DNA of 64,000 bases from Thiocapsa rosea. Its GTDB lineage: Bacteria; Pseudomonadota; Gammaproteobacteria; Chromatiales; Chromatiaceae. Shown here one piece after another: positions 1 to 64,000 of this stretch. Every line of letters begins with the position of its first letter. Position 1 is the stretch's first letter. The stretch covers positions 1,968,501 to 2,032,500 of the forward strand of contig NZ_RBXL01000001.1 of assembly GCF_003634315.1 (NCBI RefSeq). Reading direction: 5' to 3'. Position numbers and translations under genes: made by a program. The notes beneath the pieces are model-generated. The model saw only the letters and a list, made by a program, of their open reading frames with translations, did not search any database and was not told the origin of the DNA.

Positions 1-10
1 GCCGCCCGCG

Positions 11-298
11 GTGTATGAGATCGAGCTGCGCGAGCGCATGGTGAGGGTTGAGGAAGAGCTCAAGCATCAGCGCGAGCTGATGCGCCAGGGGTTCGAGCAG
101 GTCGAAAGACGCTTTGAACAGGCCGACAAGCGCTTCGAGCAAATCGATAAACGCTTTGAGCAAGTCGAGCGACGTTTCGAGCAGGTCGACCGTCGATTCG
201 ACGAGATGATCAAGCGCAATGACCGCCATTTTCTGTGGTTGATCGGCTTCATCACCACCATTGCCGCCCTGATCATCGCCGCAGGCAAGCTGCTGTAA
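11..298 (+). CDS. Small tail-anchored coiled-coil protein (possibly 5'-truncated)
   Basis: A 95-residue protein beginning at GTG 11. The frame is open to the window edge, so the true start may lie upstream. Residues 5-70 are a charged coiled coil built from near-identical 7-residue units of the RRFEQV / KRFEQI type, followed by one hydrophobic segment (about 75-95, LWLIGFITTIAALIIAAGKLL region) that ends the protein. This is the layout of small DUF1640-like, C-terminally anchored coiled-coil proteins, whose function is not established. A second protein of the same layout lies at 11036-11440. The codon-level repetition of the heptads suggests expansion by slippage. No operon partner is visible. 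Confidence 0.6.
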   Translation: MYEIELRERMVRVEEELKHQRELMRQGFEQVERRFEQADKRFEQIDKRFEQVERRFEQVDRRFDEMIKRNDRHFLWLIGFITTIAALIIAAGKLL

Positions 299-726
299 TA
301 CTGCAGGTGCATAGGGCATCGAGATCTATCCGCCTCGCGATCGATTGAAATGCGGTATTTTCTGCGTCCCTGAAGTTGAAATTCGGGCACGCGTCGGCTA
401 GGCTTCGCGGCAAGTGTGCAACGTTGCGCGTTTGCGACATCCGCGTTTGACGACGCGACTGTTTGCCGCCGGGGTTGCTGTCGCAGACGAATCGTTGTTA
501 GCGGACCGTTGGCTTGGATGTGGGGTCTGCTTGGGTGTCCAGATCGGTTGATTAAAGAAATTCAGGCTCGGGGTGGCCCGGGTTAAGTTGCGATAGTCGA
601 TATTCCGGGCGATTCCGGGGATTCGCGTCGGATCCAGTCCATAAAGACGCTGTTTTTTGACCGCTTTCGTGCGGATATCTCGGTAGCGTCACGCGCTCGT
701 CAACATTAAACAGGGAGTCATTGCTC
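299..726. other. Intergenic region without recognised gene
   Basis: There is no convincing coding frame here: the reverse frame covering part of it overlaps the next gene's signal peptide and has no ribosome binding site. The segment should hold the promoter of the IPTL-CTERM gene, but no clear -35/-10 pair could be chosen by eye. The only confident signal is the AGGGAG ribosome binding site at 712-717. Confidence 0.4.
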
Positions 727-1965
727 ATGCGAACTCGTTTGGCCCTTCCTTTGACCGGACTGCTGTTAGCGCCGTCATTTTTCTTACCCGGCGTGGCGCT
801 GTCTGCCGACTGCGCCGTTGGTGTCGCCGCAGCCGGATCCTGTACGGTTCCTGCCAATGTGTTTGAGGTTACGGTCGATGCCTGGGGCGGTGGCGGTGCC
901 GGCGGGGGCTCGGGTAACGCCCCAACTCTTCAGGCAAGAGGCGGCGGCGGCGGCGGCGGTGGCGGTTATGCGCAGTCTGTAATTGCTGTCACGCCCGGTG
1001 AGACCTTGAACGTCATCGTCGGGGCCGGCGGGGCAGGGTCCCTTGCGGCGAACGGTGGGAACGGCGGTGACTCGACGATTGAGGGTTACGAGGGTGAGAT
1101 CCTGGCTAAAGGGGGGGCCGGTGGTACCCGCAACGTCAGTGGGGGTCCAACACCGGTAGCAGGTGGCGCCGGTGGATCAGCAAACATCGGTGACTCCACT
1201 GCGCCCGGGGTGAATGGAGCAGTGGGTGCGACCGGTACAGGCATCAGCTCGGGCAGCGGCGGTAAAGGCGGCGATGCCACCGGCGGGGCAGGCGGGGCCG
1301 CGATTACCAACCTCGGTGGAACCGCCAACGGCAATGCAGGCAGCGCGCCCGGCGGCGCGGGCGGCGGATCCCGCACTTCCCAAAGCGAGGGTACCCGAAC
1401 GGGCGGCGCGGGCGCCGCTGGTCGGGTCACCTTGACCTTCACGGTCTCCGAGCCCGACCAGGCACTCTCCGGCATCACCGTCGACGGCGGGCAGGACCCG
1501 GTCAATGTGCCTGCCGACGGCACATCCTCGGCGACGATTGCGGTCACTGTTGTGGACGGGGACGAGAATCCGCTCTCCGGCTCGGTTGTCCTGAGCGCGG
1601 ACAGCGCGACCACCGTGATTACCCCGCTCGTTGCTACGAAAACAATCGGGCTATTCACGCCCGCGCCCGGCACCTCCGCGACGGCCTCCTTGATCAACGG
1701 TGTTGCGACCTTCAGCGTCACCAACACGGTCGTCGAAAGCGTCACCTACAGCGCGGTCGCCTATACCGACCCCGATCTCCCGCCGGCGAATGGGTTCGCA
1801 CCGGCGGCCATTGTCGCGATTGAAGGCGATGTGGTTGTGACCTTCGACGCTCTGCCTCCGCCCGTCGGAACCGCCATCCCGACCATGAGCGCCTACGGCC
1901 TCTTGGCGATGACCGGTCTGCTCGGCCTGCTTGCGGGTTGGCATCAACGGCGTCGGCGCGGCTGA
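727..1965 (+). CDS. Exported glycine-rich protein with IPTL-CTERM sorting signal
   Basis: The 412-residue protein starts at ATG 727, nine bases after AGGGAG; a TTG six bases upstream is a poorer choice. A signal peptide (1-26, ending ALSA) is followed by a very Gly-rich region (about 45-235, GGAGG-type runs) and an Ig-like/invasin-type segment (about 240-370, with VNVPADGTSSATIAVTV). The C-terminus, from residue 384, is IPTMSAYG, then a hydrophobic helix, then an Arg cluster (HQRRRRG). This is the IPTL-CTERM arrangement recognised and processed by exosortase H, and an XrtH is encoded at 12318-12827. The protein is therefore probably exported, cleaved at its tail and displayed or released at the surface. 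A terminator follows at once. The Gly-rich part may be structural or adhesive; that is inference. Confidence 0.85.
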   Translation: MRTRLALPLTGLLLAPSFFLPGVALSADCAVGVAAAGSCTVPANVFEVTVDAWGGGGAGGGSGNAPTLQARGGGGGGGGGYAQSVIAVTPGETLNVIVGAGGAGSLAANGGNGGDSTIEGYEGEILAKGGAGGTRNVSGGPTPVAGGAGGSANIGDSTAPGVNGAVGATGTGISSGSGGKGGDATGGAGGAAITNLGGTANGNAGSAPGGAGGGSRTSQSEGTRTGGAGAAGRVTLTFTVSEPDQALSGITVDGGQDPVNVPADGTSSATIAVTVVDGDENPLSGSVVLSADSATTVITPLVATKTIGLFTPAPGTSATASLINGVATFSVTNTVVESVTYSAVAYTDPDLPPANGFAPAAIVAIEGDVVVTFDALPPPVGTAIPTMSAYGLLAMTGLLGLLAGWHQRRRRG

Positions 1966-1986
1966 TCCTCTCCGTCCGTAGACACG

Positions 1987-2019
1987 CCGCCGGTTCCGCA
2001 AGGGGCCGGCGGTTTTTTT
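1987..2019 (+). terminator. Rho-independent terminator after the IPTL-CTERM gene
   Basis: A perfect 7-bp stem, CCGCCGG at 1987-1993 with CCGGCGG at 2006-2012, is followed by seven T residues (2013-2019). It lies 22 bases after the stop codon. Confidence 0.85.
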
Positions 2020-2056
2020 GGCCTGGTCTCGGGCGGTCATCTCGATCCCCGGCGCC

Positions 2057-2143
2057 TTAAACCGCGCCCCACGCGGTATGCGATGTTTTTGGATGGGATC
2101 GGCCCAGGCGGAGTTGACGACCGCTGGAGCCGGCGCGGTTTAA
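2057..2143. repeat. Palindromic-ended repeat, family A (copy A1)
   Basis: An 87-bp element bounded by TTAAACCGCGCC and GGCGCGGTTTAA. Its interior (GGTATGCGATGTTTTTGG and GACCGCTGGAGCC) recurs at 4970-5056 (reverse), 8948-9034 and 20116-20200. It is followed after 21 bp by a family-B copy, forming an A-B composite. It looks like a small non-autonomous element (MITE-like). Confidence 0.8.
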
Positions 2144-2164
2144 GCGATCAAAAAAGAGACGATG

Positions 2165-2249
2165 TTAAACCGCGTCCCCGCTAAGGGCGGTGGATGCACC
2201 AAACGCCGAGCTCACTCGAAAACGAGCATCTCGCTCTGGACGCGGTTTA
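2165..2249. repeat. Palindromic-ended repeat, family B (copy B1)
   Basis: An 85-bp element bounded by TTAAACCGCGTCC and GGACGCGGTTTA, with interior GGTGGATGCACCAAACG and GAGCTCACTCGAAAACGAGC, which can form a small internal hairpin. It recurs inverted at 3435-3519, so this family-B pair brackets the TonB-family gene. Other copies are at 29291-29375 and 47866-47950. Confidence 0.8.
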
Positions 2250-2263
2250 GCGGCTGCCGCTGC

Positions 2264-3388
2264 TTACTGCTCCCACCCCAACCCCCCGCCGCGCAAAAAC
2301 TGCCAGGTCCGCACGATATCCAGCACGTCCGTCTCCGCGGCGATGTCGGGCGGGAAGGGGGAGTAGGGCGCTGCAAGCTCCACGATCCGCACGGCGGCCT
2401 CGTCGAGCAGGTCGTAACCCGACGAGCGCACGACCCGAATCTGCTCCACGCTGCCGTCCGCGCGCACGGCGACATGCAGGATCAGGCTGCCGAACATGCG
2501 TTGATCCCGAGCCGCTTGCGGGTAGTTGAGGTTGCCGATGCGCTCCACCTTGCGCGCCCAGGCGCCCAGATAGCTCGCATAGCGAAACTCCCGCGTGCTC
2601 GCGCTCACCGACTTGCGCCGGACTCGGCTTGCGTAGGCGGCGGTCTTGGCCTGGAGGTTGGCCGTGAGGCGATCGATCTCCTCGCCGCGACTGGCGAGGA
2701 TCGCCGCCGCGTCGACCGGCGTGTCCCGGGCTGGCATCTCACGGGCGGCCATCGGGTCGGGAGGAGGGGGCGGCTCGGGTTGAACCTCGGGCGCAGGTTC
2801 GGGCGCAGGCTCCAAGCGTGCGAGCGTTTCGAGGTCCGGCGCAGGCGGCTCGGCTGTCGCAGTCGGGTCCGGAGGAATGGTCTCGACACCGATCGGCTCA
2901 AGAGGCGGAGCGACGGCACCTGCATCGAGCGTGCTCGGGGGTGGTTCCGTGACGGCCGGGTCTGGGTCGGCCGATGTGTCGGGCTCTGCCTCCGCCTCGA
3001 CAGGCGACTCCTGGACCGACTCGATTCGCGTCTCGGGGATGGGTGTCGGAGGCTCGGTCGCCTCGATGTCTTCCGAGACGATCGCGATCGGGTCGTCGTA
3101 GACCGCATTGCCGCTGGATGATGCGCCGGACCGATCGATTTGCGACAGGGCTGCGTCCGGGGCTGCCGCACCCCGACCGGCGTCACGCAAGATCAAGATC
3201 TCCAGCGCCGATTCCGCGACGCCGCTCGCCTCGCGCCGGGGTGGCTCGAAGGAGACGAGGGTAATCGCACCGACATGAAGCAGCGTGGCCGCCAACAGGG
3301 CCATCGTGAGGGTCAAGCCCGAGGAGTCGTGACCGGGCGTTGCGACGAGCGCGCTTGGAATCTGCGGTTCTGGCGACCAACTGGGCAT
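2264..3388 (-). CDS. TonB-family energy-transducing protein
   Basis: A 374-residue protein with one N-terminal membrane segment (about 27-47, LTLTMALLAATLLHVGAITLV), a long Pro/Glu-rich spacer (about 105-240) and a C-terminal domain (about 285-374) with NYPQAARDQRMFGSLILHV and VRSSGYDLLDEAAVRIV, the pattern of the TonB C-terminal fold (YPxxA ... G.v.v.f.v..dG.v....v..SSG...LD.aa). Such proteins couple inner-membrane proton-motive force to outer-membrane receptors. No exbB/exbD genes are adjacent, so it probably works with a remote motor. An inner coiled-coil stretch (EEIDRLTANLQAKTAAYASR) is a mild variation. Inverted family-B repeats flank the gene at 2165-2249 and 3435-3519. Confidence 0.85.
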   Translation of the reverse strand: MPSWSPEPQIPSALVATPGHDSSGLTLTMALLAATLLHVGAITLVSFEPPRREASGVAESALEILILRDAGRGAAAPDAALSQIDRSGASSSGNAVYDDPIAIVSEDIEATEPPTPIPETRIESVQESPVEAEAEPDTSADPDPAVTEPPPSTLDAGAVAPPLEPIGVETIPPDPTATAEPPAPDLETLARLEPAPEPAPEVQPEPPPPPDPMAAREMPARDTPVDAAAILASRGEEIDRLTANLQAKTAAYASRVRRKSVSASTREFRYASYLGAWARKVERIGNLNYPQAARDQRMFGSLILHVAVRADGSVEQIRVVRSSGYDLLDEAAVRIVELAAPYSPFPPDIAAETDVLDIVRTWQFLRGGGLGWEQ

Positions 3389-3434
3389 GAGTGAGGATCG
3401 ATCTCCGGAAATTCCATCCCCGTTGTGCTGACGC

Positions 3435-3519
3435 TAAACCGCGTCCAGAGCGAGATGCTCACTTTCGAGTGAGTTCGGCGTCTGGTGCATCAACCACCCT
3501 TAACGGGGACGCGGTTTAA
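3435..3519. repeat. Palindromic-ended repeat, family B (copy B2, inverted)
   Basis: An 85-bp family-B element, TAAACCGCGTCC ... GGACGCGGTTTAA, in the opposite orientation to the copy at 2165-2249. Its interior reads GAGCGAGATGCTCACTTTCG. It lies upstream of the TonB-family start codon and could affect that gene's promoter. Confidence 0.8.
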
Positions 3520-3574
3520 GTCGCCGCGACACGTCGGTCCGTCCCCCGGGAGCGGTTCACAATCAACCGAAACA

Positions 3575-3691
3575 CGTAGGATGGGTAAAGCGAAGCGAAA
3601 CCCATCCAGCCCGCGCCAACGGCATCAGACCGAAACCCGAGAACACGGCGGTTTGGAGGATGGGTTTCGCTGACGCTCGACCCATCCTACG
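3575..3691. repeat. GTAGGATGGGT-type long inverted repeat
   Basis: The ends are near-perfect inverted copies: CGTAGGATGGGTAAAGCG ... CGAAACCCATCC on the left, and GGATGGGTTTCGCTG ... CTCGACCCATCCTACG on the right. A second copy is at 57699-57813 and a related one at 24462-24540. This is a common class of intergenic palindromic repeat in gammaproteobacteria. Here it separates the divergently placed repeat-flanked tonB-type gene and the end of the ApbE gene. Confidence 0.75.
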
Positions 3692-3697
3692 CACTCA

Positions 3698-4792
3698 TCA
3701 AGGTTCAGTCGCACCCTGCTCCTCGCTCGACTGCATTCCCGGCGCGACCCGAGCGCCGGTGTCGACCAATTCGATCCGATCGGCCATCGCTTGGTTCATG
3801 TGCAGGGTGCCTTCGGCATCGACGAGAAGGACATAGCGGATATCCATCGCGCGCGCCACCGCCTCCCAGTCGGTCGGCCCAGCAACGAACATGGCGGTGG
3901 CCGCCGCGGCCGCGGTGGTCGCATCCCGATGAAGGACGGTCACCGAGCGGGTGCCGCGCGCGGGCGAGCCGGTTCGCGGATCGATGATCGCATGATAGAT
4001 CTCGCCCTTGAACACGAAGTTCCGGTCGTAGTCGGCCTTGGTGACGAGGCTCTCGTCGCCGCGCATCGGCACGATGGCGAGCACTCCCGAGCCGCTGGGT
4101 CGGGCAATCGTGATCCGCCAGGGCTGGCCGCTGCGATCGCCGATCACGCGGACCTCGCCGCCGGCCTTGATCAGTGCACTTTTGATCCCGAGTTCGCGCA
4201 GGTGCTCGATGGCGAGATCCATGGCATGGCTCTTGGCGATGCTGTCGAAATCCAGCTTGATGGCCGGGTTGTGCCCGTGCAGCTCAAGCCCCTCGATATC
4301 GATCTGGCGCATACTGGGCGCTGCCGCGACCAATCGCTTGATTTGTTCGGGCGGCGGCGGGCGGCTGCGTACCGCGCCGGCATGGAACCCCCAGAGATCC
4401 ATCAAATAGCCGATGGCGGGATTGAAGAGTCCGCCGCTTTTTTCCTCGAAGTCCTTGCTCAGGCGGACCAACGGCATGGTCGACGGGGGGGCCACGAACG
4501 GCTCCTCGGTCACCAGCATCTGATTGACCCGTCCCATCGGACCGGGTTGCCAGGAATGCCATGCGTCCTGCAGGAAGGCGAAGTCCTGCTGGACCAGGGA
4601 CGCCGCCTGTTGGGCCTGATGCCGGTCGACGCTGACCAGGCTCAGGTCGACCTGACCTCCGAAGGCGTCGAAACGGATGGTGGTGACCGGGGTCTCTTGT
4701 CCGCAGGCGGCGAGTCCGAAGAGGGCAGCGGCGATTGCACACAATCGATGCGCGCGCCGAGGCGAGGCGAGGCGGGAGGATGAATACAGCAC
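3698..4792 (-). CDS. apbE: FAD:protein FMN transferase lipoprotein (ApbE family)
   Basis: GTG at 4792 is chosen as start because GGAGGT lies five bases upstream and the protein then opens with a lipoprotein signal (hydrophobic 17-29, lipobox LAAC with Cys30). The 364-residue product has the ApbE features: GGLFNPAIGYLMDLWGF, the KLDFDSIAKSHAMD helix, SALIKAGGEVRVIGD, and the metal/FAD-site motif YHAIIDPRTGSPA. ApbE proteins transfer FMN from FAD onto Thr residues of periplasmic redox proteins such as RnfG and NqrC. The usual D-x-GG-IAKG motif is altered here to DFDSIAKS, which may affect activity. No Rnf/Nqr genes are in the window. Confidence 0.87.
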   Translation of the reverse strand: MLYSSSRLASPRRAHRLCAIAAALFGLAACGQETPVTTIRFDAFGGQVDLSLVSVDRHQAQQAASLVQQDFAFLQDAWHSWQPGPMGRVNQMLVTEEPFVAPPSTMPLVRLSKDFEEKSGGLFNPAIGYLMDLWGFHAGAVRSRPPPPEQIKRLVAAAPSMRQIDIEGLELHGHNPAIKLDFDSIAKSHAMDLAIEHLRELGIKSALIKAGGEVRVIGDRSGQPWRITIARPSGSGVLAIVPMRGDESLVTKADYDRNFVFKGEIYHAIIDPRTGSPARGTRSVTVLHRDATTAAAAATAMFVAGPTDWEAVARAMDIRYVLLVDAEGTLHMNQAMADRIELVDTGARVAPGMQSSEEQGATEP

Positions 4793-4864
4793 GGACACCT
4801 CCGGGAATGGGTTGCCGGTCGCGTTCGCTCGCGAGGCCGAGCGAGTCGGATGACCGGTGGGCAA

Positions 4865-4948
4865 TAAACCGCGTCGAGAGCGAAATGCGTCATTTTCACG
4901 TTGCGTTTGGCTTTGTGGATATCCTCTATCTCGGTGAGGCGCGGTTTG
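4865..4948. repeat. Diverged family-B repeat (inverted)
   Basis: It begins TAAACCGCGTCGAGAGCGAAATGCG and ends GGCGCGGTTTG, matching the inverted family-B copy at 3435-3519 with many substitutions. It is 21 bp from the inverted family-A copy at 4970-5056, so the two together form a reversed A-B composite. Confidence 0.6.
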
Positions 4949-4969
4949 AAATTTAATCTTTTTAACACT

Positions 4970-5056
4970 TTAAGCCGCGCCGGCTCCGACAGTCGTCGGA
5001 GCAGGCGCGGCCAAGCCATTCCGATACATGACGCATACCGCACCGGGCGCGGTTTA
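4970..5056. repeat. Palindromic-ended repeat, family A (inverted copy)
   Basis: It starts TTAAGCCGCGCCGG and ends CGGGCGCGGTTTA. Read on the minus strand its interior contains the family-A GGTATGCG and TGGCTTGGCC... segments. The terminal TTA at 5054-5056 is the reverse complement of the TAA stop codon of the adjoining glutathione synthetase gene, so the element forms the end of that gene. Confidence 0.7.
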
Positions 5057-6010
5057 GGTGCGAAGCATGACTCGGGCCTGAATCGCGTCCATCAGATCAC
5101 CCGCGATGTCGGTGCCGTAGGCGGCATCGATCTCGCGGATACAGGTCGGGCTGGTCACATTGACCTCGGTCAAGTAATCCCCGATCACGTCCAGACCGGC
5201 GAAGAGGATCTCGCGAGCCCGTAATTCCGGGCCGACCTGTGCGGCGATCCAGCGATCCCGCTCGGTCAAGGGGCGCGCCTCGGCGGAGGCTCCCGCCGCG
5301 AGGTTACCGCGGGTCTCGCCCGGCGCCGGGATGCGCGCAAGACTGTAAGGTGCGGGCTCGCCGTCCACCATCAGGATGCGTTTATCGCCGTCGCGGATCT
5401 CTTGGATGAAGCGCTGCGCCATGCAGAAACGTCGGCCGTGCAGTGTCAAAGCCTCGATGATGACGCTTAGGTTCGGGTCGTCCTCGCGTACGCGAAACAC
5501 CGAGGCTCCGCCCATGCCGTCGAGCGGCTTGAGGATGATGTCGCCGTACTCGCGATGGAAGTCCCGAATCGCACCGGCGCGGCGCGTGATCAGGGTGGGC
5601 GGTGTACACTGAGGAAAGGCCGCGGTGAAGACCTTTTCATTGGCGTCGCGCAGGCTGCGCGGGTGATTGACGACCAAACAGCCGGCCGCGTGGGCCTGCT
5701 CGAGGAGATAGGTCGTGAAGATATATTCGATGTCGAACGGCGGGTCCTTGCGCATCAACACCGCGCCGAGCGTCTCGAGCGGGCGCTCGATCTCGGCCCC
5801 GAGACGATACCAGCCCGCTGGATCGTCCATGACCTCGAGCGGACGCATCCGTGCCAAGGTGAGCCCGTCGCGCGACGACAGATCCGCGACCTCCATGTAC
5901 CACAGCGGCCAGCCGCGCCTCTGCGCAGCCAACAGCATGGCGAAGGTACTGTCCTTCTTGATGTTGATGGACCCGATCGGATCCATCACGACGCCGAGAT
6001 CAATGTACAT
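5054..6010 (-). CDS. gshB: Glutathione synthetase
   Basis: The 318-residue length is normal for GshB (EC 6.3.2.3), which joins gamma-glutamylcysteine and glycine using ATP in the cytoplasm. Characteristic segments are the N-terminal MDPIGSINIKKDSTFAMLL, MRKDPPFDIEYIFTTYLLE, the ATP-grasp loop DIILKPLDGMGGASVFRV, and ILFAGLDVIGDYLTEVNVTS near the C-terminus. The ATG at 6010 gives the expected start (MYIDLGVVMDPI). The TAA stop lies within a family-A repeat. The gene is divergent from the receiver gene starting at 6050, leaving only about 40 bp for both promoters. Confidence 0.95.
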   Translation of the reverse strand: MYIDLGVVMDPIGSINIKKDSTFAMLLAAQRRGWPLWYMEVADLSSRDGLTLARMRPLEVMDDPAGWYRLGAEIERPLETLGAVLMRKDPPFDIEYIFTTYLLEQAHAAGCLVVNHPRSLRDANEKVFTAAFPQCTPPTLITRRAGAIRDFHREYGDIILKPLDGMGGASVFRVREDDPNLSVIIEALTLHGRRFCMAQRFIQEIRDGDKRILMVDGEPAPYSLARIPAPGETRGNLAAGASAEARPLTERDRWIAAQVGPELRAREILFAGLDVIGDYLTEVNVTSPTCIREIDAAYGTDIAGDLMDAIQARVMLRT

Positions 6011-6049
6011 GCGCGCGAGTGTACTGCAGTGGCCGGGGGCTTGTCAGGG

Positions 6050-6517
6050 ATGATGACGAGCGTTCCGGCTCCGTCCGATTCGCCTGTATCGGATCTGCTG
6101 CTAGATCCCTCGCCCGATGCGTCGCGCCCCGGGCGCGTCGCCCGAGGTGATGCCGGTATTCTCATTGCGGACGACAGTCCGGTGGCGCGTCGCTTTGCCG
6201 CCAAGCTCCTGCGCGATCATGGTTACCGCGTCGAGGTTGCGCTCGACGGTTTCGATGCGCTCGGAATGGTGTTCGCGGTGAATCCCGACCTTCTGCTCCT
6301 CGATAGCGGGATGCCGCGGCTGGACGGCTTCCAGACCTGCGCTCTGGTGAAGCGAGCCCCCGGGTTTGCGGACCTGCCCGTCATCATCCTCTCGGATTGC
6401 GGCGGGCTTTACGCCCGCGTTCGGGCACATTTGGTCGGGGCGCGGTCTTGTCTCTCAAGGCCCTTCACCGCCGACGAGCTGTTGAACGCCGTTGCCGGGG
6501 CACTTTGCGATGTCTGA
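6050..6517 (+). CDS. Single-domain response regulator (PilG-like receiver)
   Basis: A 156-residue protein with an unstructured N-terminal tail of about 35 residues and one CheY-like receiver domain. The acidic pair is Asp41-Asp42 (LIADDSPVARR), the phospho-acceptor is Asp85 (LLLLDSGMPRLDG), and the Thr/Ser switch is Ser115 (IILSD). The usually invariant Lys before Pro-Phe is replaced by Arg137 (LSRPF), which could alter phosphorylation-dependent signalling. The next gene overlaps by 8 bases and encodes a FimL/ChpA-N-like protein, so the pair resembles a fragment of a Pil-Chp twitching/chemosensory system. No output domain is present. ATG ATG at 6050/6053 follows a weak AGGG. Confidence 0.85.
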   Translation: MMTSVPAPSDSPVSDLLLDPSPDASRPGRVARGDAGILIADDSPVARRFAAKLLRDHGYRVEVALDGFDALGMVFAVNPDLLLLDSGMPRLDGFQTCALVKRAPGFADLPVIILSDCGGLYARVRAHLVGARSCLSRPFTADELLNAVAGALCDV

Positions 6518-8951
6518 TCCGCGCGCCTCCGTCGCGCTTGACGCCGAGACGCCTCGCGCGACGCCGAACCTGCAGACGCTCGCCGAGGTGATGCGGCGGG
6601 TGCGTCCGAGGTTTCATCGCGGCCTGGTCGACTGGTATCGAGACGCGACGGATCCGCGCGGATTGATGCGCCTCGAGGTGCTGTTTCGAAAGCTGAATGC
6701 CGGCCTGGGTACGGGCGTTCTGGCCGACCTCTTCGGTCTGGCCGAGATCTTCGCGGCGGCGCTGCGTGACGGGCGATTGGCCTGCGATGCGGGTATGCGC
6801 TCTTTGATGGGGCAGCTCGATCGGGTCTTGAAGCCACTTGCGCAGCAACCGCCTGTGTGGCCGGAGGTCGAGGCCCGAGCGCTGATCGACCGGCTGTTGG
6901 ATGTCCTGGGGGGCTTGGAGCCGGGAGACCGCCGGGTGGTCGAGCTGGCTGCCGTCTACCGCTCCTCCGAAGCGATCCGGCTTGCGCAACGCCCGCGTCG
7001 CGATCGACCTGCGCCATCCCCGGAGGATGACGCCGAGCGCATCGGCGGGAGACTTGCCGAATTCGTCGCCCTCGAGGAGCTGCTCGAGCTGATCGACCGT
7101 GGCGCTTTCGTCGATCCGGCGGCGCTCGATGCCGCCTACGCGGCACTCCACGAGGTCGTCGGTGTTCTGGATCCGACCGATGCCTGTCGGCTTGCGCCGC
7201 GTCTGGCCGCGATCGCCGACCAGGTGAAGGCGCTCGTGTCCGCGGAGGCGACCGAGCAGTCGATTCGCCTGGAGGTCCTGGCCGCCGACCTGCTCGCCTT
7301 GGAGTCGATCCTGCAAGCGTGGGTGGATGAAGGTGTCGTCGCCGCAGCGCCTTCGCTCGGTCCCGGGATGGATCCGGCGGAGTTGACATGCGCCACCTTG
7401 GGCGAGCTGGAGCGCGAGCTTCTCGGGCTGACCGAGCTGCTGTTCGGCCCGGACATCGAGGACCTGTCGATGCGCTCGGATGCGGTCGGGGCAATGCTCG
7501 CCCGCATCGCAGGCGTTCTGCGCCTGCTCGGGCTGGCCGAGGCTGCGGATCTCGCGGCAGCCTGCGAGGACCGGGTGCGTCGACACGACAGGGTCCGCGA
7601 TGCGCGCTCGGTCGATGTCGGTCGCGAGACGCTGGCTGAGGCGCTGGCCGAGGCGCTGGCCTGCTTGGGACGAGAGATCGGCGCCGGCTTGGCTGCAGAT
7701 CGTGCGGTGTCGGTCCCGACGGGGTGTGCCGAGCAGGCGCTGATCGCGTTCACGCGGGTGAACGAGCAGATGTCGGCGCCGCCCATGCCGCCCGATCCGC
7801 CGAAAGGCATGTCCGCGGACGTGCCGAGTCCCACGCTTGCCCCGACCCCCGCGCAGGAGCGGATTGCACCGGAGCTCATGGAGATCTTTCTCGAGGAGAT
7901 CGACGAAGAGATTGCCTCCGCTCGGGAACGGCTGGCTCGATGGTCGCTCGACCGTCGGGACACCTCGGCCGTGACCGGACTCAAACGCAATTTCTCCGTC
8001 ATCAAGAACAGCGGTTTGCTCGTCGGTGTTCGGTGGGTTGCGGAGGTCGCCGACGCGGTCGAAGGGCTCCTGGTCCGGGTGACGGCACAGCCGACGCGCG
8101 ATCCTGCGGCAACAAGCTTTGTCGCCGAGGTGCTGGATCAGCTTCCCGCGCTGGTGCACGGTGAGGCCGAGGATCGCGCCAACGTCGTCAAGGCCCTGGT
8201 GGCACGTGCCGGGCAGATCGCCGGGGCGGTGACGGACATGCACCTCGCGGTCGACGGCGTGTCGGCATTGGTTCCCTTGGACGGTTTCACGGCGGCGGGC
8301 GATGCCCCGCAGATCCCCATCGAGGATCTGCTCGACACCTTCGAGGCCGCTCCGCACGCGCCGGGCGAATGGGTGCTGCCCGATGTCGACGACTCACACG
8401 CCACAGATTCAGGCGATTTGCTCGCGCTCTCGGAGGAGTCCCTCGGCGATGAGCTTGACCAGGCGTTCTCCGCGCTCCTCGACCCGTCGGCGGAGCCTTC
8501 GGAGGGTCCAGTGGCCGATCCTGCGCGCACCCCGTCGACACCGTCGACACCCGAGGCGGCTCCGATCCCGGCGGCGGTATCTTTGCTGGAGCAGATCGTC
8601 GAGATCGCGCGCTGTGGCGCCGAGTTGGACATCACCCATGCACAACTGGTCTCCGGCTTGGACGCACTCGATCTTGGGTTGGCGCGTCTACGCGATCTTG
8701 TCGATCGTCTCGCGAGCGATCCACACCCCGGCAAAGGGCCGAGCCGAGAAGGCGTGGACGACATGGACGGGGCATTGGGGCAGCGCGCGTTTTGCGGTCG
8801 CGTGGGCGAGATCCTCGATGATCTGGAGAGCGTCAGGCGCGGATTGATCGCCGATCGACAGGCGTCGGCCGAGCCGCGGGCGCGACAAGCCAAACTCCTC
8901 GAGGGCGTCTTGGACGCCATGGTCAAGCTGAATCTGGAATCGCCGGATTAA
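6510..8951 (+). CDS. FimL/ChpA-N-terminal-like protein with degenerate Hpt site
   Basis: The 813-residue Ala/Leu/Asp-rich helical protein starts at ATG 6510, overlapping the receiver gene by 8 bases. Residues about 20-430 resemble the non-catalytic N-terminal part of ChpA/PilL and FimL. Residues about 450-600 form an Hpt-like helical bundle (FLEEIDEEIASARERLARW, then RNFSVIKNSGLLVG). In active Hpt domains this last motif reads (R)xFHTLKGSxxMVG; here the phosphorylatable His is Ser496. No HATPase, P5 or CheW-like domain follows. FimL, which also lacks the phosphorylation sites, is a non-enzymatic scaffold in twitching and cAMP signalling, and a similar role is inferred. The TAA stop is formed by a family-A repeat. 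Confidence 0.7.
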   Translation: MSDPRASVALDAETPRATPNLQTLAEVMRRVRPRFHRGLVDWYRDATDPRGLMRLEVLFRKLNAGLGTGVLADLFGLAEIFAAALRDGRLACDAGMRSLMGQLDRVLKPLAQQPPVWPEVEARALIDRLLDVLGGLEPGDRRVVELAAVYRSSEAIRLAQRPRRDRPAPSPEDDAERIGGRLAEFVALEELLELIDRGAFVDPAALDAAYAALHEVVGVLDPTDACRLAPRLAAIADQVKALVSAEATEQSIRLEVLAADLLALESILQAWVDEGVVAAAPSLGPGMDPAELTCATLGELERELLGLTELLFGPDIEDLSMRSDAVGAMLARIAGVLRLLGLAEAADLAAACEDRVRRHDRVRDARSVDVGRETLAEALAEALACLGREIGAGLAADRAVSVPTGCAEQALIAFTRVNEQMSAPPMPPDPPKGMSADVPSPTLAPTPAQERIAPELMEIFLEEIDEEIASARERLARWSLDRRDTSAVTGLKRNFSVIKNSGLLVGVRWVAEVADAVEGLLVRVTAQPTRDPAATSFVAEVLDQLPALVHGEAEDRANVVKALVARAGQIAGAVTDMHLAVDGVSALVPLDGFTAAGDAPQIPIEDLLDTFEAAPHAPGEWVLPDVDDSHATDSGDLLALSEESLGDELDQAFSALLDPSAEPSEGPVADPARTPSTPSTPEAAPIPAAVSLLEQIVEIARCGAELDITHAQLVSGLDALDLGLARLRDLVDRLASDPHPGKGPSREGVDDMDGALGQRAFCGRVGEILDDLESVRRGLIADRQASAEPRARQAKLLEGVLDAMVKLNLESPD

Positions 8952-9034
8952 ACCGCGCCCGGGGCGATATGCGATGTTTCTAGATGAGATCGGCCGCGGC
9001 AGACGTAACGACCGCTGGAGCTGGCGCGGTTTAA
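8948..9034. repeat. Palindromic-ended repeat, family A (copy A3)
   Basis: TTAAACCGCGCCCGGGGCGATATGCGATG ... GGAGCTGGCGCGGTTTAA in 87 bp, same length as the copy at 2057-2143. Its first TTAA supplies the TAA stop (8949-8951) of the preceding gene. Confidence 0.8.
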
Positions 9035-9308
9035 GTGATTTTCGGAAAAGGAAGTACCGGCCGAGCCGGAACCATGAAAAGTGGTCGAAGGCTCTACTCG
9101 TTGTCGTTGTCATAATCGGCAACTCGCTCCCACGCTCCGCGTGGGAGTGTAGACCCGACGCTCTGCGTCGCGCGGCGGCGCGGTCGTGCGGCGTCGCGAA
9201 TCGCAGCGTCGGAGGTGTGCGTCGGCATGGTGGTAGGGACGCGGTTTAAGTCACGCGTTGGAAGTACGTTGGGCACCGAATCAAATCGCCTAAAAAGTCG
9301 CGCCCGCC
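9035..9308. other. Intergenic region with palindromes and a family-B end remnant
   Basis: No gene is seen. The segment holds CTCCCACGCTCCGCGTGGGAG (9126-9146), a perfect hairpin with the repetitive context GACGCTCTGCGTC, and ends with GGGACGCGGTTTAAG at 9236-9250, matching the right end of an inverted family-B repeat whose left part is missing. Confidence 0.55.
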
Positions 9309-10040
9309 CTAGGCGCCCAGATCCCCCCAGAGCGCTTGGATGACGGCGATGGCGGCGAGCGGGGCCGTTTCGGTCCGCAGGATCCGAGGCCCCAGTCGCA
9401 CCCCCTCGAAACCGCGGTCGCGCACACTCGCACGTTCGCGCGGGCTGAGCCCGCCTTCCGGGCCGATCAGCAGGGTGACCGTCGCTCCCGGCGCAGGCAA
9501 GGCGGTCAAGGGCCTAGCCGCCTCGGGGTCGAGCAGCAGTCCGCCGCCCGCGTGGTTGCACAACCAATCCGAATAGGATGCCGCAGGGGCGAGATCCGGC
9601 AGCCGTCGGCGCCCCGACTGCTCGCAGGCGCCAATGAGGATACCGCGCCAATGATCCATGCGACGTTCGAGTCTCGGCCCGCTCAGGTGGACCTGGCTGC
9701 GCTCGGTAAACAGCGGCGTGACGCGGCCCACACCGAGCTCGACGGACTTCTGCAGCGCGTAGTCCATCCGCTCGCCTTTTGAGACGCCGAGCGCGAGGTG
9801 GATGTCCAACGGTGCCATCGGCTCCGGCGCGCCGGGAGTGCCGACCCGGACACTCGACCCGCCGCGGCCGGTTCGGATCAGATGCGCCGGATAGTCGGAT
9901 CCGTCGCCGTTGAACAACACTAAGGGTGCGTCGGGCGGCAGGCGCAGGACTTGGACGAGGTGACGGGATTGCTCCGACGGCAGCTCCAGGCTCGCGCCGG
10001 GCTCCAAGGGCAGGTCGACATAAACGCGCGGGATTCGCAT
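9309..10040 (-). CDS. rsmE: 16S rRNA (uracil(1498)-N(3))-methyltransferase RsmE
   Basis: A 243-residue SPOUT-class methyltransferase. ATG at 10040 gives the standard N-terminus MRIPRVYVD; the frame continues upstream but overlaps the preceding gene. Characteristic motifs are LALGVSKGERMDYALQKSVELGV in the middle (read in two parts: VSKGERMDYALQK and SVELGVGRVTPL), ERSQVHL, CEQSGRRRLP, and the trefoil-knot SAM site LLIGPEGGLSPRE followed by RLGPRILRTETAP. RsmE methylates U1498 in the 16S rRNA of the 30S subunit. The DUF423 gene ends 10 bases upstream, so the two are probably cotranscribed. Confidence 0.95.
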   Translation of the reverse strand: MRIPRVYVDLPLEPGASLELPSEQSRHLVQVLRLPPDAPLVLFNGDGSDYPAHLIRTGRGGSSVRVGTPGAPEPMAPLDIHLALGVSKGERMDYALQKSVELGVGRVTPLFTERSQVHLSGPRLERRMDHWRGILIGACEQSGRRRLPDLAPAASYSDWLCNHAGGGLLLDPEAARPLTALPAPGATVTLLIGPEGGLSPRERASVRDRGFEGVRLGPRILRTETAPLAAIAVIQALWGDLGA

Positions 10041-10050
10041 CGGCGAGACG

Positions 10051-10467
10051 TCAATCCGCTCCGGACCCGGAGTCCGCGCGACTGCGTCCCCGGACACGCC
10101 AGGCGCCGGCGACGAGCAGCGCCCAACCTGCAAGGAGGAGCACGCCGCCGATCGGGGTGATCATCCCGATCGCACGCTGATCCGTCAGCACGAGCGCAAA
10201 AAGACTGCCGCTGAAGAGCAGGATGCCGACCAGGAAGGCCGCGGCGGCCCGGTGGACGAGCCCATCATCGGGCCGCTGCAGCAGCCACAGCCCACAGGCC
10301 AGGATCGCAAGCGCGTGAAGGCCCAAATAGTCTGTTGCGGTGGCCCAGTTCGCAAGTCGCTCCGGGCTCACGAGGTCACGCAGACCGTGTGCCCCGAAGG
10401 CCCCCAAGGCGACCGTGACGAACCCGCAGGCCGCGCCGGTCGTCAACCAAACGGGTGGTCGATTCAT
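10051..10467 (-). CDS. DUF423 family inner-membrane protein
   Basis: A 138-residue protein with about four membrane segments. ATG at 10467 (MNRPPVWLTTGAACGFV) is chosen since it places the first membrane helix at the N-terminus; an in-frame ATG at 10512 would add 15 polar residues. The motif ALGAFGAHGLRD followed by WATATDYLGLHALAIL is diagnostic of the DUF423/YgdD family, whose function is unknown. The C-terminus is a short Arg-rich cytoplasmic tail. It lies directly upstream of rsmE, 10 bases apart, in the same orientation. Confidence 0.9.
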   Translation of the reverse strand: MNRPPVWLTTGAACGFVTVALGAFGAHGLRDLVSPERLANWATATDYLGLHALAILACGLWLLQRPDDGLVHRAAAAFLVGILLFSGSLFALVLTDQRAIGMITPIGGVLLLAGWALLVAGAWRVRGRSRADSGSGAD

Positions 10468-10734
10468 CTGCTGTGCTCTGTCGATGCTTCTTGCTGCCGA
10501 TTCAGGGGTCATCAGAACGGCCCGATAAGACAAATTTATGAAAGCAGGCCAAAATTCTGTTTTGACCGCGAGGGGGGCAGTCTCTACCCTCATCTCAGCG
10601 CATCGAGCAGCCGAGACGACGCCAAAGGATACTACCCGATCGTGGGGGCGAAGGGCGCGGAACGGTCGACGGAATCCCGAATGTCGGCCCAGGAAACCGC
10701 CCCCGGAGCGAAATGCTGACCTTCGAGATGCTGG

Positions 10735-10917
10735 ATGGACAACACGTTTGTAGACGAGGAGAACTGGACATGTGTCGTCGACTCGGTCTATGACAAAAAG
10801 ACCACGGCCAAGACCTGGGCCTGCTTCACGCGGCCCACGTCGTGGGAGTTGACGAGAGCAAAGTGTTCAAACAACGAAGCCAACCGGGCCTTGTGCCCCG
10901 AGTCGGCTCGCCATTGA
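10735..10917 (+). CDS. Possible small Cys/Trp-containing protein
   Basis: A 60-residue frame from ATG 10735 whose stop lies three bases before a strong terminator, which is the main reason to consider it real. The product contains four Cys (ENWTCVV, TWACF, RAKCS, RALC) and several Trp. No family is recognised and no good ribosome binding site is visible (only GAGATGCTGG upstream). It might instead be the end of a decayed gene. Just upstream (10694-10727) is a partial match to a family-B repeat end. Confidence 0.3.
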   Translation: MDNTFVDEENWTCVVDSVYDKKTTAKTWACFTRPTSWELTRAKCSNNEANRALCPESARH

Positions 10918-10919
10918 CA

Positions 10920-10946
10920 GGACGCCGCAAGGCGTCCGGTTTTTTT
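10920..10946 (+). terminator. Rho-independent terminator
   Basis: GGACGCC (10920-10926), tetraloop GCAA, GGCGTCC (10931-10937), then GG and seven T residues. It is a strong, compact terminator in plus orientation. Confidence 0.85.
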
Positions 10947-11035
10947 GTGTGCGCCTTAGCCAGTCCCGAATCAGGGTTGGACTTTAGTCCGACGCGGACC
11001 TTGTTCGCGTTCGCGCGTGGTGGCACATTACACCC

Positions 11036-11440
11036 ATGAGTTCCAGCGTCGCCCTTTACGAAGCCTTGACCACCGCACCGGATGATCGCACACGTGCGCG
11101 TGTGATCGCCGAGGCTTTCGAGCGTCTGGAAGAGCGCTATCCGCACTTGCGGGATCTCGCCACCCAAGGCCATGTGCGTGAGTCGGAGCTGCGTCTGCAG
11201 AGGGAGATCGAGCAGGTCCGTGCCGAACTGAAGGCCGACATCGAGCAGATCCGTGCCGAGCTGCATCAGTCGGAGCTTCGTCTGCAAAAGGAAATCGAGC
11301 AGGTTCGATCCGATCTAAAGCTCGATATCGAGCGTTTGCGCACCGAGCTGGCACGCACCAAGGTCGATCTCCTCAAATGGATCGTCCCCTTGATGCTCGG
11401 CCAGGTGGCCTTGATCGCGGCCCTCGTGAAACTGCTTTAG
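11036..11440 (+). CDS. Tail-anchored coiled-coil protein (DUF1640-like)
   Basis: A 134-residue protein from ATG 11036. An N-terminal helical part (1-45, with DDRTRARVIAEAFERLEERYP) leads into a long coiled coil (50-115) made of repeated LRLQKEIEQVR / LKADIEQIRAEL units, and the protein ends in a hydrophobic segment (LLKWIVPLMLGQVALIAALVKLL region). The layout matches DUF1640-type proteins with a C-terminal membrane anchor; their role is not defined. The protein resembles the one at 11-298 in architecture but not closely in sequence. Confidence 0.75.
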   Translation: MSSSVALYEALTTAPDDRTRARVIAEAFERLEERYPHLRDLATQGHVRESELRLQREIEQVRAELKADIEQIRAELHQSELRLQKEIEQVRSDLKLDIERLRTELARTKVDLLKWIVPLMLGQVALIAALVKLL

Positions 11441-11635
11441 GCGGGAGGCGGCGTCACGCGGCACGCCCCCGTGCCTGCTCGGAATCGGACGCCCCGGGGC
11501 GCAGCGTTGGACGCATCCGAACCCATTGAGCGGGATTGCAGGTCCGCATCCCGAGACATCGTCATCCATTGTTTTGTGTCGGTGCCCTTCATCGAAATGC
11601 CGGTGTCCACCGCCGACGCCGTCGACTGAGCCCCC

Positions 11636-12244
11636 ATGAACGACATCGAACAGCGCTCACATCAGGACCTTTCCGCCATGCTCGCCGACCGGCTCGGCGC
11701 CACCGCAGCCCTCGTCGAGGCCGTCCGGGGCGACGCCGAACTGCTGTCCGCCACGGTCGATGCTGCAGTGCGCACCGCCGAGTCCATCCGCAACGGCGGC
11801 ACGCTCTTCATCTGCGGCAACGGCGGCAGCGCCGGCGAGGCCACCCACCTCAGCGGCGAGCTGATCGGCCCCTTCCTCAACAAGACACGCCGCCCCATCC
11901 CGGCCGTTGCGCTGGGCTTCGACACCAGCGCCTTGACCGCCGTCGCCAACGATTTCTCCTTCGCCGAGATCTTCTCGCGCCCGCTCGCAGCGCTGGCCCG
12001 GCCAGGCGACGTGCTCTGGGCGCTCTCCACCAGCGGTCGGTCGCCCAATATCGTCCGGGTCCTCGAAGCCGCCGCCGAGTGTCGGGTCGTCAGCGTGCTC
12101 CTGACCGGTGCGCGACATGCCGATCTCGTCGCGCCGGCGGATCTCCTGCTCTCGGTTCCGTCGCGCGAGACGCCGAGGATCCAGGAGCTTCATTTGATTC
12201 TCGGGCATTTTTTGTGCGAGGCTGTCGAGGCGCTGGCCGACTGA
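11636..12244 (+). CDS. gmhA: SIS-domain phosphosugar isomerase (phosphoheptose isomerase-like)
   Basis: A 202-residue protein with an N-terminal helix pair and one SIS domain. The motifs are those of GmhA: LFICGNGGSAGEATHLSGEL, STSGRSPNIVRV, and the C-terminal metal/active-site segment RIQELHLILGHFLCEAVE. GmhA converts sedoheptulose 7-phosphate to D-glycero-heptose 7-phosphate, the first step towards ADP-heptose for the LPS core or GDP-heptose for capsules and glycoproteins. Paralogues such as DiaA share the fold, but the conserved QE and H residues favour GmhA. No other heptose genes are nearby. ATG 11636 is the likely start. Confidence 0.82.
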   Translation: MNDIEQRSHQDLSAMLADRLGATAALVEAVRGDAELLSATVDAAVRTAESIRNGGTLFICGNGGSAGEATHLSGELIGPFLNKTRRPIPAVALGFDTSALTAVANDFSFAEIFSRPLAALARPGDVLWALSTSGRSPNIVRVLEAAAECRVVSVLLTGARHADLVAPADLLLSVPSRETPRIQELHLILGHFLCEAVEALAD

Positions 12245-12317
12245 TTCGAAGCGAGCGGCCGCGTATTGCAGCCCCTTGCGTGCCAAGGAACGATGCAAAA
12301 ACAATAGAGACTCTGCG

Positions 12318-12827
12318 ATGGTTCGCTTTTTTGTCGTCTTCGTGCTGATCGTTGCGGTGCTCTTTACCGCCGAGCTCCTCCCGGTGGTCCAGACCTTCGT
12401 GGTGCTTCCGTTTACATCCGGGATTGCCGCCGTGAGCGCCTGGCTGATGCAGCTGTTCGACGACAACGTGCGTGCCCACGGCAAGGTCATCTGGGACCAG
12501 GCGTCGGGTTTCGCCGTCTCGATCGAGGCCGGCTGCAACGGTGTCGAAGCAGGCATTATCTTGGTTGCGGCCATGCTGGCCTATCCTGCGACTTGGGGCC
12601 AAAGGCTGGTCGGTATCGGCGTCGGTTTACTGACGGTCCAGGCGTTGAATTTGGTTCGCATCATCAGTCTTTTCTACATCGGCCAGTGGAGCAAGGTGTT
12701 GTTCGAGTGGGCGCACCTCTACATCTGGCAGGCATTGATCATGCTTGATGTCTTGCTGGTCTTCCTCTTTTGGCTCAGATGGCTGTCGGTCCGGTCATCT
12801 CGTGCGTCTGTCCATGCCCCGGCTTGA
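12318..12827 (+). CDS. xrtH: Exosortase H (XrtH)
   Basis: A 169-residue multi-pass membrane protein. The exosortase catalytic residues are present in order: Cys73 in SIEAGCNGVEA, Arg114 in NLVRIISLFY and His133 in EWAHLYIWQ. The small size and the paired downstream gene fit the XrtH type, which processes IPTL-CTERM proteins; such a substrate is encoded at 727-1965. ATG 12318 is used; the frame extends upstream to a TTG at 12276 without support. Exosortases act as transpeptidase-like enzymes in the inner membrane that cleave the C-terminal sorting helix during export to the cell surface. The next gene starts three bases after the stop. Confidence 0.9.
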   Translation: MVRFFVVFVLIVAVLFTAELLPVVQTFVVLPFTSGIAAVSAWLMQLFDDNVRAHGKVIWDQASGFAVSIEAGCNGVEAGIILVAAMLAYPATWGQRLVGIGVGLLTVQALNLVRIISLFYIGQWSKVLFEWAHLYIWQALIMLDVLLVFLFWLRWLSVRSSRASVHAPA

Positions 12828-12830
12828 GCC

Positions 12831-13487
12831 ATGATGCGCATGACGCCGATCGGCCGGTTCTCGTTGAGCCTCTTTCTATGGCTCCCCGTCTGCTTCGGCG
12901 CCTGGTATTTTTCATCCATCATCCTGGTCATGCCCATCGCCTGGATGCTCGATGGCGTCATGACCCTCATGCTTCCGTCCGTGATCTCCGGCGTGGGCGC
13001 AGCCGGCAACCATCTCGTGGTCGAGACCCTGATTGCGACGCAACAGGCCGGTGCCTCCCCCGGCGAGGTCGGCGAGATCCTGTTCAAGACCAACCCGCTC
13101 AAGTACGGCTATTCCCTGCCGCTCTACACGGCCTTGGTGTTGGCCGCACCCGAGACCGAGCGCGACAAAATCCTCGCCTGGCTGGTCGGCGCCCTTGTCC
13201 TGATCCTGGTGCAGGTGTTCGGGATCGGGGCGGAAATCCTCAAGGTGATCGCCTTCGGCTTGGGGGCAGAGGGCCGCGCGTATCTGGCCCTCGATGGATT
13301 CGGCGAGAACGCCCTCGCGTTGGCCTACCAGCTCGGCTACCTGATCCTTCCCCCCGTGGCGCCCATCATGCTCTGGATGTTCCAGTTTCGGAGCATCTTG
13401 GGACCATTGACGGGCGGGGCGTTCAATCCCCCGGAACAGGCTGAGGGGGAGACGGGTACCCCGCCGGATGCCTCTCGCAGGGGCTAG
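12831..13487 (+). CDS. Exosortase H-associated membrane protein
   Basis: A 218-residue protein with several membrane segments (about 10-45, 100-125, 130-150, 165-190). It starts three bases after xrtH and has the features of the membrane protein usually paired with XrtH: an N-terminal FSLSLFLWLPVCFGAWY-type segment and a long extracytoplasmic loop. Its biochemical role is not known; genetic linkage implies a partner or helper for IPTL-CTERM processing. The TAG stop overlaps the stop of the convergent glycosyltransferase gene through a shared CTAG (13484-13487). Confidence 0.82.
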   Translation: MMRMTPIGRFSLSLFLWLPVCFGAWYFSSIILVMPIAWMLDGVMTLMLPSVISGVGAAGNHLVVETLIATQQAGASPGEVGEILFKTNPLKYGYSLPLYTALVLAAPETERDKILAWLVGALVLILVQVFGIGAEILKVIAFGLGAEGRAYLALDGFGENALALAYQLGYLILPPVAPIMLWMFQFRSILGPLTGGAFNPPEQAEGETGTPPDASRRG

Positions 13488-14662
13488 CGGCCCCCGATCT
13501 CCGCCGGGCTCGCTGCCTCGAGCTCAGGCAACCGATAGAGCTCCGCGATCGCTCGAGCAGTCGACGCAATACCGAACCGTATCCGCAGCGCGGCGGCACC
13601 CGCGTCGCCGAGTTGCCGGCGCCTTCCCGGGTCCAGCTGCAACGCCCTCAACGCAGCCGCCAACCGTTCCGCATCCCCCGGGGCCGTGGTCAGCCCGTGC
13701 CCTGCCTCGCGCACCACCCATCCGACACCCGATCCGGGGATGTCGCTCGCCACAACCGGCTTGGCGAAACGCATCGCTTCCAGCAGCACCAGCCCGAACG
13801 CCTCCGCGCGTTCCAGGGACGGCAGACAGAGGACATCGCAGGTCGCGAGCAGTCCATGCATCTCCGCGTCCGAGCGAAAACCCATCAGCTCTACCCGTGC
13901 GCCGAGCCCGAGCTCCTGAAGACGGGCCGACAGCCGAGGTTCTTGATCGCCCGCGCCCACGATCAGGATCCGACAGCCAGGAAGCGCCGCAGCGGCCTCG
14001 ATCAACCGGTCGAAGCCCTTGTATCGAGCCAGCCGCCCGACCGCAAGCACACGAAACACCCCCTTGCCCCAACGCCTGTCGGCGTCCTCGCGCATGGCGG
14101 GGTCCGGGTCCGCCAAGCGACCGGCATCCAGGCCCAGAGGGATCACGCGACAACGCGCCTGCCAAGGCGCGAGCGCTCGGCTCGCCTCCAAATAGGGCGG
14201 CGAGGTCGCAATGATCAAGTGGCTCCGGGCCAAGAGCGCCTGCTCGAAGGGTCGATAGAGCCGGTAGGCGCGGTCGAGTCTCGGATCCCCTCCGCGCGTC
14301 ACCACATCGGCGTGCCAATGCACAACCCAGGGCAGCGCGCGCGCGGAGGGTACCGACATGGCCCAGAACGCCGAGGTATTGGGCAGATGCAGATGCAGCA
14401 GATCGGGCCGAAAGTCCCGGATTGCCCGGTGCAGCCGGAACGGAAACGACGGACTCACGGGCGCGTAGAGCACCCGCCCATAGCTGCGCGCGCGATAGAT
14501 GCGGGAGGCGTCCGGGGAGTGCCCCCCGGCGCGGCCCTCGTCATGAACCAGCACCGCCGAGCAAACCCCTTGCGCCTCGAGGGCCGGCAACAGATCCGCG
14601 ATGAAGTTCTCCATGCCGCCCGCGAACGGGGGGTGGAACTTGCCGACATGTAAAACACGCAT
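13484..14662 (-). CDS. Glycosyltransferase, GT4 family
   Basis: The 392-residue GT-B enzyme starts at ATG 14662 (MRVLHVGKFHPPFAGGMENF), the typical first strand and Gly-rich loop of GT4 enzymes. The C-terminal donor-binding half shows VLAVGRLARYKGFDRLIEAA, ILIVGAGDQEPRL and the E-x7-E signature region LPSLERAEAFGLVLLEAMRFAKPVVA. It probably adds a sugar from a nucleotide-activated donor to a lipid-linked or surface glycan; the specificity cannot be read. It is the third gene of a minus-strand cluster with the DUF2304 protein and a DPM-like GT2 upstream. The long upstream extension of the frame is a shadow over the DUF2304 gene. Confidence 0.9.
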   Translation of the reverse strand: MRVLHVGKFHPPFAGGMENFIADLLPALEAQGVCSAVLVHDEGRAGGHSPDASRIYRARSYGRVLYAPVSPSFPFRLHRAIRDFRPDLLHLHLPNTSAFWAMSVPSARALPWVVHWHADVVTRGGDPRLDRAYRLYRPFEQALLARSHLIIATSPPYLEASRALAPWQARCRVIPLGLDAGRLADPDPAMREDADRRWGKGVFRVLAVGRLARYKGFDRLIEAAAALPGCRILIVGAGDQEPRLSARLQELGLGARVELMGFRSDAEMHGLLATCDVLCLPSLERAEAFGLVLLEAMRFAKPVVASDIPGSGVGWVVREAGHGLTTAPGDAERLAAALRALQLDPGRRRQLGDAGAAALRIRFGIASTARAIAELYRLPELEAASPAEIGGR

Positions 14663-14667
14663 CGCGG

Positions 14668-15063
14668 TCAGCCGATCTCGTCCGGATCCGCCTCGCCGCG
14701 TGGATCGGGGGCCGGGCGGCCGTCGCATGCCGGCGGATGCCGGGCCTCGAGCATCGCCAAGCGCTGCGCCAACCGGCGGATGTGCCGCTCTTGCCGAGAG
14801 CGCTCCAGGTCCATCGTCAGGATCTTGATCATGAGCAGGGCGAAGGCCAGGATCAGGGCCAGAATCGGCGGATAACTGACCCCGAGATAGCCGGCCAGGA
14901 CATCGAACACGCGCGGGAAGGATCCCAAAACCGCCACGGCCAAGGCCGCGCCGACCCACCACATTGCATAGGGGCCGTGAAGGTGGTCGCGCCTCACCAG
15001 CCAAAGGATCACCACGGCAAGCGCGATGCCGAGCACCGTCGAGGTGATTTGATAGGTCAGCAT
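14668..15063 (-). CDS. DUF2304 membrane protein
   Basis: A 131-residue protein from ATG 15063 with three membrane segments (TSTVLGIALAVVILWLVRR; MWWVGAALAVAVLGSF; PPILALILAFALLMIKILT) and then a basic helix (DLERSRQERHIRRLAQRLAML). This is the DUF2304 layout. Members are repeatedly found next to DPM-like glycosyltransferases and may form part of a membrane glycosyltransferase complex. The gene is seven bases from both neighbours' coding ends, so translation is probably coupled. Confidence 0.85.
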   Translation of the reverse strand: MLTYQITSTVLGIALAVVILWLVRRDHLHGPYAMWWVGAALAVAVLGSFPRVFDVLAGYLGVSYPPILALILAFALLMIKILTMDLERSRQERHIRRLAQRLAMLEARHPPACDGRPAPDPRGEADPDEIG

Positions 15064-15070
15064 GACGGCC

Positions 15071-15760
15071 CTAACGGCGGCCTGTCGGGCTCGGACGTCG
15101 CCCTCGCCCGACCCGCGCGACACACAGGAGGCTGGTTTGGGCCATATAGCCCGACACCTTCCACCAAGAGTTGAAGATCCGCGAGATCCCTTGTGTGCGG
15201 GGGCGCATCGGGACCGGGACCTCGAGGATCCGCAGCCCCCGGCGCCGCAGAATCAGGAGCACGCCGACATCCTGATAATCCAAAAGACTCGCCTCGGGCG
15301 AGGCCAGGATCGACATCGCCGCATGATTGTAAGCCCGAAAACCGGAGGTGATATCCTCGAGGCCGAAGCCGGTGAGCACGCGAAAATACCTCCAGGCCAA
15401 TCGTCGGGCAGGGCTGGCACGCTCCGGATAGGCGCCGATCACGACGTCCGCCTCATCCGCCAAGATGGGTTTCAGCAGATCCTGCATGTATTCGGGTTCA
15501 TGCTGCCCGTCCGCGTCGAGCGTAACCGCCATGCGACACCCTTCACGCAACGCAAATCGCAACCCCGTCTGGATCGCGCCCCAAGCCCCGAGCTGCAGGC
15601 TCAGCGGCAGGACAATGGCGCCCGCCGCCCGGGCGACGGCCGCCGTCGAGTCCGTGCTGCAGTCGTCGATGACGGCAACCGGATGATCCGAGAGCGCCCG
15701 CACCTGCTCGACGATGGCGCCGAGGGTCGCGGATTCATTGTAAGCGGGGATCAGTACCAT
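15071..15760 (-). CDS. Dolichyl-phosphate-mannose-synthase-like GT2 glycosyltransferase
   Basis: A 229-residue GT-A enzyme. It starts MVLIPAYNESATLGAIVEQV and contains VAVIDDCSTDSTAAVA, the DxD-containing AVTLDADGQHEPEY, and the conserved ITSGFRAYN and GISRIF segments of DPM-like GT2 enzymes. There is no fused GtrA or transmembrane domain. It probably transfers a hexose onto a polyprenyl phosphate at the inner face of the membrane, feeding a periplasmic glycosyltransferase. It is the first gene of a three-gene minus-strand cluster. Confidence 0.9.
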   Translation of the reverse strand: MVLIPAYNESATLGAIVEQVRALSDHPVAVIDDCSTDSTAAVARAAGAIVLPLSLQLGAWGAIQTGLRFALREGCRMAVTLDADGQHEPEYMQDLLKPILADEADVVIGAYPERASPARRLAWRYFRVLTGFGLEDITSGFRAYNHAAMSILASPEASLLDYQDVGVLLILRRRGLRILEVPVPMRPRTQGISRIFNSWWKVSGYMAQTSLLCVARVGRGRRPSPTGRR

Positions 15761-16101
15761 AAGTCGCGAACAGGTCGAGGGAGGCGCCGCACCACATCGG
15801 CAACGGCCGTGGCGCAGTTTAACCCGGTTCGGGTCGCATACCCACTCGCCATCCGCAGATCCCGGGATTCAGTCCGGCGCACAGGTGCTGGTCGAGCGGA
15901 TCGCCGGTGAACGTCACGATGCGTTCTCGCCGCTGTTGCGCTTTAGCAACGCAAGATGTAAGAATGCCGATCATGTTGCCTTAATGTGACTGATGCCGCA
16001 TAAATCGCACGGCGTTGTTGACAAGGTGCAGGTTGGCGACTAGATTTCGGGTGGCAGCGAGAAACCAAGCGCTGCTTTGGTGATTGGGGATGGATCGAGG
16101 G
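15761..16101. other. Divergent intergenic region
   Basis: It separates the minus-strand glycosyltransferase cluster from the plus-strand lipoprotein gene. No gene is seen. An imperfect hairpin TTGCGCTTTAGCAACGCAAG (15938-15957) is the only visible structure. Promoters for both directions must be here but were not assigned. Confidence 0.35.
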
Positions 16102-16539
16102 ATGCGTGTGAAGGGTTTGATCAGATTCGGCGCGATGATACTCCTGCTTCTCGCGGTGGCGGGTTGCGAGGAGAAGGCGCGGCAGTCGCAGGAACCCGAG
16201 CAGGTCTTGTCCTCGCTCGAAGCACGCGCGGCGGAACGCTGGGACGCACTCATTCGAGGTGATTTCAATGCGGCGTATCTCTATGCGTCGCCAGCCTACC
16301 GTGCGCTCTACACGCCGCAGCAGTTTTCCTCCAGGTTCGGGCGGCAAGTGCTTTGGGAGAGGGTGGATGTCGGGCCGATCGAGCCATTGTCCGAAGACGC
16401 CGCCCGCGTTGGAATCACTATCCACTTCAGCTATCATCAGGTGGAGAGCGGGCAGACCCTGGAGGCTTCGACATTCGTACGCGAGTCCTGGATCCTCGCC
16501 GACGGCGACTGGTGGTACGTGCCCGGTGACCGAGGCTAA
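16102..16539 (+). CDS. Hypothetical lipoprotein
   Basis: A 145-residue protein from ATG 16102 (after CGAGGG); an in-frame ATG 12 bases upstream is an alternative. The signal segment LIRFGAMILLLLAVAGC ends in a good lipobox (AVAGC). The mature part contains AAERWDALIRGDFNAAYLYASPAYRALY and ends with a WILADGDWWYVP segment, a pattern seen in small SnoaL/NTF2-like or DUF4878-like extracytoplasmic domains. No function can be assigned. The next gene begins 99 bp later and codes for another exported protein. Confidence 0.7.
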   Translation: MRVKGLIRFGAMILLLLAVAGCEEKARQSQEPEQVLSSLEARAAERWDALIRGDFNAAYLYASPAYRALYTPQQFSSRFGRQVLWERVDVGPIEPLSEDAARVGITIHFSYHQVESGQTLEASTFVRESWILADGDWWYVPGDRG

Positions 16540-16638
16540 TAGACCGTCGTCGCGTCCTTCCGTTCCAACAAACCTCCAATCACGTTTCAGTTCTTTGGTG
16601 GCCGCGGTTTTTTTTACAACATTGCAGGAGATGCATAG

Positions 16639-18177
16639 ATGACACGGCAGAAGACGACAAAGCTCGCGCTGGCGATCGGCGCGCTGATGGGTGGTGCGGC
16701 GATGGCGCCCACGGCAAGTGCCGTGCACCTGACCACGGACGGACTCGGCGAGGCGTTGATCGTGCCTTACTACACGGTCCGCGACGGCTACAACACCCTG
16801 TTCAACATCACCAACACCAGCGCTGAGTCGGTCGTGGTCAAGGTGCGGTTCCACGAGGCATATAACTCGCGCGACATCCTGGACTTCAACATCGTCCTCT
16901 CCCCCGAGGATGTCTGGACGGGTTATGTGACCGACGGCGCTGCGGGTCCGGTGCTCATGACCGGCGACAACAGCTGCACCGTGCCGGCAATCCCGGCGAC
17001 GGGTGCGCCGCTGTCCAACGGTGTGATCGCCTACACCGACACCGCGGCTACCGGGGGTGTCGATGCTGAAGACGGCGGACCGACCGATGTCAATCGCCTG
17101 AAGGAAGGCTACGTCGAGTTCCTCATGATGGGCTCGGGTGATCCCGCGACGTCGATTCTCGCGGCCGATGCCGTGCACATCAATGGTGTGCCTCGCAACT
17201 GTGCGCGAATCAGGACGGCTTTCGGCCCCGGGAATGCGGATTTCACCGGCGGCAGCCTCGCCGACATTCGAGGAGTGAATGGCTTTCCGAACTACACGGC
17301 TAGCCCGCTCAAGGGTGTCTGGTCGCTCGTGAACGGCGGCATTGGCGTGGTGACCGCCGGCGGGGAGATGACGACCCTGGCCAATTTCTACGATCCTACG
17401 CTGCAGCCGGTCAGCCCGATGATGACCCTGCAGGTACCGCCGGGTCCGAGACCAGGGTTCCCCGAGGTTGCGTTCGCCGACTCCTACCATCAGCCGTCGC
17501 TGTCTTCGGCCAACACCGTCGGTTCCTATGTCGACATCGACGGCATCCAGGTTATCGACCCCACGGACGCGACCGGGGCCGATGCGGTGAGCTTCGCGAT
17601 GCTGCGTGACACCTTGGCCAACCTCTGGACACGTCTCGACAGCACCGGCAGCACCTGGAATACCGCGACCGACTGGGTCGTGACCTTCCCGACCAAGCGC
17701 TACTATGTCGACAATGACCCGACCGTCGTCTATGCGGGCCGTTTCGCAGAGAGAACAGGTCTGCCTGCCGGTCTTGCGCCCTTTACGGAAGACTTTAGCG
17801 AAACAATCCCGGGGGCTTCCTGCGACCCGGTCAGCTGGACGATCTGGGATCGTGAGGAGTTCACTCCCCCGCCGCCCCCGCCGAGCGAAGACCCGGTCTT
17901 CTCGCCGTCTCCGACCCCGCAGCCGCTTGATGGGCCTGCAATCTGCGAGGAGGTGAACGTGATCTCCTTCGGTGCGACCGGCGACACATCGATGGTTCTC
18001 GGCTCCGAGATGATGTACAACGTGGCCGATCTGCCCGGCCCGAACGGTTGGATGCGCCTGACGTTCGAAAACGACGCCCTCCCCGTGACCGGCTTCGCGA
18101 TCGTCAACCGGACCCTGCCGGGTGTCGGCGACTCGGTCGCGTATCCGCATTCCTACACGCGTCCTGAACTGGACTAA
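16639..18177 (+). CDS. Conserved exported protein of unknown function
   Basis: A 512-residue protein from ATG 16639, with AGGAG eight bases upstream. The signal peptide ends at residue 28 (MAPTASA). The mature protein is soluble, rich in beta-strand-like segments (LIVPYYTVRDGYNTLFNITN; VVKVRFHEAYNSRDILDFNI), with paired Cys and a Pro-rich stretch near residue 412 (FTPPPPPPSEDP). The N-terminal segment about tolerant response to loss of phase (NTSAESVVVKVRF) resembles a family of unnamed exported proteins in gammaproteobacteria; I cannot name a domain. A clear terminator follows. Confidence 0.75.
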   Translation: MTRQKTTKLALAIGALMGGAAMAPTASAVHLTTDGLGEALIVPYYTVRDGYNTLFNITNTSAESVVVKVRFHEAYNSRDILDFNIVLSPEDVWTGYVTDGAAGPVLMTGDNSCTVPAIPATGAPLSNGVIAYTDTAATGGVDAEDGGPTDVNRLKEGYVEFLMMGSGDPATSILAADAVHINGVPRNCARIRTAFGPGNADFTGGSLADIRGVNGFPNYTASPLKGVWSLVNGGIGVVTAGGEMTTLANFYDPTLQPVSPMMTLQVPPGPRPGFPEVAFADSYHQPSLSSANTVGSYVDIDGIQVIDPTDATGADAVSFAMLRDTLANLWTRLDSTGSTWNTATDWVVTFPTKRYYVDNDPTVVYAGRFAERTGLPAGLAPFTEDFSETIPGASCDPVSWTIWDREEFTPPPPPPSEDPVFSPSPTPQPLDGPAICEEVNVISFGATGDTSMVLGSEMMYNVADLPGPNGWMRLTFENDALPVTGFAIVNRTLPGVGDSVAYPHSYTRPELD

Positions 18178-18248
18178 GTCGCAGGAGGGGTTTTCCGACC
18201 TCGATCCAAGCCGGATCCGCTAAGGATCCGGCCGGGGTCATCGGTTTA

Positions 18249-18275
18249 AAGGCCCGCTCCGTGCGGGCCTTTTTT
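18249..18275 (+). terminator. Rho-independent terminator
   Basis: AAGGCCCGC (18249-18257), loop TCCGT, GCGGGCCTT (18263-18271), then further T residues to 18275. It lies 72 bases after the stop of the exported protein gene. Confidence 0.9.
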
Positions 18276-18422
18276 GGTTTTGACTGTCGAGCGTTGCGCG
18301 GGATCCAGTCTCGAGGCGCGTCCGATTCGTCTGCAGAGGCGTGTGCGGCTCCGCAGCGGATCCCTTGCCCCCGAGAGTAAGGCCCTTGCGTCGGCGAATC
18401 CGACGATGATGGTTGTCGCTTT

Positions 18423-19355
18423 ATGGCCCTTCGTATTGTTTCCGGTTTTGCCCGCTTCAACGTCGTGCGCGTCACGCGCCTCGTCCTCTGTGTGGCCGTC
18501 TTGGTGGTCATGGGTCCAGCGTGGGCCGAGGACGCCCCCGGGGTTGGCGCGATCCTGCTCAGCGATCGGGGTATCGATGTGACTACGCTTGATCTGGAGC
18601 GTGAGCTCAGCGTGCTCACGCCAGCGGAGCAGGCGACCCTGCTCGCGGACCAAGCAAGGCTCACCACCTTGGTGCGCCGCATCTACCGCGACAAACGCAT
18701 GCTCGCCGAGGCGGAGGCCCTGGATTTGGATCGCAGCCCCGCAGTCGAGGCTCGCCTCTACAAGGCCCGCCGCGACCTCATGATCTTGGCACTGCGTGAC
18801 CATGTCGAGTCGCAACTCGAGACGCCGGATGCGTCCGCGCTCGCGCGCGAGCAGTACGCGACCCGCCCCGCTGATTTTCAAGCGCCCGAGGAGTTTCGCG
18901 TTTCACACATCCTCCTGAAAGTCACCTGCGAGGCCGAGCGCGAGCCTCAGCGCACGCTGATTGAATCTCTGCAGGCTCGTCTCGCCGCCGGTGACGACTT
19001 CGCCGAGCTGGCCAGTGCCCATTCGCAGGATTCCAGCGCCGCTGCCGGCGGCGAACTCCCGGACTGGGTCACCGCGGACGCACTGGACCCGGCCTTTGCC
19101 GAGGCGTTGAAGGCACTGTCGGACGGGGAGATCAGCGGGGTCGTGGAGAGCCGCTTCGGGTATCACCTGATCCACCGGCTCGCGTCTCGCCCGGCGCGGA
19201 TGAAGACGTTCGACGAGGTGCAGCCCGAGCTGGAGGCCTCCATTCTGCGCGGCTATACCCGCACCCGTCTCGCGGAGGCCGAGCAGCCCTATTGGCCGTC
19301 CGAGACGGCGCAGGTCGATACGGTCGTGCTGGATGCCTTCACGACGACACCCTGA
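18423..19355 (+). CDS. Periplasmic parvulin-type peptidyl-prolyl isomerase
   Basis: A 310-residue protein. A signal segment (about 18-37, ending PAWA) is followed by a SurA/PrsA-like helical chaperone part (about 50-155) and a parvulin domain (about 157-250) with EEFRVSHILLK, GDDFAELASAHSQDSSAAAGGELPDW and GEISGVVESRFGYHLIHRL. A C-terminal helix follows. The enzyme should assist folding of exported proteins, a sensible function beside many secreted proteins. The sulfotransferase gene begins 39 bp downstream. SurA would have two parvulin domains, so this is a PpiC/PrsA-type single-domain member. Confidence 0.9.
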   Translation: MALRIVSGFARFNVVRVTRLVLCVAVLVVMGPAWAEDAPGVGAILLSDRGIDVTTLDLERELSVLTPAEQATLLADQARLTTLVRRIYRDKRMLAEAEALDLDRSPAVEARLYKARRDLMILALRDHVESQLETPDASALAREQYATRPADFQAPEEFRVSHILLKVTCEAEREPQRTLIESLQARLAAGDDFAELASAHSQDSSAAAGGELPDWVTADALDPAFAEALKALSDGEISGVVESRFGYHLIHRLASRPARMKTFDEVQPELEASILRGYTRTRLAEAEQPYWPSETAQVDTVVLDAFTTTP

Positions 19356-19394
19356 AGACCCTGCCGCGATGCCGATCCGCCGGGCGCCCCGCAG

Positions 19395-20105
19395 ATGCTG
19401 AGCTTTTTGGGTATCGGTGCCCAAAAGGCCGGGACCACGTGGCTCTACGAGCAGCTCAAGGCCCATCCGGGGCTCGCCTTTCCCCGGGGCAAAGAGCTGC
19501 ATTTCTGGAACAACCCGCACGACGCCGCGGGCGTTGCGGCCTATCTCGCATCCTTTGAGACGGTTGGGACAAAGGCCGGCGAGATCACCCCGGCCTATGC
19601 GCTGCTGCCGGTGGAGACGATTCGCGTGATCCGGCAACATCTGCCGCATCTTCGCCTCGTCTACCTGATTCGCAACCCGATCGAGCGCGCCTGGTCGGGG
19701 GCCTTGATGGCCTTGGGGCGCGCCGAGATGACCCTCGAGGAGGCCAGCGATCACTGGTTCATCGACCATTTTCGATCGGCCGGGTCACTGAGCCGCGGCG
19801 ATTACGGGGCTTGCCTGCGCAACTGGGGCTCGGTGTTTCCCATGGAGCAACTCTTGGTGCTGCGCTTCGAGCAGATCCAATCCGAACCCGAATCCCTCCT
19901 GCAGCGGTGCTTCAGTCACGTCGGCGCCCCGGCGCTCGATGTCGAAACCCTGCGGCGCAACGGCTGCCGCAACGCCGTCTTCCAAGGCCCCGGGCATCCG
20001 CTTCGCCCGTCGCTCTTGCCGGTGCTGCGCGGTCTCTATGAGGCGCGCATCCAGGCGCTCGCGCGTGCGCTCGATCAAGACCTGACGGCCTGGCTGGATG
20101 TTTGA
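19395..20105 (+). CDS. Sulfotransferase (PAPS-dependent, carbohydrate type)
   Basis: A 236-residue cytoplasmic sulfotransferase. The 5'-phosphosulfate loop is FLGIGAQKAGTTWLYEQL and the 3'-phosphate site is LVYLIRNPIERAWSGALM, both typical of the heparan-sulfate NDST-like fold. KELHFWNN and GEITPAYALL are also typical. It transfers sulfate from PAPS to an acceptor, probably a surface polysaccharide given the glycosyltransferase-rich region. It lies in tandem with the parvulin gene and is followed after 10 bp by a family-A repeat. A second sulfotransferase is at 48012-48863. Confidence 0.9.
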   Translation: MLSFLGIGAQKAGTTWLYEQLKAHPGLAFPRGKELHFWNNPHDAAGVAAYLASFETVGTKAGEITPAYALLPVETIRVIRQHLPHLRLVYLIRNPIERAWSGALMALGRAEMTLEEASDHWFIDHFRSAGSLSRGDYGACLRNWGSVFPMEQLLVLRFEQIQSEPESLLQRCFSHVGAPALDVETLRRNGCRNAVFQGPGHPLRPSLLPVLRGLYEARIQALARALDQDLTAWLDV

Positions 20106-20115
20106 CCACTGGACC

Positions 20116-20200
20116 TAAACCGCGCCCAGTACGGTATGCGATGTTTTTGGATGGGATCGGCCCAGGCGGATTTCAGAACCGCTGGAGCCGGCGCGGTTTA
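20116..20200. repeat. Palindromic-ended repeat, family A (copy A4)
   Basis: TAAACCGCGCCCAGTACGGTATGCG ... GGAGCCGGCGCGGTTTA, nearly identical to the copy at 2057-2143. It starts ten bases after the sulfotransferase stop codon. Confidence 0.8.
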
Positions 20201-20229
20201 GCCGATTTCCGGAAAACCATATACCCATT

Positions 20230-20303
20230 GTGGGTCGGGCTTCAGCCCGACAAGGACGCATCACGATGGCGATACCGCCGGGTCGGACTCAAGTCCGACC
20301 CAC
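20230..20303. repeat. GTGGGTCGG palindromic repeat
   Basis: The left arm GTGGGTCGGGCTTCAGCCCGAC and right arm GTCGGACTCAAGTCCGACCCAC each form a short hairpin and together form a long inverted repeat. It is an intergenic palindromic unit of the kind common in these genomes. Confidence 0.7.
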
Positions 20304-20412
20304 AGTTGGCCGGGGAGCGTCGTTCGAGGCCACGAGGTCACTCTGGTCGGGGATAAAATTCTCCGGAAATCGCCTCATATGACCCAAAAACCGGTGAACC
20401 CGGCGTATCCTC

Positions 20413-21354
20413 ATGCCCAAGACCGTCCTCTTCCATCGAGATTTTCGCCGCTTCACCGGCGGGCACCTCAAGGTGTGGCACTATTTCGAGCATGTTCGCT
20501 CCTCGCCGCGGCACCGGGCGCGGATCGTCTTCTCGGACGAGACCTCGTGGGACGCCACCAATCCTTGGTCGACACTGCGCGGCCAAGCGTTGCCGAGCTG
20601 GCGGACGGACGATGCCGATGTGCTGTTTCTGGCCGGCCTGGATTGGGAAGTGCTCGACCCCGCCGAGCGCCGCTCTCCCCCGAAACCCGTGATCAATCTG
20701 ATTCAGCATGTCCGCCATGCCGACCCCGCACAGCCGCTGTACCGTTACCTTGAGCACCCCGCGGTTCGGATCTGCGTCAGCGTGTCGGTGAGCGAGGCCC
20801 TGCGTAGGACCGGCAGGGTCAATGGCCCTCTGATCACCATCCCCAACGGCCTGGAGAGCGCCGAGCTGCCCCCGCCCGTGCCGCAGGATCACCGCACGGT
20901 GGACCTCCTCGTCGTCGGGATCAAGCAGCCGACCCTGGCCGTCGAGATCGCCGATCGGCTGGGGCGCACAAGGCCGGAGATGAGGGTGCAGGTGCTGACC
21001 GAGCCGGTTGCGCGGTCGCTGTTTCTTGAGATGCTCGCCCGTGCGCGCCTCGCGGTCTTGCTGCCGCACCGCACCGAGGGGTTCTATCTGCCGGCCCTGG
21101 AAGGATTCGCGCTCGAGACCCTGACGATCTGTCCGGACTGCGTGGGCAACCGGGGTTTTTGCGTGCCGGACGAGACCTGTCTGATGCCGAACTACACTGT
21201 AGATGCGCTGCTCGGTGCCGTTCAGAAGGCCATGACGTTGTCGTCCGCCGATCGCCACCGCATCTTAAGCCGTGCAAGGACGGTTGCGAACACACACTCG
21301 CTGGGCGAAGAACGGCGAGCCTTTCTCGAGGTGTTGGAGCAGGTGACGCAGTGA
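20413..21354 (+). CDS. Glycosyltransferase (GT-B fold, GT1/GT4-like)
   Basis: A 313-residue protein from ATG 20413 (MPKTVLFHRDFRRFTGGHLKV, a GGH loop typical of the first GT-B strand). Other indications are INLIQHVRHADP, ICVSVSVSEALRRTG, ITIPNGLES, and the C-terminal RTEGFYLPALEGFALETLTICPDC, which matches the donor-binding E-x7-E area. Sugar specificity is unknown. Its stop overlaps the GTG start of the downstream subtilase gene (GTGA), so the two are translationally coupled, which links a glycosyltransferase with an exported protease. Confidence 0.8.
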   Translation: MPKTVLFHRDFRRFTGGHLKVWHYFEHVRSSPRHRARIVFSDETSWDATNPWSTLRGQALPSWRTDDADVLFLAGLDWEVLDPAERRSPPKPVINLIQHVRHADPAQPLYRYLEHPAVRICVSVSVSEALRRTGRVNGPLITIPNGLESAELPPPVPQDHRTVDLLVVGIKQPTLAVEIADRLGRTRPEMRVQVLTEPVARSLFLEMLARARLAVLLPHRTEGFYLPALEGFALETLTICPDCVGNRGFCVPDETCLMPNYTVDALLGAVQKAMTLSSADRHRILSRARTVANTHSLGEERRAFLEVLEQVTQ

Positions 21355-24266
21355 ATCGATCCGTTCTAATGGCCGTGCTGCTCGCCGTCGGCACCTTGCC
21401 GGGCACCCTCTGGGCTGCGCAGGACGCGCCGACGAGGAGTTCGCCGGTGCTCGAGCAGGCCTCGCAGACGGCGGCGCGTCCGGGTCACGATGCGATCCCC
21501 GGGCACTACATCGTCGTGTTCGAGGACGCCGCGTTCAGCGCATCGGCAAGGGCGCGCGGTCGCTTGGCGAACGAGGTCGAGCGTATCGGTCGATCGCTGG
21601 CGCAAGGCTATGGTGCGGCGGTGGAGTCGCGTTGGAGTCATGCCTTGCAGGGCATGTCGGTACGGATGAGCGCACAGGCCGCCGCTGCCTTGGCCAAGGA
21701 TCCCCGGGTCGCGCTCGTCGAGCAGGACACCCGATTCTTCGCCGCCTCTGTTCAGAGTCCCGTTGTTTGGGGGTTGGATCGCATCGATCAGCGCGATCTT
21801 CCGCTGGACAACACCTATCGCTATTCCAACGGCGCCGAGAGCGTGACCGCCTACGTGCTCGACAGCGGGATACGCGTCTCGCACGCGGAGTTCGCCGGGC
21901 GTGCCGTCTGGGGCATCAATGTGGTCGGCGACGGCATCGATACGGATTGCGAAGGTCACGGCACCCACGTCGCCGCAACCCTGGGAGGGGCGACCTACGG
22001 CGTCGCGAAACAGGTCGGCCTCGTCGCCGTGAAGGTGCTGGATTGTGGCGGAGGAGGCTCGGCCTCGGGAATCATCTCGGGCATCGAGTGGATGATCGCG
22101 CATGCGCAGCGTCCCGCAGTCGCCAATCTAAGTGTGGTCGGGCCCAACACGGCGTCGGTCAACCTGGCGGTGGCCCACGCCGTCGATGCCGGGATCACCG
22201 TCGTCGTGGCGGCGGGAAACGATAACGGCGATGCGTGCTTTCGCTCGCCCGCCTCGGCGCCGGACGCGATTACGGTCGGCTCGACGACGAATCTGGATCT
22301 CCGATCGAGCTTCTCGAACTGGGGTGCCTGCCTGGACCTCTTCGCCCCCGGGTCGGCCATCCTCTCCGCATACATCGGGTCGGACTCCGCCACGCGGACC
22401 TTGAACGGGACATCGATGGCAGCCCCGCATGTGGCCGGTGCCGCAGCGCACTATCTGCAGACAGACCCCGGTGCGACACCGGCAACGGTCGCGACCCGGC
22501 TGCTCGAGAATGCGACGGCAGGGAGGGTCGGGGACCCGGGTAGCGGCTCTGCGAATCGGTTGCTGTTCACGGCCTTTTCGACGGATCGGGAGCCATCCCT
22601 CAGCGTCAATCGGCTGGGCTTGGGCCGCGTCTCGAGCCTTCCTGCCGGGATCGATTGCGGAGCGGCCTGCGGCGCGGCCTTCGAGCGCGGCAGCGTCGTC
22701 GACCTCACGGCAACGGCGGGAGTCGGCTTTACCTTCTCCGGCTGGTCCGGGGCGTGCGCGGGCACGGGATCCTGCCGGCTCACGATGGACGGGGATCGCA
22801 CGGCGACCGCAACCTTTGTCGACCCCTACGGATCCACCGAGGTCTTCCCGCCCGGTGGTGTTTGGCCGGACGGATGGACGGGCTCGCCGGATTCCGATGC
22901 GGATTGGACACTGGCCACCTATCCCGTGGCGGAGGGGCACGTCAGTCTTCGCTCAGGCCCCGTCGCTCACGGCGGCCGCAGCAGCATCGAGGTGACCCGT
23001 GCGTTTACGCAGGGCCGCGTGTCCTTCGACTGGACGGTCTCCAGCGAGGCCGACCGTGATGGGGTGAGTTTTTTTGTCGACGGCGTCTTGGTCGGCCGCC
23101 TGTCCGGCTGCGCGAACTGGAGCGCGAGCTGCTGGCGCTCGGTGAATCATCAGCTGCCGGCCGGGACGCACACCTTGACCTGGTCCTACGAGAAGGATGG
23201 ATCCGTCTCTGGCGGTCTGGATGCTGCCTGGCTGGACAATGTCGTACTGCCCCCTGTCGTCGCGCCCGCGCCGGTGCGCCTTGAGGTCACCAAGACCGGC
23301 GGCGGTCGGGTGATCAGCGCGCCGAACGGGATCGACTGCGGTACGCGGTGCAGCGCGGACTTCGGCAGCGACAGCGAGGTCTTGCTGACGGCGGCACCCG
23401 ACCCGGGTTACGCATTCGGTGGATGGAGCGGTTCCTGCGCGGGCAGCGCAGCGACGTGTCGGCTGACGATGTCGACGGCCCGCAGTGTCGGTGCGTCCTT
23501 CAATCGATTGGCCGGTGCGACCTTCGCCGGGCTCTACAGTCCTGCCGCCGGTGCCTTCTATCTGCGCGGGGCGCATAGCGGAGGGGCGGCGGACATCGCC
23601 TTCGGATTCGGGCCGCAGTCCTCTGCCTGGATCCCACTGGCAGGGGATTGGGACGGCGACGGTCGAACCACCGTGGGATTGTACAATCGGGCCGCCGGCA
23701 GCTTTCACTTGCGCAATATGCATGCCGGCGGCTCTTCCGACGTCGTCTTCGGATTCGGGCCGCGGTCGTCGACATGGACGCCGCTCGCGGGAGACTGGAA
23801 CGGTGACGGCCGAACAACGGTCGGGCTTTACAATGCGGTCACGGGTACCTTTTTCCTTCGCAACGCGCTCGCCGGCGGGGCGGCGGATCTGACGTTCCGC
23901 TTCGGGCCGCAGGTATCGACGTGGGTCCCGCTCGCAGGGGACTGGAACGGCGATGGCCGCACGACGGTGGGCCTGTATAATCCGCGCACCGGCACCTTCC
24001 ATCTTCGCAATGCGCACGCGGGCGGGGCGGCGGATCTCACCTTCGGTTTCGGGCCGCCGTCCTCGACTTGGACCCCGCTCGCAGGGGACTGGAACGGCGA
24101 CGGCCGCACCACGGTCGGGCTTTATAATCGGGCGAGCGGGACCTTCTATTTTCGCAATAGCCACAACGGCGGTGCCGCCGATATCACCTTCGGATTCGGC
24201 CCGCGGCCATCGAGCTGGACGGCGCTGACGGGAACCTGGTTCTTGTTCTCGGATACGGGGAAATAA
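21351..24266 (+). CDS. Secreted subtilisin-like protease with C-terminal five-repeat module
   Basis: Start GTG 21351 overlaps the upstream stop; the frame extends further upstream but within the neighbour. The 971-residue protein has a signal peptide (1-22), an I9 inhibitor-like propeptide (about 50-130), and an S8 domain with Asp171 (YVLDSGIRVSH), His203 (GHGTHVAA), Asn290 and Ser355 (NGTSMAAPHVAG), as in proteinase K-type enzymes. Two InlB-type repeats (about 415-485 and 640-720; FSGWSGACAGTGSCRLTM and FGGWSGSCAGSAATCRL) flank an unassigned jelly-roll-like part. The C-terminal 240 residues are five repeats of the GLYNxxxGTFxLRN...GDWNGDGRTTV type. It is probably a calcium-dependent extracellular or surface protease. 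Confidence 0.92.
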   Translation: MNRSVLMAVLLAVGTLPGTLWAAQDAPTRSSPVLEQASQTAARPGHDAIPGHYIVVFEDAAFSASARARGRLANEVERIGRSLAQGYGAAVESRWSHALQGMSVRMSAQAAAALAKDPRVALVEQDTRFFAASVQSPVVWGLDRIDQRDLPLDNTYRYSNGAESVTAYVLDSGIRVSHAEFAGRAVWGINVVGDGIDTDCEGHGTHVAATLGGATYGVAKQVGLVAVKVLDCGGGGSASGIISGIEWMIAHAQRPAVANLSVVGPNTASVNLAVAHAVDAGITVVVAAGNDNGDACFRSPASAPDAITVGSTTNLDLRSSFSNWGACLDLFAPGSAILSAYIGSDSATRTLNGTSMAAPHVAGAAAHYLQTDPGATPATVATRLLENATAGRVGDPGSGSANRLLFTAFSTDREPSLSVNRLGLGRVSSLPAGIDCGAACGAAFERGSVVDLTATAGVGFTFSGWSGACAGTGSCRLTMDGDRTATATFVDPYGSTEVFPPGGVWPDGWTGSPDSDADWTLATYPVAEGHVSLRSGPVAHGGRSSIEVTRAFTQGRVSFDWTVSSEADRDGVSFFVDGVLVGRLSGCANWSASCWRSVNHQLPAGTHTLTWSYEKDGSVSGGLDAAWLDNVVLPPVVAPAPVRLEVTKTGGGRVISAPNGIDCGTRCSADFGSDSEVLLTAAPDPGYAFGGWSGSCAGSAATCRLTMSTARSVGASFNRLAGATFAGLYSPAAGAFYLRGAHSGGAADIAFGFGPQSSAWIPLAGDWDGDGRTTVGLYNRAAGSFHLRNMHAGGSSDVVFGFGPRSSTWTPLAGDWNGDGRTTVGLYNAVTGTFFLRNALAGGAADLTFRFGPQVSTWVPLAGDWNGDGRTTVGLYNPRTGTFHLRNAHAGGAADLTFGFGPPSSTWTPLAGDWNGDGRTTVGLYNRASGTFYFRNSHNGGAADITFGFGPRPSSWTALTGTWFLFSDTGK

Positions 24267-24328
24267 ACTGCCGCAGGCGTATTCTGTCGCCGGCCTTGAT
24301 CATGATTCCGATCACATGGGTGTCTGAC

Positions 24329-24385
24329 TGCGTAGTCAGGCCATCCTGGCCTGACAGCATCAGGGTTCTTAGCCCTGGCTACGCA
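24329..24385. repeat. TGCGTAGTCAGGCC palindromic repeat
   Basis: TGCGTAGTCAGGCCATCCTGGCCTGAC ... CTACGCA forms nested hairpins. A related copy in inverted order is at 44061-44117, where TGCGTAGTCAGGCC is repeated exactly. Confidence 0.65.
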
Positions 24386-24461
24386 CGAGTCGCCAGCCAC
24401 TAGCCGGGGCTATGAAGGCGGTCCCGGTCGACAATCTCGGCGTCGTTCATAAGACTGGCCG

Positions 24462-24540
24462 GTAGGGTGGACGAGCGAGAGCGAAGTCCACCGAACCCCG
24501 CGCCGGCGCTGGTGGACTGCTCTACGCTTGTCCACCCTAC
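24462..24540. repeat. GTAGGGTGGAC long inverted repeat
   Basis: Left arm GTAGGGTGGACGAGCG ... AAGTCCACC, right arm GGTGGACTGC ... TTGTCCACCCTAC. It is structurally like the GTAGGATGGGT elements at 3575-3691 and 57699-57813. With the preceding repeat it fills most of the 423-bp gap before the ABC exporter genes; no gene is seen there. Confidence 0.7.
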
Positions 24541-24689
24541 AGCGTAAAGTCATCGCAGTGGCCGGCGCTACGAGCACCGCCCCAATCTCGGCAGTGCCGC
24601 CGGATCGCGTCTTCGTGACCTGATCGAGCGCTGGACGCGGGGCGGAGAAGAGCCCGCGCGTCAGGCTATTCAATGGAGTACTCATCGGA

Positions 24690-25463
24690 ATGCAGCGCTT
24701 TATCGATCCGCGTATCATCGACCTCGTTGTCTACAAGACCTATGCCGATCTTCGCGCGGAGGCGGCCAAGACCTACATCAATTATCTGTGGTGGGTGATC
24801 GATCCCATCCTCTCGATGTTGGTGTTCTATGTGGTGTTCGGTCTCCTGTTTCAGCGTGACGGAGAGGGCTTCGTTGCGTTTCTGTTGATCGGGCTGGTGG
24901 TCTGGAATTGGTATAAGCAGACGGTCTCGCACGCCGGAAATGCCATTATGACGGGCAAAGGTCTCATGAATCAGGTGCATGTGCCGAAGCTGGTCTTTCC
25001 GACCGTGACCTTGCTGACGGATCTCTCCAAATTCGTCGTCGTTTTCACCTTGCTTCTGCTCTTTCTTTGGCTTTCAGGTTACGCCATCGGGACGGCGTAT
25101 CTGGCCTTGCCGATCGTACTGGCGGTTCAGTTGCTGTTGATCTGCTGCCTGGCATTTCTGTTGGCGGCGGCCGTGCCTTATCTCCCGGATCTTCGGTTTC
25201 TGATCGAGAACCTCCTGCACCTGCAGTTCTTTCTTTCCGGAGTCTTTTTCTCCGTGAAGGATATCCCCGAAGAGTATCATGCGTGGTTCTATTTAAATCC
25301 GATGGCCAGCCTGATTCAGGACTATCGCAGCATCCTTCTGCACGATACTTGGCCTCATTGGGGTCGTCTGGCACTCATTGCCTTCTTTTCACTCATGGCC
25401 GGCGCCTTCGCCATCGCATGGATTCGGCGCCTGGATCGTGATTATCCGCGAGTGGTGACTTGA
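24690..25463 (+). CDS. wzm: ABC-2 type polysaccharide/LPS exporter permease (Wzm-like)
   Basis: A 257-residue protein with about six membrane segments and the ABC-2 polysaccharide exporter pattern: DLVVYKTYADLRAEAAKTYINYLWWVIDP (amphipathic start; quoted region residues 11-39, key YLWWVIDP), MTGKGLMNQVHVPKLVFP, FFLSGVFFSVKDIP and WFYLNPMASLIQDYRSILL. Together with the adjacent ATPase it should move a lipid-linked O-antigen, capsule or teichoic-like polymer across the inner membrane. The next gene starts three bases after its stop. Confidence 0.9.
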   Translation: MQRFIDPRIIDLVVYKTYADLRAEAAKTYINYLWWVIDPILSMLVFYVVFGLLFQRDGEGFVAFLLIGLVVWNWYKQTVSHAGNAIMTGKGLMNQVHVPKLVFPTVTLLTDLSKFVVVFTLLLLFLWLSGYAIGTAYLALPIVLAVQLLLICCLAFLLAAAVPYLPDLRFLIENLLHLQFFLSGVFFSVKDIPEEYHAWFYLNPMASLIQDYRSILLHDTWPHWGRLALIAFFSLMAGAFAIAWIRRLDRDYPRVVT

Positions 25464-25465
25464 GT

Positions 25466-26212
25466 ATGCATCCAGTCAATGCGTCACCATTGCTGTCCTT
25501 GGACGGGGTTGGCTTGGCCTTTCGCAAGGGCGGCTTGCGCATCGGGCCTCGTCATCGCTTTTGGGTCTTGAAGGATATCTGCTTCGAGGTCTATCCGGGC
25601 GAGACGCTTGGCGTGATCGGGCGCAACGCCGCCGGCAAAAGTACACTCCTGAGACTCATCGCCGGCATCATCAAGCACGACCGGGGCACATTCATCAACC
25701 ACGGCTACAGTGTTGCGCTGCTGTCGCTGCAAACCGGCTTCGTTCCCTATCTGACGGGGCGTGAAAACGCGATTCTCAGCGGCATCCTACTTGGCCTCAG
25801 GCGCTCCGAGGTCGAAGCGAAAATGGAGGCGATCGTCGACTTCTCGGAGCTCGGCGACTTCATCGATCAACCCTTGGGGACCTATTCCTCCGGGATGCGG
25901 GCACGGTTGGGATTCTCGGTCGCCTATCAGGTTGAACCCGACATCCTGTTGATCGACGAAACGCTCGGCGTGGGTGATGAGGAGTTCAAAGTGAAATCGA
26001 CACAGGCGATGCACGAGCGGATCCGGTCCGATAAGACCATCATCCTCGTGTCTCACATGCCGGGGACCATCCGCGAGCTCTGCGATCGGGCCGTTTGGAT
26101 CGAAGAAGGCGTGACCCGTGCCGTCGGCGATGTTGCCGAGGTCACGCATGCCTATCACGACGAGATCAGTCGACGTCGCCTGACCGCGGACGCATCGATC
26201 CGGGCACTATGA
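25466..26212 (+). CDS. wzt: ABC exporter ATPase for polysaccharide (Wzt/KpsT-like)
   Basis: A 248-residue ATPase from ATG 25466. Walker A is GRNAAGKST (52-60), the signature is TYSSGMRARLGFS, Walker B is DILLIDETLGVGDEEF, and the H-loop is ILVSHMPGT. The opening VLKDICFEVYPGETLGVIG is characteristic of polysaccharide exporters. It lacks the C-terminal carbohydrate-binding extension found in long Wzt proteins, so substrate recognition probably resembles the short KpsT/TagH class. It is paired with the permease at 24690-25463. Confidence 0.92.
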   Translation: MHPVNASPLLSLDGVGLAFRKGGLRIGPRHRFWVLKDICFEVYPGETLGVIGRNAAGKSTLLRLIAGIIKHDRGTFINHGYSVALLSLQTGFVPYLTGRENAILSGILLGLRRSEVEAKMEAIVDFSELGDFIDQPLGTYSSGMRARLGFSVAYQVEPDILLIDETLGVGDEEFKVKSTQAMHERIRSDKTIILVSHMPGTIRELCDRAVWIEEGVTRAVGDVAEVTHAYHDEISRRRLTADASIRAL

Positions 26213-26697
26213 TGCCGCTGTGTCGCCCCGGAGGATAAGGCTCGATCAGACGCAGATGTTTGTCGGGTATTGAGACACGATGTCGTATGTCACTTGAAGC
26301 GCATGTTTTTAAAGAGGCTTCAGGATTCTTGGCTCGCAACGCTTGGTGTGTCGAGCGGGGATGATGCCTTATCGGCGCCGCCGAGCCCGGCTCACGGCAG
26401 TTCGGAGCCTCCCGGTCATTTCCGGGTTCGGCCTCGCATAGTCCCGGGTCATCGACTACCCTTCTTATTCGGGAGGGCGCCCGTCCTTCATGATGCAAGT
26501 CCATGGCGGATTTCCGTTCCGCCGCTGACCTCGCGTGCCGCTGAACGGGAAGACTTGTGAGTCGCGCGGGTCCGCTTCGGCGCCGAGAAAGCGGCGAGGC
26601 GTGCGGCTCTGCCCCCGTTGCCTGCCGGCAGTCTGCGTTAGCTCTTTTTGTGGTCCCTGGCGGGTGTTTTGGTTTCAACGCACTGAGGTGAACTAAC
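26213..26697. other. Intergenic region upstream of the V8-like protease gene
   Basis: 485 bp without a convincing gene. Short open frames in several phases lack ribosome binding sites. GAGGTG at 26685-26690 is the ribosome binding site of the next gene. No known riboswitch consensus was recognised; the length would allow a structured leader. Confidence 0.35.
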
Positions 26698-28968
26698 ATG
26701 AGCTCAGGAAGCGAGAGTGCGGCTCAAAGACGGTCTGCATGGACGAGTATCGGCTGGAAACTCGGCCTGTTGGCGAGTTTGGTTGCTTGGCAAATCATGA
26801 CTGGGTCGGCGGTTCTGGCCGCCGAGCAGGACGAATCCTCCCCGGGCTGGGGCAACATCGATGCCGATCTGATGGTCGTCGACTGCCCATTCAGCGCCGA
26901 AGCGAGACCGGCCGCGGCGCGCGTAGTCTTGCAGATCATCGACGGCGAGCTGCATAAATGGGAGGAGCATGATTTGGGCGAGGGTCGCGTTTGCCTCGTG
27001 CAGGTCCTGCCGGACGAGCGTCTCCTGTCGATCTCGCATGCGCTTGATTTATTGGAGCGTTCCGCCAGTTGGACCGAACAAGAACCGAGCTTCGATGCGA
27101 TGGAGATCCTCTCGCCTGACGATCCCGGTTTGACGGTGCCTCCGGCAGTTCCTCCCTCGGCTCCGACCGGTCCGCTGCCCGAGCCTGACGGAATCGATAC
27201 CGATGGACCCCCCGGTTGGCCGCGTGGCGACAACGACGACGACGGCACGAATCCATATAGCTTTGCTTATATGGATGACGTTGTCCCGGAGGTTGTTATT
27301 GGTACTGATGATCGCGTGCGCGTCGTGACGAAGACACAGTACCCCTGGTGGGTGATCGGCTATCAGGGTCATACCTTTTCCGACAGCTCTTCATGGCGCT
27401 GCACCGGTTTCGTCGTCGGACCGCAAATGGCGATGACCAACGGCCACTGTGTTTACGATTCGGCCAGAGGTGGTTATGCCGCGTCCATGAGTCTCGCGCC
27501 GGCGCAGTCTCAAGCATCGACCGGAGCAGCAGTCGTTCGCCCGTATGGAAACGAGAGTGCGTGCCACTGGCGTACAAATACGCAGTATATAGACACCGCA
27601 GACGTCCAGTATGATTATGCGGCGATGTTCTTTCGGAGCTCTTGGAGCCTGAAAGGCATCAGTACCTTTATGCCGCTCGTCTTCGATGTCAGCCCAACGA
27701 CCATCAATACCGCAGGGTATCCCGGCACTGCTCAGGGCGCCAGTACGTTCGACATGTGGCGTGCGTTCGACGGCACGAACGTCCAGGTTGTCGATCGGAT
27801 CCTTCGCTATACGGCGGACACGAGTGGAGGTCAGAGCGGAAGCCCGGTATGGCTGCTGCAAGGCGAAAACCGTCGGGTCGTCACTGTTCATTCATTCGGA
27901 AACGCCACCGCGGGCTATAACGGCGGGCCCCGCTTGGTTTCGCAGAATAGAGCAGTTATCGAGAACTGGTTGGCAAACCAAGCGGCCTATTGTCCGCCGC
28001 TCACGCGCACGGTCACGGCAACCGCAGGTACGGGCGGCACCGTGACACCGACCTCGCGAACCGTGAATCAGGGCAGCACGGCCAGTTTCACGGTCACGGC
28101 CAACACCGGCTACACGCGCAACAACGCGGTCGGCGGCACCTGCCCGGCAGGCGGCTGGAGCGGGAACACCTACACGACCGGAGCCGTGACGGCAAACTGC
28201 GCGGTGAGCTTCAGCTTCACCGCGATCGTCGGATCCGGAATGAGCATTGGGCTCTTCAATCCTGCGACGAGCACGTTCTATTTGCGGAATGCCAATAGTT
28301 CCGGACCGGCCAACACCGTCTTCGGCTTTGGTCCTCCCGGGCGGGGCTGGAGGCCGCTGACGGGGGACTGGAACGGGAACGGCCAGACGACGGTCGGCCT
28401 GTACAACCCGGTGACAAGCTCGTTTTACCTCCGCAACGCCAACAGCGGGGGAGCTGCGGAGGTGAGCTTCGGCTTCGGGCCTGCGGGGCGCGGGTGGACG
28501 CCCTTGACCGGTGATTGGAACGGCAATGGCCGGACCACGGTCGGTCTTTACAATCCGGCGGCGAGCACTTTCTATCTCCGCAATGCCAACAGCGGTGGAG
28601 CTGCGGACGTCAGCTTCAGCTTCGGACCTGGCGGGCGCGGCTGGCTGCCGTTGACCGGTGATTGGAATGGCAACGGTCTGACGACGATCGGTCTGTACAA
28701 TCCGGGCACGAGCACCTTCTATCTCCGCAATGCCAACAGCGGGGGAGCTGCGGATATCAGCTTCGGCTTCGGGCCTGCCGGACGCGGTTGGTTGCCGTTG
28801 ACCGGTGACTGGAACGGCAACGGCCAGACGACGATCGGTCTGTTTAATCCGATGACGAGCACCTTCTATCTCCGCAATGCAAACAGCGGCGGTGCGGCCG
28901 ATGTGGTGTTCGGCTTCGGTCCCGGAGGTGCAGGTTGGGCGGCGTTGACGGGGAAGTGGCTCCCGTAA
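26698..28968 (+). CDS. Secreted V8/trypsin-like serine protease with C-terminal five-repeat module
   Basis: A 756-residue protein from ATG 26698 after GAGGTG. A long signal region (hydrophobic 20-41, ending VLAA) is followed by a propeptide with a Pro-rich linker (145-175), then an S1B/V8-like domain with His250 (MAMTNGHCVY), Asp306 (VQYDYAAMFF) and Ser380 (SGGQSGSPVW). A Cys-poor InlB-type repeat (about 436-518, GTGGTVTPTSRTVNQGS) leads to five repeats of the SxGLxNPxTSTFYLRNANSGG type (521-756), ending AALTGKWLP. It should be an extracellular endopeptidase; specificity for Glu cannot be confirmed. It is one of seven proteins in the window sharing the repeat module. Confidence 0.9.
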   Translation: MSSGSESAAQRRSAWTSIGWKLGLLASLVAWQIMTGSAVLAAEQDESSPGWGNIDADLMVVDCPFSAEARPAAARVVLQIIDGELHKWEEHDLGEGRVCLVQVLPDERLLSISHALDLLERSASWTEQEPSFDAMEILSPDDPGLTVPPAVPPSAPTGPLPEPDGIDTDGPPGWPRGDNDDDGTNPYSFAYMDDVVPEVVIGTDDRVRVVTKTQYPWWVIGYQGHTFSDSSSWRCTGFVVGPQMAMTNGHCVYDSARGGYAASMSLAPAQSQASTGAAVVRPYGNESACHWRTNTQYIDTADVQYDYAAMFFRSSWSLKGISTFMPLVFDVSPTTINTAGYPGTAQGASTFDMWRAFDGTNVQVVDRILRYTADTSGGQSGSPVWLLQGENRRVVTVHSFGNATAGYNGGPRLVSQNRAVIENWLANQAAYCPPLTRTVTATAGTGGTVTPTSRTVNQGSTASFTVTANTGYTRNNAVGGTCPAGGWSGNTYTTGAVTANCAVSFSFTAIVGSGMSIGLFNPATSTFYLRNANSSGPANTVFGFGPPGRGWRPLTGDWNGNGQTTVGLYNPVTSSFYLRNANSGGAAEVSFGFGPAGRGWTPLTGDWNGNGRTTVGLYNPAASTFYLRNANSGGAADVSFSFGPGGRGWLPLTGDWNGNGLTTIGLYNPGTSTFYLRNANSGGAADISFGFGPAGRGWLPLTGDWNGNGQTTIGLFNPMTSTFYLRNANSGGAADVVFGFGPGGAGWAALTGKWLP

Positions 28969-28972
28969 ATAT

Positions 28973-28990
28973 CGCCCAAAAGGCGTTTTT
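28973..28990 (+). terminator. Possible weak terminator
   Basis: CGCC, loop CAAAA, GGCG and then five T residues, five bases after the protease stop. The stem is only 4 bp, so this is tentative. Confidence 0.35.
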
Positions 28991-29290
28991 GGGGACATGG
29001 ACGTCCCTTGATCGCCCTGTTCCGGTTTCGCGATAAGCTAGTGCTTGACAAAGAACCCTGTTTTCCTCGGCTCCGCCCCGCACCCCTCCATGAGTGGCTG
29101 CCCGGGGACGGCGTATTTAATAGGCGTTTGCTGTTCATTCGCGATTTAAGGTTACGTCTACTATATCGAATTATATACGGCAACTGTTGTTTAAATGGGA
29201 AGTCAAAAAATTCTGTATCCTATGGGTAAATTTAGATCATGCGACCTAGCGTAAAGCACGGCTACAAAAAGCGTTAAAATATGTATCATG
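28991..29290. other. A+T-rich intergenic segment
   Basis: No gene is seen. Positions about 29110-29290 are strikingly A+T-rich compared with the surrounding DNA (for example ACTATATCGAATTATATACG and CAAAAAATTCTGTATCC), and the tract ends at a family-B repeat. It may be acquired DNA, a scar of a lost element, or a promoter-rich region. Confidence 0.4.
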
Positions 29291-29375
29291 TTAAACCGCG
29301 TCGCCGCTAAGCGCTGTGGATGCACCAAACGTCGATCTCACTCGAAAATGAGCATCTTGTTCTGGACGCGGTTTA
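29291..29375. repeat. Palindromic-ended repeat, family B (copy B3)
   Basis: TTAAACCGCGTCGCCGCTAAGCGC ... CTGGACGCGGTTTA in 85 bp, closely matching the copy at 2165-2249 across its whole length. Confidence 0.8.
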
Positions 29376-29484
29376 GATCGCAACTGATGTTGTCGACGAG
29401 ACGCGTCTTCACTTCGGTCGCCTTTTTACCCGATCGAGCCGATCATCCGCGCTCCCTCATCTCCCCAAACCCACCAGCCGGCGC

Positions 29485-29843
29485 GCAGCCTTGCTCTGCC
29501 CGAGGTGCCAAGCAAGGCCGAGCCCTGGTTGCACCGTCTCGCGGCTCGATGCCTGTGTCTCGGAATGCCGGTTCCGCTGCAGGCGTTGACCCACGTCAGG
29601 TTCTTCGCATAAAACCCTTGCACGAATAAGGTCGTATTTGACCGCCGCGACAGAAGCCTCCTATGCTTCCACGGTGCGTGCCTGTGTGCGCGAGCGCGTA
29701 AGAGTTCTCGCTTGGATCGGGCATGGCACCGCGACCGATAGGAGACTCGGCACCTGAGGGATCCTGCATGCTCGGGTCCGGCCGTGCCGGGAGCGGGCAG
29801 TGAGACGCCCGTCGGGATCATCACCGCAGCAGAGGGATGGACG
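29485..29843 (+). repeat. Duplicated leader of the first SBBP gene
   Basis: This segment, from GCTCTGCCCGAGGTG to the start codon, is repeated with few changes at 33423-33773 before the second SBBP gene. Conservation covers about 350 bp of non-coding DNA including CACGAATAAGGTCGTATTTG and ACCGATAGGAGACTCGGCAC, and continues into the coding region. It must contain the shared promoter and 5' leader, and AGAGGGA before ATG 29844 is the ribosome binding site. Confidence 0.75.
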
Positions 29844-32800
29844 ATGCAGGGCTCGCCGAACCAACCGCAACCCGGGCGCCGTTGGCCCGTTCTTCCGGCC
29901 CTGATCCTGGGCTTGCTCGTCGGCGGTGCGGCCCTTGATTCGGCCGCACACGCCCCGCCCTCCGTGGTACCCGGATCGCTGCCGAGTCTGCAGGATGTCG
30001 AGGGGCTCCCGAGCGCGCCCGCACGGTCGACCGACCCGGCCGATGCCTTGGCCCCGGCGTCGGCCGAGCCACCGGGCGCAGCGCTCGCCGATCCTGTCGC
30101 AACGGCGCGGATCAAGCAGGACTTCGGCCGGCTGCCGATGCACTTCGAGCCGAATGTCGGACAGAGCGCCGAGGAGGTCCGCTACCTCGCCCGCGGGGCC
30201 GGCTACAGCCTCTTTCTGACGGACACCGAGGCGGTCCTGGTCCTGCAGCCGGGACGCGCCACGGCACTGGCGGATCACGCCGGGGATCAACCCCCCGACG
30301 TCAAGGCGTCCTACCCCTCTTCCGGCACAGGCGCCGAACCCCCGGTTGAGCACCCGCACCCCGATTCGAATCGGCCGCCTTGGCCGCACCGCGGGTTCGA
30401 ACCCGGACGCGCCGTCGGAGCATCGGGCGCGGGTCGCCTCCACCCTGAGCACGCAAACCGCACGGACGCGCAGGGCCAAGGCGACCCGCCCGGAGTCACC
30501 CCGGTGCGGATGCGCCTGGAGGGTGCCACCCGCAACCCCGCCCCACGGATCACCGGCCTCGAGCGCCGGCCCGGCATCAGCAACTACTACCTGGGCAAGG
30601 ATCCGGCCAAATGGCACAGCGGCGTCCCGCACTACGCCAAGGTTCAATATGACCAGGTCTACCCCGGCATCGATCTGGTGTTCTACGGCAATCCCCGCGA
30701 ATTGGAGTACGACCTGGTGGTCGCCCCCGGGGCCGACCCGAGCCAGATTCGTCTCGCCTTCGAGGGCGCGGACGCGTTGCGCATCGACGCGGAGGGTAAT
30801 TTGGTGCTCGCCGTGGCGGGCGGGGAGATCCTGCACCGGGCACCGCGCATCTATCAGCGGGTTGACGGCCGGGAGCGCGCGGTGGCGGGACACTATGTCC
30901 TCCTCGAAGGCGACCCCGCCGACGGCGCGGCCGGGACCGATGTCGTCGGGATGGCCGACGCCGGCACCGTGTCGGCGGTCGGGTTCGTGCTGGCGGCCTA
31001 CGATCCGGCCGAGCCCTTGGTGATCGACCCGGTGGTGGTCTACTCGACCTACCTTGGCGGGAGTTCGTTCGAGTTGGGTTACGGGATCGCCGTCGACGGG
31101 GCCAGCAACGCTTATGTCACGGGGACAACCTACTCCACCGATTTCCCCGTGGTGAACGCCCGCTATACTGAGTTGCGGGGCGAGCAGGACGCCTTCGTGA
31201 CCAAGCTGGACGCCGGAGGTCAGGGGCCGGTCTACTCGACCTATCTGGGCGGGAGTCAGATTGATAATGGGTACGGGATCGCCGTCGACAGCGTCGGCAA
31301 CGCCTATGTCACCGGCGCGACCAGATCCGCAGACTTCCCCACGGTCAACGCCCGCTATCCCCTCTTGAGTCATGTCGAAGACGCCTTCGTGACCAAGCTG
31401 GACGCGGAAGGTCAGGGGCCGGTTTACTCGACCTACCTTGGCGGGAGTTTGTTCGATTGGGGTACCGGGATCGCCGTCGACGGGGCCAGCAACGCTTATG
31501 TCACGGGGACAACCTACGCCACCGATTTCCCCGTGGTCAACGCCCGCTATCCTGGATTGCGGGGCGAGGGGGACGCCTTCGTGACCAAGCTGGACGCCGG
31601 AGGTCAGGGGCCGGTCTACTCGACCTATCTGGGCGGGAGTCGAGCTGATGCTGGGAATGGGATCGCCGTCGACAGCGTCGGCAACGCCTATGTCACCGGC
31701 TGGACCGGATCCGCAGACTTCCCCACGGTCAACGCCTGCTATTCGCACTTACGAGGCTACGCCGACGCCTTCGTAACCAAGCTGGACGCGGAAGGTCAGG
31801 GGCCGGTTTACTCGACCTACCTTGGCGGGAGTTTGATGGATTTGGGTGGGGGGATCGCCGTCGACGGGGCCAGCAACGCCTATGTCACGGGGCAGACCTA
31901 CTCCGCCGACTTCCCCGTCTTCAACGCCCTATATCCCCTGTTGAGTGGCGCGGCAGACGCCTTCGTGACCAAGCTGGACGCGGGAGGCCAGGGGCCGGTC
32001 TACTCGACCTATCTCGGCGGGACTGATCGTTGGCTCTATGGTGACCGCCAGGGTGAGCGTGGGGAGGGGATTGCGGTCGACAGCGCTGGCAACGCCTATG
32101 TCACCGGGGTGACCTACTCGGTCGACTTCCCCGCAGTCAACGCCTGCTATTCGCAATTACGAGGCTACGCCGACGCCTTCGTGACCAAGCTGGACGCGGG
32201 AGGCCAGGGGCCTGTCTACTCGACCTATCTCGGCGGGAGTGAGGGTGAACAAATCAGTGGTGAATCTGGATACGGGATTGCGGTCGACGGGGCCGGCAAT
32301 GCCTATGTCACTGGGCGAACAAAAGCCGGCGACTTCCCCACGGACAACGCTCGCTATCCCCAATTGAGTGGCCGCGATGACGCCTTCGTCACCAAAATCG
32401 ACTCCAGCGACATCGTCAACTTGACCGTCACGCGCACCGGCAACGGCACTGTGAACAGCACCCCGTCGGGCATCGCCTGCGGCTGGGACTGCGCGAAGGC
32501 TTACCCGGCCGGTACGCGGGTGATCCTCACGGCCACCGCGGCCGCGGGCTCCAGGTTTGCCGGATGGGGCAACGCCTGTACCGGTACCGCTGCGACCTGC
32601 ACACTTGTCCTCAGCAGCTCGACCCGTGTGACAGTGACCTTCAACCCGCCGACCCTCTCGCGGGCCTTTTCGGTCGGCCTGTATCGGCCCGACAGCAGCA
32701 CCTTCTTTCTGCTCTACGCCCACAGCGGCGGTCCGGCGAACGTCACCTTCCGTTTCGGTCCCGCCGGTCGCGGTTGGCTGCCGCTCACCGGGGACTGGAA

Positions 32801-33395
32801 CGGGGACGGACGGACCACGGTCGGGTTGTACAACCCGGCCGCCGGTACCTTCTATCTCCGAAACACCCACGGAGGAGGTGTAGCCGATGCGACATTCGCC
32901 TTCGGTTCCGGCGGTCACGGTTGGCTGCCGCTTACCGGCGACTGGGACGGGGACGGGCGGACCACGGTCGGGCTATACAACCCGTCGACCGGCACCTTCT
33001 ATCTCCGGAACGCAAACGCAGGAGGTCCGGCGAACGTCACCTTCGGTTTCGGCCCCGCCGGTCGCGGTTGGTTGCCGCTCACCGGGGACTGGGACGGAGA
33101 CGGGCGGACGACGGTCGGGCTCTACGACCCGTCGGCCGGTACCTTCTACCTCCGCAACGCAAACGCCGGAGGTTCGGCCGATATGGCATTCGCCTTCGGC
33201 CCGCGCGGTCGCGGTTGGTTGCCTTTGACGGGCGACTGGGACGGCGACGGTCCGACAACGGTCGGGCTGTACAACCCGTCGACCGGCACCTTCTACCTCC
33301 GCAACGCAAACGCCGGAGGCTCGGCGAACGTTACCTTCGGGTTCGGCCCCGCAGGCGCAGGCTGGACGCCGTTGACCGGCGACTGGGTGCGGTGA
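29844..33395 (+). CDS. Exported SBBP beta-propeller protein with C-terminal five-repeat module
   Basis: ATG 29844 is preferred (AGAGGGA upstream, and identical context at 33774). The 1183-residue protein has an N-terminal hydrophobic export segment (about 15-38), a DUF7948-like domain (about 85-390; FEPNVGQSAEEVRYLARG, ISNYYLGKDPAKWHSGVPHY, YPGIDLVFYG), seven SBBP repeats (about 395-850; VYSTYLGGS...GIAVDGAGNAYVTG...DFP), one InlB-type repeat (about 855-935) and five repeats of the GLYNPSTGTFYLRNANAGG type ending TPLTGDWVR. Two stacked propellers suggest a binding or scaffold protein at the surface; no catalytic residues are seen. The 5' half is nearly the same as the next gene through duplication. 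Confidence 0.88.
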   Translation: MQGSPNQPQPGRRWPVLPALILGLLVGGAALDSAAHAPPSVVPGSLPSLQDVEGLPSAPARSTDPADALAPASAEPPGAALADPVATARIKQDFGRLPMHFEPNVGQSAEEVRYLARGAGYSLFLTDTEAVLVLQPGRATALADHAGDQPPDVKASYPSSGTGAEPPVEHPHPDSNRPPWPHRGFEPGRAVGASGAGRLHPEHANRTDAQGQGDPPGVTPVRMRLEGATRNPAPRITGLERRPGISNYYLGKDPAKWHSGVPHYAKVQYDQVYPGIDLVFYGNPRELEYDLVVAPGADPSQIRLAFEGADALRIDAEGNLVLAVAGGEILHRAPRIYQRVDGRERAVAGHYVLLEGDPADGAAGTDVVGMADAGTVSAVGFVLAAYDPAEPLVIDPVVVYSTYLGGSSFELGYGIAVDGASNAYVTGTTYSTDFPVVNARYTELRGEQDAFVTKLDAGGQGPVYSTYLGGSQIDNGYGIAVDSVGNAYVTGATRSADFPTVNARYPLLSHVEDAFVTKLDAEGQGPVYSTYLGGSLFDWGTGIAVDGASNAYVTGTTYATDFPVVNARYPGLRGEGDAFVTKLDAGGQGPVYSTYLGGSRADAGNGIAVDSVGNAYVTGWTGSADFPTVNACYSHLRGYADAFVTKLDAEGQGPVYSTYLGGSLMDLGGGIAVDGASNAYVTGQTYSADFPVFNALYPLLSGAADAFVTKLDAGGQGPVYSTYLGGTDRWLYGDRQGERGEGIAVDSAGNAYVTGVTYSVDFPAVNACYSQLRGYADAFVTKLDAGGQGPVYSTYLGGSEGEQISGESGYGIAVDGAGNAYVTGRTKAGDFPTDNARYPQLSGRDDAFVTKIDSSDIVNLTVTRTGNGTVNSTPSGIACGWDCAKAYPAGTRVILTATAAAGSRFAGWGNACTGTAATCTLVLSSSTRVTVTFNPPTLSRAFSVGLYRPDSSTFFLLYAHSGGPANVTFRFGPAGRGWLPLTGDWNGDGRTTVGLYNPAAGTFYLRNTHGGGVADATFAFGSGGHGWLPLTGDWDGDGRTTVGLYNPSTGTFYLRNANAGGPANVTFGFGPAGRGWLPLTGDWDGDGRTTVGLYDPSAGTFYLRNANAGGSADMAFAFGPRGRGWLPLTGDWDGDGPTTVGLYNPSTGTFYLRNANAGGSANVTFGFGPAGAGWTPLTGDWVR

Positions 33396-33422
33396 CGTCG
33401 CGATGCCCGGATTCAGCGATTG

Positions 33423-33773
33423 GCTCTGCCCGAGGTGACAAGCAAGGCCGAGCCCTGGTTCCACCGGCTCGCGTCTCGATGCCTGTGTCTCGGAATCCCC
33501 GTTCCGCTGTGGGCGTTGACCCGCGTCAGGTTCTGCGCATAAAACCCTTACACGAATAAGGTCGTATTTGACCGCCGCGACGGAAGCCTCCTATGCTTCC
33601 ACGGCGCGTGCCTGTATGCGCGAGCGCGTAAGAGATCTCGCTTGGATCGGGCATGGCACCGCGACCGATAGGAGACTCGGCACCTGAGGGACCCGGCATG
33701 CTCGGGACCCGCTGCGCCGGGAGCGGGCAGTGAAACGCCCGTCGGGATCATCACCGCAGCAGAGGGATGGACG
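33423..33773 (+). repeat. Duplicated leader of the second SBBP gene
   Basis: Second copy of the leader found at 29485-29843, lying directly after the first SBBP gene. The distance between equivalent start codons is 3930 bp, giving the period of the duplication. Confidence 0.75.
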
Positions 33774-36700
33774 ATGCAGGGCTCGCCGAACCAACCGCAA
33801 CACGGGCGCCGTTGGCCCGTCCTCCCGGCCTTGATCCTGGGCTTGCTCGTCGGCAGTGCGGCCCTTGATTCCGCCGCCCACACCCCGCCATCCGGGGTGC
33901 CGGGATTGATGCCGAGTCTGCAGGATGTCGAGGGGCTCCTGAGCGCGCCAGCACGGTCGACCGACCCGGCGTCGGTCGAGCCGCCGGACGCCGTGCTCGC
34001 CGATCCTGTCGCAACGGCGCGGATCAAGCAGGACTTCGGCCGGCTGCCGATACACTTCGAGCCGAATGTCGGACAGAGCGCCGAGGAGGTCCGCTACCTC
34101 GCCCGCGGGGCCGGCTACAGCCTCTTTCTGACGGAGACCGAGGCGGTGCTGGTCCTGCAGCCGGGACGCGCTGCGGCACGGGCGGATGAGCACGGGCATG
34201 AACCCCCCGACGACAACGCGTCCCACCCCTCTCCCGGCACGGGCGCCGAACCCCCGGTTGCGCACCCGCACCCCGATTCGAATCGGCCGGCTTGGCCGCA
34301 CCGCCGGTTCGAACCCGGACGCGACGTCGGAGTGTCCGGCGCGGGTCGCGTCCCGCCCGAGCACGCAAATCCCACGGACGCGCAGCGCCAAGCCGACCCG
34401 CCTGCCTCCACCCCGGTGCGGATGCGCCTGGAGGGTGCCACCCGCAACCCCGCCCCTCGGATCACCGGCCTCGAGCGCCGGCCCGGCATCAGCAACTACT
34501 ACCTGGGCAAGGATCCGGCCAAGTGGCACAGCGGCGTCCCGCACTACGCCAAGGTTCAATATGACCAGGTCTACCCCGGCATCGATCTGGTGTTCTACGG
34601 CAATCCCCGCGAATTGGAGTACGACCTGGTGGTCGCCCCCGGGGCCGACCCGAGCCAGATACGTCTCGCCTTCGAGGGCGCGGACGCGCTGCGCATCGAC
34701 GCGGAGGGTAATTTGGTGCTCGCCGTGGCGGGCGGGGAGATCCTGCACCGGGCACCGCGCATCTATCAGCGGGTGGACGGCCGGGAGCGCGCGGTGGCGG
34801 GACACTATGTCCTCCTCGAAGGCGACCCCGCCGACGGCGCGGCCGGGATGGCCGCCGTCGGCAGTGCGTCGGCGGTCGGGTTCGTGCTGGCGGCTTACGA
34901 TCCGGGCGAGTCCTTGGTCATCGATCCGGTGGTGGTCTACTCCACCTATTTGGGCGGAAGTTCGTTTGAGTATGGGGTTGGGATTGCTGTAGACGGAGCC
35001 GGCTACGCTTATGTCACCGGTGAGACCTCCTCTACCGACTTTCCCGCGGTAAACGCCCGCTATCCCCGATTGCGGGGCCACACGGACATCTTCGTGACGA
35101 AGCTAGGGGCCGCAGACCAAGGTCCGGTCTACTCCACTTATTTGGGCGGGAGCTTAGTTGAAAGCTGTGGGGATATCGCCGTCGACCGGGCCGGGAACGC
35201 CTATGTCACCGGCTCGACCATCTCCACCGATTTCCCCGCGGTGAATGCTCTCTATTCCAGTAAGGGCGACTGGGACGTCTTTGTTACGAAGTTGGATCGC
35301 TCAGGCCAGGGGCCGGTCTACTCCACCTACTTGGGCGGGAGTTCGGTCGAGAGGGGTTACGGGATCGCCGTCGACGGGGCCGGCAACGCTTACGTCACGG
35401 GGAGAACCTACTCCGCCGATTTCCCCACGGTCAACGCCCGCTATTCCCGATGGGGTGGGAACTCGGACGCCTTTGTGACCAAGCTGGACGCGGGAGGCCA
35501 GGGGCCGGTTTACTCGACCTACCTCGGCGGGAGTTTGGTTGACGAAGCTTACGGGATCGCCGTCGACGGGGCCGGCAATGCCTATGTCACCGGCGTAACC
35601 CGCTCAGACGATTTCCCCATCGTCAACGCTCGCTATCCCCGATGGGGTGGGAACTTGGATGCCTTTGTGACCAAGCTAGACGCGGGAGGCCAAGGGCCGG
35701 TTTACTCGACCTACCTCGGCGGCAGCTTGCATGACGTGGGGAGAGGGATCGCCGTCGACGGAGCCGGCAACACCTATGTCACCGGACTGACTGCATCCGC
35801 CGATTTCCCCACGGTCAACGCCCGCTATCCCGGATTGAGGGGCGATTGGGACGCCTTTGTGACCAAGCTCGACGCCGGAGGCCGGGGGCCCGTCTACTCC
35901 ACCTACTTGGGCGGGAGTTCGGCTGAGGATGGGGTTGGGATTGCCGTCGACGGGGCCGGCAACGCCTATGTCACCGGCGTAACCCGCTCAGACGATTTCC
36001 CCATCGTCAACGCTCGCTATACCGAATTGCGGGGCTTCGAGGATGCCTTCGTGACCAAGCTGGACGCCGGAGGCCAGGGGCCGGTCTACGCGACCTACCT
36101 CGGCGGGAGTTCGGATGATCGGGGGCTGGCGATCACCGTCGACGGGACTGGCAACGCCTATGTGAACGGGTGGACCGAATCCGCCGATTTCCCCACGGTC
36201 AACGCCCGCTATCCCCGTTTGTGGGGTACCCAGGACGCATTCATCACCAAAATCGACTCCAGCGACATCGTCACCTTGACCGTCACGCGCACCGGCAACG
36301 GCTCCGTGAGCAGCACGCCGGCGGGTATCGCCTGCGGCAACGCTTGCAGCCGGAACTACCCCGCGGGGACCTCTGTCACGCTCAGGGCCGTTGCGGCGTC
36401 CGGATCCGTCTTCAGCGGCTGGGGTGGTGCCTGTATCGGACAAGGCGCCACCTGCACCCTCGCCGATTTAAGGACGTCGGTTCCGGTCACGGCCTACTTC
36501 GCCCTCCGGAATCCGCAAACCGGTGACCCGGTCAAGAACACGCTCGGCAGCGACGGCGGCCCCTCGCCCGCCCAACCAAGGGCCGTTGTCATTACGCACG
36601 GATACAACTCGAATGCGGACACATGGGTTCACGCCAAGGCCTTGGCCTTCTGCAACCAGCTCGGTGCGACCCGGCACGCCGTGTCCTTGTCGAATCGTCT

Positions 36701-38936
36701 CAACCACATCTGCTCCGCCCCGGAGAGGGGCTGGGATGTCTGGACGGTCGATTGGCGCACCAGCGCATCCGCATCGGGGAATCTCGTGCCGTCGATCGTC
36801 TGGACATTCGCGGACGACATCGGGCGTGCGGCGGCGACGCTGCTGGAGCGTCACACCTACCAGCACCTGCACTTCATCGGCCACAGCGCCGGCTCGCGCG
36901 TCATCGCCGAGGCTGCATACAGGATCAGAGCCGCGCGGGGCGACGCGGTCACCCTCCATCTCACCTTTCTGGATGCCTTCGATCCGATGGCCCGCGTTCT
37001 GCCGAACGTATTCAACGGAAGGCATCTGTCCCTGCTCGGCCAACGCGCCTACGTGCCCGGCAAGTATTGGGCGGACAACTATGTCGACACGCGCCCTCTC
37101 GTTCGAACCGGAGATCCGGCATGGGATGCCGCGCTTGCGTTGATTATGCCCAGTGCGCTAGGGATTGCCGATGTCTTGGATACAACAGATTCGCACCTGC
37201 GGTACGCCTACAACGTTAATGTCTCGCCGTCGCCCGACAACCGCGGCTGTGGTCCGATCTGTCGCCACAGCAGGCCTTACCGATTCTACGGGAAGAGCCT
37301 GGACCCGAACTTCCCCGGCGACGACATCGATCCCGTCAACGGCACGGGAGTCATGGGCTACCCGTTGTCTCTGGAGTCCGGAAGAACCTTGTCGCAGCTT
37401 GCTTCCCTCTTCCCGCTGAATACGGAGTGTACTGTCGATAACGGATTGTGCGTGGTTCCAAGCCCCGGCACCTGGTATTACCTCCCCGGAGCGGTCCGCG
37501 ATACGGTCGTGGATGCCACGACCGGAACCGTCAATTATGTCTTCGGCGCCGGCTCCGAGCTTTTCGGTCTCCTGCGGTTCGTGGTGTCGATCCCGACCGT
37601 CAGCAGCGCCGACGCTTTGCTCGAACTGGATGAAGCGGCCGCGGCGCCGACGGTCGAGCCCGCCTGGCTGACGACGAACGTGACGACGACCGGCCCCGTC
37701 AACACACTGAGCTTCGGTTGGCGCTTCACCGGCGGCGGGGAAGGGCTGCTGCGGGTGTTCGTCAACGAAGATCTGGTGACCCAGCTCGACCAGCGTCATC
37801 TGCCGCTGGCCTCCGCGGAACCGGAAGAGATCTTCGTCGGCGAGCTGCCGGCCGGAACCTATCGCATCGCCTTCCGCTTGGACGGCTACGGCAATAACGC
37901 CAGTTCCGTCGAGCTGACCGGGGTGGAGCTGAGTCGGCAGGTTTCGACCTATCCCGTCACCGTCGCCAAGGACGGCGGCGGATCGGGGACGGTGACGAGT
38001 ACCCCGCCGGGCATCGCCTGCGGCCTCGACTGCGAAGAGGCCTACCAAGCCGGGACGCGGGTGATCCTCACGGCCACCGCGGTCGCGGGCTCCAGGTTTG
38101 CCGGATGGGGCGGCGCCTGCACCGGAACCGCCGCGACCTGCACGCTTGACATCAATGGCTCGACCCATGCGACGGCGACCTTCAACCCGCCGACCCTGTC
38201 GGGGGTCTTCACGATCGGACTCTATCGGCCCACCACCGGCACCTTCTTCCTCCGCAACGCCCACAGCGGAGGTCCGGCGAACGTTACCTTCGGCTTCGGC
38301 CCCGGCGGTCGCGGTTGGCTTCCGCTCACCGGGGACTGGAACGGGGACGGGCGGACCACGGTCGGGCTGTACAACCCGGCGGCCGGAACCTTCTATCTGC
38401 GCAACACCCACGGCGGAGGTGCGGCCGATGCGACATTCGCCTTCGGTCCGGCCGGTCGCGGTTGGCGGGCATTGACCGGGGACTGGGACGGGGACGGTCG
38501 GACCACGGTCGGGCTATACAACCCGTCGACCGGCACCTTCTATCTCCGGAACGCAAACGCAGGAGGTCCGGCGAACGTCACCTTCGGTTTCGGCCCCGCC
38601 GGGCGCGGTTGGCTGCCGCTCACCGGTGACTGGGACGGCGACGGGCGGACGACGGTCGGGCTGTACGACCCGTCGGCCGGTAACTTCTACCTCCGCAACG
38701 CAAACGCGGGAGGTCCGGCGAACGTCACCTTCGGTTTCGGCCCCCGCGGTCGCGGTTGGCTGCCGCTCACCGGGGACTGGAACGGCAACGGTCGGACCAC
38801 GATCGGGCTATACAACCCGGCGGCGAGCGCCTTCTACCTCCGCAACGCCCACGGCGCAGGTGCGGCCGACGTGACATTCGTCTTCGGCCCCGCAGGCGCA
38901 GGTTGGACGCCCTTGACTGGCGATTGGGTGCGGTGA
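33774..38936 (+). CDS. Exported SBBP propeller / alpha-beta-hydrolase / five-repeat fusion protein
   Basis: The 1720-residue protein starts at ATG 33774. Residues 1-385 match the preceding gene (export segment, DUF7948-like domain), followed by seven SBBP repeats (about 385-825) and an InlB-type repeat (about 830-905). Unlike its neighbour it then has a lipase-like alpha/beta-hydrolase (about 930-1160): AVVITHGYNSNADTWVHA, nucleophile elbow FIGHSAGSRVIAE (Ser about 1041), LTFLDAFDPM and a His in TDSHLRYAYN. An unassigned beta-rich part (about 1160-1390), a second InlB-type repeat (about 1393-1472) and five repeats ending TPLTGDWVR complete it. It is probably an extracellular esterase/lipase; the substrate is unknown. 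Confidence 0.88.
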   Translation: MQGSPNQPQHGRRWPVLPALILGLLVGSAALDSAAHTPPSGVPGLMPSLQDVEGLLSAPARSTDPASVEPPDAVLADPVATARIKQDFGRLPIHFEPNVGQSAEEVRYLARGAGYSLFLTETEAVLVLQPGRAAARADEHGHEPPDDNASHPSPGTGAEPPVAHPHPDSNRPAWPHRRFEPGRDVGVSGAGRVPPEHANPTDAQRQADPPASTPVRMRLEGATRNPAPRITGLERRPGISNYYLGKDPAKWHSGVPHYAKVQYDQVYPGIDLVFYGNPRELEYDLVVAPGADPSQIRLAFEGADALRIDAEGNLVLAVAGGEILHRAPRIYQRVDGRERAVAGHYVLLEGDPADGAAGMAAVGSASAVGFVLAAYDPGESLVIDPVVVYSTYLGGSSFEYGVGIAVDGAGYAYVTGETSSTDFPAVNARYPRLRGHTDIFVTKLGAADQGPVYSTYLGGSLVESCGDIAVDRAGNAYVTGSTISTDFPAVNALYSSKGDWDVFVTKLDRSGQGPVYSTYLGGSSVERGYGIAVDGAGNAYVTGRTYSADFPTVNARYSRWGGNSDAFVTKLDAGGQGPVYSTYLGGSLVDEAYGIAVDGAGNAYVTGVTRSDDFPIVNARYPRWGGNLDAFVTKLDAGGQGPVYSTYLGGSLHDVGRGIAVDGAGNTYVTGLTASADFPTVNARYPGLRGDWDAFVTKLDAGGRGPVYSTYLGGSSAEDGVGIAVDGAGNAYVTGVTRSDDFPIVNARYTELRGFEDAFVTKLDAGGQGPVYATYLGGSSDDRGLAITVDGTGNAYVNGWTESADFPTVNARYPRLWGTQDAFITKIDSSDIVTLTVTRTGNGSVSSTPAGIACGNACSRNYPAGTSVTLRAVAASGSVFSGWGGACIGQGATCTLADLRTSVPVTAYFALRNPQTGDPVKNTLGSDGGPSPAQPRAVVITHGYNSNADTWVHAKALAFCNQLGATRHAVSLSNRLNHICSAPERGWDVWTVDWRTSASASGNLVPSIVWTFADDIGRAAATLLERHTYQHLHFIGHSAGSRVIAEAAYRIRAARGDAVTLHLTFLDAFDPMARVLPNVFNGRHLSLLGQRAYVPGKYWADNYVDTRPLVRTGDPAWDAALALIMPSALGIADVLDTTDSHLRYAYNVNVSPSPDNRGCGPICRHSRPYRFYGKSLDPNFPGDDIDPVNGTGVMGYPLSLESGRTLSQLASLFPLNTECTVDNGLCVVPSPGTWYYLPGAVRDTVVDATTGTVNYVFGAGSELFGLLRFVVSIPTVSSADALLELDEAAAAPTVEPAWLTTNVTTTGPVNTLSFGWRFTGGGEGLLRVFVNEDLVTQLDQRHLPLASAEPEEIFVGELPAGTYRIAFRLDGYGNNASSVELTGVELSRQVSTYPVTVAKDGGGSGTVTSTPPGIACGLDCEEAYQAGTRVILTATAVAGSRFAGWGGACTGTAATCTLDINGSTHATATFNPPTLSGVFTIGLYRPTTGTFFLRNAHSGGPANVTFGFGPGGRGWLPLTGDWNGDGRTTVGLYNPAAGTFYLRNTHGGGAADATFAFGPAGRGWRALTGDWDGDGRTTVGLYNPSTGTFYLRNANAGGPANVTFGFGPAGRGWLPLTGDWDGDGRTTVGLYDPSAGNFYLRNANAGGPANVTFGFGPRGRGWLPLTGDWNGNGRTTIGLYNPAASAFYLRNAHGAGAADVTFVFGPAGAGWTPLTGDWVR

Positions 38937-39163
38937 GGTTGCATTGCCTGGATTCAGGGCTCGGTGGATCCCTGAAGGAGCGGGCCGCGGGCTTCCGGCA
39001 CGGATGCCATTTCCCGGCGTCGCTGGGTATGCGTCTGTTTCATACGTGAGTGCCTGGAATGTTTCATTCTGAGATGCTGGTAAGCTATGGCGATGAAAAG
39101 ATATCTCGATCTATAGTCAGAAGATCCCTAAATTTCGCTACTGTCCAAAGAAAAGGAATCGCA

Positions 39164-39478
39164 ATGAAGAAGAACAATAGGATTGCAATCATCATCTGTC
39201 TTTCCGGTCTGTTGTTTTCGTGCTCGTACGTTGAATTGAGCGGTACGATGACAAAGGCGACGGGGGAAGTGATGACCGATTTTTCAGAGAATAACGACGG
39301 GTTCGTTGGGAAAATGGCTTCGTTTGGCGGAAAGATCAATACTGCTGTCGGGGGCACTGTCGAAAACATCGCGAGAGAAGGACGTTCCGGTCAGCTGGAG
39401 GGGTCTAAATCGAGTCAGTTTGTCGAGGGTAACAAGAGAGTAATCCGATCGGCAGTCGATTCCGTATCGAGCGAGTGA
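39164..39478 (+). CDS. Small low-GC lipoprotein
   Basis: A 104-residue protein from ATG 39164 (AAAGGAA ribosome binding site six bases upstream). It begins MKKNNRIAIIICLSGLLFSC, a classic lipoprotein signal with Cys20 as acylation site. The mature part (GTMTKATGEVMTDFSENND ... GGKINTAVGGTVENIAREG) is polar with no recognised domain. The gene is much richer in A+T than its neighbours, with AAG/AAT/ATA codons, suggesting a different origin. It sits between the hydrolase fusion gene and the group II intron. Confidence 0.7.
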   Translation: MKKNNRIAIIICLSGLLFSCSYVELSGTMTKATGEVMTDFSENNDGFVGKMASFGGKINTAVGGTVENIAREGRSGQLEGSKSSQFVEGNKRVIRSAVDSVSSE

Positions 39479-39639
39479 GGTTTAAATAGCCTAGTCACGA
39501 GCAGACATCATCTCATGGGGGGCTAATCGTTATGAGCCTGCGTCTTCGGGATGACACGAACCCCGCCGGTGTCAACGTCTCCGATGCTGCGCTCGTCGGC
39601 CTTGATCGTTAGGCCTTGCTCGTAACTCCGTTGCGCCAG

Positions 39640-39934
39640 GCAAAGCCTGGAAGGAGAGGAAGATAGCGAACGGATAAGCCAATCGGAAACTCCTTTTTGC
39701 GACCCACCGGGTGCAAGTCCCGAGCCGGTAAGGAGTGGCCATCCACCGGAACCGAGTGTTGCGTGGTGCGGGAGCGATCCCGCCTGCGAAGCGTACACAG
39801 GGGGCGTGCAGGCCGTGTGATGGAGCCCCGTCACTGAATCCAGCGGAGCCGACGTATTCGGAAGACCGGAAGGCAACAGTTTCGGCATCGTAACGGCCTG
39901 ATGTCGAGACTCCGCCGGGGTCTGAGAGCAGGGC
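39640..39934 (+). ncRNA. Group II intron, 5' part (domain I region)
   Basis: The segment reads as group II intron RNA: CCAGGCAAAGCCTGG hairpin, GCGACCCACCGGGTGCAAGTCC, GAGCCGGTAAGGAGTGGCC, GCGAAGCGTACACAGGGG and CGTATTCGGAAGACCGGAAGGCAACAG in order, similar to proteobacterial intron domain I. The exact 5' boundary is uncertain (near 39628, GTTGCGCC, or near 39697). The matching domains V and VI lie 3.9 kb downstream because a transposon is inserted between them. The intron is therefore split but could still be spliced as one RNA. Confidence 0.7.
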
Positions 39935-40005
39935 ATGTACGCACGGGTCGTCCAGGAACCTGGGAGCGCTCAATCGTTCCTTGCCCGAGACGCGGCGCGG
40001 GCACC
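39935..40005 (+). pseudogene. Interrupted intron leader ORF, 5' part
   Basis: From ATG 39935 the frame reads MYARVVQEPGS... for 23 codons plus two bases up to the transposon. If the transposon and one GCACC copy are removed, it joins in phase with the frame at 43527-43767 (RKKPPRPVGVG ... GRWREHRVT, stop), giving about 103 residues that resemble the leader before the reverse transcriptase in intron-encoded proteins (LIVPLSVGN segment). The reverse transcriptase itself is absent. Confidence 0.6.
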
Positions 40006-40223
40006 TGTTGTTTCCCATCCTGATCCGCAAACCACCGGCAGTTTTTGCAGGAAGTATTCCACCGGTGATGTCATTTTCCGGTGAGGCAATGCGGTAGGCG
40101 CGGAGCGCGGATGTCCCGCACGCTTCACCGGCGTGCATCCTCGCGGTCGTCCCGGCACAATCGCCTCACCCTCCTCCACATGAGAAGGCCCGCCACGGGT
40201 GCAACCGTGCGGGCCGATGGCCG

Positions 40224-40844
40224 GTGCAACTACGCTTCGAGTGTCATCTCACCGGCGCGGACTACGTTACGCAACAAGGCTGGTTGAGCGCAACGCTTCC
40301 GTGCTGTCCGCTGCATCCGCATGGCGATTGCGGCTTTGCGCGTCACGGCACCTATGAGCGCGTCTCCCCGCCCGGCACGCGGGTGGCGCGCTGGTACTGT
40401 CCCGAGGGGCATCGCACCTTCAGTCTGCTCCCCGACTGTCTGGCGGCGCGCCTCTCGGGCACCTTGAGCGAGGTCGAGGCGGTGGTGCGTGCGGCCGAGC
40501 AGGCGCCGAGTCTGGAAGCGCTGTGCAAGCACCAACGTCTGGACATCGAACTGCCCGGGGCGTTGCGCTGGGTCCGTCGGCGTGTGCAGGACGTGCACGG
40601 CGCGTTGCATCGTATCAAGGGTGTTCTCGGGGACACGTTCGCGAACGTGGCGCCGACGCTGACGGCGTTCGCCGACCACCTGGAGGTGGAGCCGGTTCTG
40701 GTGGCGTTGCGCGGGATCGCCGCGGCCTGGCTTGACGTGCTGCCCAAGCCGCTCGGATTCGCGCCCCGGCGCCGCCGGGGCCGCAGTGCGCTCCCCCGCC
40801 TCCAACACCGTGCGGGGCCTGACCCGCCGGGCTGCCCGGCGTAG
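40224..40844 (+). CDS. Transposon zinc-ribbon protein (DUF6431-like)
   Basis: A 206-residue protein from GTG 40224. Its N-terminal part has a possible zinc ribbon: Cys27-Cys28, His31/His33, Cys36, then Cys59 and His63 (LPCCPLHPHGDCGFARHG ... WYCPEGHRTFSL). The remainder is helical and basic at the C-terminus (FAPRRRRGRS). Such a protein at the head of DDE/ExeA transposons might recognise ends or targets, or act in regulation; this is inference. The DUF6431 assignment rests on the Cys/His layout and context only. It precedes the transposase by 47 bp. Confidence 0.6.
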   Translation: MQLRFECHLTGADYVTQQGWLSATLPCCPLHPHGDCGFARHGTYERVSPPGTRVARWYCPEGHRTFSLLPDCLAARLSGTLSEVEAVVRAAEQAPSLEALCKHQRLDIELPGALRWVRRRVQDVHGALHRIKGVLGDTFANVAPTLTAFADHLEVEPVLVALRGIAAAWLDVLPKPLGFAPRRRRGRSALPRLQHRAGPDPPGCPA

Positions 40845-40891
40845 GGTCGGCGGCGCAGGCAAACCGCCTGCGTGATCCGGAGCGCCCGTCC

Positions 40892-42250
40892 ATGACCGAT
40901 CCGCAGACCGATCTTCAGCACGACATCGCCCTGTTTCGCTACGGGGTGATTGCCGAACTCGTGCAGTGGCCCAAGGAAGAGAAAGGCCTCTACGAGGCGA
41001 TCCAGACCAAGGCCGAGCGCGACTACGCCATTCCGGGCAGCACCCGCACCCGGGTCGCCGCCGAGACCATCCGCGATTGGCTCAAGGCCTATCGGCGCGG
41101 CGGCTTCGAGGCCCTTCTGCCCAAGCCGCGTGCCGATCGCGGTCAGGTGCGCCGCCTGCCCGCGAACGTGGTCGAGGCGCTGCTCGCCGCCAAGGAGGCC
41201 AACCCGCAGCTGTCGGTGCAGTTGGTGATCCGCGCGGTGCGCCGGCGCCCCGAGGTCCCGCCCGATCTGCCGTTGCCGCCCTCCACCGTGCATCGCCTGC
41301 TCGCCCGTCATGGCCTGATGGACACGGCCAAGACGGCGAGTCAGACGCAGGACCGGCGCCGCTTTGCCTTCGAGCAGGCCGGGGAGCTGTGGATGAGCGA
41401 CGTCATGCACGGTCCGGCCGTGGTGGTCGGGGAGCGGGTCAAACGCAAGACCTACCTGATCGCCTTCATCGACGATGCGACCCGGGTGATTCCCTACGCG
41501 AGTTTCGCCCTCTCGGAGAACACCCGGACCTTTCTGCCGGTGCTCGCGCAGGCGATCCTGCGCCGTGGCTTGCCGCAGAAGCTCTATGTCGACAACGGCG
41601 CCAATTATCGCTCCAAGCAGCTGGCCCTGGTTTGCGCCAAGCTCGGCATCGCGCTGATCCATGCCCGGCCCTATCAACCGCAAGGCAAGGGCAAGATCGA
41701 GCGCTGGTTCAAAACGGTCCGTGCGCAGCTGTTGACCCGGCTGACCGATGCCGATACCGCCAGCCTCGCGGCGCTCAACCGCCGCCTCGCCGGCTGGATC
41801 GAGGGCGAGTATCACCACACCCCGCATCGCGGCCTGGACGGCGCCACGCCGCTCGAGCAGTGGGCGCGCACCGGGGCCGCGGTGCGCTTTCCCGAGCCCG
41901 GCCTGGACCTGGCGGATCTGTTCCTGCACGAGGCGGTGCGCAAGGTGCAGAAGGACCGCACGGTCAGCCTCCACGGGGTGGTCTACGAGGTCGACGCCGC
42001 CTTGGTCGGGGAGAACATCACCCTGCGCTACGATCCGGACGCACCGCCCGAGCGGCCGATTCAGGTCTGCTTCGAGGGCCGCGCGCACGACCCGGCCCGT
42101 CCGGTCCAGACGTATGCGAACTGTTTCGTCAAACGCGATCGTCCCTCGCGCACCTTGGCCGTGGACGGACCGGTCCCCGAGCCCGCACCCTCGGCGCTGC
42201 GCCTGCGCGAACTGCCCGAGGCGGATGCCGACACCCTGGAGGGCCGCTGA
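40892..42250 (+). CDS. DDE transposase with Mu-type C-terminal domain
   Basis: A 452-residue protein from ATG 40892 with GGAG upstream. The N-terminal half holds helix-turn-helix segments (AAETIRDWLKAYRRGGFEALLPK; LPPSTVHRLLARHGL). The retroviral-integrase-like catalytic core has Asp170 (LWMSDVMHGP), Asp234 (LYVDNGANY) and Glu270 (GKGKIERWFK). The C-terminal part (about 340-400, KVQKDRTVSLHGVVYEVDAAL) is the Mu-type beta-barrel domain. It should cut and join the element's ends. Its stop overlaps the start of the ATPase by one base (TGATG), and the ATPase is the likely activator, as TnsC/MuB are for TnsB/MuA. Confidence 0.9.
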   Translation: MTDPQTDLQHDIALFRYGVIAELVQWPKEEKGLYEAIQTKAERDYAIPGSTRTRVAAETIRDWLKAYRRGGFEALLPKPRADRGQVRRLPANVVEALLAAKEANPQLSVQLVIRAVRRRPEVPPDLPLPPSTVHRLLARHGLMDTAKTASQTQDRRRFAFEQAGELWMSDVMHGPAVVVGERVKRKTYLIAFIDDATRVIPYASFALSENTRTFLPVLAQAILRRGLPQKLYVDNGANYRSKQLALVCAKLGIALIHARPYQPQGKGKIERWFKTVRAQLLTRLTDADTASLAALNRRLAGWIEGEYHHTPHRGLDGATPLEQWARTGAAVRFPEPGLDLADLFLHEAVRKVQKDRTVSLHGVVYEVDAALVGENITLRYDPDAPPERPIQVCFEGRAHDPARPVQTYANCFVKRDRPSRTLAVDGPVPEPAPSALRLRELPEADADTLEGR

Positions 42251-43050
42251 TGTACCGCAAACACTTCGCCCTCACGGCCTTTCCCTTCGATCTGACCCCG
42301 CCGCCGGATGCGCTGTTCGCCGCCGCCAGCCTCACCGAGGCCGCCGCACGTCTGAAGCATCTGCTGGAGCTGCGTGCCATCGGCCTGATCACCGGCGAGG
42401 CCGGCTCGGGCAAGACCACGGTCTGCCGCAAGGTCGCCGCCGATCTGCATCCGGGACTCTATCGGGTGTTCTACATTCCGCTGTCCACCGGCAACGTGAT
42501 GGACATGTACAAGACCATCGGCTGGGAGCTCGGCCTGCCGGTGGAGCGCAACCGCGCGGCGGCCTTCCGCACCATCCGCACCGAGATCACCCGCTTGAGT
42601 CTGGAGGCCAAGCAACGCCCCGTCCTGATCATCGACGAGGCCCATCATCTGCGCAACGAGGTGCTCGAGGATCTGCGTCTGCTCACCAACTATCAGATGG
42701 ATTCGGAGAATCGCCTGTGTCTGCTGTTGGTGGGACTCACGGAGCTGCGCCGGCGCTTGAGCATGGCGGTGCACGAGTCGCTCGCCCAGCGCATCGTGGT
42801 ACGCCATCACGTGACCGGGCTGACCCGCGAGGAGCTGCCCGACTACCTCGTCCACCGTCTGCGCCTGGCCGGCTGCGAGCTGCCGCTGTTCGAACCACCC
42901 GCCGTGGAGGCGCTGTTCCAGGCCACCCGCGGCATGCCCCGCAAGGTCAATCGTCTGGCCCACTACGCGCTCACCGGTGCGGCCCTGGAACAGGCCCGCC
43001 AGGTCACCGCCGAGCACGTGCAGACTGCCCGCGAGGAGGTCGCCCCATGA
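42250..43050 (+). CDS. ExeA/TniB-like AAA ATPase of the transposon
   Basis: A 266-residue AAA ATPase. It begins MYRKHFALTAFPFDLTPPPD, the usual opening of ExeA-type ATPases. Walker A is GEAGSGKTT (49-57) and Walker B is PVLIIDEAHHL with Asp129-Glu130; sensor and arginine-finger regions follow (LCLLLVGLTELRR; RGMPRKVNRLAHYAL). In DDE transposons such proteins choose targets and activate the transposase. It overlaps both neighbours by one to four bases, so the genes form a coupled unit. It is unlikely to be a secretion ATPase here because of the transposase context. Confidence 0.88.
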   Translation: MYRKHFALTAFPFDLTPPPDALFAAASLTEAAARLKHLLELRAIGLITGEAGSGKTTVCRKVAADLHPGLYRVFYIPLSTGNVMDMYKTIGWELGLPVERNRAAAFRTIRTEITRLSLEAKQRPVLIIDEAHHLRNEVLEDLRLLTNYQMDSENRLCLLLVGLTELRRRLSMAVHESLAQRIVVRHHVTGLTREELPDYLVHRLRLAGCELPLFEPPAVEALFQATRGMPRKVNRLAHYALTGAALEQARQVTAEHVQTAREEVAP

Positions 43051-43286
43051 GCCGGCTCCCCGAACCCTTCACCATCCTCCTGCCCGAGGACTGGACGCCC
43101 GAGCAGGCTTGGGCCGTCCAGGATTGCTTGGATGAACTGCTCGTGCAGATCCAGGCGCGCTACGGAGCGGCCGTGCAGCAGTGGCTCTACGGCGAGGACA
43201 CCGATCCGGATCCGGACCCGCCGCCCGACGCCGTCACCCAACTGGACCTCTTCGAGAACGACTTCGACGATCCGCTGCCCTTCTGA
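43047..43286 (+). CDS. Small acidic transposon protein
   Basis: A 79-residue protein whose ATG at 43047 overlaps the ATPase stop by four bases. The N-terminal 50 residues are probably helical (PEDWTPEQAWAVQDCLDELLVQIQ); the C-terminal 28 are highly acidic (EDTDPDPDPPPD) and end LFENDFDDPLPF. No family was recognised. Position and coupling mark it as part of the element, perhaps a regulator or a bridge between ATPase and transposase, but this is conjecture. Confidence 0.75.
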   Translation: MSRLPEPFTILLPEDWTPEQAWAVQDCLDELLVQIQARYGAAVQQWLYGEDTDPDPDPPPDAVTQLDLFENDFDDPLPF

Positions 43287-43526
43287 GCGACCCTTGCCCG
43301 GCGGGTCGCCACCCGCCGGGCACCCTCCCTACAGGCGCCCGACCCGGGCGCGTCGAACACCGCCGCGACGCACTCCACACACCGCCTTCGCGCTCCTCGG
43401 GCTCCTCGCACTCCTCCACCTGCCGACACTGCGCCACCGGGGTGATCAGTGCGGGAAAACCGCGAGCATTCCGCGCGAAACAATTCGGGAATCGGCCGGT
43501 GAAATAAAGCGAGCGACAACAGCACC

Positions 43527-43767
43527 GCGTAAGAAGCCGCCCCGGCCTGTCGGCGTTGGTCCGGCCGACGGGAGCGAACAGGACCGACGGCAAGGTAGCG
43601 CCAAACGAAGGCAACGAAGTGCGGCGCGATGGCGACTGAGCAGTCAGAGTCGGCTGATAGTACCGTTGAGCGTGGGGAACGCACCCGAGCGGACCCATGG
43701 GAGGGAAGCGGCCGATCGGTTGAGACACCTTCTGAAGGGACGATGGCGTGAACATCGAGTCACCTGA
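43527..43767 (+). pseudogene. Interrupted intron leader ORF, 3' part
   Basis: This frame continues the leader at 39935-40005 when the transposon is removed. It encodes RKKPPRPVGVGPADG ... SRLIVPLSVGNAPER ... KGRWREHRVT and then stops. The LIVPLSVGN and RWREH segments resemble the region just before the reverse transcriptase in intron-encoded proteins. Only 90 bp separate the stop from domain V, so the reverse transcriptase and maturase domains were deleted. Confidence 0.6.
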
Positions 43768-43857
43768 CCATCTGAACAGAACGACAGGAGATCGCGACAT
43801 GGGCTGAATGGTCCAACGGGTGTGCGACAGTTGTCGTGCAGCGAGCGCTCAATCGAG

Positions 43858-43891
43858 GAGCCGGATGCGGTAGTCCCGCACGTCCGGATCT
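43858..43891 (+). ncRNA. Group II intron domain V
   Basis: A 34-nt hairpin, GAGCCGGATGCGG, loop TAGT, CCCGCACG and TCCGGATCT, with the catalytic AGC at 43859-43861 and the two-base bulge region near 43881-43882. Size and sequence match domain V, the most conserved part of group II introns. Confidence 0.88.
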
Positions 43892-43936
43892 GTGGGAGCC
43901 GCGGGTGGGAAACCACCCGCGGCCACCCGGTTCCAT
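43892..43936 (+). ncRNA. Group II intron domain VI and 3' end (approximate)
   Basis: GTGGG, a bulged A at 43897 as branch-point candidate, then the stem GCCGCGGGTGG / CCACCCGCGGC closed by GAAA. The intron probably ends a few bases after CACCC (about 43930-43936). The exact 3' splice site cannot be fixed by eye. Confidence 0.7.
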
Positions 43937-43962
43937 CGTGGCACAGAGCGCCAGGGGCATGC

Positions 43963-44002
43963 GTGACACCGCAGAGCGGGTGTCACGAGCGAGTGGTTTT
44001 TT
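43963..44002 (+). terminator. Hairpin just downstream of the intron
   Basis: GTGACACC (43963-43970) pairs with GGTGTCAC (43979-43986); a run of six T lies ten bases further on. It could be a terminator, but the gap before the T run makes it weak. Confidence 0.4.
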
Positions 44003-44060
44003 GGGTGGCCGGCCTAACGAGCGAGGCCGATCGTTATCCCGGCCGGCAGTGTGCGAGCTA

Positions 44061-44117
44061 TGCGTAGTCAGGCCTTCCAGCTCGGGTTCTGTCAGGCCAG
44101 GATGGCCTGACTACGCA
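44061..44117. repeat. TGCGTAGTCAGGCC perfect inverted repeat
   Basis: TGCGTAGTCAGGCC (44061-44074) and its exact complement GGCCTGACTACGCA (44104-44117). It is related to the copy at 24329-24385. It occupies the gap between the intron and the second subtilase gene. Confidence 0.7.
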
Positions 44118-44244
44118 GGCAGCCGACCATGTGGTCGGAGTTATCAACAAGGCCCGTCGGATTATGGCACCTATTGTTCAACTTGTCTTTGCGGACTCAT
44201 AGGTCTAGATTCCGATGAGCCGCCGAACGACGGAGTGAGCAGCG

Positions 44245-47200
44245 ATGGAAACGAGTGCACTGAAGATGGTTTTGAGAGTCGCGTCCAATGAACGGAGAGC
44301 CTGTTCATGTCGTTTGCCTCCAGGCGCATGGATGTTCATTCTGGCATTCGCCCTTTGCATGCTGTCCAAGGCCATATCTGCCGCGATCGACATCCACCCG
44401 TCGGGCGGTGCGGCAGGCCCGCCGGCCTTTGCCGAAGACCGCGTTCTGGTCAAATTCAAGCCCGGACTCAGCGCGGCTCAGGTTACGGATGCGCTTGCCC
44501 GAGCCCATAAGATCCCGGCCGTCCTTACGCGCAAGGCCCGTTTCTTCGACACGACGGTGGTCGGCGTGAGCGCGGCAAAGACGGATATCCCAATCATCGT
44601 AAAGGCCATCGCGGCCTGGCCAGAGGTTGAGTACGCCGAGCCCGACTACGTGGTGCATGCCGCCGTGCTGCCGAACGACACCATGTTCAGCAGCCTTTGG
44701 GGGCTTCGGAATACAGGTCAGACGGGCGGCACCCCGGGTGCGGATATCAACGCCACCGAGGCGTGGGATACCTTCACCGGCGATGCGACCGTAGTCGTTG
44801 GCGTGATCGACACGGGGATCGACTACAACCACCCGGACCTGGCCGCGAACATGTGGGTTAACCCGGGCGAGATCCCCGGCAACGGCATCGATGACGACGG
44901 CAACGGCTATATCGACGACATCCATGGGATCAACGCCATCACCGGGTCTGGCAATCCGATGGATGACCAGAGCCACGGCACGCACTGTGCCGGCACCATT
45001 GGCGCGGTGGGCAACAACAGCCGGGGTGTTGTCGGCGTCGCCTGGAACGTGAAGTTGATGGCACTGAAGTTCTTGGACGCCGGCGGGTACGGTTACACCT
45101 CTGACGCCGTCGAGGCGCTGGAATACGCCACGCGGATGAAGACGGACTACAACGTCAACATCAAGATCACCAGCAACAGTTGGGGCGGCGGCGGCTACAG
45201 TCAGAGCCTGGCGGACGCGATCACCGCCTCCGACGCAGCCGGTATACTCTTTGTTGCGGCTGCCGGGAACAGCTCTGTCGACACCGACACCTACCCCCAT
45301 TACCCATCGTCGTTTCAGATTCCCAACGTTATCAGCGTCGCGAGCTCGGACCATATGGACGCCCTATCCTGGTTCTCGAACTACGGCGCGACTTCGGTGC
45401 ACCTGGCCGCGCCGGGGAGTGACATCTACAGTACCGTTCCCGGCAACAGCTATGCGAGCTACAGCGGAACTTCGATGGCCACGCCGCATGTGGCCGGTGC
45501 CGCTGCGCTGCTCTGGGGTTACGAGCCCGGTTTCTCCCTGGCCGACGTCAAGTCGACACTGCTCAACACCGTCGACACGGGTGCAGCCTTCATCGGCCGA
45601 ACCGTGACCGGTGGGCGTCTCAATCTTAAGAGCGCTCTGAACTGTGACCCCGGCACGCCGATGGTTAAGCCTTCACTGACGGATGGCTTCACTTCGTATC
45701 AGGGCCAGGAGAAGATGCTTAGCGTTGCCTTCAGTGCATGCACGCCGCTCACCGGCGCCCAAGCCACTGCGGCCTTCAGCAACGGTGACGCTGGCCTGAC
45801 GCTGCTGGATGACGGCCTTGCCCCGGACCTACGGGCCAATGATGGCATTTACACGACCATTTGGACCCCTCAGGCGGCCGGGTTCGTCGATGTCTCCTTT
45901 ACTCTTATCGAGGCGGGAACGCCCTATGTGGAGGTGGTCTCGGGAGAGATTATTGAGGCAATGACCTACTTCATCGACGATGAAGCCGTCTTCGACTGGC
46001 AGGACATCAGCACCACCGGCACGGAGTTGAGTCTCACGGACGACAGCGTCGCCGGCCCTATCACCTTTGATTTCAATTATTACGGCCTCGACTACACTGG
46101 CCTATATGTCAGCTCGAACGGCGTCCTCTACTTCGGCACGCCCTCCGCTAACTTCATCAATCAGACCATCCCCGGCGACAACGACGGCGCCAATACCTTC
46201 ATCGCCCCCTTATGGGATGATTTGTACCCATCTCCGGGGGGTGTCTATTACCAGGTGTTCGGCACCAACCCCAATCGCCAATTGGTGGTCCAGTGGCACA
46301 ACATCACCCTTTATGGTGGATCAATCACGGGTTCCTTCCAGGTCATCCTTGACGAGTCCGACGGCTCGATTCTCTTCCAGTACCTGGACACCGATTTTGC
46401 CGACACGAGCCGGAATCACGGCGCCGATGCCACCATTGGTCTTCAGAGAGCGGCCGACTATGGCCAGCTCTTCTCTTACGATCAAGCCTCTCTGACCAAT
46501 CCCCAGTCCATCCTCTGGCGGCTGGGGGGGAACCGGCACCGGATCACCACGAGCGTCAGCCCCGCGGGTGCCGGCACCGTGACCTGCACGCCGAACCCGG
46601 TCAACGACGGCAGTGACAGCACCTGCACAGCGACTGCCAGTACAGGACATACCTTTTCAAGGTGGGCCGGTGATTGCAGCGGCACCCAGCCCAGTTGTAG
46701 GCTGCAATCGATGACCTCGAGGAAGAGTGTGACGGCCAACTTTACGTCCAACATCGATTATGTGGGGCTCTACGCCCCCGGAAGCGGCCGTTTCTATCTG
46801 CGCAATGCCCACAGGGGAGGTCCGGCGAACGTCACCTTCGGTTTCGGCCCCGCCGGTCGCGGTTGGCTGCCGCTCACCGGAGACTGGAATGGCGACGGGC
46901 AAACGACGATTGGGTTCTACAACCCGTTGACCGGGATCTTCTACCTCCGTAATGCCCACGGCGGAGGTCCGGCCGATGTGACATTCGCCTTCGGCTCAGC
47001 CGGTCGCGGTTGGCAGGCATTGACCGGGGACTGGGACGGCGACGGGCGGACCACGGTCGGGCTGTACAACCCGTCGACCGGCACCTTCTACCTCCGCAAC
47101 GCAAACACTGCAGGCCCGGCGAACGTCACCTTCCGTTTCGGTCCCGCCGGTCGTCGTTGGCTGCCGCTGACCGGGGATTGGGACGCCGACGGTCGGACGA

Positions 47201-47484
47201 CGGTCGGGCTCTATAACCCGCTGACCGGGACCTTCTACCTTCGCAACGCCCACGCCGGGGGTGCGGCCGATGTGACATTTGCATTCGGCCCCGCCGGTCG
47301 CGGTTGGCTGCCGCTCACCGGTGACTGGAACGGTAACGGGCGGACGACGACAGGGCTTTACAACCCGTGGAGCAGCACCTTCTACCTCCGCAACGCCCAC
47401 CGCGGAGGTTCAGCCGACGTCACATTCGCCTTCGGTCCAACAGGCAGAGGCTGGACGCCGTTGACCGGCGATTGGGTGCGGTGA
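44245..47484 (+). CDS. Secreted subtilisin-like protease with PPC-like and five-repeat modules
   Basis: A 1079-residue protein from ATG 44245 (GGAG upstream). The export segment is internal (about 29-47, WMFILAFALCMLSKAISAA). A fervidolysin-type propeptide (about 64-138, VLVKFKPGLSAAQV) precedes the S8 domain with Asp189 (VIDTGIDYNHPDL), His244 (SHGTHCAG), and Ser410 (SGTSMATPHVAG); it contains a Ca-site-like DDDGNGYIDD insert. A beta-rich middle part (about 470-760) includes a nidogen-like segment (LYVSSNGVLYFGTPS; FIAPLWDDLYPSPGG). One InlB-type repeat (about 765-835) is followed by five repeats ending TPLTGDWVR. It is not closely related to the other subtilase outside the repeat module. 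Confidence 0.92.
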   Translation: METSALKMVLRVASNERRACSCRLPPGAWMFILAFALCMLSKAISAAIDIHPSGGAAGPPAFAEDRVLVKFKPGLSAAQVTDALARAHKIPAVLTRKARFFDTTVVGVSAAKTDIPIIVKAIAAWPEVEYAEPDYVVHAAVLPNDTMFSSLWGLRNTGQTGGTPGADINATEAWDTFTGDATVVVGVIDTGIDYNHPDLAANMWVNPGEIPGNGIDDDGNGYIDDIHGINAITGSGNPMDDQSHGTHCAGTIGAVGNNSRGVVGVAWNVKLMALKFLDAGGYGYTSDAVEALEYATRMKTDYNVNIKITSNSWGGGGYSQSLADAITASDAAGILFVAAAGNSSVDTDTYPHYPSSFQIPNVISVASSDHMDALSWFSNYGATSVHLAAPGSDIYSTVPGNSYASYSGTSMATPHVAGAAALLWGYEPGFSLADVKSTLLNTVDTGAAFIGRTVTGGRLNLKSALNCDPGTPMVKPSLTDGFTSYQGQEKMLSVAFSACTPLTGAQATAAFSNGDAGLTLLDDGLAPDLRANDGIYTTIWTPQAAGFVDVSFTLIEAGTPYVEVVSGEIIEAMTYFIDDEAVFDWQDISTTGTELSLTDDSVAGPITFDFNYYGLDYTGLYVSSNGVLYFGTPSANFINQTIPGDNDGANTFIAPLWDDLYPSPGGVYYQVFGTNPNRQLVVQWHNITLYGGSITGSFQVILDESDGSILFQYLDTDFADTSRNHGADATIGLQRAADYGQLFSYDQASLTNPQSILWRLGGNRHRITTSVSPAGAGTVTCTPNPVNDGSDSTCTATASTGHTFSRWAGDCSGTQPSCRLQSMTSRKSVTANFTSNIDYVGLYAPGSGRFYLRNAHRGGPANVTFGFGPAGRGWLPLTGDWNGDGQTTIGFYNPLTGIFYLRNAHGGGPADVTFAFGSAGRGWQALTGDWDGDGRTTVGLYNPSTGTFYLRNANTAGPANVTFRFGPAGRRWLPLTGDWDADGRTTVGLYNPLTGTFYLRNAHAGGAADVTFAFGPAGRGWLPLTGDWNGNGRTTTGLYNPWSSTFYLRNAHRGGSADVTFAFGPTGRGWTPLTGDWVR

Positions 47485-47558
47485 CGGCGCAATGCCTGAC
47501 GTGAGGGAGAGGTGAATCCCTGACAGAGCGCGCCGTGGGCATCCGACAGGAGGCCATT

Positions 47559-47606
47559 TCCCGGCGTTGCGGGGTGTGCGTCTCCCGGCGTTGCGGGGTG
47601 TGCGTC
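47559..47606. repeat. 24-bp tandem duplication
   Basis: Two exact adjacent copies of a 24-bp unit beginning TCCCGGCGTTGCGGGG (47559-47582 and 47583-47606). A single related copy follows the hydrolase fusion gene near 39013, where the 3' flanks of the two genes are also similar. Confidence 0.75.
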
Positions 47607-47637
47607 CGTTTCATGTTTGATGGGACGGGATTCATCC

Positions 47638-47792
47638 ATGACGCATTGGACCTACGCCGCGCTCGCCGACGAGGCGAGCGCGCGAGGCGTCGTCGCGGAG
47701 ATCTCCGCCTACTCGATCGGTTGCTTCCTTCGCGAGGTTGATCTGAAGCGGCATTGCACCTGCGGCTGGATCAAGAGCCCGCTCGATGATCT
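47638..47792 (+). pseudogene. IS630-family transposase fragment (helix-turn-helix part)
   Basis: The frame reads MTHWTYAALADEASARGVV ... ISAYSIGCFLREVDLK ... CGWIKSPLDD, which corresponds to the linker and second helix-turn-helix region of IS630-type transposases (THWT..aLA..a..rg.v..iS..tV.r.L...dLkPHr..yWL). The DDE domain is absent and the fragment joins the remains of a family-A repeat. It is a decayed insertion sequence. Confidence 0.6.
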
Positions 47793-47844
47793 TCAGGGGT
47801 CGGCCCCGGCAGACTTGACGACCTTTGGAGCCGGCGCGGTTTAA
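47793..47844. repeat. Truncated family-A repeat (right part)
   Basis: GGGGTCGGCCCCGGCAGAC and GGAGCCGGCGCGGTTTAAG align with the right half of the family-A copy at 2057-2143. The left half is missing and replaced by the IS630-type fragment. A family-B copy follows after 21 bp. Confidence 0.65.
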
Positions 47845-47865
47845 GATATTAAAAAATATATCGTT

Positions 47866-47950
47866 TTAAACCGCGTCCCAGCAAAGGGTCGTGGATGCTC
47901 TAAATGTCGAGCTCACTCGAAAATGAGCATCTCGCTCCGGACGCGGTTTA
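47866..47950. repeat. Palindromic-ended repeat, family B (copy B4)
   Basis: TTAAACCGCGTCCCAGCAAAGGG ... CTCCGGACGCGGTTTA in 85 bp. The spacing of 21 bp to the preceding family-A remnant is the same as at 2143/2165 and 4948/4970. Confidence 0.8.
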
Positions 47951-48011
47951 GCATCGAGATATGTGCTTCTAAATTGCGCTGACCTTGCTACGCGGGATCT
48001 GGCTGAAACCC

Positions 48012-48863
48012 CTACTCCCTCGGCTTCCAAATGGATAGGTCACGGTCGAGCAGAATTTCCAGCCGCTCGATATCGCCTCGGAAGATCTCCCAAAGTGCCT
48101 GACGGTCCTCCCGCGTGACCACACCGCCCGGCGTACCGATATGTATCGGTGTATCCGCTCCGATTGGGGAAAACGTGGCATCGACGCCGAGAAATTGGTA
48201 TGCCGCTCGCATTGCGCCGGCAGGGTCTGCCAAGTCTTCCTCCATGACCTGAATCAAAAAATTCGCGCGGTCAAAGTTCTTCATCCATGCGCGCAGGTGC
48301 TCGTAGTAAAATCCGATGTGCACGATGCCATGTTCGCCGGCGACGTCCATGATTCGCGCCTCCTTGGCGACGGTGCCATGCAGTTGGTGGTGATGGAACG
48401 CTGAAACCGCGCGGTCCACCGGATTGCGCAGCACCGCGAGCAGCTTGACATCAGGACCCAATAGGTCGCGCACTACCGCTGGTGTATCCCAGCGATGCCC
48501 CTGCTGGCGGACCCAGAGCCACTCAGGATGGCTGTCCGCGACCCACAGGTATGCCGGCGTCGCCTCTCCGATCGCCTTCTCCCCCGCCACTGCCGAGAAA
48601 TACACATCGCTGTACTGGCCAAGCGACATCGACCTCAGAGGACCCTTCCAACCCTCCCAGCGATGGAGCGGATAATAGCAAAAGTAATTAAGCTCCTTTC
48701 GGTCCGGCATGAAGATGTCCGGATGTTGTTGCAACAAGGACCAGAGCCAAGTGGTCGCTGACTTCTGCGCCCCGATCACTAGGAAGTTGGGCAGGCGAGA
48801 CCGCTGCTGAACCGAGCATTGGCTCGCTCCGTCGGTGTCTTGGGGCATCGGTTGTTGAGTCAT
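48012..48863 (-). CDS. Sulfotransferase (PAPS-dependent)
   Basis: A 283-residue protein; ATG at 48863 is chosen because GAGGTG precedes it by four bases, and the upstream GTG is part of that site. The PAPS motifs are PNFLVIGAQKSATTWLWSLL and KLLAVLRNPVDRAVSAFHHH, with GEATPAYLW between them, as in NDST-like carbohydrate sulfotransferases. It differs strongly from the sulfotransferase at 19395-20105. Its neighbours on the same strand are large glycosyltransferases, so a sulfated surface glycan is a plausible product. Confidence 0.9.
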   Translation of the reverse strand: MTQQPMPQDTDGASQCSVQQRSRLPNFLVIGAQKSATTWLWSLLQQHPDIFMPDRKELNYFCYYPLHRWEGWKGPLRSMSLGQYSDVYFSAVAGEKAIGEATPAYLWVADSHPEWLWVRQQGHRWDTPAVVRDLLGPDVKLLAVLRNPVDRAVSAFHHHQLHGTVAKEARIMDVAGEHGIVHIGFYYEHLRAWMKNFDRANFLIQVMEEDLADPAGAMRAAYQFLGVDATFSPIGADTPIHIGTPGGVVTREDRQALWEIFRGDIERLEILLDRDLSIWKPRE

Positions 48864-49318
48864 CAGCACCTCACGATAAATTTCAGAGTTTCTTGGGAAA
48901 TCTCCAGGTCCGCGCTGGCGTCGTCCACAGAGTCCGATCCCCTGGGAGGATACCGATAGCCGGACTGGTGCATTCGCCGACCAAGCGATTACTAACGCTA
49001 AAGTTTGTAGAGCCAGTCAGGGAGTCACAGTAGTCTTTCTATAACAGCAGGCCCCGATTATTGTATGTATGCCGACCTTGGTTTGCATAAGTGCAGCCAT
49101 ATCCGCGATCGCAATGGCCGGTCGTCAAGGCCGTTCTATATGATCACGACCGCAGCGGACGACCCCTTGCCGCTCCTGCACAAGACAGCGGCCAAACCAG
49201 CGGCAAAACCCCGGCCATCGGGGGGGGCGGCTAGCGTGCATCGAACAGCGAGCCCCATCGCCCGCGCCGCTGCACCGGGCTGCTTGCACGTTTGAATGCA
49301 CCACAAGCACCCGGCACT
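48864..49318. other. Intergenic region without recognised gene
   Basis: 455 bp between two minus-strand genes. No frame with a ribosome binding site and family resemblance was found. It should contain the promoter of the sulfotransferase gene; AACGCTAAAGTTTG and CTATAACAGC segments are A+T-rich, but no promoter is assigned. Confidence 0.35.
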
Positions 49319-52300
49319 TCAGGGTTGGTTGCCCGCGAACAGCCGAAGCCACTCCCGCGCCGTCCGCGAGCAATCGAAGGCGCGAGCGGTATCGACACCG
49401 GCCGACGACAGACGTAGACGCAAGGCACGATCGTTAATCAACTCGCTGACGGCATCGGCAACCGCGTCGGCACTGTGCGGCACGATCAACGCGTTGACCT
49501 GGTGCTCGGCATACTCGGAGACGCCGCCGCTATCCGTGAGCACGCAGCTACAACCCAACGCCATTGCCTCGAGCGGGCAAAGCCCGAAGCCCTGGAAGTC
49601 CGACGTATCGATGAAGATGTCCGCCTCGGCGTAGATTTTCCGAAGGCGGGTTGAGTCCAGGGTCCCGAGATCCTCGAACGCGAACGGAATTCGCCGCTCG
49701 GCCAGCGCCGTCGAGCCAAACAGTTGGATTCTGAGATCCGGGTGCCGGGACTTCAGGATCGCGAGGGAGTCGACCAGGAGATCAAAGCCCCTGCGGGGGG
49801 TTTCGGGCCGGGCCATCGCCACGACGACAGGCAGGCGGTCGCTCACGCCCGGTCGGTCCGTCGGCGGGTAGATTGAATGATCGATTCCGACCGGGATGCG
49901 GTGCAGCAGGCCGCCCTTCAATGTTGCCGCCGCGGGCAGTTGATCGGCGATCCAGCGGGATGTGACGACCTTGGTCAAGCGGGTGCCGTAAGTCGCCTCT
50001 GCGGCTCGCCGCAGGGCGCGTTCGGACAGATCGTCTCGATAGAAGAGCGTCTCGTAGTCTTGAATAAAGTAGTAACCACAAGCCCCCGGAACGCGTTCGA
50101 CAAGGTCTTCCACCATCTCGACCGTCGACCAGATCGTCGCGACGATGTGGGCTCCGATCGGCAATTCGCGTGCGACGGTTTCGCTGTCGGAGTACGGCTT
50201 TGGATCGAAGAGCACCCGTAATCCGCGGGCTGGTGCGCCATCATAGTGCAACACGTAAACGCGTACGTCGAGTCCGGCCAGGATCAACTGGTTCGCCCAG
50301 TTGACGAGGACGATCACGCCGCCGTACAAGTGCAACGTGGACACGACGATACAGACGGTCGGCTGCCCGATAATGACCGGGTGGTGTCGCTCCAGGGCCG
50401 TTGCCCAGGGTTGCATCGTATGACGAAACGCGAGAAGACGATGCCGCAGATCCTCTCGATCGTCGCGCTCGGCGAGCTCGGCGACGGCGTCGATCGCACG
50501 CGGCGGCAGAGACGGTCCGTTGGAGACCGTGAAGGCATAACGTCCGAGCAGGATGCCGAGCCGCATGCCGCGCTTGCCTAGGGCGATGAAGAAGCGTACC
50601 AGCGACTGATCCGTTTTGTCTTCTGCGAAACCGGGAAAGGGCACGGCGTCCAGTGCCTGCTTGGACAGGAAGAACACATCCAAATCAAGCATCGGGGCTG
50701 CCGCGGCCAGGCGCTCGCCATTGGTTTGGAAGAGCTTGGTATCGGTGACTAGCGCGCTTCCGCCGGACGACAAGGGGACGGCAAACCCGCTCAGTCGATT
50801 GGTCACGGGGCTCGCGGCGGCGTAACCGCTTGTCGCCATGCAGATAGTCAGGAGGGCGTCCACGACGCTCGGCACGACGATGGTTCCTTGCCGGATGATG
50901 CAGACATGGGCAGATCCGATGTCGTCCAGCACGGATTTTATCGCGGCGTAGAAACCGCGCCCGTCTTCGAAGTGATGCACGCGGCCCGAGAACTGGGCGT
51001 CGTACTGGAAGCGATTCTCACCCGGCGCCCAGTCGGCTGCCAGATGCAAAACGCGCGTCGGTGCAAGCGGAGCGGACGCGAGTGCTTCCAACGTCAACCG
51101 GAGATCAGGTCCCGGGTGATCCGAGTACAGGATGATGTGAGCTTCGATCTGCTCGGCAGGTATCGGGCCGGACACCTGTGGGGTCGGACTGTATTCCGCG
51201 CACGCGATGCTCTGTGGCAGATCGACTGCCCGGCGATGCTGCCAGCTTCGAAAACTTCTTAGAGATTGCCCGATACGGCCGCGAACACGGTCCATTGCGC
51301 TCGTGTCCTTGACGAGCGAGACGAGCGAATGGAAATGCTCGATGCCGTGTTTTTTCTCCAGGGCATGGAACCCGCGCTCGGACAGCTCTTGGCGTCGTTC
51401 GTGCCCGAAACTTCTGGATTCGGCGTGGAAGACGTACACATCGTCCGCGATTCTGAGCTCGAATCCCGCCTCCGCGGCGCGAATACAGTAGTCGTTCTCC
51501 TCTCCGTATCCTACCGGAAAGCGATCCTCATCCATGAGGCCAATGCTATCGATGACTTCGCGCTTGATCATGAAGCAGAAGCCGTTGATGAAGGGTGTCG
51601 ATGGATAGTCGTGGGCAGAGGCATGGGCGACGACCAATGCCATATCATCCGGAGTCATGCCGGACGGCAGTGCATTGTTCGCGAAGTGATGCGTCGCGTC
51701 GTAGAGATCCGGAACGTTTTGCCAAGTGGCCGCGTTGGAGAGCGGGCCGACGATGCCGACGTTCCGACCGGATGCCATGCATTTCAGCAGGCCGGACATC
51801 CATCCGCGGGTCACGATGGTGTCGCTGTTCAGCGAGATGACGAAGGGTGCCGTGCTGACGGCGATTCCGTCGTTGACTGACTTGGTGAAGCCGGCGTTGA
51901 CGCTGTGCTCGATTAGGTCGATGGAGTCATGGCTGTGCGCGACCTCGCGCAGCCAAGCGGCGGTGTCTTCTCCGGAACAGTCGTTGACCAGAATGAGGCG
52001 CGCCAGTGTCCCGTCGTCGTTCTTGATGACGGAGTCGACACAACGCTTGAGGTCTTCAAGTGCATTGAAGACAGGGATGATGACGTCGACCTGACGCCGA
52101 CCGCCTGTTGCCAGCTGCGAGTCCGCGAGGAGTGCGTCGAACCGGGAGGGTTGGCTTGGACGCGGAAGACTCGGAGGTCGGTCCTTCCAGGTCTTGTATT
52201 GGTCCAAGACCTCGCGCATGTGGTCGACGACGAGCCGGCGTCGGCCGCGCAACAGGATTCGGTCGAGCGCACCGATGAGTGAATTCCCGACCTGCCATCG

Positions 52301-54289
52301 CTTGGAGGCCAGCATGGCGCGAAGATCTTGATCGATTCCGTTGAACCAGGCATCGAGCTGCCGTAGATCCTGATGTTCGTCGCCAACCGGCACCCAGCTT
52401 GCGGCTTGGTCGAGCATCGACCGAAGATGCTCGGACGCCAGCGGTACCTTACGGCGCCCGATTCCGATCTCGATGGTTCGGACGAGCGCGTTTCCGATCG
52501 TCCAGCGTTTCGATTTCAGCACTGCGCGAATGTCGGCATCCAAGAGCCCGATCCACTCGCGAAGGCAGGCCACATCCGGGCTGTCGAATTGAGCACCGGG
52601 CCGGGACGCGGCTGTTTGCGCATCGTCCCAATCCCTCAGTGCCTTTAAGGTGTCTGCGATCTCGTCCATCACGAGCCGCGGTTTGCCGCGCAGGAGCAGC
52701 ACCTCGACCGCGCGGACGAGACGATTGCCGATCTTCCACCGGGCGGAGCTCTTGACCGCCGTGTAATCGCGGCCGAGCTGATCGCAGACGTCGCGATAGT
52801 GATGTAAGCGCTCGGTCTGGTCGGCGAAGTCCTGCTCGCGGCGTTGCAGCTGGTCGGTGCGCTCGGCGAGCGCTTGCTCGGCGGCGCGCAGGTGCTCGGT
52901 CTGGTCGGCGAAGTCCTGCTCGCGGCGTTGCAGCTGGTCGGTGCGCTCCGCGAGCGCCTGTTCGGTGGCGCGCAGGTGCTCGCGCTGGTCGGCGAAGTCC
53001 TGCTCGCGGCGTTGCAGCTGGTCGGTGCGCTCCGCGAGCGCCTGTTCGGTGGCGCGCAGGTGCTCGGACTGTTCGGCGAAGTCCTGCTCGCGCCGGTGCA
53101 GCTGGTCGGTGCGCTCCGCGAGCGCCTGTTCGGTGGCGCGCAGGTGCTCGGACTGTTCGGCGAAGTCCTGCTCGCGCCGGTGCAGCTGGTCGGTGCGCTC
53201 CGCGAGCGCCTGTTCGGTGGCGCGCAGGTGCTCGGACTGTTCGGCGAAATCCTGCTCGCGCCGGTGCAGCTGGTCGGTGCGCTCCGCGAGCGCCTGTTCG
53301 GTGGCGCGCAGGTGCTCGGACTGTTCGGCGAAGTCCTGCTCGCGCCGGTGCAGCTGGTCGGTGCGCTCCGCGAGCGCCTGTTCGGCGGCGTGCAGGTGCT
53401 CGGTCTGGTCGACAAGCTCATGCCGGAGCTCTTGCTTGGACGCGATCTCCTCGCCGAGCGAGCGCTCCAGCTCGATATGGTGCTCGTATGCATGCAGATT
53501 GACCTGGCCGCCATCGGACATCGTCAATTCGCCGCGATTTGCCAAGAGACGCGGGAAGTCGTTCTCGATGGCATCCGCCAGTGCCTTCTGGTGAACACTG
53601 ATGTATTTCGCTTCGAGATCGGCCCCGCCGGTCTGGCGAAACAGCTTGGGATCCACGAAGGCGAGAATCTCCCGTTCGCTTGGAAGGCGCAGGCCCTGGA
53701 CACCGACACTTTCCAGTTGCTCGAAGAGCGTCCGAGTCGTCCAGACCGGATCTCGCATCACGTCCCGATGCATGACGCTGACGGTCGGCAGGTCCGATGC
53801 TGCACGAAGCGCATCCAACGTGTACCGCTCCCATAGCGCCAATCCAAACGCAATCGGGAACCCGTTGCGGCGATTTAAGGACTGTGCGACCTGGATCGGG
53901 TGACGATGGACGTAGACGCATACGGGCACTTCGAGGAGGTCGCGCCATAGGGGAGCGAGGAGGGAGAGTCGGGGCTCCTTGACCACCCAGGGACGGTGGG
54001 CGTCCAGCTCCAAGATCAGCGCTTGTGCCTGTCGCCTGAAGGCTTCCCGGGCATCCTCCGGGATCTTATCGAGCGCGAAGTCGGCGACGCGATCCCAGTC
54101 TGCCCCGCCGGCCCGCAGCAGCGACTCGTCAAGCTCCAGGACATCCCGGCGCTCCCAGAAACCTTTGGGATTCTCATCGTTTGCGCCGAGCGAGACGCCC
54201 TCCGGGCCGAAGTAGGCGCCCATCATATTGAGGAGGCGAGTCACCACGGAGGTTCCCGAGCGGTGCATGCCGAGCACAAGCAATTGCAT
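49319..54289 (-). CDS. Giant sulfotransferase-like / coiled-coil / GT2 / GT4 fusion protein
   Basis: A 1656-residue protein from ATG 54289. Residues 1-265 are a sulfotransferase-like domain (LLVLGMHRSGTSVVTRLL; VCVYVHRHPIQVAQSLNRR). Residues about 270-500 are a coiled coil with seven 28-residue repeats (EHLRATEQALAERTDQL). Three related segments follow, each with (S)xRWxxGNxLVxxxE. A GT2 domain starts about 730 (QVDVIIPVFNALEDLKRC; SLNSDTIVTRGWM), a degenerate second GT-A-like part spans about 1040-1290, and a GT4 domain covers about 1300-1656 (VCIVVSTLHLYGG; FIDTSDFQGFGLCPLEAMALG). It probably assembles and modifies a surface glycan in the cytoplasm. It is one uninterrupted frame. Confidence 0.9.
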   Translation of the reverse strand: MQLLVLGMHRSGTSVVTRLLNMMGAYFGPEGVSLGANDENPKGFWERRDVLELDESLLRAGGADWDRVADFALDKIPEDAREAFRRQAQALILELDAHRPWVVKEPRLSLLAPLWRDLLEVPVCVYVHRHPIQVAQSLNRRNGFPIAFGLALWERYTLDALRAASDLPTVSVMHRDVMRDPVWTTRTLFEQLESVGVQGLRLPSEREILAFVDPKLFRQTGGADLEAKYISVHQKALADAIENDFPRLLANRGELTMSDGGQVNLHAYEHHIELERSLGEEIASKQELRHELVDQTEHLHAAEQALAERTDQLHRREQDFAEQSEHLRATEQALAERTDQLHRREQDFAEQSEHLRATEQALAERTDQLHRREQDFAEQSEHLRATEQALAERTDQLHRREQDFAEQSEHLRATEQALAERTDQLQRREQDFADQREHLRATEQALAERTDQLQRREQDFADQTEHLRAAEQALAERTDQLQRREQDFADQTERLHHYRDVCDQLGRDYTAVKSSARWKIGNRLVRAVEVLLLRGKPRLVMDEIADTLKALRDWDDAQTAASRPGAQFDSPDVACLREWIGLLDADIRAVLKSKRWTIGNALVRTIEIGIGRRKVPLASEHLRSMLDQAASWVPVGDEHQDLRQLDAWFNGIDQDLRAMLASKRWQVGNSLIGALDRILLRGRRRLVVDHMREVLDQYKTWKDRPPSLPRPSQPSRFDALLADSQLATGGRRQVDVIIPVFNALEDLKRCVDSVIKNDDGTLARLILVNDCSGEDTAAWLREVAHSHDSIDLIEHSVNAGFTKSVNDGIAVSTAPFVISLNSDTIVTRGWMSGLLKCMASGRNVGIVGPLSNAATWQNVPDLYDATHHFANNALPSGMTPDDMALVVAHASAHDYPSTPFINGFCFMIKREVIDSIGLMDEDRFPVGYGEENDYCIRAAEAGFELRIADDVYVFHAESRSFGHERRQELSERGFHALEKKHGIEHFHSLVSLVKDTSAMDRVRGRIGQSLRSFRSWQHRRAVDLPQSIACAEYSPTPQVSGPIPAEQIEAHIILYSDHPGPDLRLTLEALASAPLAPTRVLHLAADWAPGENRFQYDAQFSGRVHHFEDGRGFYAAIKSVLDDIGSAHVCIIRQGTIVVPSVVDALLTICMATSGYAAASPVTNRLSGFAVPLSSGGSALVTDTKLFQTNGERLAAAAPMLDLDVFFLSKQALDAVPFPGFAEDKTDQSLVRFFIALGKRGMRLGILLGRYAFTVSNGPSLPPRAIDAVAELAERDDREDLRHRLLAFRHTMQPWATALERHHPVIIGQPTVCIVVSTLHLYGGVIVLVNWANQLILAGLDVRVYVLHYDGAPARGLRVLFDPKPYSDSETVARELPIGAHIVATIWSTVEMVEDLVERVPGACGYYFIQDYETLFYRDDLSERALRRAAEATYGTRLTKVVTSRWIADQLPAAATLKGGLLHRIPVGIDHSIYPPTDRPGVSDRLPVVVAMARPETPRRGFDLLVDSLAILKSRHPDLRIQLFGSTALAERRIPFAFEDLGTLDSTRLRKIYAEADIFIDTSDFQGFGLCPLEAMALGCSCVLTDSGGVSEYAEHQVNALIVPHSADAVADAVSELINDRALRLRLSSAGVDTARAFDCSRTAREWLRLFAGNQP
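52817..53404 (-). repeat. Seven tandem 84-bp coding repeats
   Basis: Seven adjacent 84-bp units within the giant glycosyltransferase gene, each coding for 28 residues (four heptads) such as SEHLRATEQALAERTDQL followed by HRREQDFAEQ. The central copies are almost identical at the DNA level, so copy number is likely to vary between strains through slippage or recombination. Confidence 0.9.
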
Positions 54290-54409
54290 AGTCCGACCTT
54301 GGAGGCGATGGCGTGTCTTCAGAGGGCCGGTAGTTTAGCACCTCGGCCCTTGGGCGGGTCGTCTATCCAGCGCCCGATGGGTGTATGGTCCGGGCCGCGG
54401 CGGACGGAT

Positions 54410-55429
54410 TCAGGGCTTCGCCGGCCGAATATCCCGACGATGCAGGGACCGAAGGGTTTGTTTGACATAGGCTCCGTCGTAGAAACGGCGCGACACAATG
54501 CATTTCCAATTCCAGGGTTTCGCATTCGGTTGCGCACGCATGCGGGCACGTTGTCGAAGAACCCGTTCGAGGCCGAGTCCAAAATCCCTGTACACACGCC
54601 AGACCAGTCTTGGTTTTGCCTTGATAAGATACTTGAGCACGACGGCAGTTTGCATCGTGAAGATGGATAGGGCATGACGGAGGAAGAACTCGGCCGGTAG
54701 ATTCTTCGCCATCGTGAAAAGCGAGTTGCGCAAGCCGTAATAGGCAACCAGCTCGTTGTATCCGCCGCCGGACGAGGCGCTCCCGCGATGCCGCACGACC
54801 GCGTCCTCGGCAAATGCGCATGAGTAGCCCAGTGCACGGGCCCGCAGGGCTAAGTCAGTATCCTCTGCGTAGCAGAAGAAATCAGGGTCTAGGCAGTAGC
54901 CGGAGACCGCCGTGACCTTCTTGAGGAGTCGTGTGCTATATAAGGCGGCACCTCCGCATGGACCCAGCAGAGGCTCGGAAGCATCCTTCCTGTTGGATGC
55001 AATACCGGACTTGTAGAGCACGATACCCAGGCTATCGACGCGATCCGGAGCGTGAAAGTCCATCATTCGGGCAGCGACCATCTCGATCCCCTGCGCCGGA
55101 TCCAAGCGTTGCTCCATTCGCGAGAGCCAAGCGTCCTCGATGACGGCATCGTTGTTGAGGAGTGCAACGGCGTCGAACCTTGGATCCGCAAGCAACGGAT
55201 CCAGTGCCTGGTTCACTGCGCCGGTGAATCCCCTGTTGTCGTCGTTCACGATCAGGGTTACGTTGTCGTGTGCCCCTGCGAATCGGCCGAGGGCCTTGCG
55301 CGATCCGGCATCGGCCGCGTTGTCGACGAGGAACAGATGAAAGGGCGCTCCGGCGTTTCCGTAAAGCGATGCAAGACACTCCAGTGTCAGGTCGGCTCGG
55401 CGGAAGTTGATGACGATGACGCCGATCAT
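54410..55429 (-). CDS. GT2 glycosyltransferase (rhamnosyltransferase-like)
   Basis: A 339-residue GT-A enzyme starting at ATG 55429, which overlaps the stop of the upstream glycosyltransferase gene by four bases. Motifs are IGVIVINFRRADLTLECLASL, FLVDNAADAGS, NDDNRGFTGAVNQAL, ALLNNDAVIEDAWLSRM and FFCYAEDTDLALRARALGY, typical of WbbL/rhamnosyltransferase-type GT2 enzymes. A C-terminal amphipathic/hydrophobic region (about 245-275) may attach it to the membrane. It probably adds a deoxyhexose or hexose to a growing surface glycan. Confidence 0.9.
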   Translation of the reverse strand: MIGVIVINFRRADLTLECLASLYGNAGAPFHLFLVDNAADAGSRKALGRFAGAHDNVTLIVNDDNRGFTGAVNQALDPLLADPRFDAVALLNNDAVIEDAWLSRMEQRLDPAQGIEMVAARMMDFHAPDRVDSLGIVLYKSGIASNRKDASEPLLGPCGGAALYSTRLLKKVTAVSGYCLDPDFFCYAEDTDLALRARALGYSCAFAEDAVVRHRGSASSGGGYNELVAYYGLRNSLFTMAKNLPAEFFLRHALSIFTMQTAVVLKYLIKAKPRLVWRVYRDFGLGLERVLRQRARMRAQPNAKPWNWKCIVSRRFYDGAYVKQTLRSLHRRDIRPAKP

Positions 55430-57441
55430 GCCTGCCCCTGGATGTTCATCAGGCCGTGAAAGTACTCCAGCGTTTCCAGTGCTTCTCGCCGATGGCAGAA
55501 TCTCTGTGCGGTCTCCCTGCCGGCCCGGGTCATGTCGGCTCTTCGATCGGGATCATTCAGCAACGCGAGGATGGCCTCGGTCAATCGCGTCGGCTCGCGC
55601 GGCGGGGCCAACAGGGCATTCTCGCCGTGGCGCGCATATTCGTTCACGCCGCCCACGTCGGTCAGCACGCATGCGGCGCCGCAGGCCATGGCTTCCAGGC
55701 CGCAACGACCGAAGCCTTGAAAATCGGAGCCGTCCAGGAAGACATCCGAGGACGAATAAAGCCGGGCCAGACGATCCTGATCGGCAATGACGCCCTCGTC
55801 TTTGTATTCAAACGGAACGGCGTAGCGCCGCAGGGTGCTGTCGCCGAACAGCCGAATCTCGACGTCGGGGCGCGAAGCCTTCACCTGCCGAAGTGCCTCG
55901 ATCGTTGCCTCGAAACCGCGATGCGGCGTCAGCGGGCGCGCCATGGCCGAGACGGTCGGAGGTCCGGGTACCGTGTCGCGCGGATAGAAGCGCCGCAAGT
56001 CCATTCCGAGCGAGATCTTGTGCGTTTCGTACCCGCGTGCGGCCATCATCTGCGCCAACCAGTCGGACATGACGATCCGCTGCCGCAACATCCCGAAGGT
56101 CGCCTCGACCTCTGCGCGCTTGCTCTGCCGGGTCGCCGGGAAAAACCAAGGCTCGTAGTCCTGAAGAAAATAGACCGCGACCTGTGCTCGTCCGGCATCC
56201 AGAACGGCCTTCGCCCAAGGCGCGGTCGTCCAGAGGGTCGCGACCACGACATCCGTCGGCGGGAACTGCTCGATCATCTCGCGTGCGTCGCGATAGACGA
56301 TCGGCCGCGTGTAAAGTTGACTCCAGTCGTGCACAAGCGGGTCTTCGAACAGGGTGGCGATGCGTGCCTCGACACCCTGGAGAATCAGCGCGTTGACGAG
56401 TTGGATGACCGACAACACGCCACCGGCGACCAGCAAGCGGTCCAGGATGTAGGTCACCCGAAGGCGCCCGGGGCGCGTTACCCTACCTATCGCGTCGGCC
56501 TCGGGGACAGGGATGCGCGCCCGAGGCAGGGCCAACAGACCCCGCACCGCCGCACGTGCTGCGGCGACGGGCTGACGGCTGCGGACTGCGCTCAGCACGG
56601 CACGGCCTGTTTGCCAGATGACGGGTTTGATCACTGCGCGCGTTCGATGCGGGATCAGCGAACGCACCTGTCGGAGCGGATCGGCAGTCCGAAACGCCGC
56701 AAACTGTCGGCGATACTCACGAGACCAGCGTGCGTCGAAGATGCGCCGATTCGCCAGGTAACGCGCTTCGCGTCCGCGACCGAAGGTGCCCGAGCCCCGG
56801 TGGTAGACATAAACGTTCTCAGCGACCACGGTACGATATCCGCGTGTAGTCAATCGCATGCAAAGATCCGATTCCTCGCAATAGCCGCGTCCGTATACGG
56901 GGTCAAGAAAGCCTTCCTTCTTCAAGACGCTGCGACGCAACAACATGCAGAAGCCCTCGCCCGTGACCACGTCCGCACAACGGGGCGCGCCCTCGCTCAG
57001 GAGTGCGTCCATCCCGAGGAAGTTGGCACCCGGAAACATCGGCAAGGCGAGGTGTGCAGCGTGATTGGTAAGGGGGTTGACCGAGGCGATTCGTTCGTCT
57101 GCGGCGGCGCACGCGAGAAGGCGCTCCAGCCATCCCGGAGTGACGACGACGTCACTGTTCAACAAGAGAAGGTAAGGCGCGTCGCCGGCCTCGTAACCCC
57201 GGATGCAGGACTGGACGAAGCCGAGGTTCTCGGGGTTGCGAATCAGGCTCACGGGGTCGTGCTGCCGTGCGACCTGCTCGAGAAATGCCGACGTGAAGGT
57301 GTCGCTGGCGTCGTCGACAATGATCAGGCGGTAGGCGACTTCTGCTGTGAAGTCGATGACTGAAGCGATGCACTCCGCGGCATAGGTGAGCCCGTTGTAC
57401 ACGGGCATGACGATGTCGCAGGTCGTTTTCGGTGGGGACAT
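55426..57441 (-). CDS. Bifunctional GT2-GT4 glycosyltransferase
   Basis: ATG 57441 is chosen since it places CDIVMPVYNG at the N-terminus; an in-frame TTG 93 bases upstream has no ribosome binding site. The 671-residue protein has a GT2 domain (1-260; RLIIVDDASD, LLLNSDVVVTPGWLERLL, GRGYCEESDLCMRL), a linker, and a GT4 domain (about 330-671; RVTYILDRLLVAGGVLSVIQL, ISLGMDLRRFYP, VFLDGSDFQGFGRCGLEAMACGAACVL). The GT4 half resembles the C-terminal domain of the giant protein at 49319-54289. Fusion of two transferases suggests addition of two consecutive sugars. The next gene overlaps by four bases. Confidence 0.9.
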   Translation of the reverse strand: MSPPKTTCDIVMPVYNGLTYAAECIASVIDFTAEVAYRLIIVDDASDTFTSAFLEQVARQHDPVSLIRNPENLGFVQSCIRGYEAGDAPYLLLLNSDVVVTPGWLERLLACAAADERIASVNPLTNHAAHLALPMFPGANFLGMDALLSEGAPRCADVVTGEGFCMLLRRSVLKKEGFLDPVYGRGYCEESDLCMRLTTRGYRTVVAENVYVYHRGSGTFGRGREARYLANRRIFDARWSREYRRQFAAFRTADPLRQVRSLIPHRTRAVIKPVIWQTGRAVLSAVRSRQPVAAARAAVRGLLALPRARIPVPEADAIGRVTRPGRLRVTYILDRLLVAGGVLSVIQLVNALILQGVEARIATLFEDPLVHDWSQLYTRPIVYRDAREMIEQFPPTDVVVATLWTTAPWAKAVLDAGRAQVAVYFLQDYEPWFFPATRQSKRAEVEATFGMLRQRIVMSDWLAQMMAARGYETHKISLGMDLRRFYPRDTVPGPPTVSAMARPLTPHRGFEATIEALRQVKASRPDVEIRLFGDSTLRRYAVPFEYKDEGVIADQDRLARLYSSSDVFLDGSDFQGFGRCGLEAMACGAACVLTDVGGVNEYARHGENALLAPPREPTRLTEAILALLNDPDRRADMTRAGRETAQRFCHRREALETLEYFHGLMNIQGQA

Positions 57442-57698
57442 GTTGATCGGAGCGAAATCTGCTTGGTTTGGAAAGCCGCAGTCCGGCTGGTCCAGGACGC
57501 GAGGGATCAAAGGCGCAATCGGCAACGGATTCAAAATGGTCTACGACGTCGCTAGGTCGCACGCGGGTGAGTACCGTTTCACGTGTAGGCGGCATGCACT
57601 CGTCGGCCGGCTTCGAGATACCGGCGACAGCAGTGCTGACTTGATCCCTATGAGGCGATTTTCGGGAATAAGGAACAATTCAAAAACAACCTAAAACA

Positions 57699-57813
57699 CG
57701 TAGGATGGGTAGAGCGAAGCGAAACCCATCCAGCCCGCGCCAAGGCATCGGATCGAACCCGGCAGCGCGGTGTTTTGGAGGATGGGTTTCGCCGACGCTC
57801 TACCCATCCTACG
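57699..57813. repeat. GTAGGATGGGT-type long inverted repeat
   Basis: Second copy of the element at 3575-3691, with the same arms (CGTAGGATGGGTAGAGCG ... GCTCTACCCATCCTACG) and a similar middle (CATCCAGCCCGCGCCAA). Confidence 0.75.
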
Positions 57814-57908
57814 CGTTCAACAACGTGTTCACCTTGTTTCTGAATCGTCACTAAGCATCTCGACTGTGCATGCATGCCTGCAAGTCTTTAGGGGCGAATA
57901 ATTCGACG

Positions 57909-57932
57909 TAGGGGCGAATTAATTCGCCCCTA
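57909..57932. repeat. 24-bp perfect palindrome with partial neighbour copy
   Basis: TAGGGGCGAAT followed by its exact complement ending ATTCGCCCCTA; the total is 24 bp and perfectly symmetric. A partial direct copy, TAGGGGCGAATAATTCG, lies at 57889-57905. Both are in the gap between minus-strand genes and might act as a hairpin after transcription. Confidence 0.65.
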
Positions 57933-58020
57933 CAGCCTCGTGGGAAGGCTGGGGTGAGGTTGCGAACCCCATCACGCGCCACTGGCGGGGATGCCGGTAT
58001 TCGTGCCTCTCCCCGCCGGC

Positions 58021-60315
58021 CTACCTCTTTACGTTGTTCTTCAATCCTTCCCCGAAGTCTTGTATCCGCCGTGTCAAGCCGCTCGCGACCTCATGGACGA
58101 AGACGGCGGCCTCGTCGTCGGGCTCGCCTTCGGCCTCGTCGTCGGGCTCGCCTTCGGCCAGGTTTCCGGCATCGGAGAAGAAGACCACCCAATCGCCGTC
58201 GGCACTCAGGCGTGCGCGGTGACTTGCTCCGTCGGCGGCCTCGCCGAAGCTGCTCGTGCTGACCCGCAGGGTGTGACTGAGCGCCGGTTCGTGCACAAAT
58301 ACGTCGGCGACTCCGTTCGTGTCCTCTGCGACGAGATTGCTCGCCTCGGAGACAAACACGATCCGCATGCCGGCCCCATCGAGATGCGGTCCGAAGCTCG
58401 CGCCGTTGCCTGCACGACCTTCCGAGTCGCGGCTGATCAAGGCGAGGGTCTCGAGGAGCGGGTCATAGCCGTACACATCGGTTACCCCGTTTCTGTCCTC
58501 CGCCACCAACGCCGAGTCGGTCGCGAAGACGATCCAGCCCTCGTCCGCGCCGGAGTGCGCGTCCCATACCTCCGCCTGTGCCTCGGTCAAGAGCGCCTGC
58601 AGCGCGGTCGGCAGCTCGGATCGTTCAAGGCCGCGCGAGGGCGACAGGGTCGCATCCTTCGTCAGGGAGTCCGCTATCTCAAGCAGGGCCGGCACGGTGC
58701 CGCTGCTCGCGGTGCCTGTGGGTTGCCAGATTCCGCTCAACGGCGTCCAAGTCGAGGGTGCCGGGCCGAAGCGGAATTGCACGTCCGCGGCGCCGCCGGA
58801 GAAACCGTTGCGCAGGTAGTAGGTTCCCGTGCTTGGGTCGTAGAGGCCAACGCTGCTGCGCCCGTCGCCGTCCCAATCTCCGCTCAAGGGCATCCAGTTG
58901 CGCCCCGCGGGACCGAAGCGGAAGCTCATGTCGGCCGCGCCGCCGCCGAGACTGTTGTGCAGATGGAAGCTCCCCGTCGCCGGGTCATAGAGGCCGACGG
59001 TCGTGCGCCCGTTGCCGTTCCAATCCCCGGTCAAGGGGATCCAGTTGCGTCCCGCCGGACCGAACCGGAAGCTTGCATCCGCGGCCCCGCCAGCGAGCGC
59101 GTTGCGCAGCATGAAGCTCCCCGTAGTCGCATCGTAGAGTCCGATGGTGCTGCGTCCGTTGCCGTTCCAGTCCCCGCTCAGTGGACTTAGATTACGCCCG
59201 GTCGGACCGAACCGGAAGCTCGCATCGGAGGCTCCGCTGCCGTGACTGTCGCGCAGGTCAAACCACCCGAATGTCGTGTGATAGAGGCCAACCGTGCTTT
59301 GCCCGTTCCCGTTCCAATCCCCGGAAATGGGTCTCGACGCCGACCCGGTTAGGCCGAATCGGAAGAACATGTCGGCGGCTCCGCCGCCGTGCCGATTGCG
59401 CAGGTAGAAGATTCCCGACTGCGGATTATGCAGCCCGACGCCGTCGAACGGCGCTCCGGACAGCAGCGTCACGGCCGAAATTCGGTTGGCGGATGGTTCC
59501 GACACAAAGAGGCGCTTGCCGACCCGGTCATAAGCGAGTCCCGTCGGTGATTCCAAACCCGTCGCGACCACGACCGATTGACCAAGCGGCGTGATCTTCG
59601 TTATCCGACCTGTCCCGCCGTCCGCCACATAGAGATTGTTCAGTTCATCCTCGGCAAGGCCATTGGGTTGAACGAAACCGGAAAGGATGGTGGAGCAGGA
59701 ACCATTCGAAGGGTTGATGTTGAAGACAGAATTCCCGGAGGTTCCGGCGATGCCGGCGACGCCGGGGCGATATTCGAGAAAGCGGAAACTACTGCAGGTG
59801 ACTGCGTGGTCATAATCAGTAAGCGTGTTCGGTCGGAAGTTGTTGATCGTCAGTTTGCCGAGATACGGACGCCTGAATCCGCTATGGTTGCCGAAAAATA
59901 GCCGACTTGAGCCGGTGCCCGGTGATTCGACCGTGATGCCTGTGCCCATAGCGTTCGTGCTATAAACCCAACCATAAGTTGCTGATACCCCGCCACCCGC
60001 GGCGAGCCGAAAGATATCGTCGCTCGCCGCCATCGGTGCATAAAGATTCCCCGCTGCGTCAAAGACAATGTCCATATCCGGATTGAATGCCTCCGTCACC
60101 GTTGCCACTGTGCCCGCCGTTCCGTTTGCTTGGATCGGGATCGACCAGACCTTCCCGCTCGCCCCGCTGTTGACATAGAGCTCCCGATTCCAGGGATGCA
60201 CGGCAATGCCGGTCGGCGTTGCCAGCCCGTCTTGGAAGGTTGTGACTCCGGCGGAGATGGGGTGTGCCGTGCAGAGCAGGAGGGCGGTTGTCCAACCGAA
60301 AAGCCATCGCGTCAT
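58021..60315 (-). CDS. Exported NHL/SMP-30-type propeller with five-repeat module and PD40-like tail
   Basis: ATG 60315 is chosen (GGAAGA upstream, signal peptide 1-22 ending HPISA). The 764-residue protein has an NHL/SMP-30-like propeller (about 25-290; ATPTGIAVHPWNRELYVNS, PNGLAEDELNNLYVADGG, PTGLAYDRVGKRLFVSE), five repeats (about 291-530; TVGLYDPSTGTYYLRN, GDWNGNGRTT) and a C-terminal WD40/PD40-like part (about 570-764; VFVHEPALSHTLRVSTSSFGE). No enzyme residues are evident. Here the five-repeat module is internal, not terminal. The tail is shared with the papain-like protein upstream. A 24-bp duplication gives EGEPDDEA twice. Confidence 0.85.
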   Translation of the reverse strand: MTRWLFGWTTALLLCTAHPISAGVTTFQDGLATPTGIAVHPWNRELYVNSGASGKVWSIPIQANGTAGTVATVTEAFNPDMDIVFDAAGNLYAPMAASDDIFRLAAGGGVSATYGWVYSTNAMGTGITVESPGTGSSRLFFGNHSGFRRPYLGKLTINNFRPNTLTDYDHAVTCSSFRFLEYRPGVAGIAGTSGNSVFNINPSNGSCSTILSGFVQPNGLAEDELNNLYVADGGTGRITKITPLGQSVVVATGLESPTGLAYDRVGKRLFVSEPSANRISAVTLLSGAPFDGVGLHNPQSGIFYLRNRHGGGAADMFFRFGLTGSASRPISGDWNGNGQSTVGLYHTTFGWFDLRDSHGSGASDASFRFGPTGRNLSPLSGDWNGNGRSTIGLYDATTGSFMLRNALAGGAADASFRFGPAGRNWIPLTGDWNGNGRTTVGLYDPATGSFHLHNSLGGGAADMSFRFGPAGRNWMPLSGDWDGDGRSSVGLYDPSTGTYYLRNGFSGGAADVQFRFGPAPSTWTPLSGIWQPTGTASSGTVPALLEIADSLTKDATLSPSRGLERSELPTALQALLTEAQAEVWDAHSGADEGWIVFATDSALVAEDRNGVTDVYGYDPLLETLALISRDSEGRAGNGASFGPHLDGAGMRIVFVSEASNLVAEDTNGVADVFVHEPALSHTLRVSTSSFGEAADGASHRARLSADGDWVVFFSDAGNLAEGEPDDEAEGEPDDEAAVFVHEVASGLTRRIQDFGEGLKNNVKR
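58108..58155 (-). repeat. 24-bp in-frame tandem duplication
   Basis: Two exact copies of the 24-bp unit GGCCTCGTCGTCGGGCTCGC+CTTC at 58108-58131 and 58132-58155 encode EGEPDDEA twice in an acidic loop of the PD40-like tail. Confidence 0.8.
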
Positions 60316-60935
60316 AACGATCTTCCATTTAGCTATGTGAGGAGGTCGAATCGGATCACACAGGGTATGCGTCGCTCCGAGTCGAGCAGTCGATCCATTC
60401 CAGTCTGTCGAGAGCTTCAAGCGTTTCAGCGGTGGCAGGCGTGGAGGGTCGGCGTCTTGCTGCGTCGATGTCGCAATCGGAGGCACCCTCACTCCTCCGC
60501 CCTCGGCGCCCAACAGGGTTGGCCGAAACGCCCGGCAGCGTTGGGCTGCCGCTGATGATCAAACGGCCGGCGCTCGAAACCGTGAGGCACGGCGAGTACT
60601 GATCTCGGCCGCGGCTCACGTCGATCCGATCCAGCGCACTGGACCGAAGCAGGGTGGATAGCGCGACGATGTCGTCGTCCCGCCAAGGCGCCCGCGGGAT
60701 CAGAAGATAAAAACAGGCCTTGCCGCGAGCACTCTATGTGAAATCCCGAGGCATGCACCATGATCTCGGTCAATCACCGATCGTGCTCGCCTTCAACCAG
60801 AACGACTATTGTTTGAGCGAATCCTGGTTGCTGCGCGCTCGTAGGACGTTTGATCCGCGGCGCGGCGCCCAAGAGTGGCGCGCGTGGCGCTGCCTCATGC
60901 GCGCCGATGTAGGCGCGCATGAGTGTCATTGCCGG
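60316..60935. other. Intergenic region, possibly with a decayed gene on the minus strand
   Basis: 620 bp between two minus-strand genes. A minus-strand frame ending at 60356 stays open for about 120 codons (with YLLIPRAPWRDDDIVALS and SPCLTVSSAGRLIISGSP) and has protein-like composition, but no ATG and no ribosome binding site was found; the first possible start is GTG 60619. It may be the remnant of a gene. The rest shows no recognisable feature. Confidence 0.3.
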
Positions 60936-63900
60936 TCAACGCAGAGTCGGTGCCAACGGGTTGGCCAGAACATGCGCGTCCGCGCCCGCTGCAGTTGCGT
61001 CGAGCAGGGCCGCTGCATCCCAAAGCCGCAAGGTCCGCCCGTCGGGAGAGAAGTCCAGGCGAGGGCTCAACCCATCCCAAGTCCTCGGCCAGGCCAGCCG
61101 TGCACGCGCGGAACCGTCAAACGTCTCGACCCAGATCGCCGTCGGGGCGGCATCAAGTGCCGGCCGCGCCAGATAGGCCAGAAAACGGCCGTCGTCACTG
61201 AGCGCGGGGTCGCTCTGCACTGCCTCCGGCGTCGCCGCCACGACCCGGGTCTCCCCATGCTCGGCGGCATAGACATGGATGCGAGAGGCGTTGTCGCCTT
61301 CCGTGCGCGTGTAGGCGATGCGCAGCGGCGGATGCGCCAACGTCGGCTGTGTCGCCGCCATGGTGCTCTCGTGCCCGGATTCATCAAGACTCACCCGGTC
61401 CGTTAGACCGCTCTCCAGCTTGTGCACGAACACGTCGGTCACCCCGTTGGCATCCCCCTCCACCAGTGTATCGGCCGCCGAGGCGTAGACCACCCAGGCT
61501 CCATCCGCGCTCAGCCGGGCTGTCTGGCTCGTCGCGTGCGCCGCCTCGCCGAAGCTGCTCTCGCTGACCCGCAGGGTCAAGCCGCTCTCCAGCTCATGCA
61601 CGAACACGTCGACCACGCCATTGGTATCGCCCGCCACGAGGTTTGTGGCTGCAGACAAGAACACCACCCTCGTGCCGGCCCCGTCCAGATGCGGGCTGTG
61701 GCTCGGTCCGTCGGCGCTCTTTCCGTCGGCGCCCCAACTGAGCAGACTGAGCCGATCTGTTCGCGGCGCGTAGGCATAGACGTCCATCACTCCGTTGACG
61801 TCCTCGCTCAGCAGCGTGGCCGCAGTGGCGAAGACGACGGTCACGCCGTCGGTGTCGGTGTACACATCTCGGATCGTCGCCTCCGCTGCGAGCAGCCGAC
61901 TCCTTAGGCCAGCAGGAAGCTGCGACGCTTTGGTGACCCGAGCGGGCATGACGCTTACCCACTCTTCTGTGACGCCGGCGCCCACGGCCACATCCATGTC
62001 GGTCCAGGTGGGCACCGCGCCGATCGTCGTCCGCGTCCAACGCCCGCTCAGCGGCATCCAGCTCGAAGGTGCCGGACCAAAGCGGAAGGTCACGTCCGCT
62101 GCGCCGCCGGATAGGCCGTTGCGCAGATGGAAGCTGCCGGTTGCCGGGTCATATAGGCCAATCGTGTGGCGTCCGTTGCCATTCCAGTCTCCGGCCAACG
62201 GGACCCATGCGCGTCCAGCAGGGCCAAAGCGGAAGCTCGCGTCCGCGGCGCCGCCCCCGTGGCTGTTGCGCAAATAGAAGGCGCCGGTCGCGGGGTCATA
62301 AAGTCCAACAGTGCTTATCCCGTCGCCGCTCCAATCTCCGGCCAAGGGCAGCCAGTTGCGCCCCGCCGGGCCGAACCGGAAGCTGTGATGCGCGGTGCCT
62401 CCACTCAAGCTGTTGCGTAGGTAGAAGCCTCCGGTCGCGGGATCGTACAAACCCACCGTGTCGCTCCCGTTGCCGTCCCAGTCACCGCTCAGCGCACGCC
62501 AATTGCGCCCGCCCGGGCCAAAACCGAAGCTGACGTCCGCCGCGCCGCCGCCGTGACTGTTGCGCAGGTAGAAGCGTCCTGCGCCCGGATCGTAGAGCCC
62601 TACCGTACTCTGTCCGTTGCTGTTCCAATCCCCGCTCAAGGCTCGCCACCCTCGACCGGCCGGGCCGAAACCGAAGCTCACATCGGCACTGCCGGCGCTG
62701 TTGCTGTTGCGCAGGAAGAAGGCACCTACAGCCGGGTTATAGAGCCCGGGGCCCGAGCCGTTGCTGGCTGTGCCCGCGAAGTTTGCTTGTAGGCTTGCGC
62801 CCGAGTAAGCACTATAACCCTGCAACAGGATGTGGAAGCGACCGCCCACAGGGCTGGGGATTTGACAGGTCTCCGCGTTTCCGGTCGCCCATGAGCGACA
62901 ATCAAACGTCGAGGTTGTCGGTGCAGTGCCTCGCCGAACATAGAGATCCATGTCGCCGGTACCGCCCCAGGTCCGCACGCTAAGGCTGTTTTGAGCGCTC
63001 GGTACATCGATGCAGTAGAGTCGTTCAGACCCGCTCGCCCCGCTCAATGCCGAGACCACTTGTCCGTTGCCGATGACCTGACAGCCGGATGTCCCGGCCC
63101 AAGTGTAATTTTGCCCGCTTTGGGTTGCCGTCACGTTCGTGTAACTGCGGCTCGCAGGACTGAAGGTACCGCCGCTTGTTGTGGCGGGCGTACAGGTACC
63201 GCTCCAGCCTTGAGTGACCGAGATACTGTAATCGCCCGAGGAATTTGTCGTGCCGGTTCCGCCGCTGTTGTTACAGCTCACCGTGACACCGGCCAAGCCC
63301 GCACCCGTATCCGAACGCGTCACACGACCGGACAAGGTTGGATTGGTGCCGCCGACCGGGACAAGGCTGAAATTTGCCATCCCGAAACCAAGATCATTCT
63401 GGTGTCCGCTATAGGCGATCCAAAAGGTGCCGTCGCCGTTGGGTCCGTTGGTGGCGCCCCAGCTGTTCTTACAAAGAAAAGCGCCTTTGGAGTCGTCCCA
63501 ACCGATCAGTAGGACGGCGTGCCCCCCTTCGAATGACCCCCCTGTATTCCGATAAACGGATCCCGCGCTCGCATTCGACCAATATGAGGTGAAATCGCTA
63601 TAAACCACATAGCGCCAGTAGCTCGGACCGTCATTGTAGAGCGACGCCTTGAAGGCCGTCGGCGTTTGCTGAACAGTATGGAAAGCTGTGACACGGTAAT
63701 TCATCTGAGACGCGCTTGGCTCATGGCAAGCCGTCGTATCCGAGGCTGTATATGGAAACACGCTTTCCGGGAGCGGGCCTTTATTTTCCCAATAACGTAA
63801 TGAGGTCGCGCTTCCGCCGCGGCATCCGGACATTGCCGTATTGCAGGAGACCTGTTGTTGCTCGGATAAGTCGCTGGTACCTCGGCCCATCTTGAGCAAC

Positions 63901-64000
63901 CGCGACTCAATCGAGCCGGCTGCCGCGAAGGCCCAGCATGAACCACAATTGCCTTGGTGCTTGGGCGTTGTCACGATTCCGGAGCTCCGGGCATCGTATG
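60936..64000 (-). CDS. Papain-like (C1A) protease with PPC, five-repeat and PD40-like modules, N-terminus outside window
   Basis: The frame is open through the right edge, so the signal peptide and propeptide are missing. The visible start, YDARSSGIVTTPKHQGNCGSCWAF, is the mature N-terminus of papain-type enzymes with the catalytic Cys in GSCWAF; the catalytic His is in GGHAVLLIGWDD and Asn in NSWGATNG. Next come a carboxypeptidase-regulatory-like domain (LSGRVTRSDTGAGLAGVTV), a PPC-type domain (SLSVRTWGGTGDMDLYVR), five repeats (62030-62745; GLYDPATGAFYLRNSHGGG) and a PD40-like tail (60936-61990; DVFVHELESGLTLRVSESSFGE). It is probably a secreted cysteine protease. Confidence 0.9.
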   Translation of the reverse strand, partial: YDARSSGIVTTPKHQGNCGSCWAFAAAGSIESRLLKMGRGTSDLSEQQQVSCNTAMSGCRGGSATSLRYWENKGPLPESVFPYTASDTTACHEPSASQMNYRVTAFHTVQQTPTAFKASLYNDGPSYWRYVVYSDFTSYWSNASAGSVYRNTGGSFEGGHAVLLIGWDDSKGAFLCKNSWGATNGPNGDGTFWIAYSGHQNDLGFGMANFSLVPVGGTNPTLSGRVTRSDTGAGLAGVTVSCNNSGGTGTTNSSGDYSISVTQGWSGTCTPATTSGGTFSPASRSYTNVTATQSGQNYTWAGTSGCQVIGNGQVVSALSGASGSERLYCIDVPSAQNSLSVRTWGGTGDMDLYVRRGTAPTTSTFDCRSWATGNAETCQIPSPVGGRFHILLQGYSAYSGASLQANFAGTASNGSGPGLYNPAVGAFFLRNSNSAGSADVSFGFGPAGRGWRALSGDWNSNGQSTVGLYDPGAGRFYLRNSHGGGAADVSFGFGPGGRNWRALSGDWDGNGSDTVGLYDPATGGFYLRNSLSGGTAHHSFRFGPAGRNWLPLAGDWSGDGISTVGLYDPATGAFYLRNSHGGGAADASFRFGPAGRAWVPLAGDWNGNGRHTIGLYDPATGSFHLRNGLSGGAADVTFRFGPAPSSWMPLSGRWTRTTIGAVPTWTDMDVAVGAGVTEEWVSVMPARVTKASQLPAGLRSRLLAAEATIRDVYTDTDGVTVVFATAATLLSEDVNGVMDVYAYAPRTDRLSLLSWGADGKSADGPSHSPHLDGAGTRVVFLSAATNLVAGDTNGVVDVFVHELESGLTLRVSESSFGEAAHATSQTARLSADGAWVVYASAADTLVEGDANGVTDVFVHKLESGLTDRVSLDESGHESTMAATQPTLAHPPLRIAYTRTEGDNASRIHVYAAEHGETRVVAATPEAVQSDPALSDDGRFLAYLARPALDAAPTAIWVETFDGSARARLAWPRTWDGLSPRLDFSPDGRTLRLWDAAALLDATAAGADAHVLANPLAPTLR

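What the first reader, a model, noticed from the sequence alone, without database searches (positions are those of the whole stretch)
21351..64000. A five-repeat module, always five copies, shared by seven otherwise unrelated exported proteins
Seen: the genes at 21351, 26698, 29844, 33774, 44245, 58021 and 60936 each contain tandem repeats of about 45 residues (core GLYNPxTGTFYLRN, a GG..DV.F.FGP segment, W.PLTGDWNGDGRTT). I counted five copies in every one. GDWNGDGRTT has the DxDGDG spacing of Ca-binding loops in FG-GAP-like repeats. Inference: a fixed number argues for a closed fold, a five-bladed Ca-binding beta-propeller, serving as a common binding, anchoring or secretion module. Several copies end in an incomplete unit (TPLTGDWVR), as when a propeller is closed by strand exchange.
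Basis: partly seen in the sequence, partly recalled or inferred. Interest (0 to 1): 0.85.

Follow-up and report, generated by a model that had tools for sequence, protein, structure and literature searches.

The report
Five-bladed propeller on secreted proteins
Seven secreted-type proteins in this stretch carry the same module of exactly five repeats, very probably a closed five-bladed, metal-binding and perhaps sugar-binding propeller, which is a variant of a known protein family whose repeat number is unusually steady.

Summary
In detail: all seven window genes carry five tandem units of exactly 49 residues. The genome has 11 such modules, all within 54 kb. Of 244 complete arrays from many phyla, 186 measure 4.5-5.25 units, and with hand reading 212 are five. 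Exceptions: a sister family with six (14 arrays), one other six, six fours, two threes, one eight, two tens (at least one looks like 2x5), two unclear, four broken. Of 14 arrays that start and end inside a unit, nine still total five, but one reads as four. The metal-loop motif lies in 27 of 28 junctions inside the window modules and after none of the seven last units, as expected if the ring closes there. Coevolution hints at antiparallel four-stranded blades (P=0.038); a direct test of ring closure found nothing. The module shows VCBS-propeller hallmarks: the DxDxDG loop and, in 20 of 35 units, the GW motif that helps form sugar pockets in relatives. Best reading: a closed five-bladed, lectin-like targeting propeller. 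New variant of a known kind; ligand unknown.

The parts
23526..24251 (+). five-unit module of the subtilase gene at 21351 (gene 21351-24266)
28246..28965 (+). five-unit module of the trypsin-like gene 26698-28968; all four loops DWNGNG, GW in all five units
32673..33392 (+). five-unit module of the DUF7948/SBBP gene 29844-33395
38214..38933 (+). five-unit module of the DUF7948/SBBP + alpha/beta-hydrolase gene 33774-38936
46762..47481 (+). five-unit module of the subtilase + nidogen-like gene 44245-47484
58714..59439 (-). five-unit module, internal, of the SGL/NHL-repeat gene 58021-60513
62025..62750 (-). five-unit module, internal, of the papain-like gene at 60936 (runs past the window end)
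19395..26209 (+). polysaccharide-type genes beside the module genes: sulfotransferase 19395, glycosyltransferase-like 20413 (below Pfam cut-off), ABC-2 exporter membrane part 24690 and ATPase 25460
48015..57534 (-). polysaccharide-type genes between module genes: sulfotransferase 48015, large sulfotransferase/glycosyltransferase-like protein 49319 (named by eye), glycosyltransferases 54413 and 55429

Best explanation
The module is a closed five-bladed beta-propeller of the VCBS/FG-GAP supercluster used as an add-on targeting domain, most likely lectin-like, on secreted enzymes and other exported proteins. Each 49-residue unit gives four strands: W-x-PLTGDW (strand A), the metal loop DxDxDG (loop AB), TTVGLYNP (B), TFYLRN (C), a Gly-bearing turn and ADVTFRFG (D), then GW (loop DA'). 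In the window proteins the module starts at strand B of blade 1 and ends with strand A of that same blade, so the last W-x-PLTG-x-W strand should pair with the first VGLYNP strand: a Velcro closure with four metal loops and one open junction. Shown: five copies, exact period, wide conservation of five, mid-unit starts that still total five, loop pattern. Inferred: fold, closure, metal binding. Guessed from relatives: the GW loops form sugar pockets, up to five per ring.
For: Five units in 11 of 11 own-genome modules. 186 of 244 complete arrays measure 4.5-5.25 units, 113 of 160 among those found with a one-unit query, which does not favour five; in the subset from 24 genomes (plus viral contigs) not reached through the five-unit query, 43 of 71 entries are five by a strict two-half rule. 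Nine of 14 arrays that start and end inside a unit total 4.79-5.06 units. Ten-unit array L186 has lost the metal motif just after unit 5. Metal motif in 389 of 450 inner junctions but in 3 of the 55 closing junctions that could be read (116 arrays; in 52 the protein ends there). Coevolution: columns 40-44 of the metal loop strongest, antiparallel ladder i+j=35, and pairing across the loop, 34 to 4 of the next unit. The one PDB match below 1e-3 of the unit profile is a secreted protein with six such loops (9oee_A, E=6.2e-6). VCBS hallmark motifs as described in PMC8023676 (counts).
Against: No structure was obtained. Coevolution between unit 5 and unit 1 was not detected, and the B-C ladder did not survive cross-validation on 97 arrays; internal A-B junctions are only slightly above other pairs there. 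The ladder reaches only P=0.038. Arrays of 3, 4 and 8 units exist, and one mid-unit-start array, L205, reads as four. In the 9oee_A match no single stretch passes on its own at E=1, it covers only the loop, and the five-unit profile and a phmmer search of one module find nothing convincing in the PDB (best E 0.16 and 1.4). Pfam FG-GAP_3 stays below its cut-off in all seven (best 26.1 against 26.9 bits). GW is rare outside long-unit arrays (44% of units at spacing 49 or more, 7% at 47-48, 5% below). No ligand evidence of any kind.
Confidence: 0.64

Rival explanations
1. The module is a closed five-bladed propeller but serves as a stabilising cap, protein docking surface or surface-retention element rather than binding sugars.
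For: It is joined to very different domains (47 Pfam families match in 54 relatives) and often sits at the very C-terminus (85 of 139 arrays within 20 residues). The five-bladed propeller of the adhesin BapP was proposed as a possible anchor (PMC12153261, passages read).
Against: VCBS relatives with known ligands often bind carbohydrates (PMC8023676, PMC13274773), and the window units keep the W of the GW loop (33 of 35; GW in 20).
Confidence: 0.3
2. The repeats form an open solenoid or stalk, and five is an accident of common descent.
For: Arrays of 3, 4 and 8 units exist; the 11 own modules are close paralogues and not independent; ring-closure coupling was not seen.
Against: Five holds in Acidobacteriota, Planctomycetota, Chloroflexota, Actinomycetota, Thermodesulfobacteriota and archaea; nine of 14 mid-unit-start arrays restore five; coupling ladders are antiparallel, with no parallel register beyond the one-unit diagonal expected from homology.
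Confidence: 0.07
3. Five units are an incomplete ring that is closed by blades of a neighbouring domain or by oligomerisation.
For: Smock et al. (PMC4735018, passages read) obtained pentameric rings from single motifs; some neighbours are themselves propeller-type repeats (SBBP, NHL, weakly PD40).
Against: Partner domains differ completely between proteins while the number stays five.
Confidence: 0.06

Closest known systems
VCBS beta-propeller supercluster (Pereira and Lupas 2021, PMC8023676; Pfam PF13517 FG-GAP_3)
   Same: DxDxDG in loop AB, conserved G in loop CD, GW in loop DA', secreted multidomain proteins
   Different: below the Pfam cut-off; five blades nearly fixed, whereas PMC9218822 gives a median of six and variable numbers for highly repetitive VCBS-like propellers
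Tachylectin-2
   Same: five blades of about 47 residues, GW loop
   Different: tachylectin-like propellers lack DxDxDG (PMC8023676); no Pfam tachylectin match among hits up to E=1
Umbrella-toxin UmbA lectin propellers (PMC13274773)
   Same: secreted, C-terminal 5- and 6-bladed propellers, behind a trypsin-like domain as in 26698; UmbA4 (six blades, calcium-type loops) solved with a bound surface glycan
   Different: homology seen here only through the loop motif (9oee_A, which I take to be UmbA4 by inference); UmbB and UmbC partners were not looked for
Alpha-integrin FG-GAP propeller
   Same: metal loop and an FG...GLYNP pattern resembling FG-GAP
   Different: seven blades (PMC8023676) of about 60 residues (recalled)

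Membership tests
VCBS beta-propeller supercluster | DxDxDG motif in loop AB | tested here: met
   27 of 28 inner window junctions as D-x-[DN]-x-[DN]-G; 15 of 28 with D at the fifth position
VCBS beta-propeller supercluster | GW in loop DA' | tested here: met
   W in 33 of 35, GW in 20 of 35 window units; rare in short-unit relatives
VCBS beta-propeller supercluster | G and W in loop CD | tested here: inconclusive
   G19 in 35 of 35; no conserved W there (columns 15-20)
VCBS beta-propeller supercluster | Pfam PF13517 above gathering score | tested here: not met
   best 26.1 against 26.9 bits, E=1.4e-5, in 21351; FG-GAP_3 at E<=1e-5 in 8 of 54 relatives
VCBS beta-propeller supercluster | four-stranded meander blades in a closed ring | tested here: inconclusive
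   coevolution ladder P=0.038, not confirmed in cross-validation, ring-closure coupling not seen, structure tool off
Tachylectin-2 | five blades of 47-residue units | tested here: met
   five units of 49 in the window; mostly 45-51 in relatives; that units are blades is inferred
Tachylectin-2 | absence of DxDxDG and sequence match to tachylectins | tested here: not met
UmbA lectins of umbrella particles | trypsin-like domain plus lectin, with UmbB/UmbC partners | not tested
   26698 has a trypsin-like domain plus the module; partners not searched

The most novel reading that the evidence does not exclude
One locus encodes both a sulfated surface polysaccharide and a set of eleven secreted proteins that all carry a pentavalent self-lectin, so that proteases, a lipase-like and other proteins are held in the cell's own coat: a secretome addressed by a five-bladed propeller.
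Probability: 0.15. Interest if true: 0.75.

Novelty: new variant of a known kind. Interest (0 to 1): 0.5.

Why it matters
Published work on highly repetitive VCBS-like propellers reports a median of six blades and, in one lineage, forms with 3, 4, 6 and 9 (PMC9218822; passages, part of one section). This lineage keeps five in most arrays across phyla, has a sister that keeps six, and holds arrays with shifted start points that still total five. That makes it a good natural set for asking what fixes blade number, and it combines the calcium loop of integrin and PVL propellers with the five-fold ring of tachylectin. Eleven copies on different secreted proteins in one locus also give a clear target for ligand screening.

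Tried and rejected
No model exists, so no fold search was made.

Coevolution of the closing junction (unit 5 to unit 1): no excess over other pairs. Under cross-validation even most internal pairs are weak, so the test has little power. It is reported as negative, not as support. The in-sample z-scores are inflated and not used.

Is the polysaccharide neighbourhood general? I scanned 82 of the 141 flanking ORFs listed (module-bearing ORFs dropped, others dropped for size). In the 25 of 173 families shown, glycosyltransferase families match 2 each, as do RmlD, epimerase and UDP-sugar dehydrogenase families. No background was run; I see no clear general link.

Export signal: rejected as necessary.

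Counts that I replaced: one search split arrays unevenly between query sets because of de-duplication, so searches are used. An earlier reading counted L205 as five and L157 and L184 as four; the sequences read as four, five and five. A first list of mid-unit-start arrays asked for at least six hits, which would hide short ones; lifts that rule. Because of L205 and the weak PDB match I lowered the main confidence from 0.66 to 0.64 and raised the open-array rival from 0.06 to 0.07. The tree holds only two own modules and is used only for breadth.

Full report
The observation. The period is 49 residues in 28 of 28 spacings, without an insertion or deletion. Mean unit identity is about 70% within a protein and 63-66% between proteins. 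The other six modules are 57-82% identical to the module of 44245. In five proteins the module ends the protein or nearly so; in 58021 and 60936 it is internal.

The genome. The window is contig 1, bases 1,968,501-2,032,500, of a 6.11-Mb genome. A profile of the seven modules finds 11 modules there, all between bases 1,992,026 and 2,046,064; all 11 have five units. Of 38 genomes searched as relatives, own included, only the own genome and one same-genus genome match at E<=1e-5. With a one-unit profile 1 of 299 genomes drawn from the phylum matches, the own one. The module is therefore rare in this lineage and was probably gained and spread locally (inference). The best DNA alignment of 44245 with 29844 and with 33774 starts 27 bases inside the module of 44245 and runs to the stop codon at 83-85% identity, so unrelated front parts share this cassette. 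The partner domains in the 11 genes are subtilase (three), trypsin-like, DUF7948/SBBP (two, one with an alpha/beta hydrolase), papain-like, SGL/NHL, InhA-like MAM, beta-helix, and one without a match.

How fixed is five? With a five-unit query the first count gave 95 of 107 arrays at five, but such a query disfavours shorter arrays. I therefore searched with a one-unit profile in seven sets of genomes (at E<=1e-5: 16 of 16, 7 of 246, 13 of 246 and 22 of 247 genomes match; at E<=1e-10: 9 of 301, 1 of 194 and 10 of 199), scanned viral contigs (3 loci) and fetched further stretches. The 16 and the centres of the other sets are genomes first reached through the five-unit query. Over 408 loci there are 252 non-redundant arrays; 8 are cut by a contig or locus end, leaving 244. 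Of these 186 measure 4.5-5.25 units: 11 of 11 own, 61 of 71 from the five-unit query, 113 of 160 from one-unit searches, 1 of 2 from the same-genus relative; 177 of the 186 have five of both unit halves. The other 58 I sorted by reading: 23 are five with divergent end units or one spurious or partial extra hit; 3 are five split by an insertion; 15 have six; 6 have four (L054, L077, L205, L257, L342, L394); 2 are unclear, four or five (L297, L325); 2 have three recognisable units (L213, L384); 1 has eight (L288); 2 have ten; 4 are broken by frameshifts. So 212 of 244 read as five. In the subset from 24 genomes (plus viral contigs) not reached through the five-unit query, 43 of 71 entries are five by a strict rule. 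The sixes are, but for one, a distinct sister family with the core VFRPSTGxWY; with a model of its own 13 of 13 arrays read as six.

Evidence for a ring. First, shifted start points: 14 complete arrays start and end inside a unit. Nine total 4.79-5.06 units; one totals about ten; one, of the sister family, about six; two measure 4.2-4.3 and read as five with a divergent first unit; one (L205) reads as four. Three of the nine are in one organism, Thiobaca trueperi, and two in Peribacteraceae bins, so independent events are fewer. Second, of the two ten-unit arrays, L186 has lost the metal motif just after unit five, as at a domain border; L065 (the same array as L258) shows no such break. Third, the metal motif stands in 389 of 450 inner junctions but in 3 of the 55 closing junctions that could be read (of 116 arrays; in 52 the protein ends there). 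Fourth, coevolution over 1,026 units (782 adjacent pairs, effective number about 474): the strongest coupling is inside the metal loop, columns 40-44; a ladder with i+j=35 joins TFYLRN to ADVTFRFG; columns 34, 33 and 32 of one unit couple with 4 and 5 of the next. This is the order A-loop-B-C-D of a propeller blade. The ladder reaches P=0.038 against column shuffles. Against this, cross-validation on 97 arrays in 46 clusters did not confirm the B-C ladder, internal junctions were only slightly above other pairs, and the pair unit 5 to unit 1 showed no excess. I treat coevolution as suggestive for the blade and uninformative for closure.

What it belongs to. Pfam gives only FG-GAP_3 below its cut-off, NCBIfam nothing convincing for the module. 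In the PDB the one-unit profile has one match below 1e-3, 9oee_A, 'Secreted esterase', E=6.2e-6 summed over loop motifs, with no stretch passing E=1 on its own; the five-unit profile has none (best 0.16). The sister profile matches 9oee_A at 6e-10 with six loops and 8w20_C weakly. I believe, from memory and the loop count, that 9oee is the UmbA4 lectin of umbrella toxins; the paper text held here does not print the code. Pereira and Lupas (PMC8023676; parts 1 and 2 of 3 read) describe a VCBS supercluster of propellers by DxDxDG in loop AB, G and W in loop CD and GW in loop DA', the last helping to form the sugar pocket in tachylectin-2 and PVL; [quoted passage not shown] The window units have the first in 27 of 28 junctions, the G in 35 of 35, and W at the DA' position in 33 of 35, preceded by G in 20. 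They thus join the five-fold ring and GW of tachylectin-2 with the metal loop that tachylectins lack. In PMC13274773 (passages) secreted UmbA proteins carry 5- and 6-bladed propeller lectins, one six-bladed form solved with a bound surface glycan. Smock et al. (PMC4735018, passages) describe FG-GAP-like single motifs in bacteria and 47-residue motifs that form five-bladed lectins. The strings GDWDGDG and GDWNGDG occur in no paper of the library.

Likely function. In 54 relatives (of 61 listed; one duplicate and six others dropped) 47 Pfam families match, the first 25 shown, FG-GAP itself included: proteases, lipases, a phosphatase, sugar dehydrogenases, beta-helix and others. 85 of 139 arrays end within 20 residues of the protein's C-terminus; 32 have more than 100 residues after them. 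In the same genus, distant relatives of the 44245 subtilase (33-44% identity over part of the protease) occur in five of ten other genomes, none of which has the module. Of three C-terminal stretches tested, one matches F5/8 type C, a galactose-binding-like fold, next to an InlB repeat (this protein runs on beyond what I saw), one fibronectin repeats, one nothing. This fits an exchangeable targeting domain. The window's module genes lie among sulfotransferases, glycosyltransferases and an ABC-2 exporter, which suggests the cell's own polysaccharide as a ligand; the flanks of relatives give no clear support for a general link, so this stays a local hint.

Verdict. It is a variant of a described supercluster, not a new kind. 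What is unusual is the near-fixed five, the sister fixed at six, and the eleven-fold use in one locus.

Noticed in passing
   Followed up: partly
L288 / L349 (G1224, contig 86): An eight-unit array with 47-residue units whose metal loops are degenerate (GDWTGKG); whether it folds as one ring is unknown.
   Followed up: no
L384 (G333, contig 2): Three units follow FG-GAP-type sequence in frame, joined at the metal loop, as if the two propeller types recombined there (FG-GAP named by eye).
   Followed up: no
L205 (G603, contig 32): An array that starts at strand A and ends at strand D reads as four complete units, an exception to five.
   Followed up: partly
L117, L118, L119 (viral contigs): The repeat occurs in three contigs classed as viral; L119 has six units of a variant with a longer unit.
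   Followed up: no
window 49319-54289, minus strand: A 1,656-residue protein with sulfotransferase-like start, coiled-coil tandem repeats (LRATEQALAERTDQLHRREQDFAEQ) and glycosyltransferase-like parts; named by eye.
   Followed up: no
window 40892-43767: A transposase (rve, Mu-transpos_C) and an AAA-like gene (by eye; no Pfam match for the ORF at 43132) sit in the middle of the module-gene cluster.
   Followed up: partly
L013 (G005, contig 30): A broken copy of a related module in a same-genus genome, with in-frame stops.
   Followed up: no
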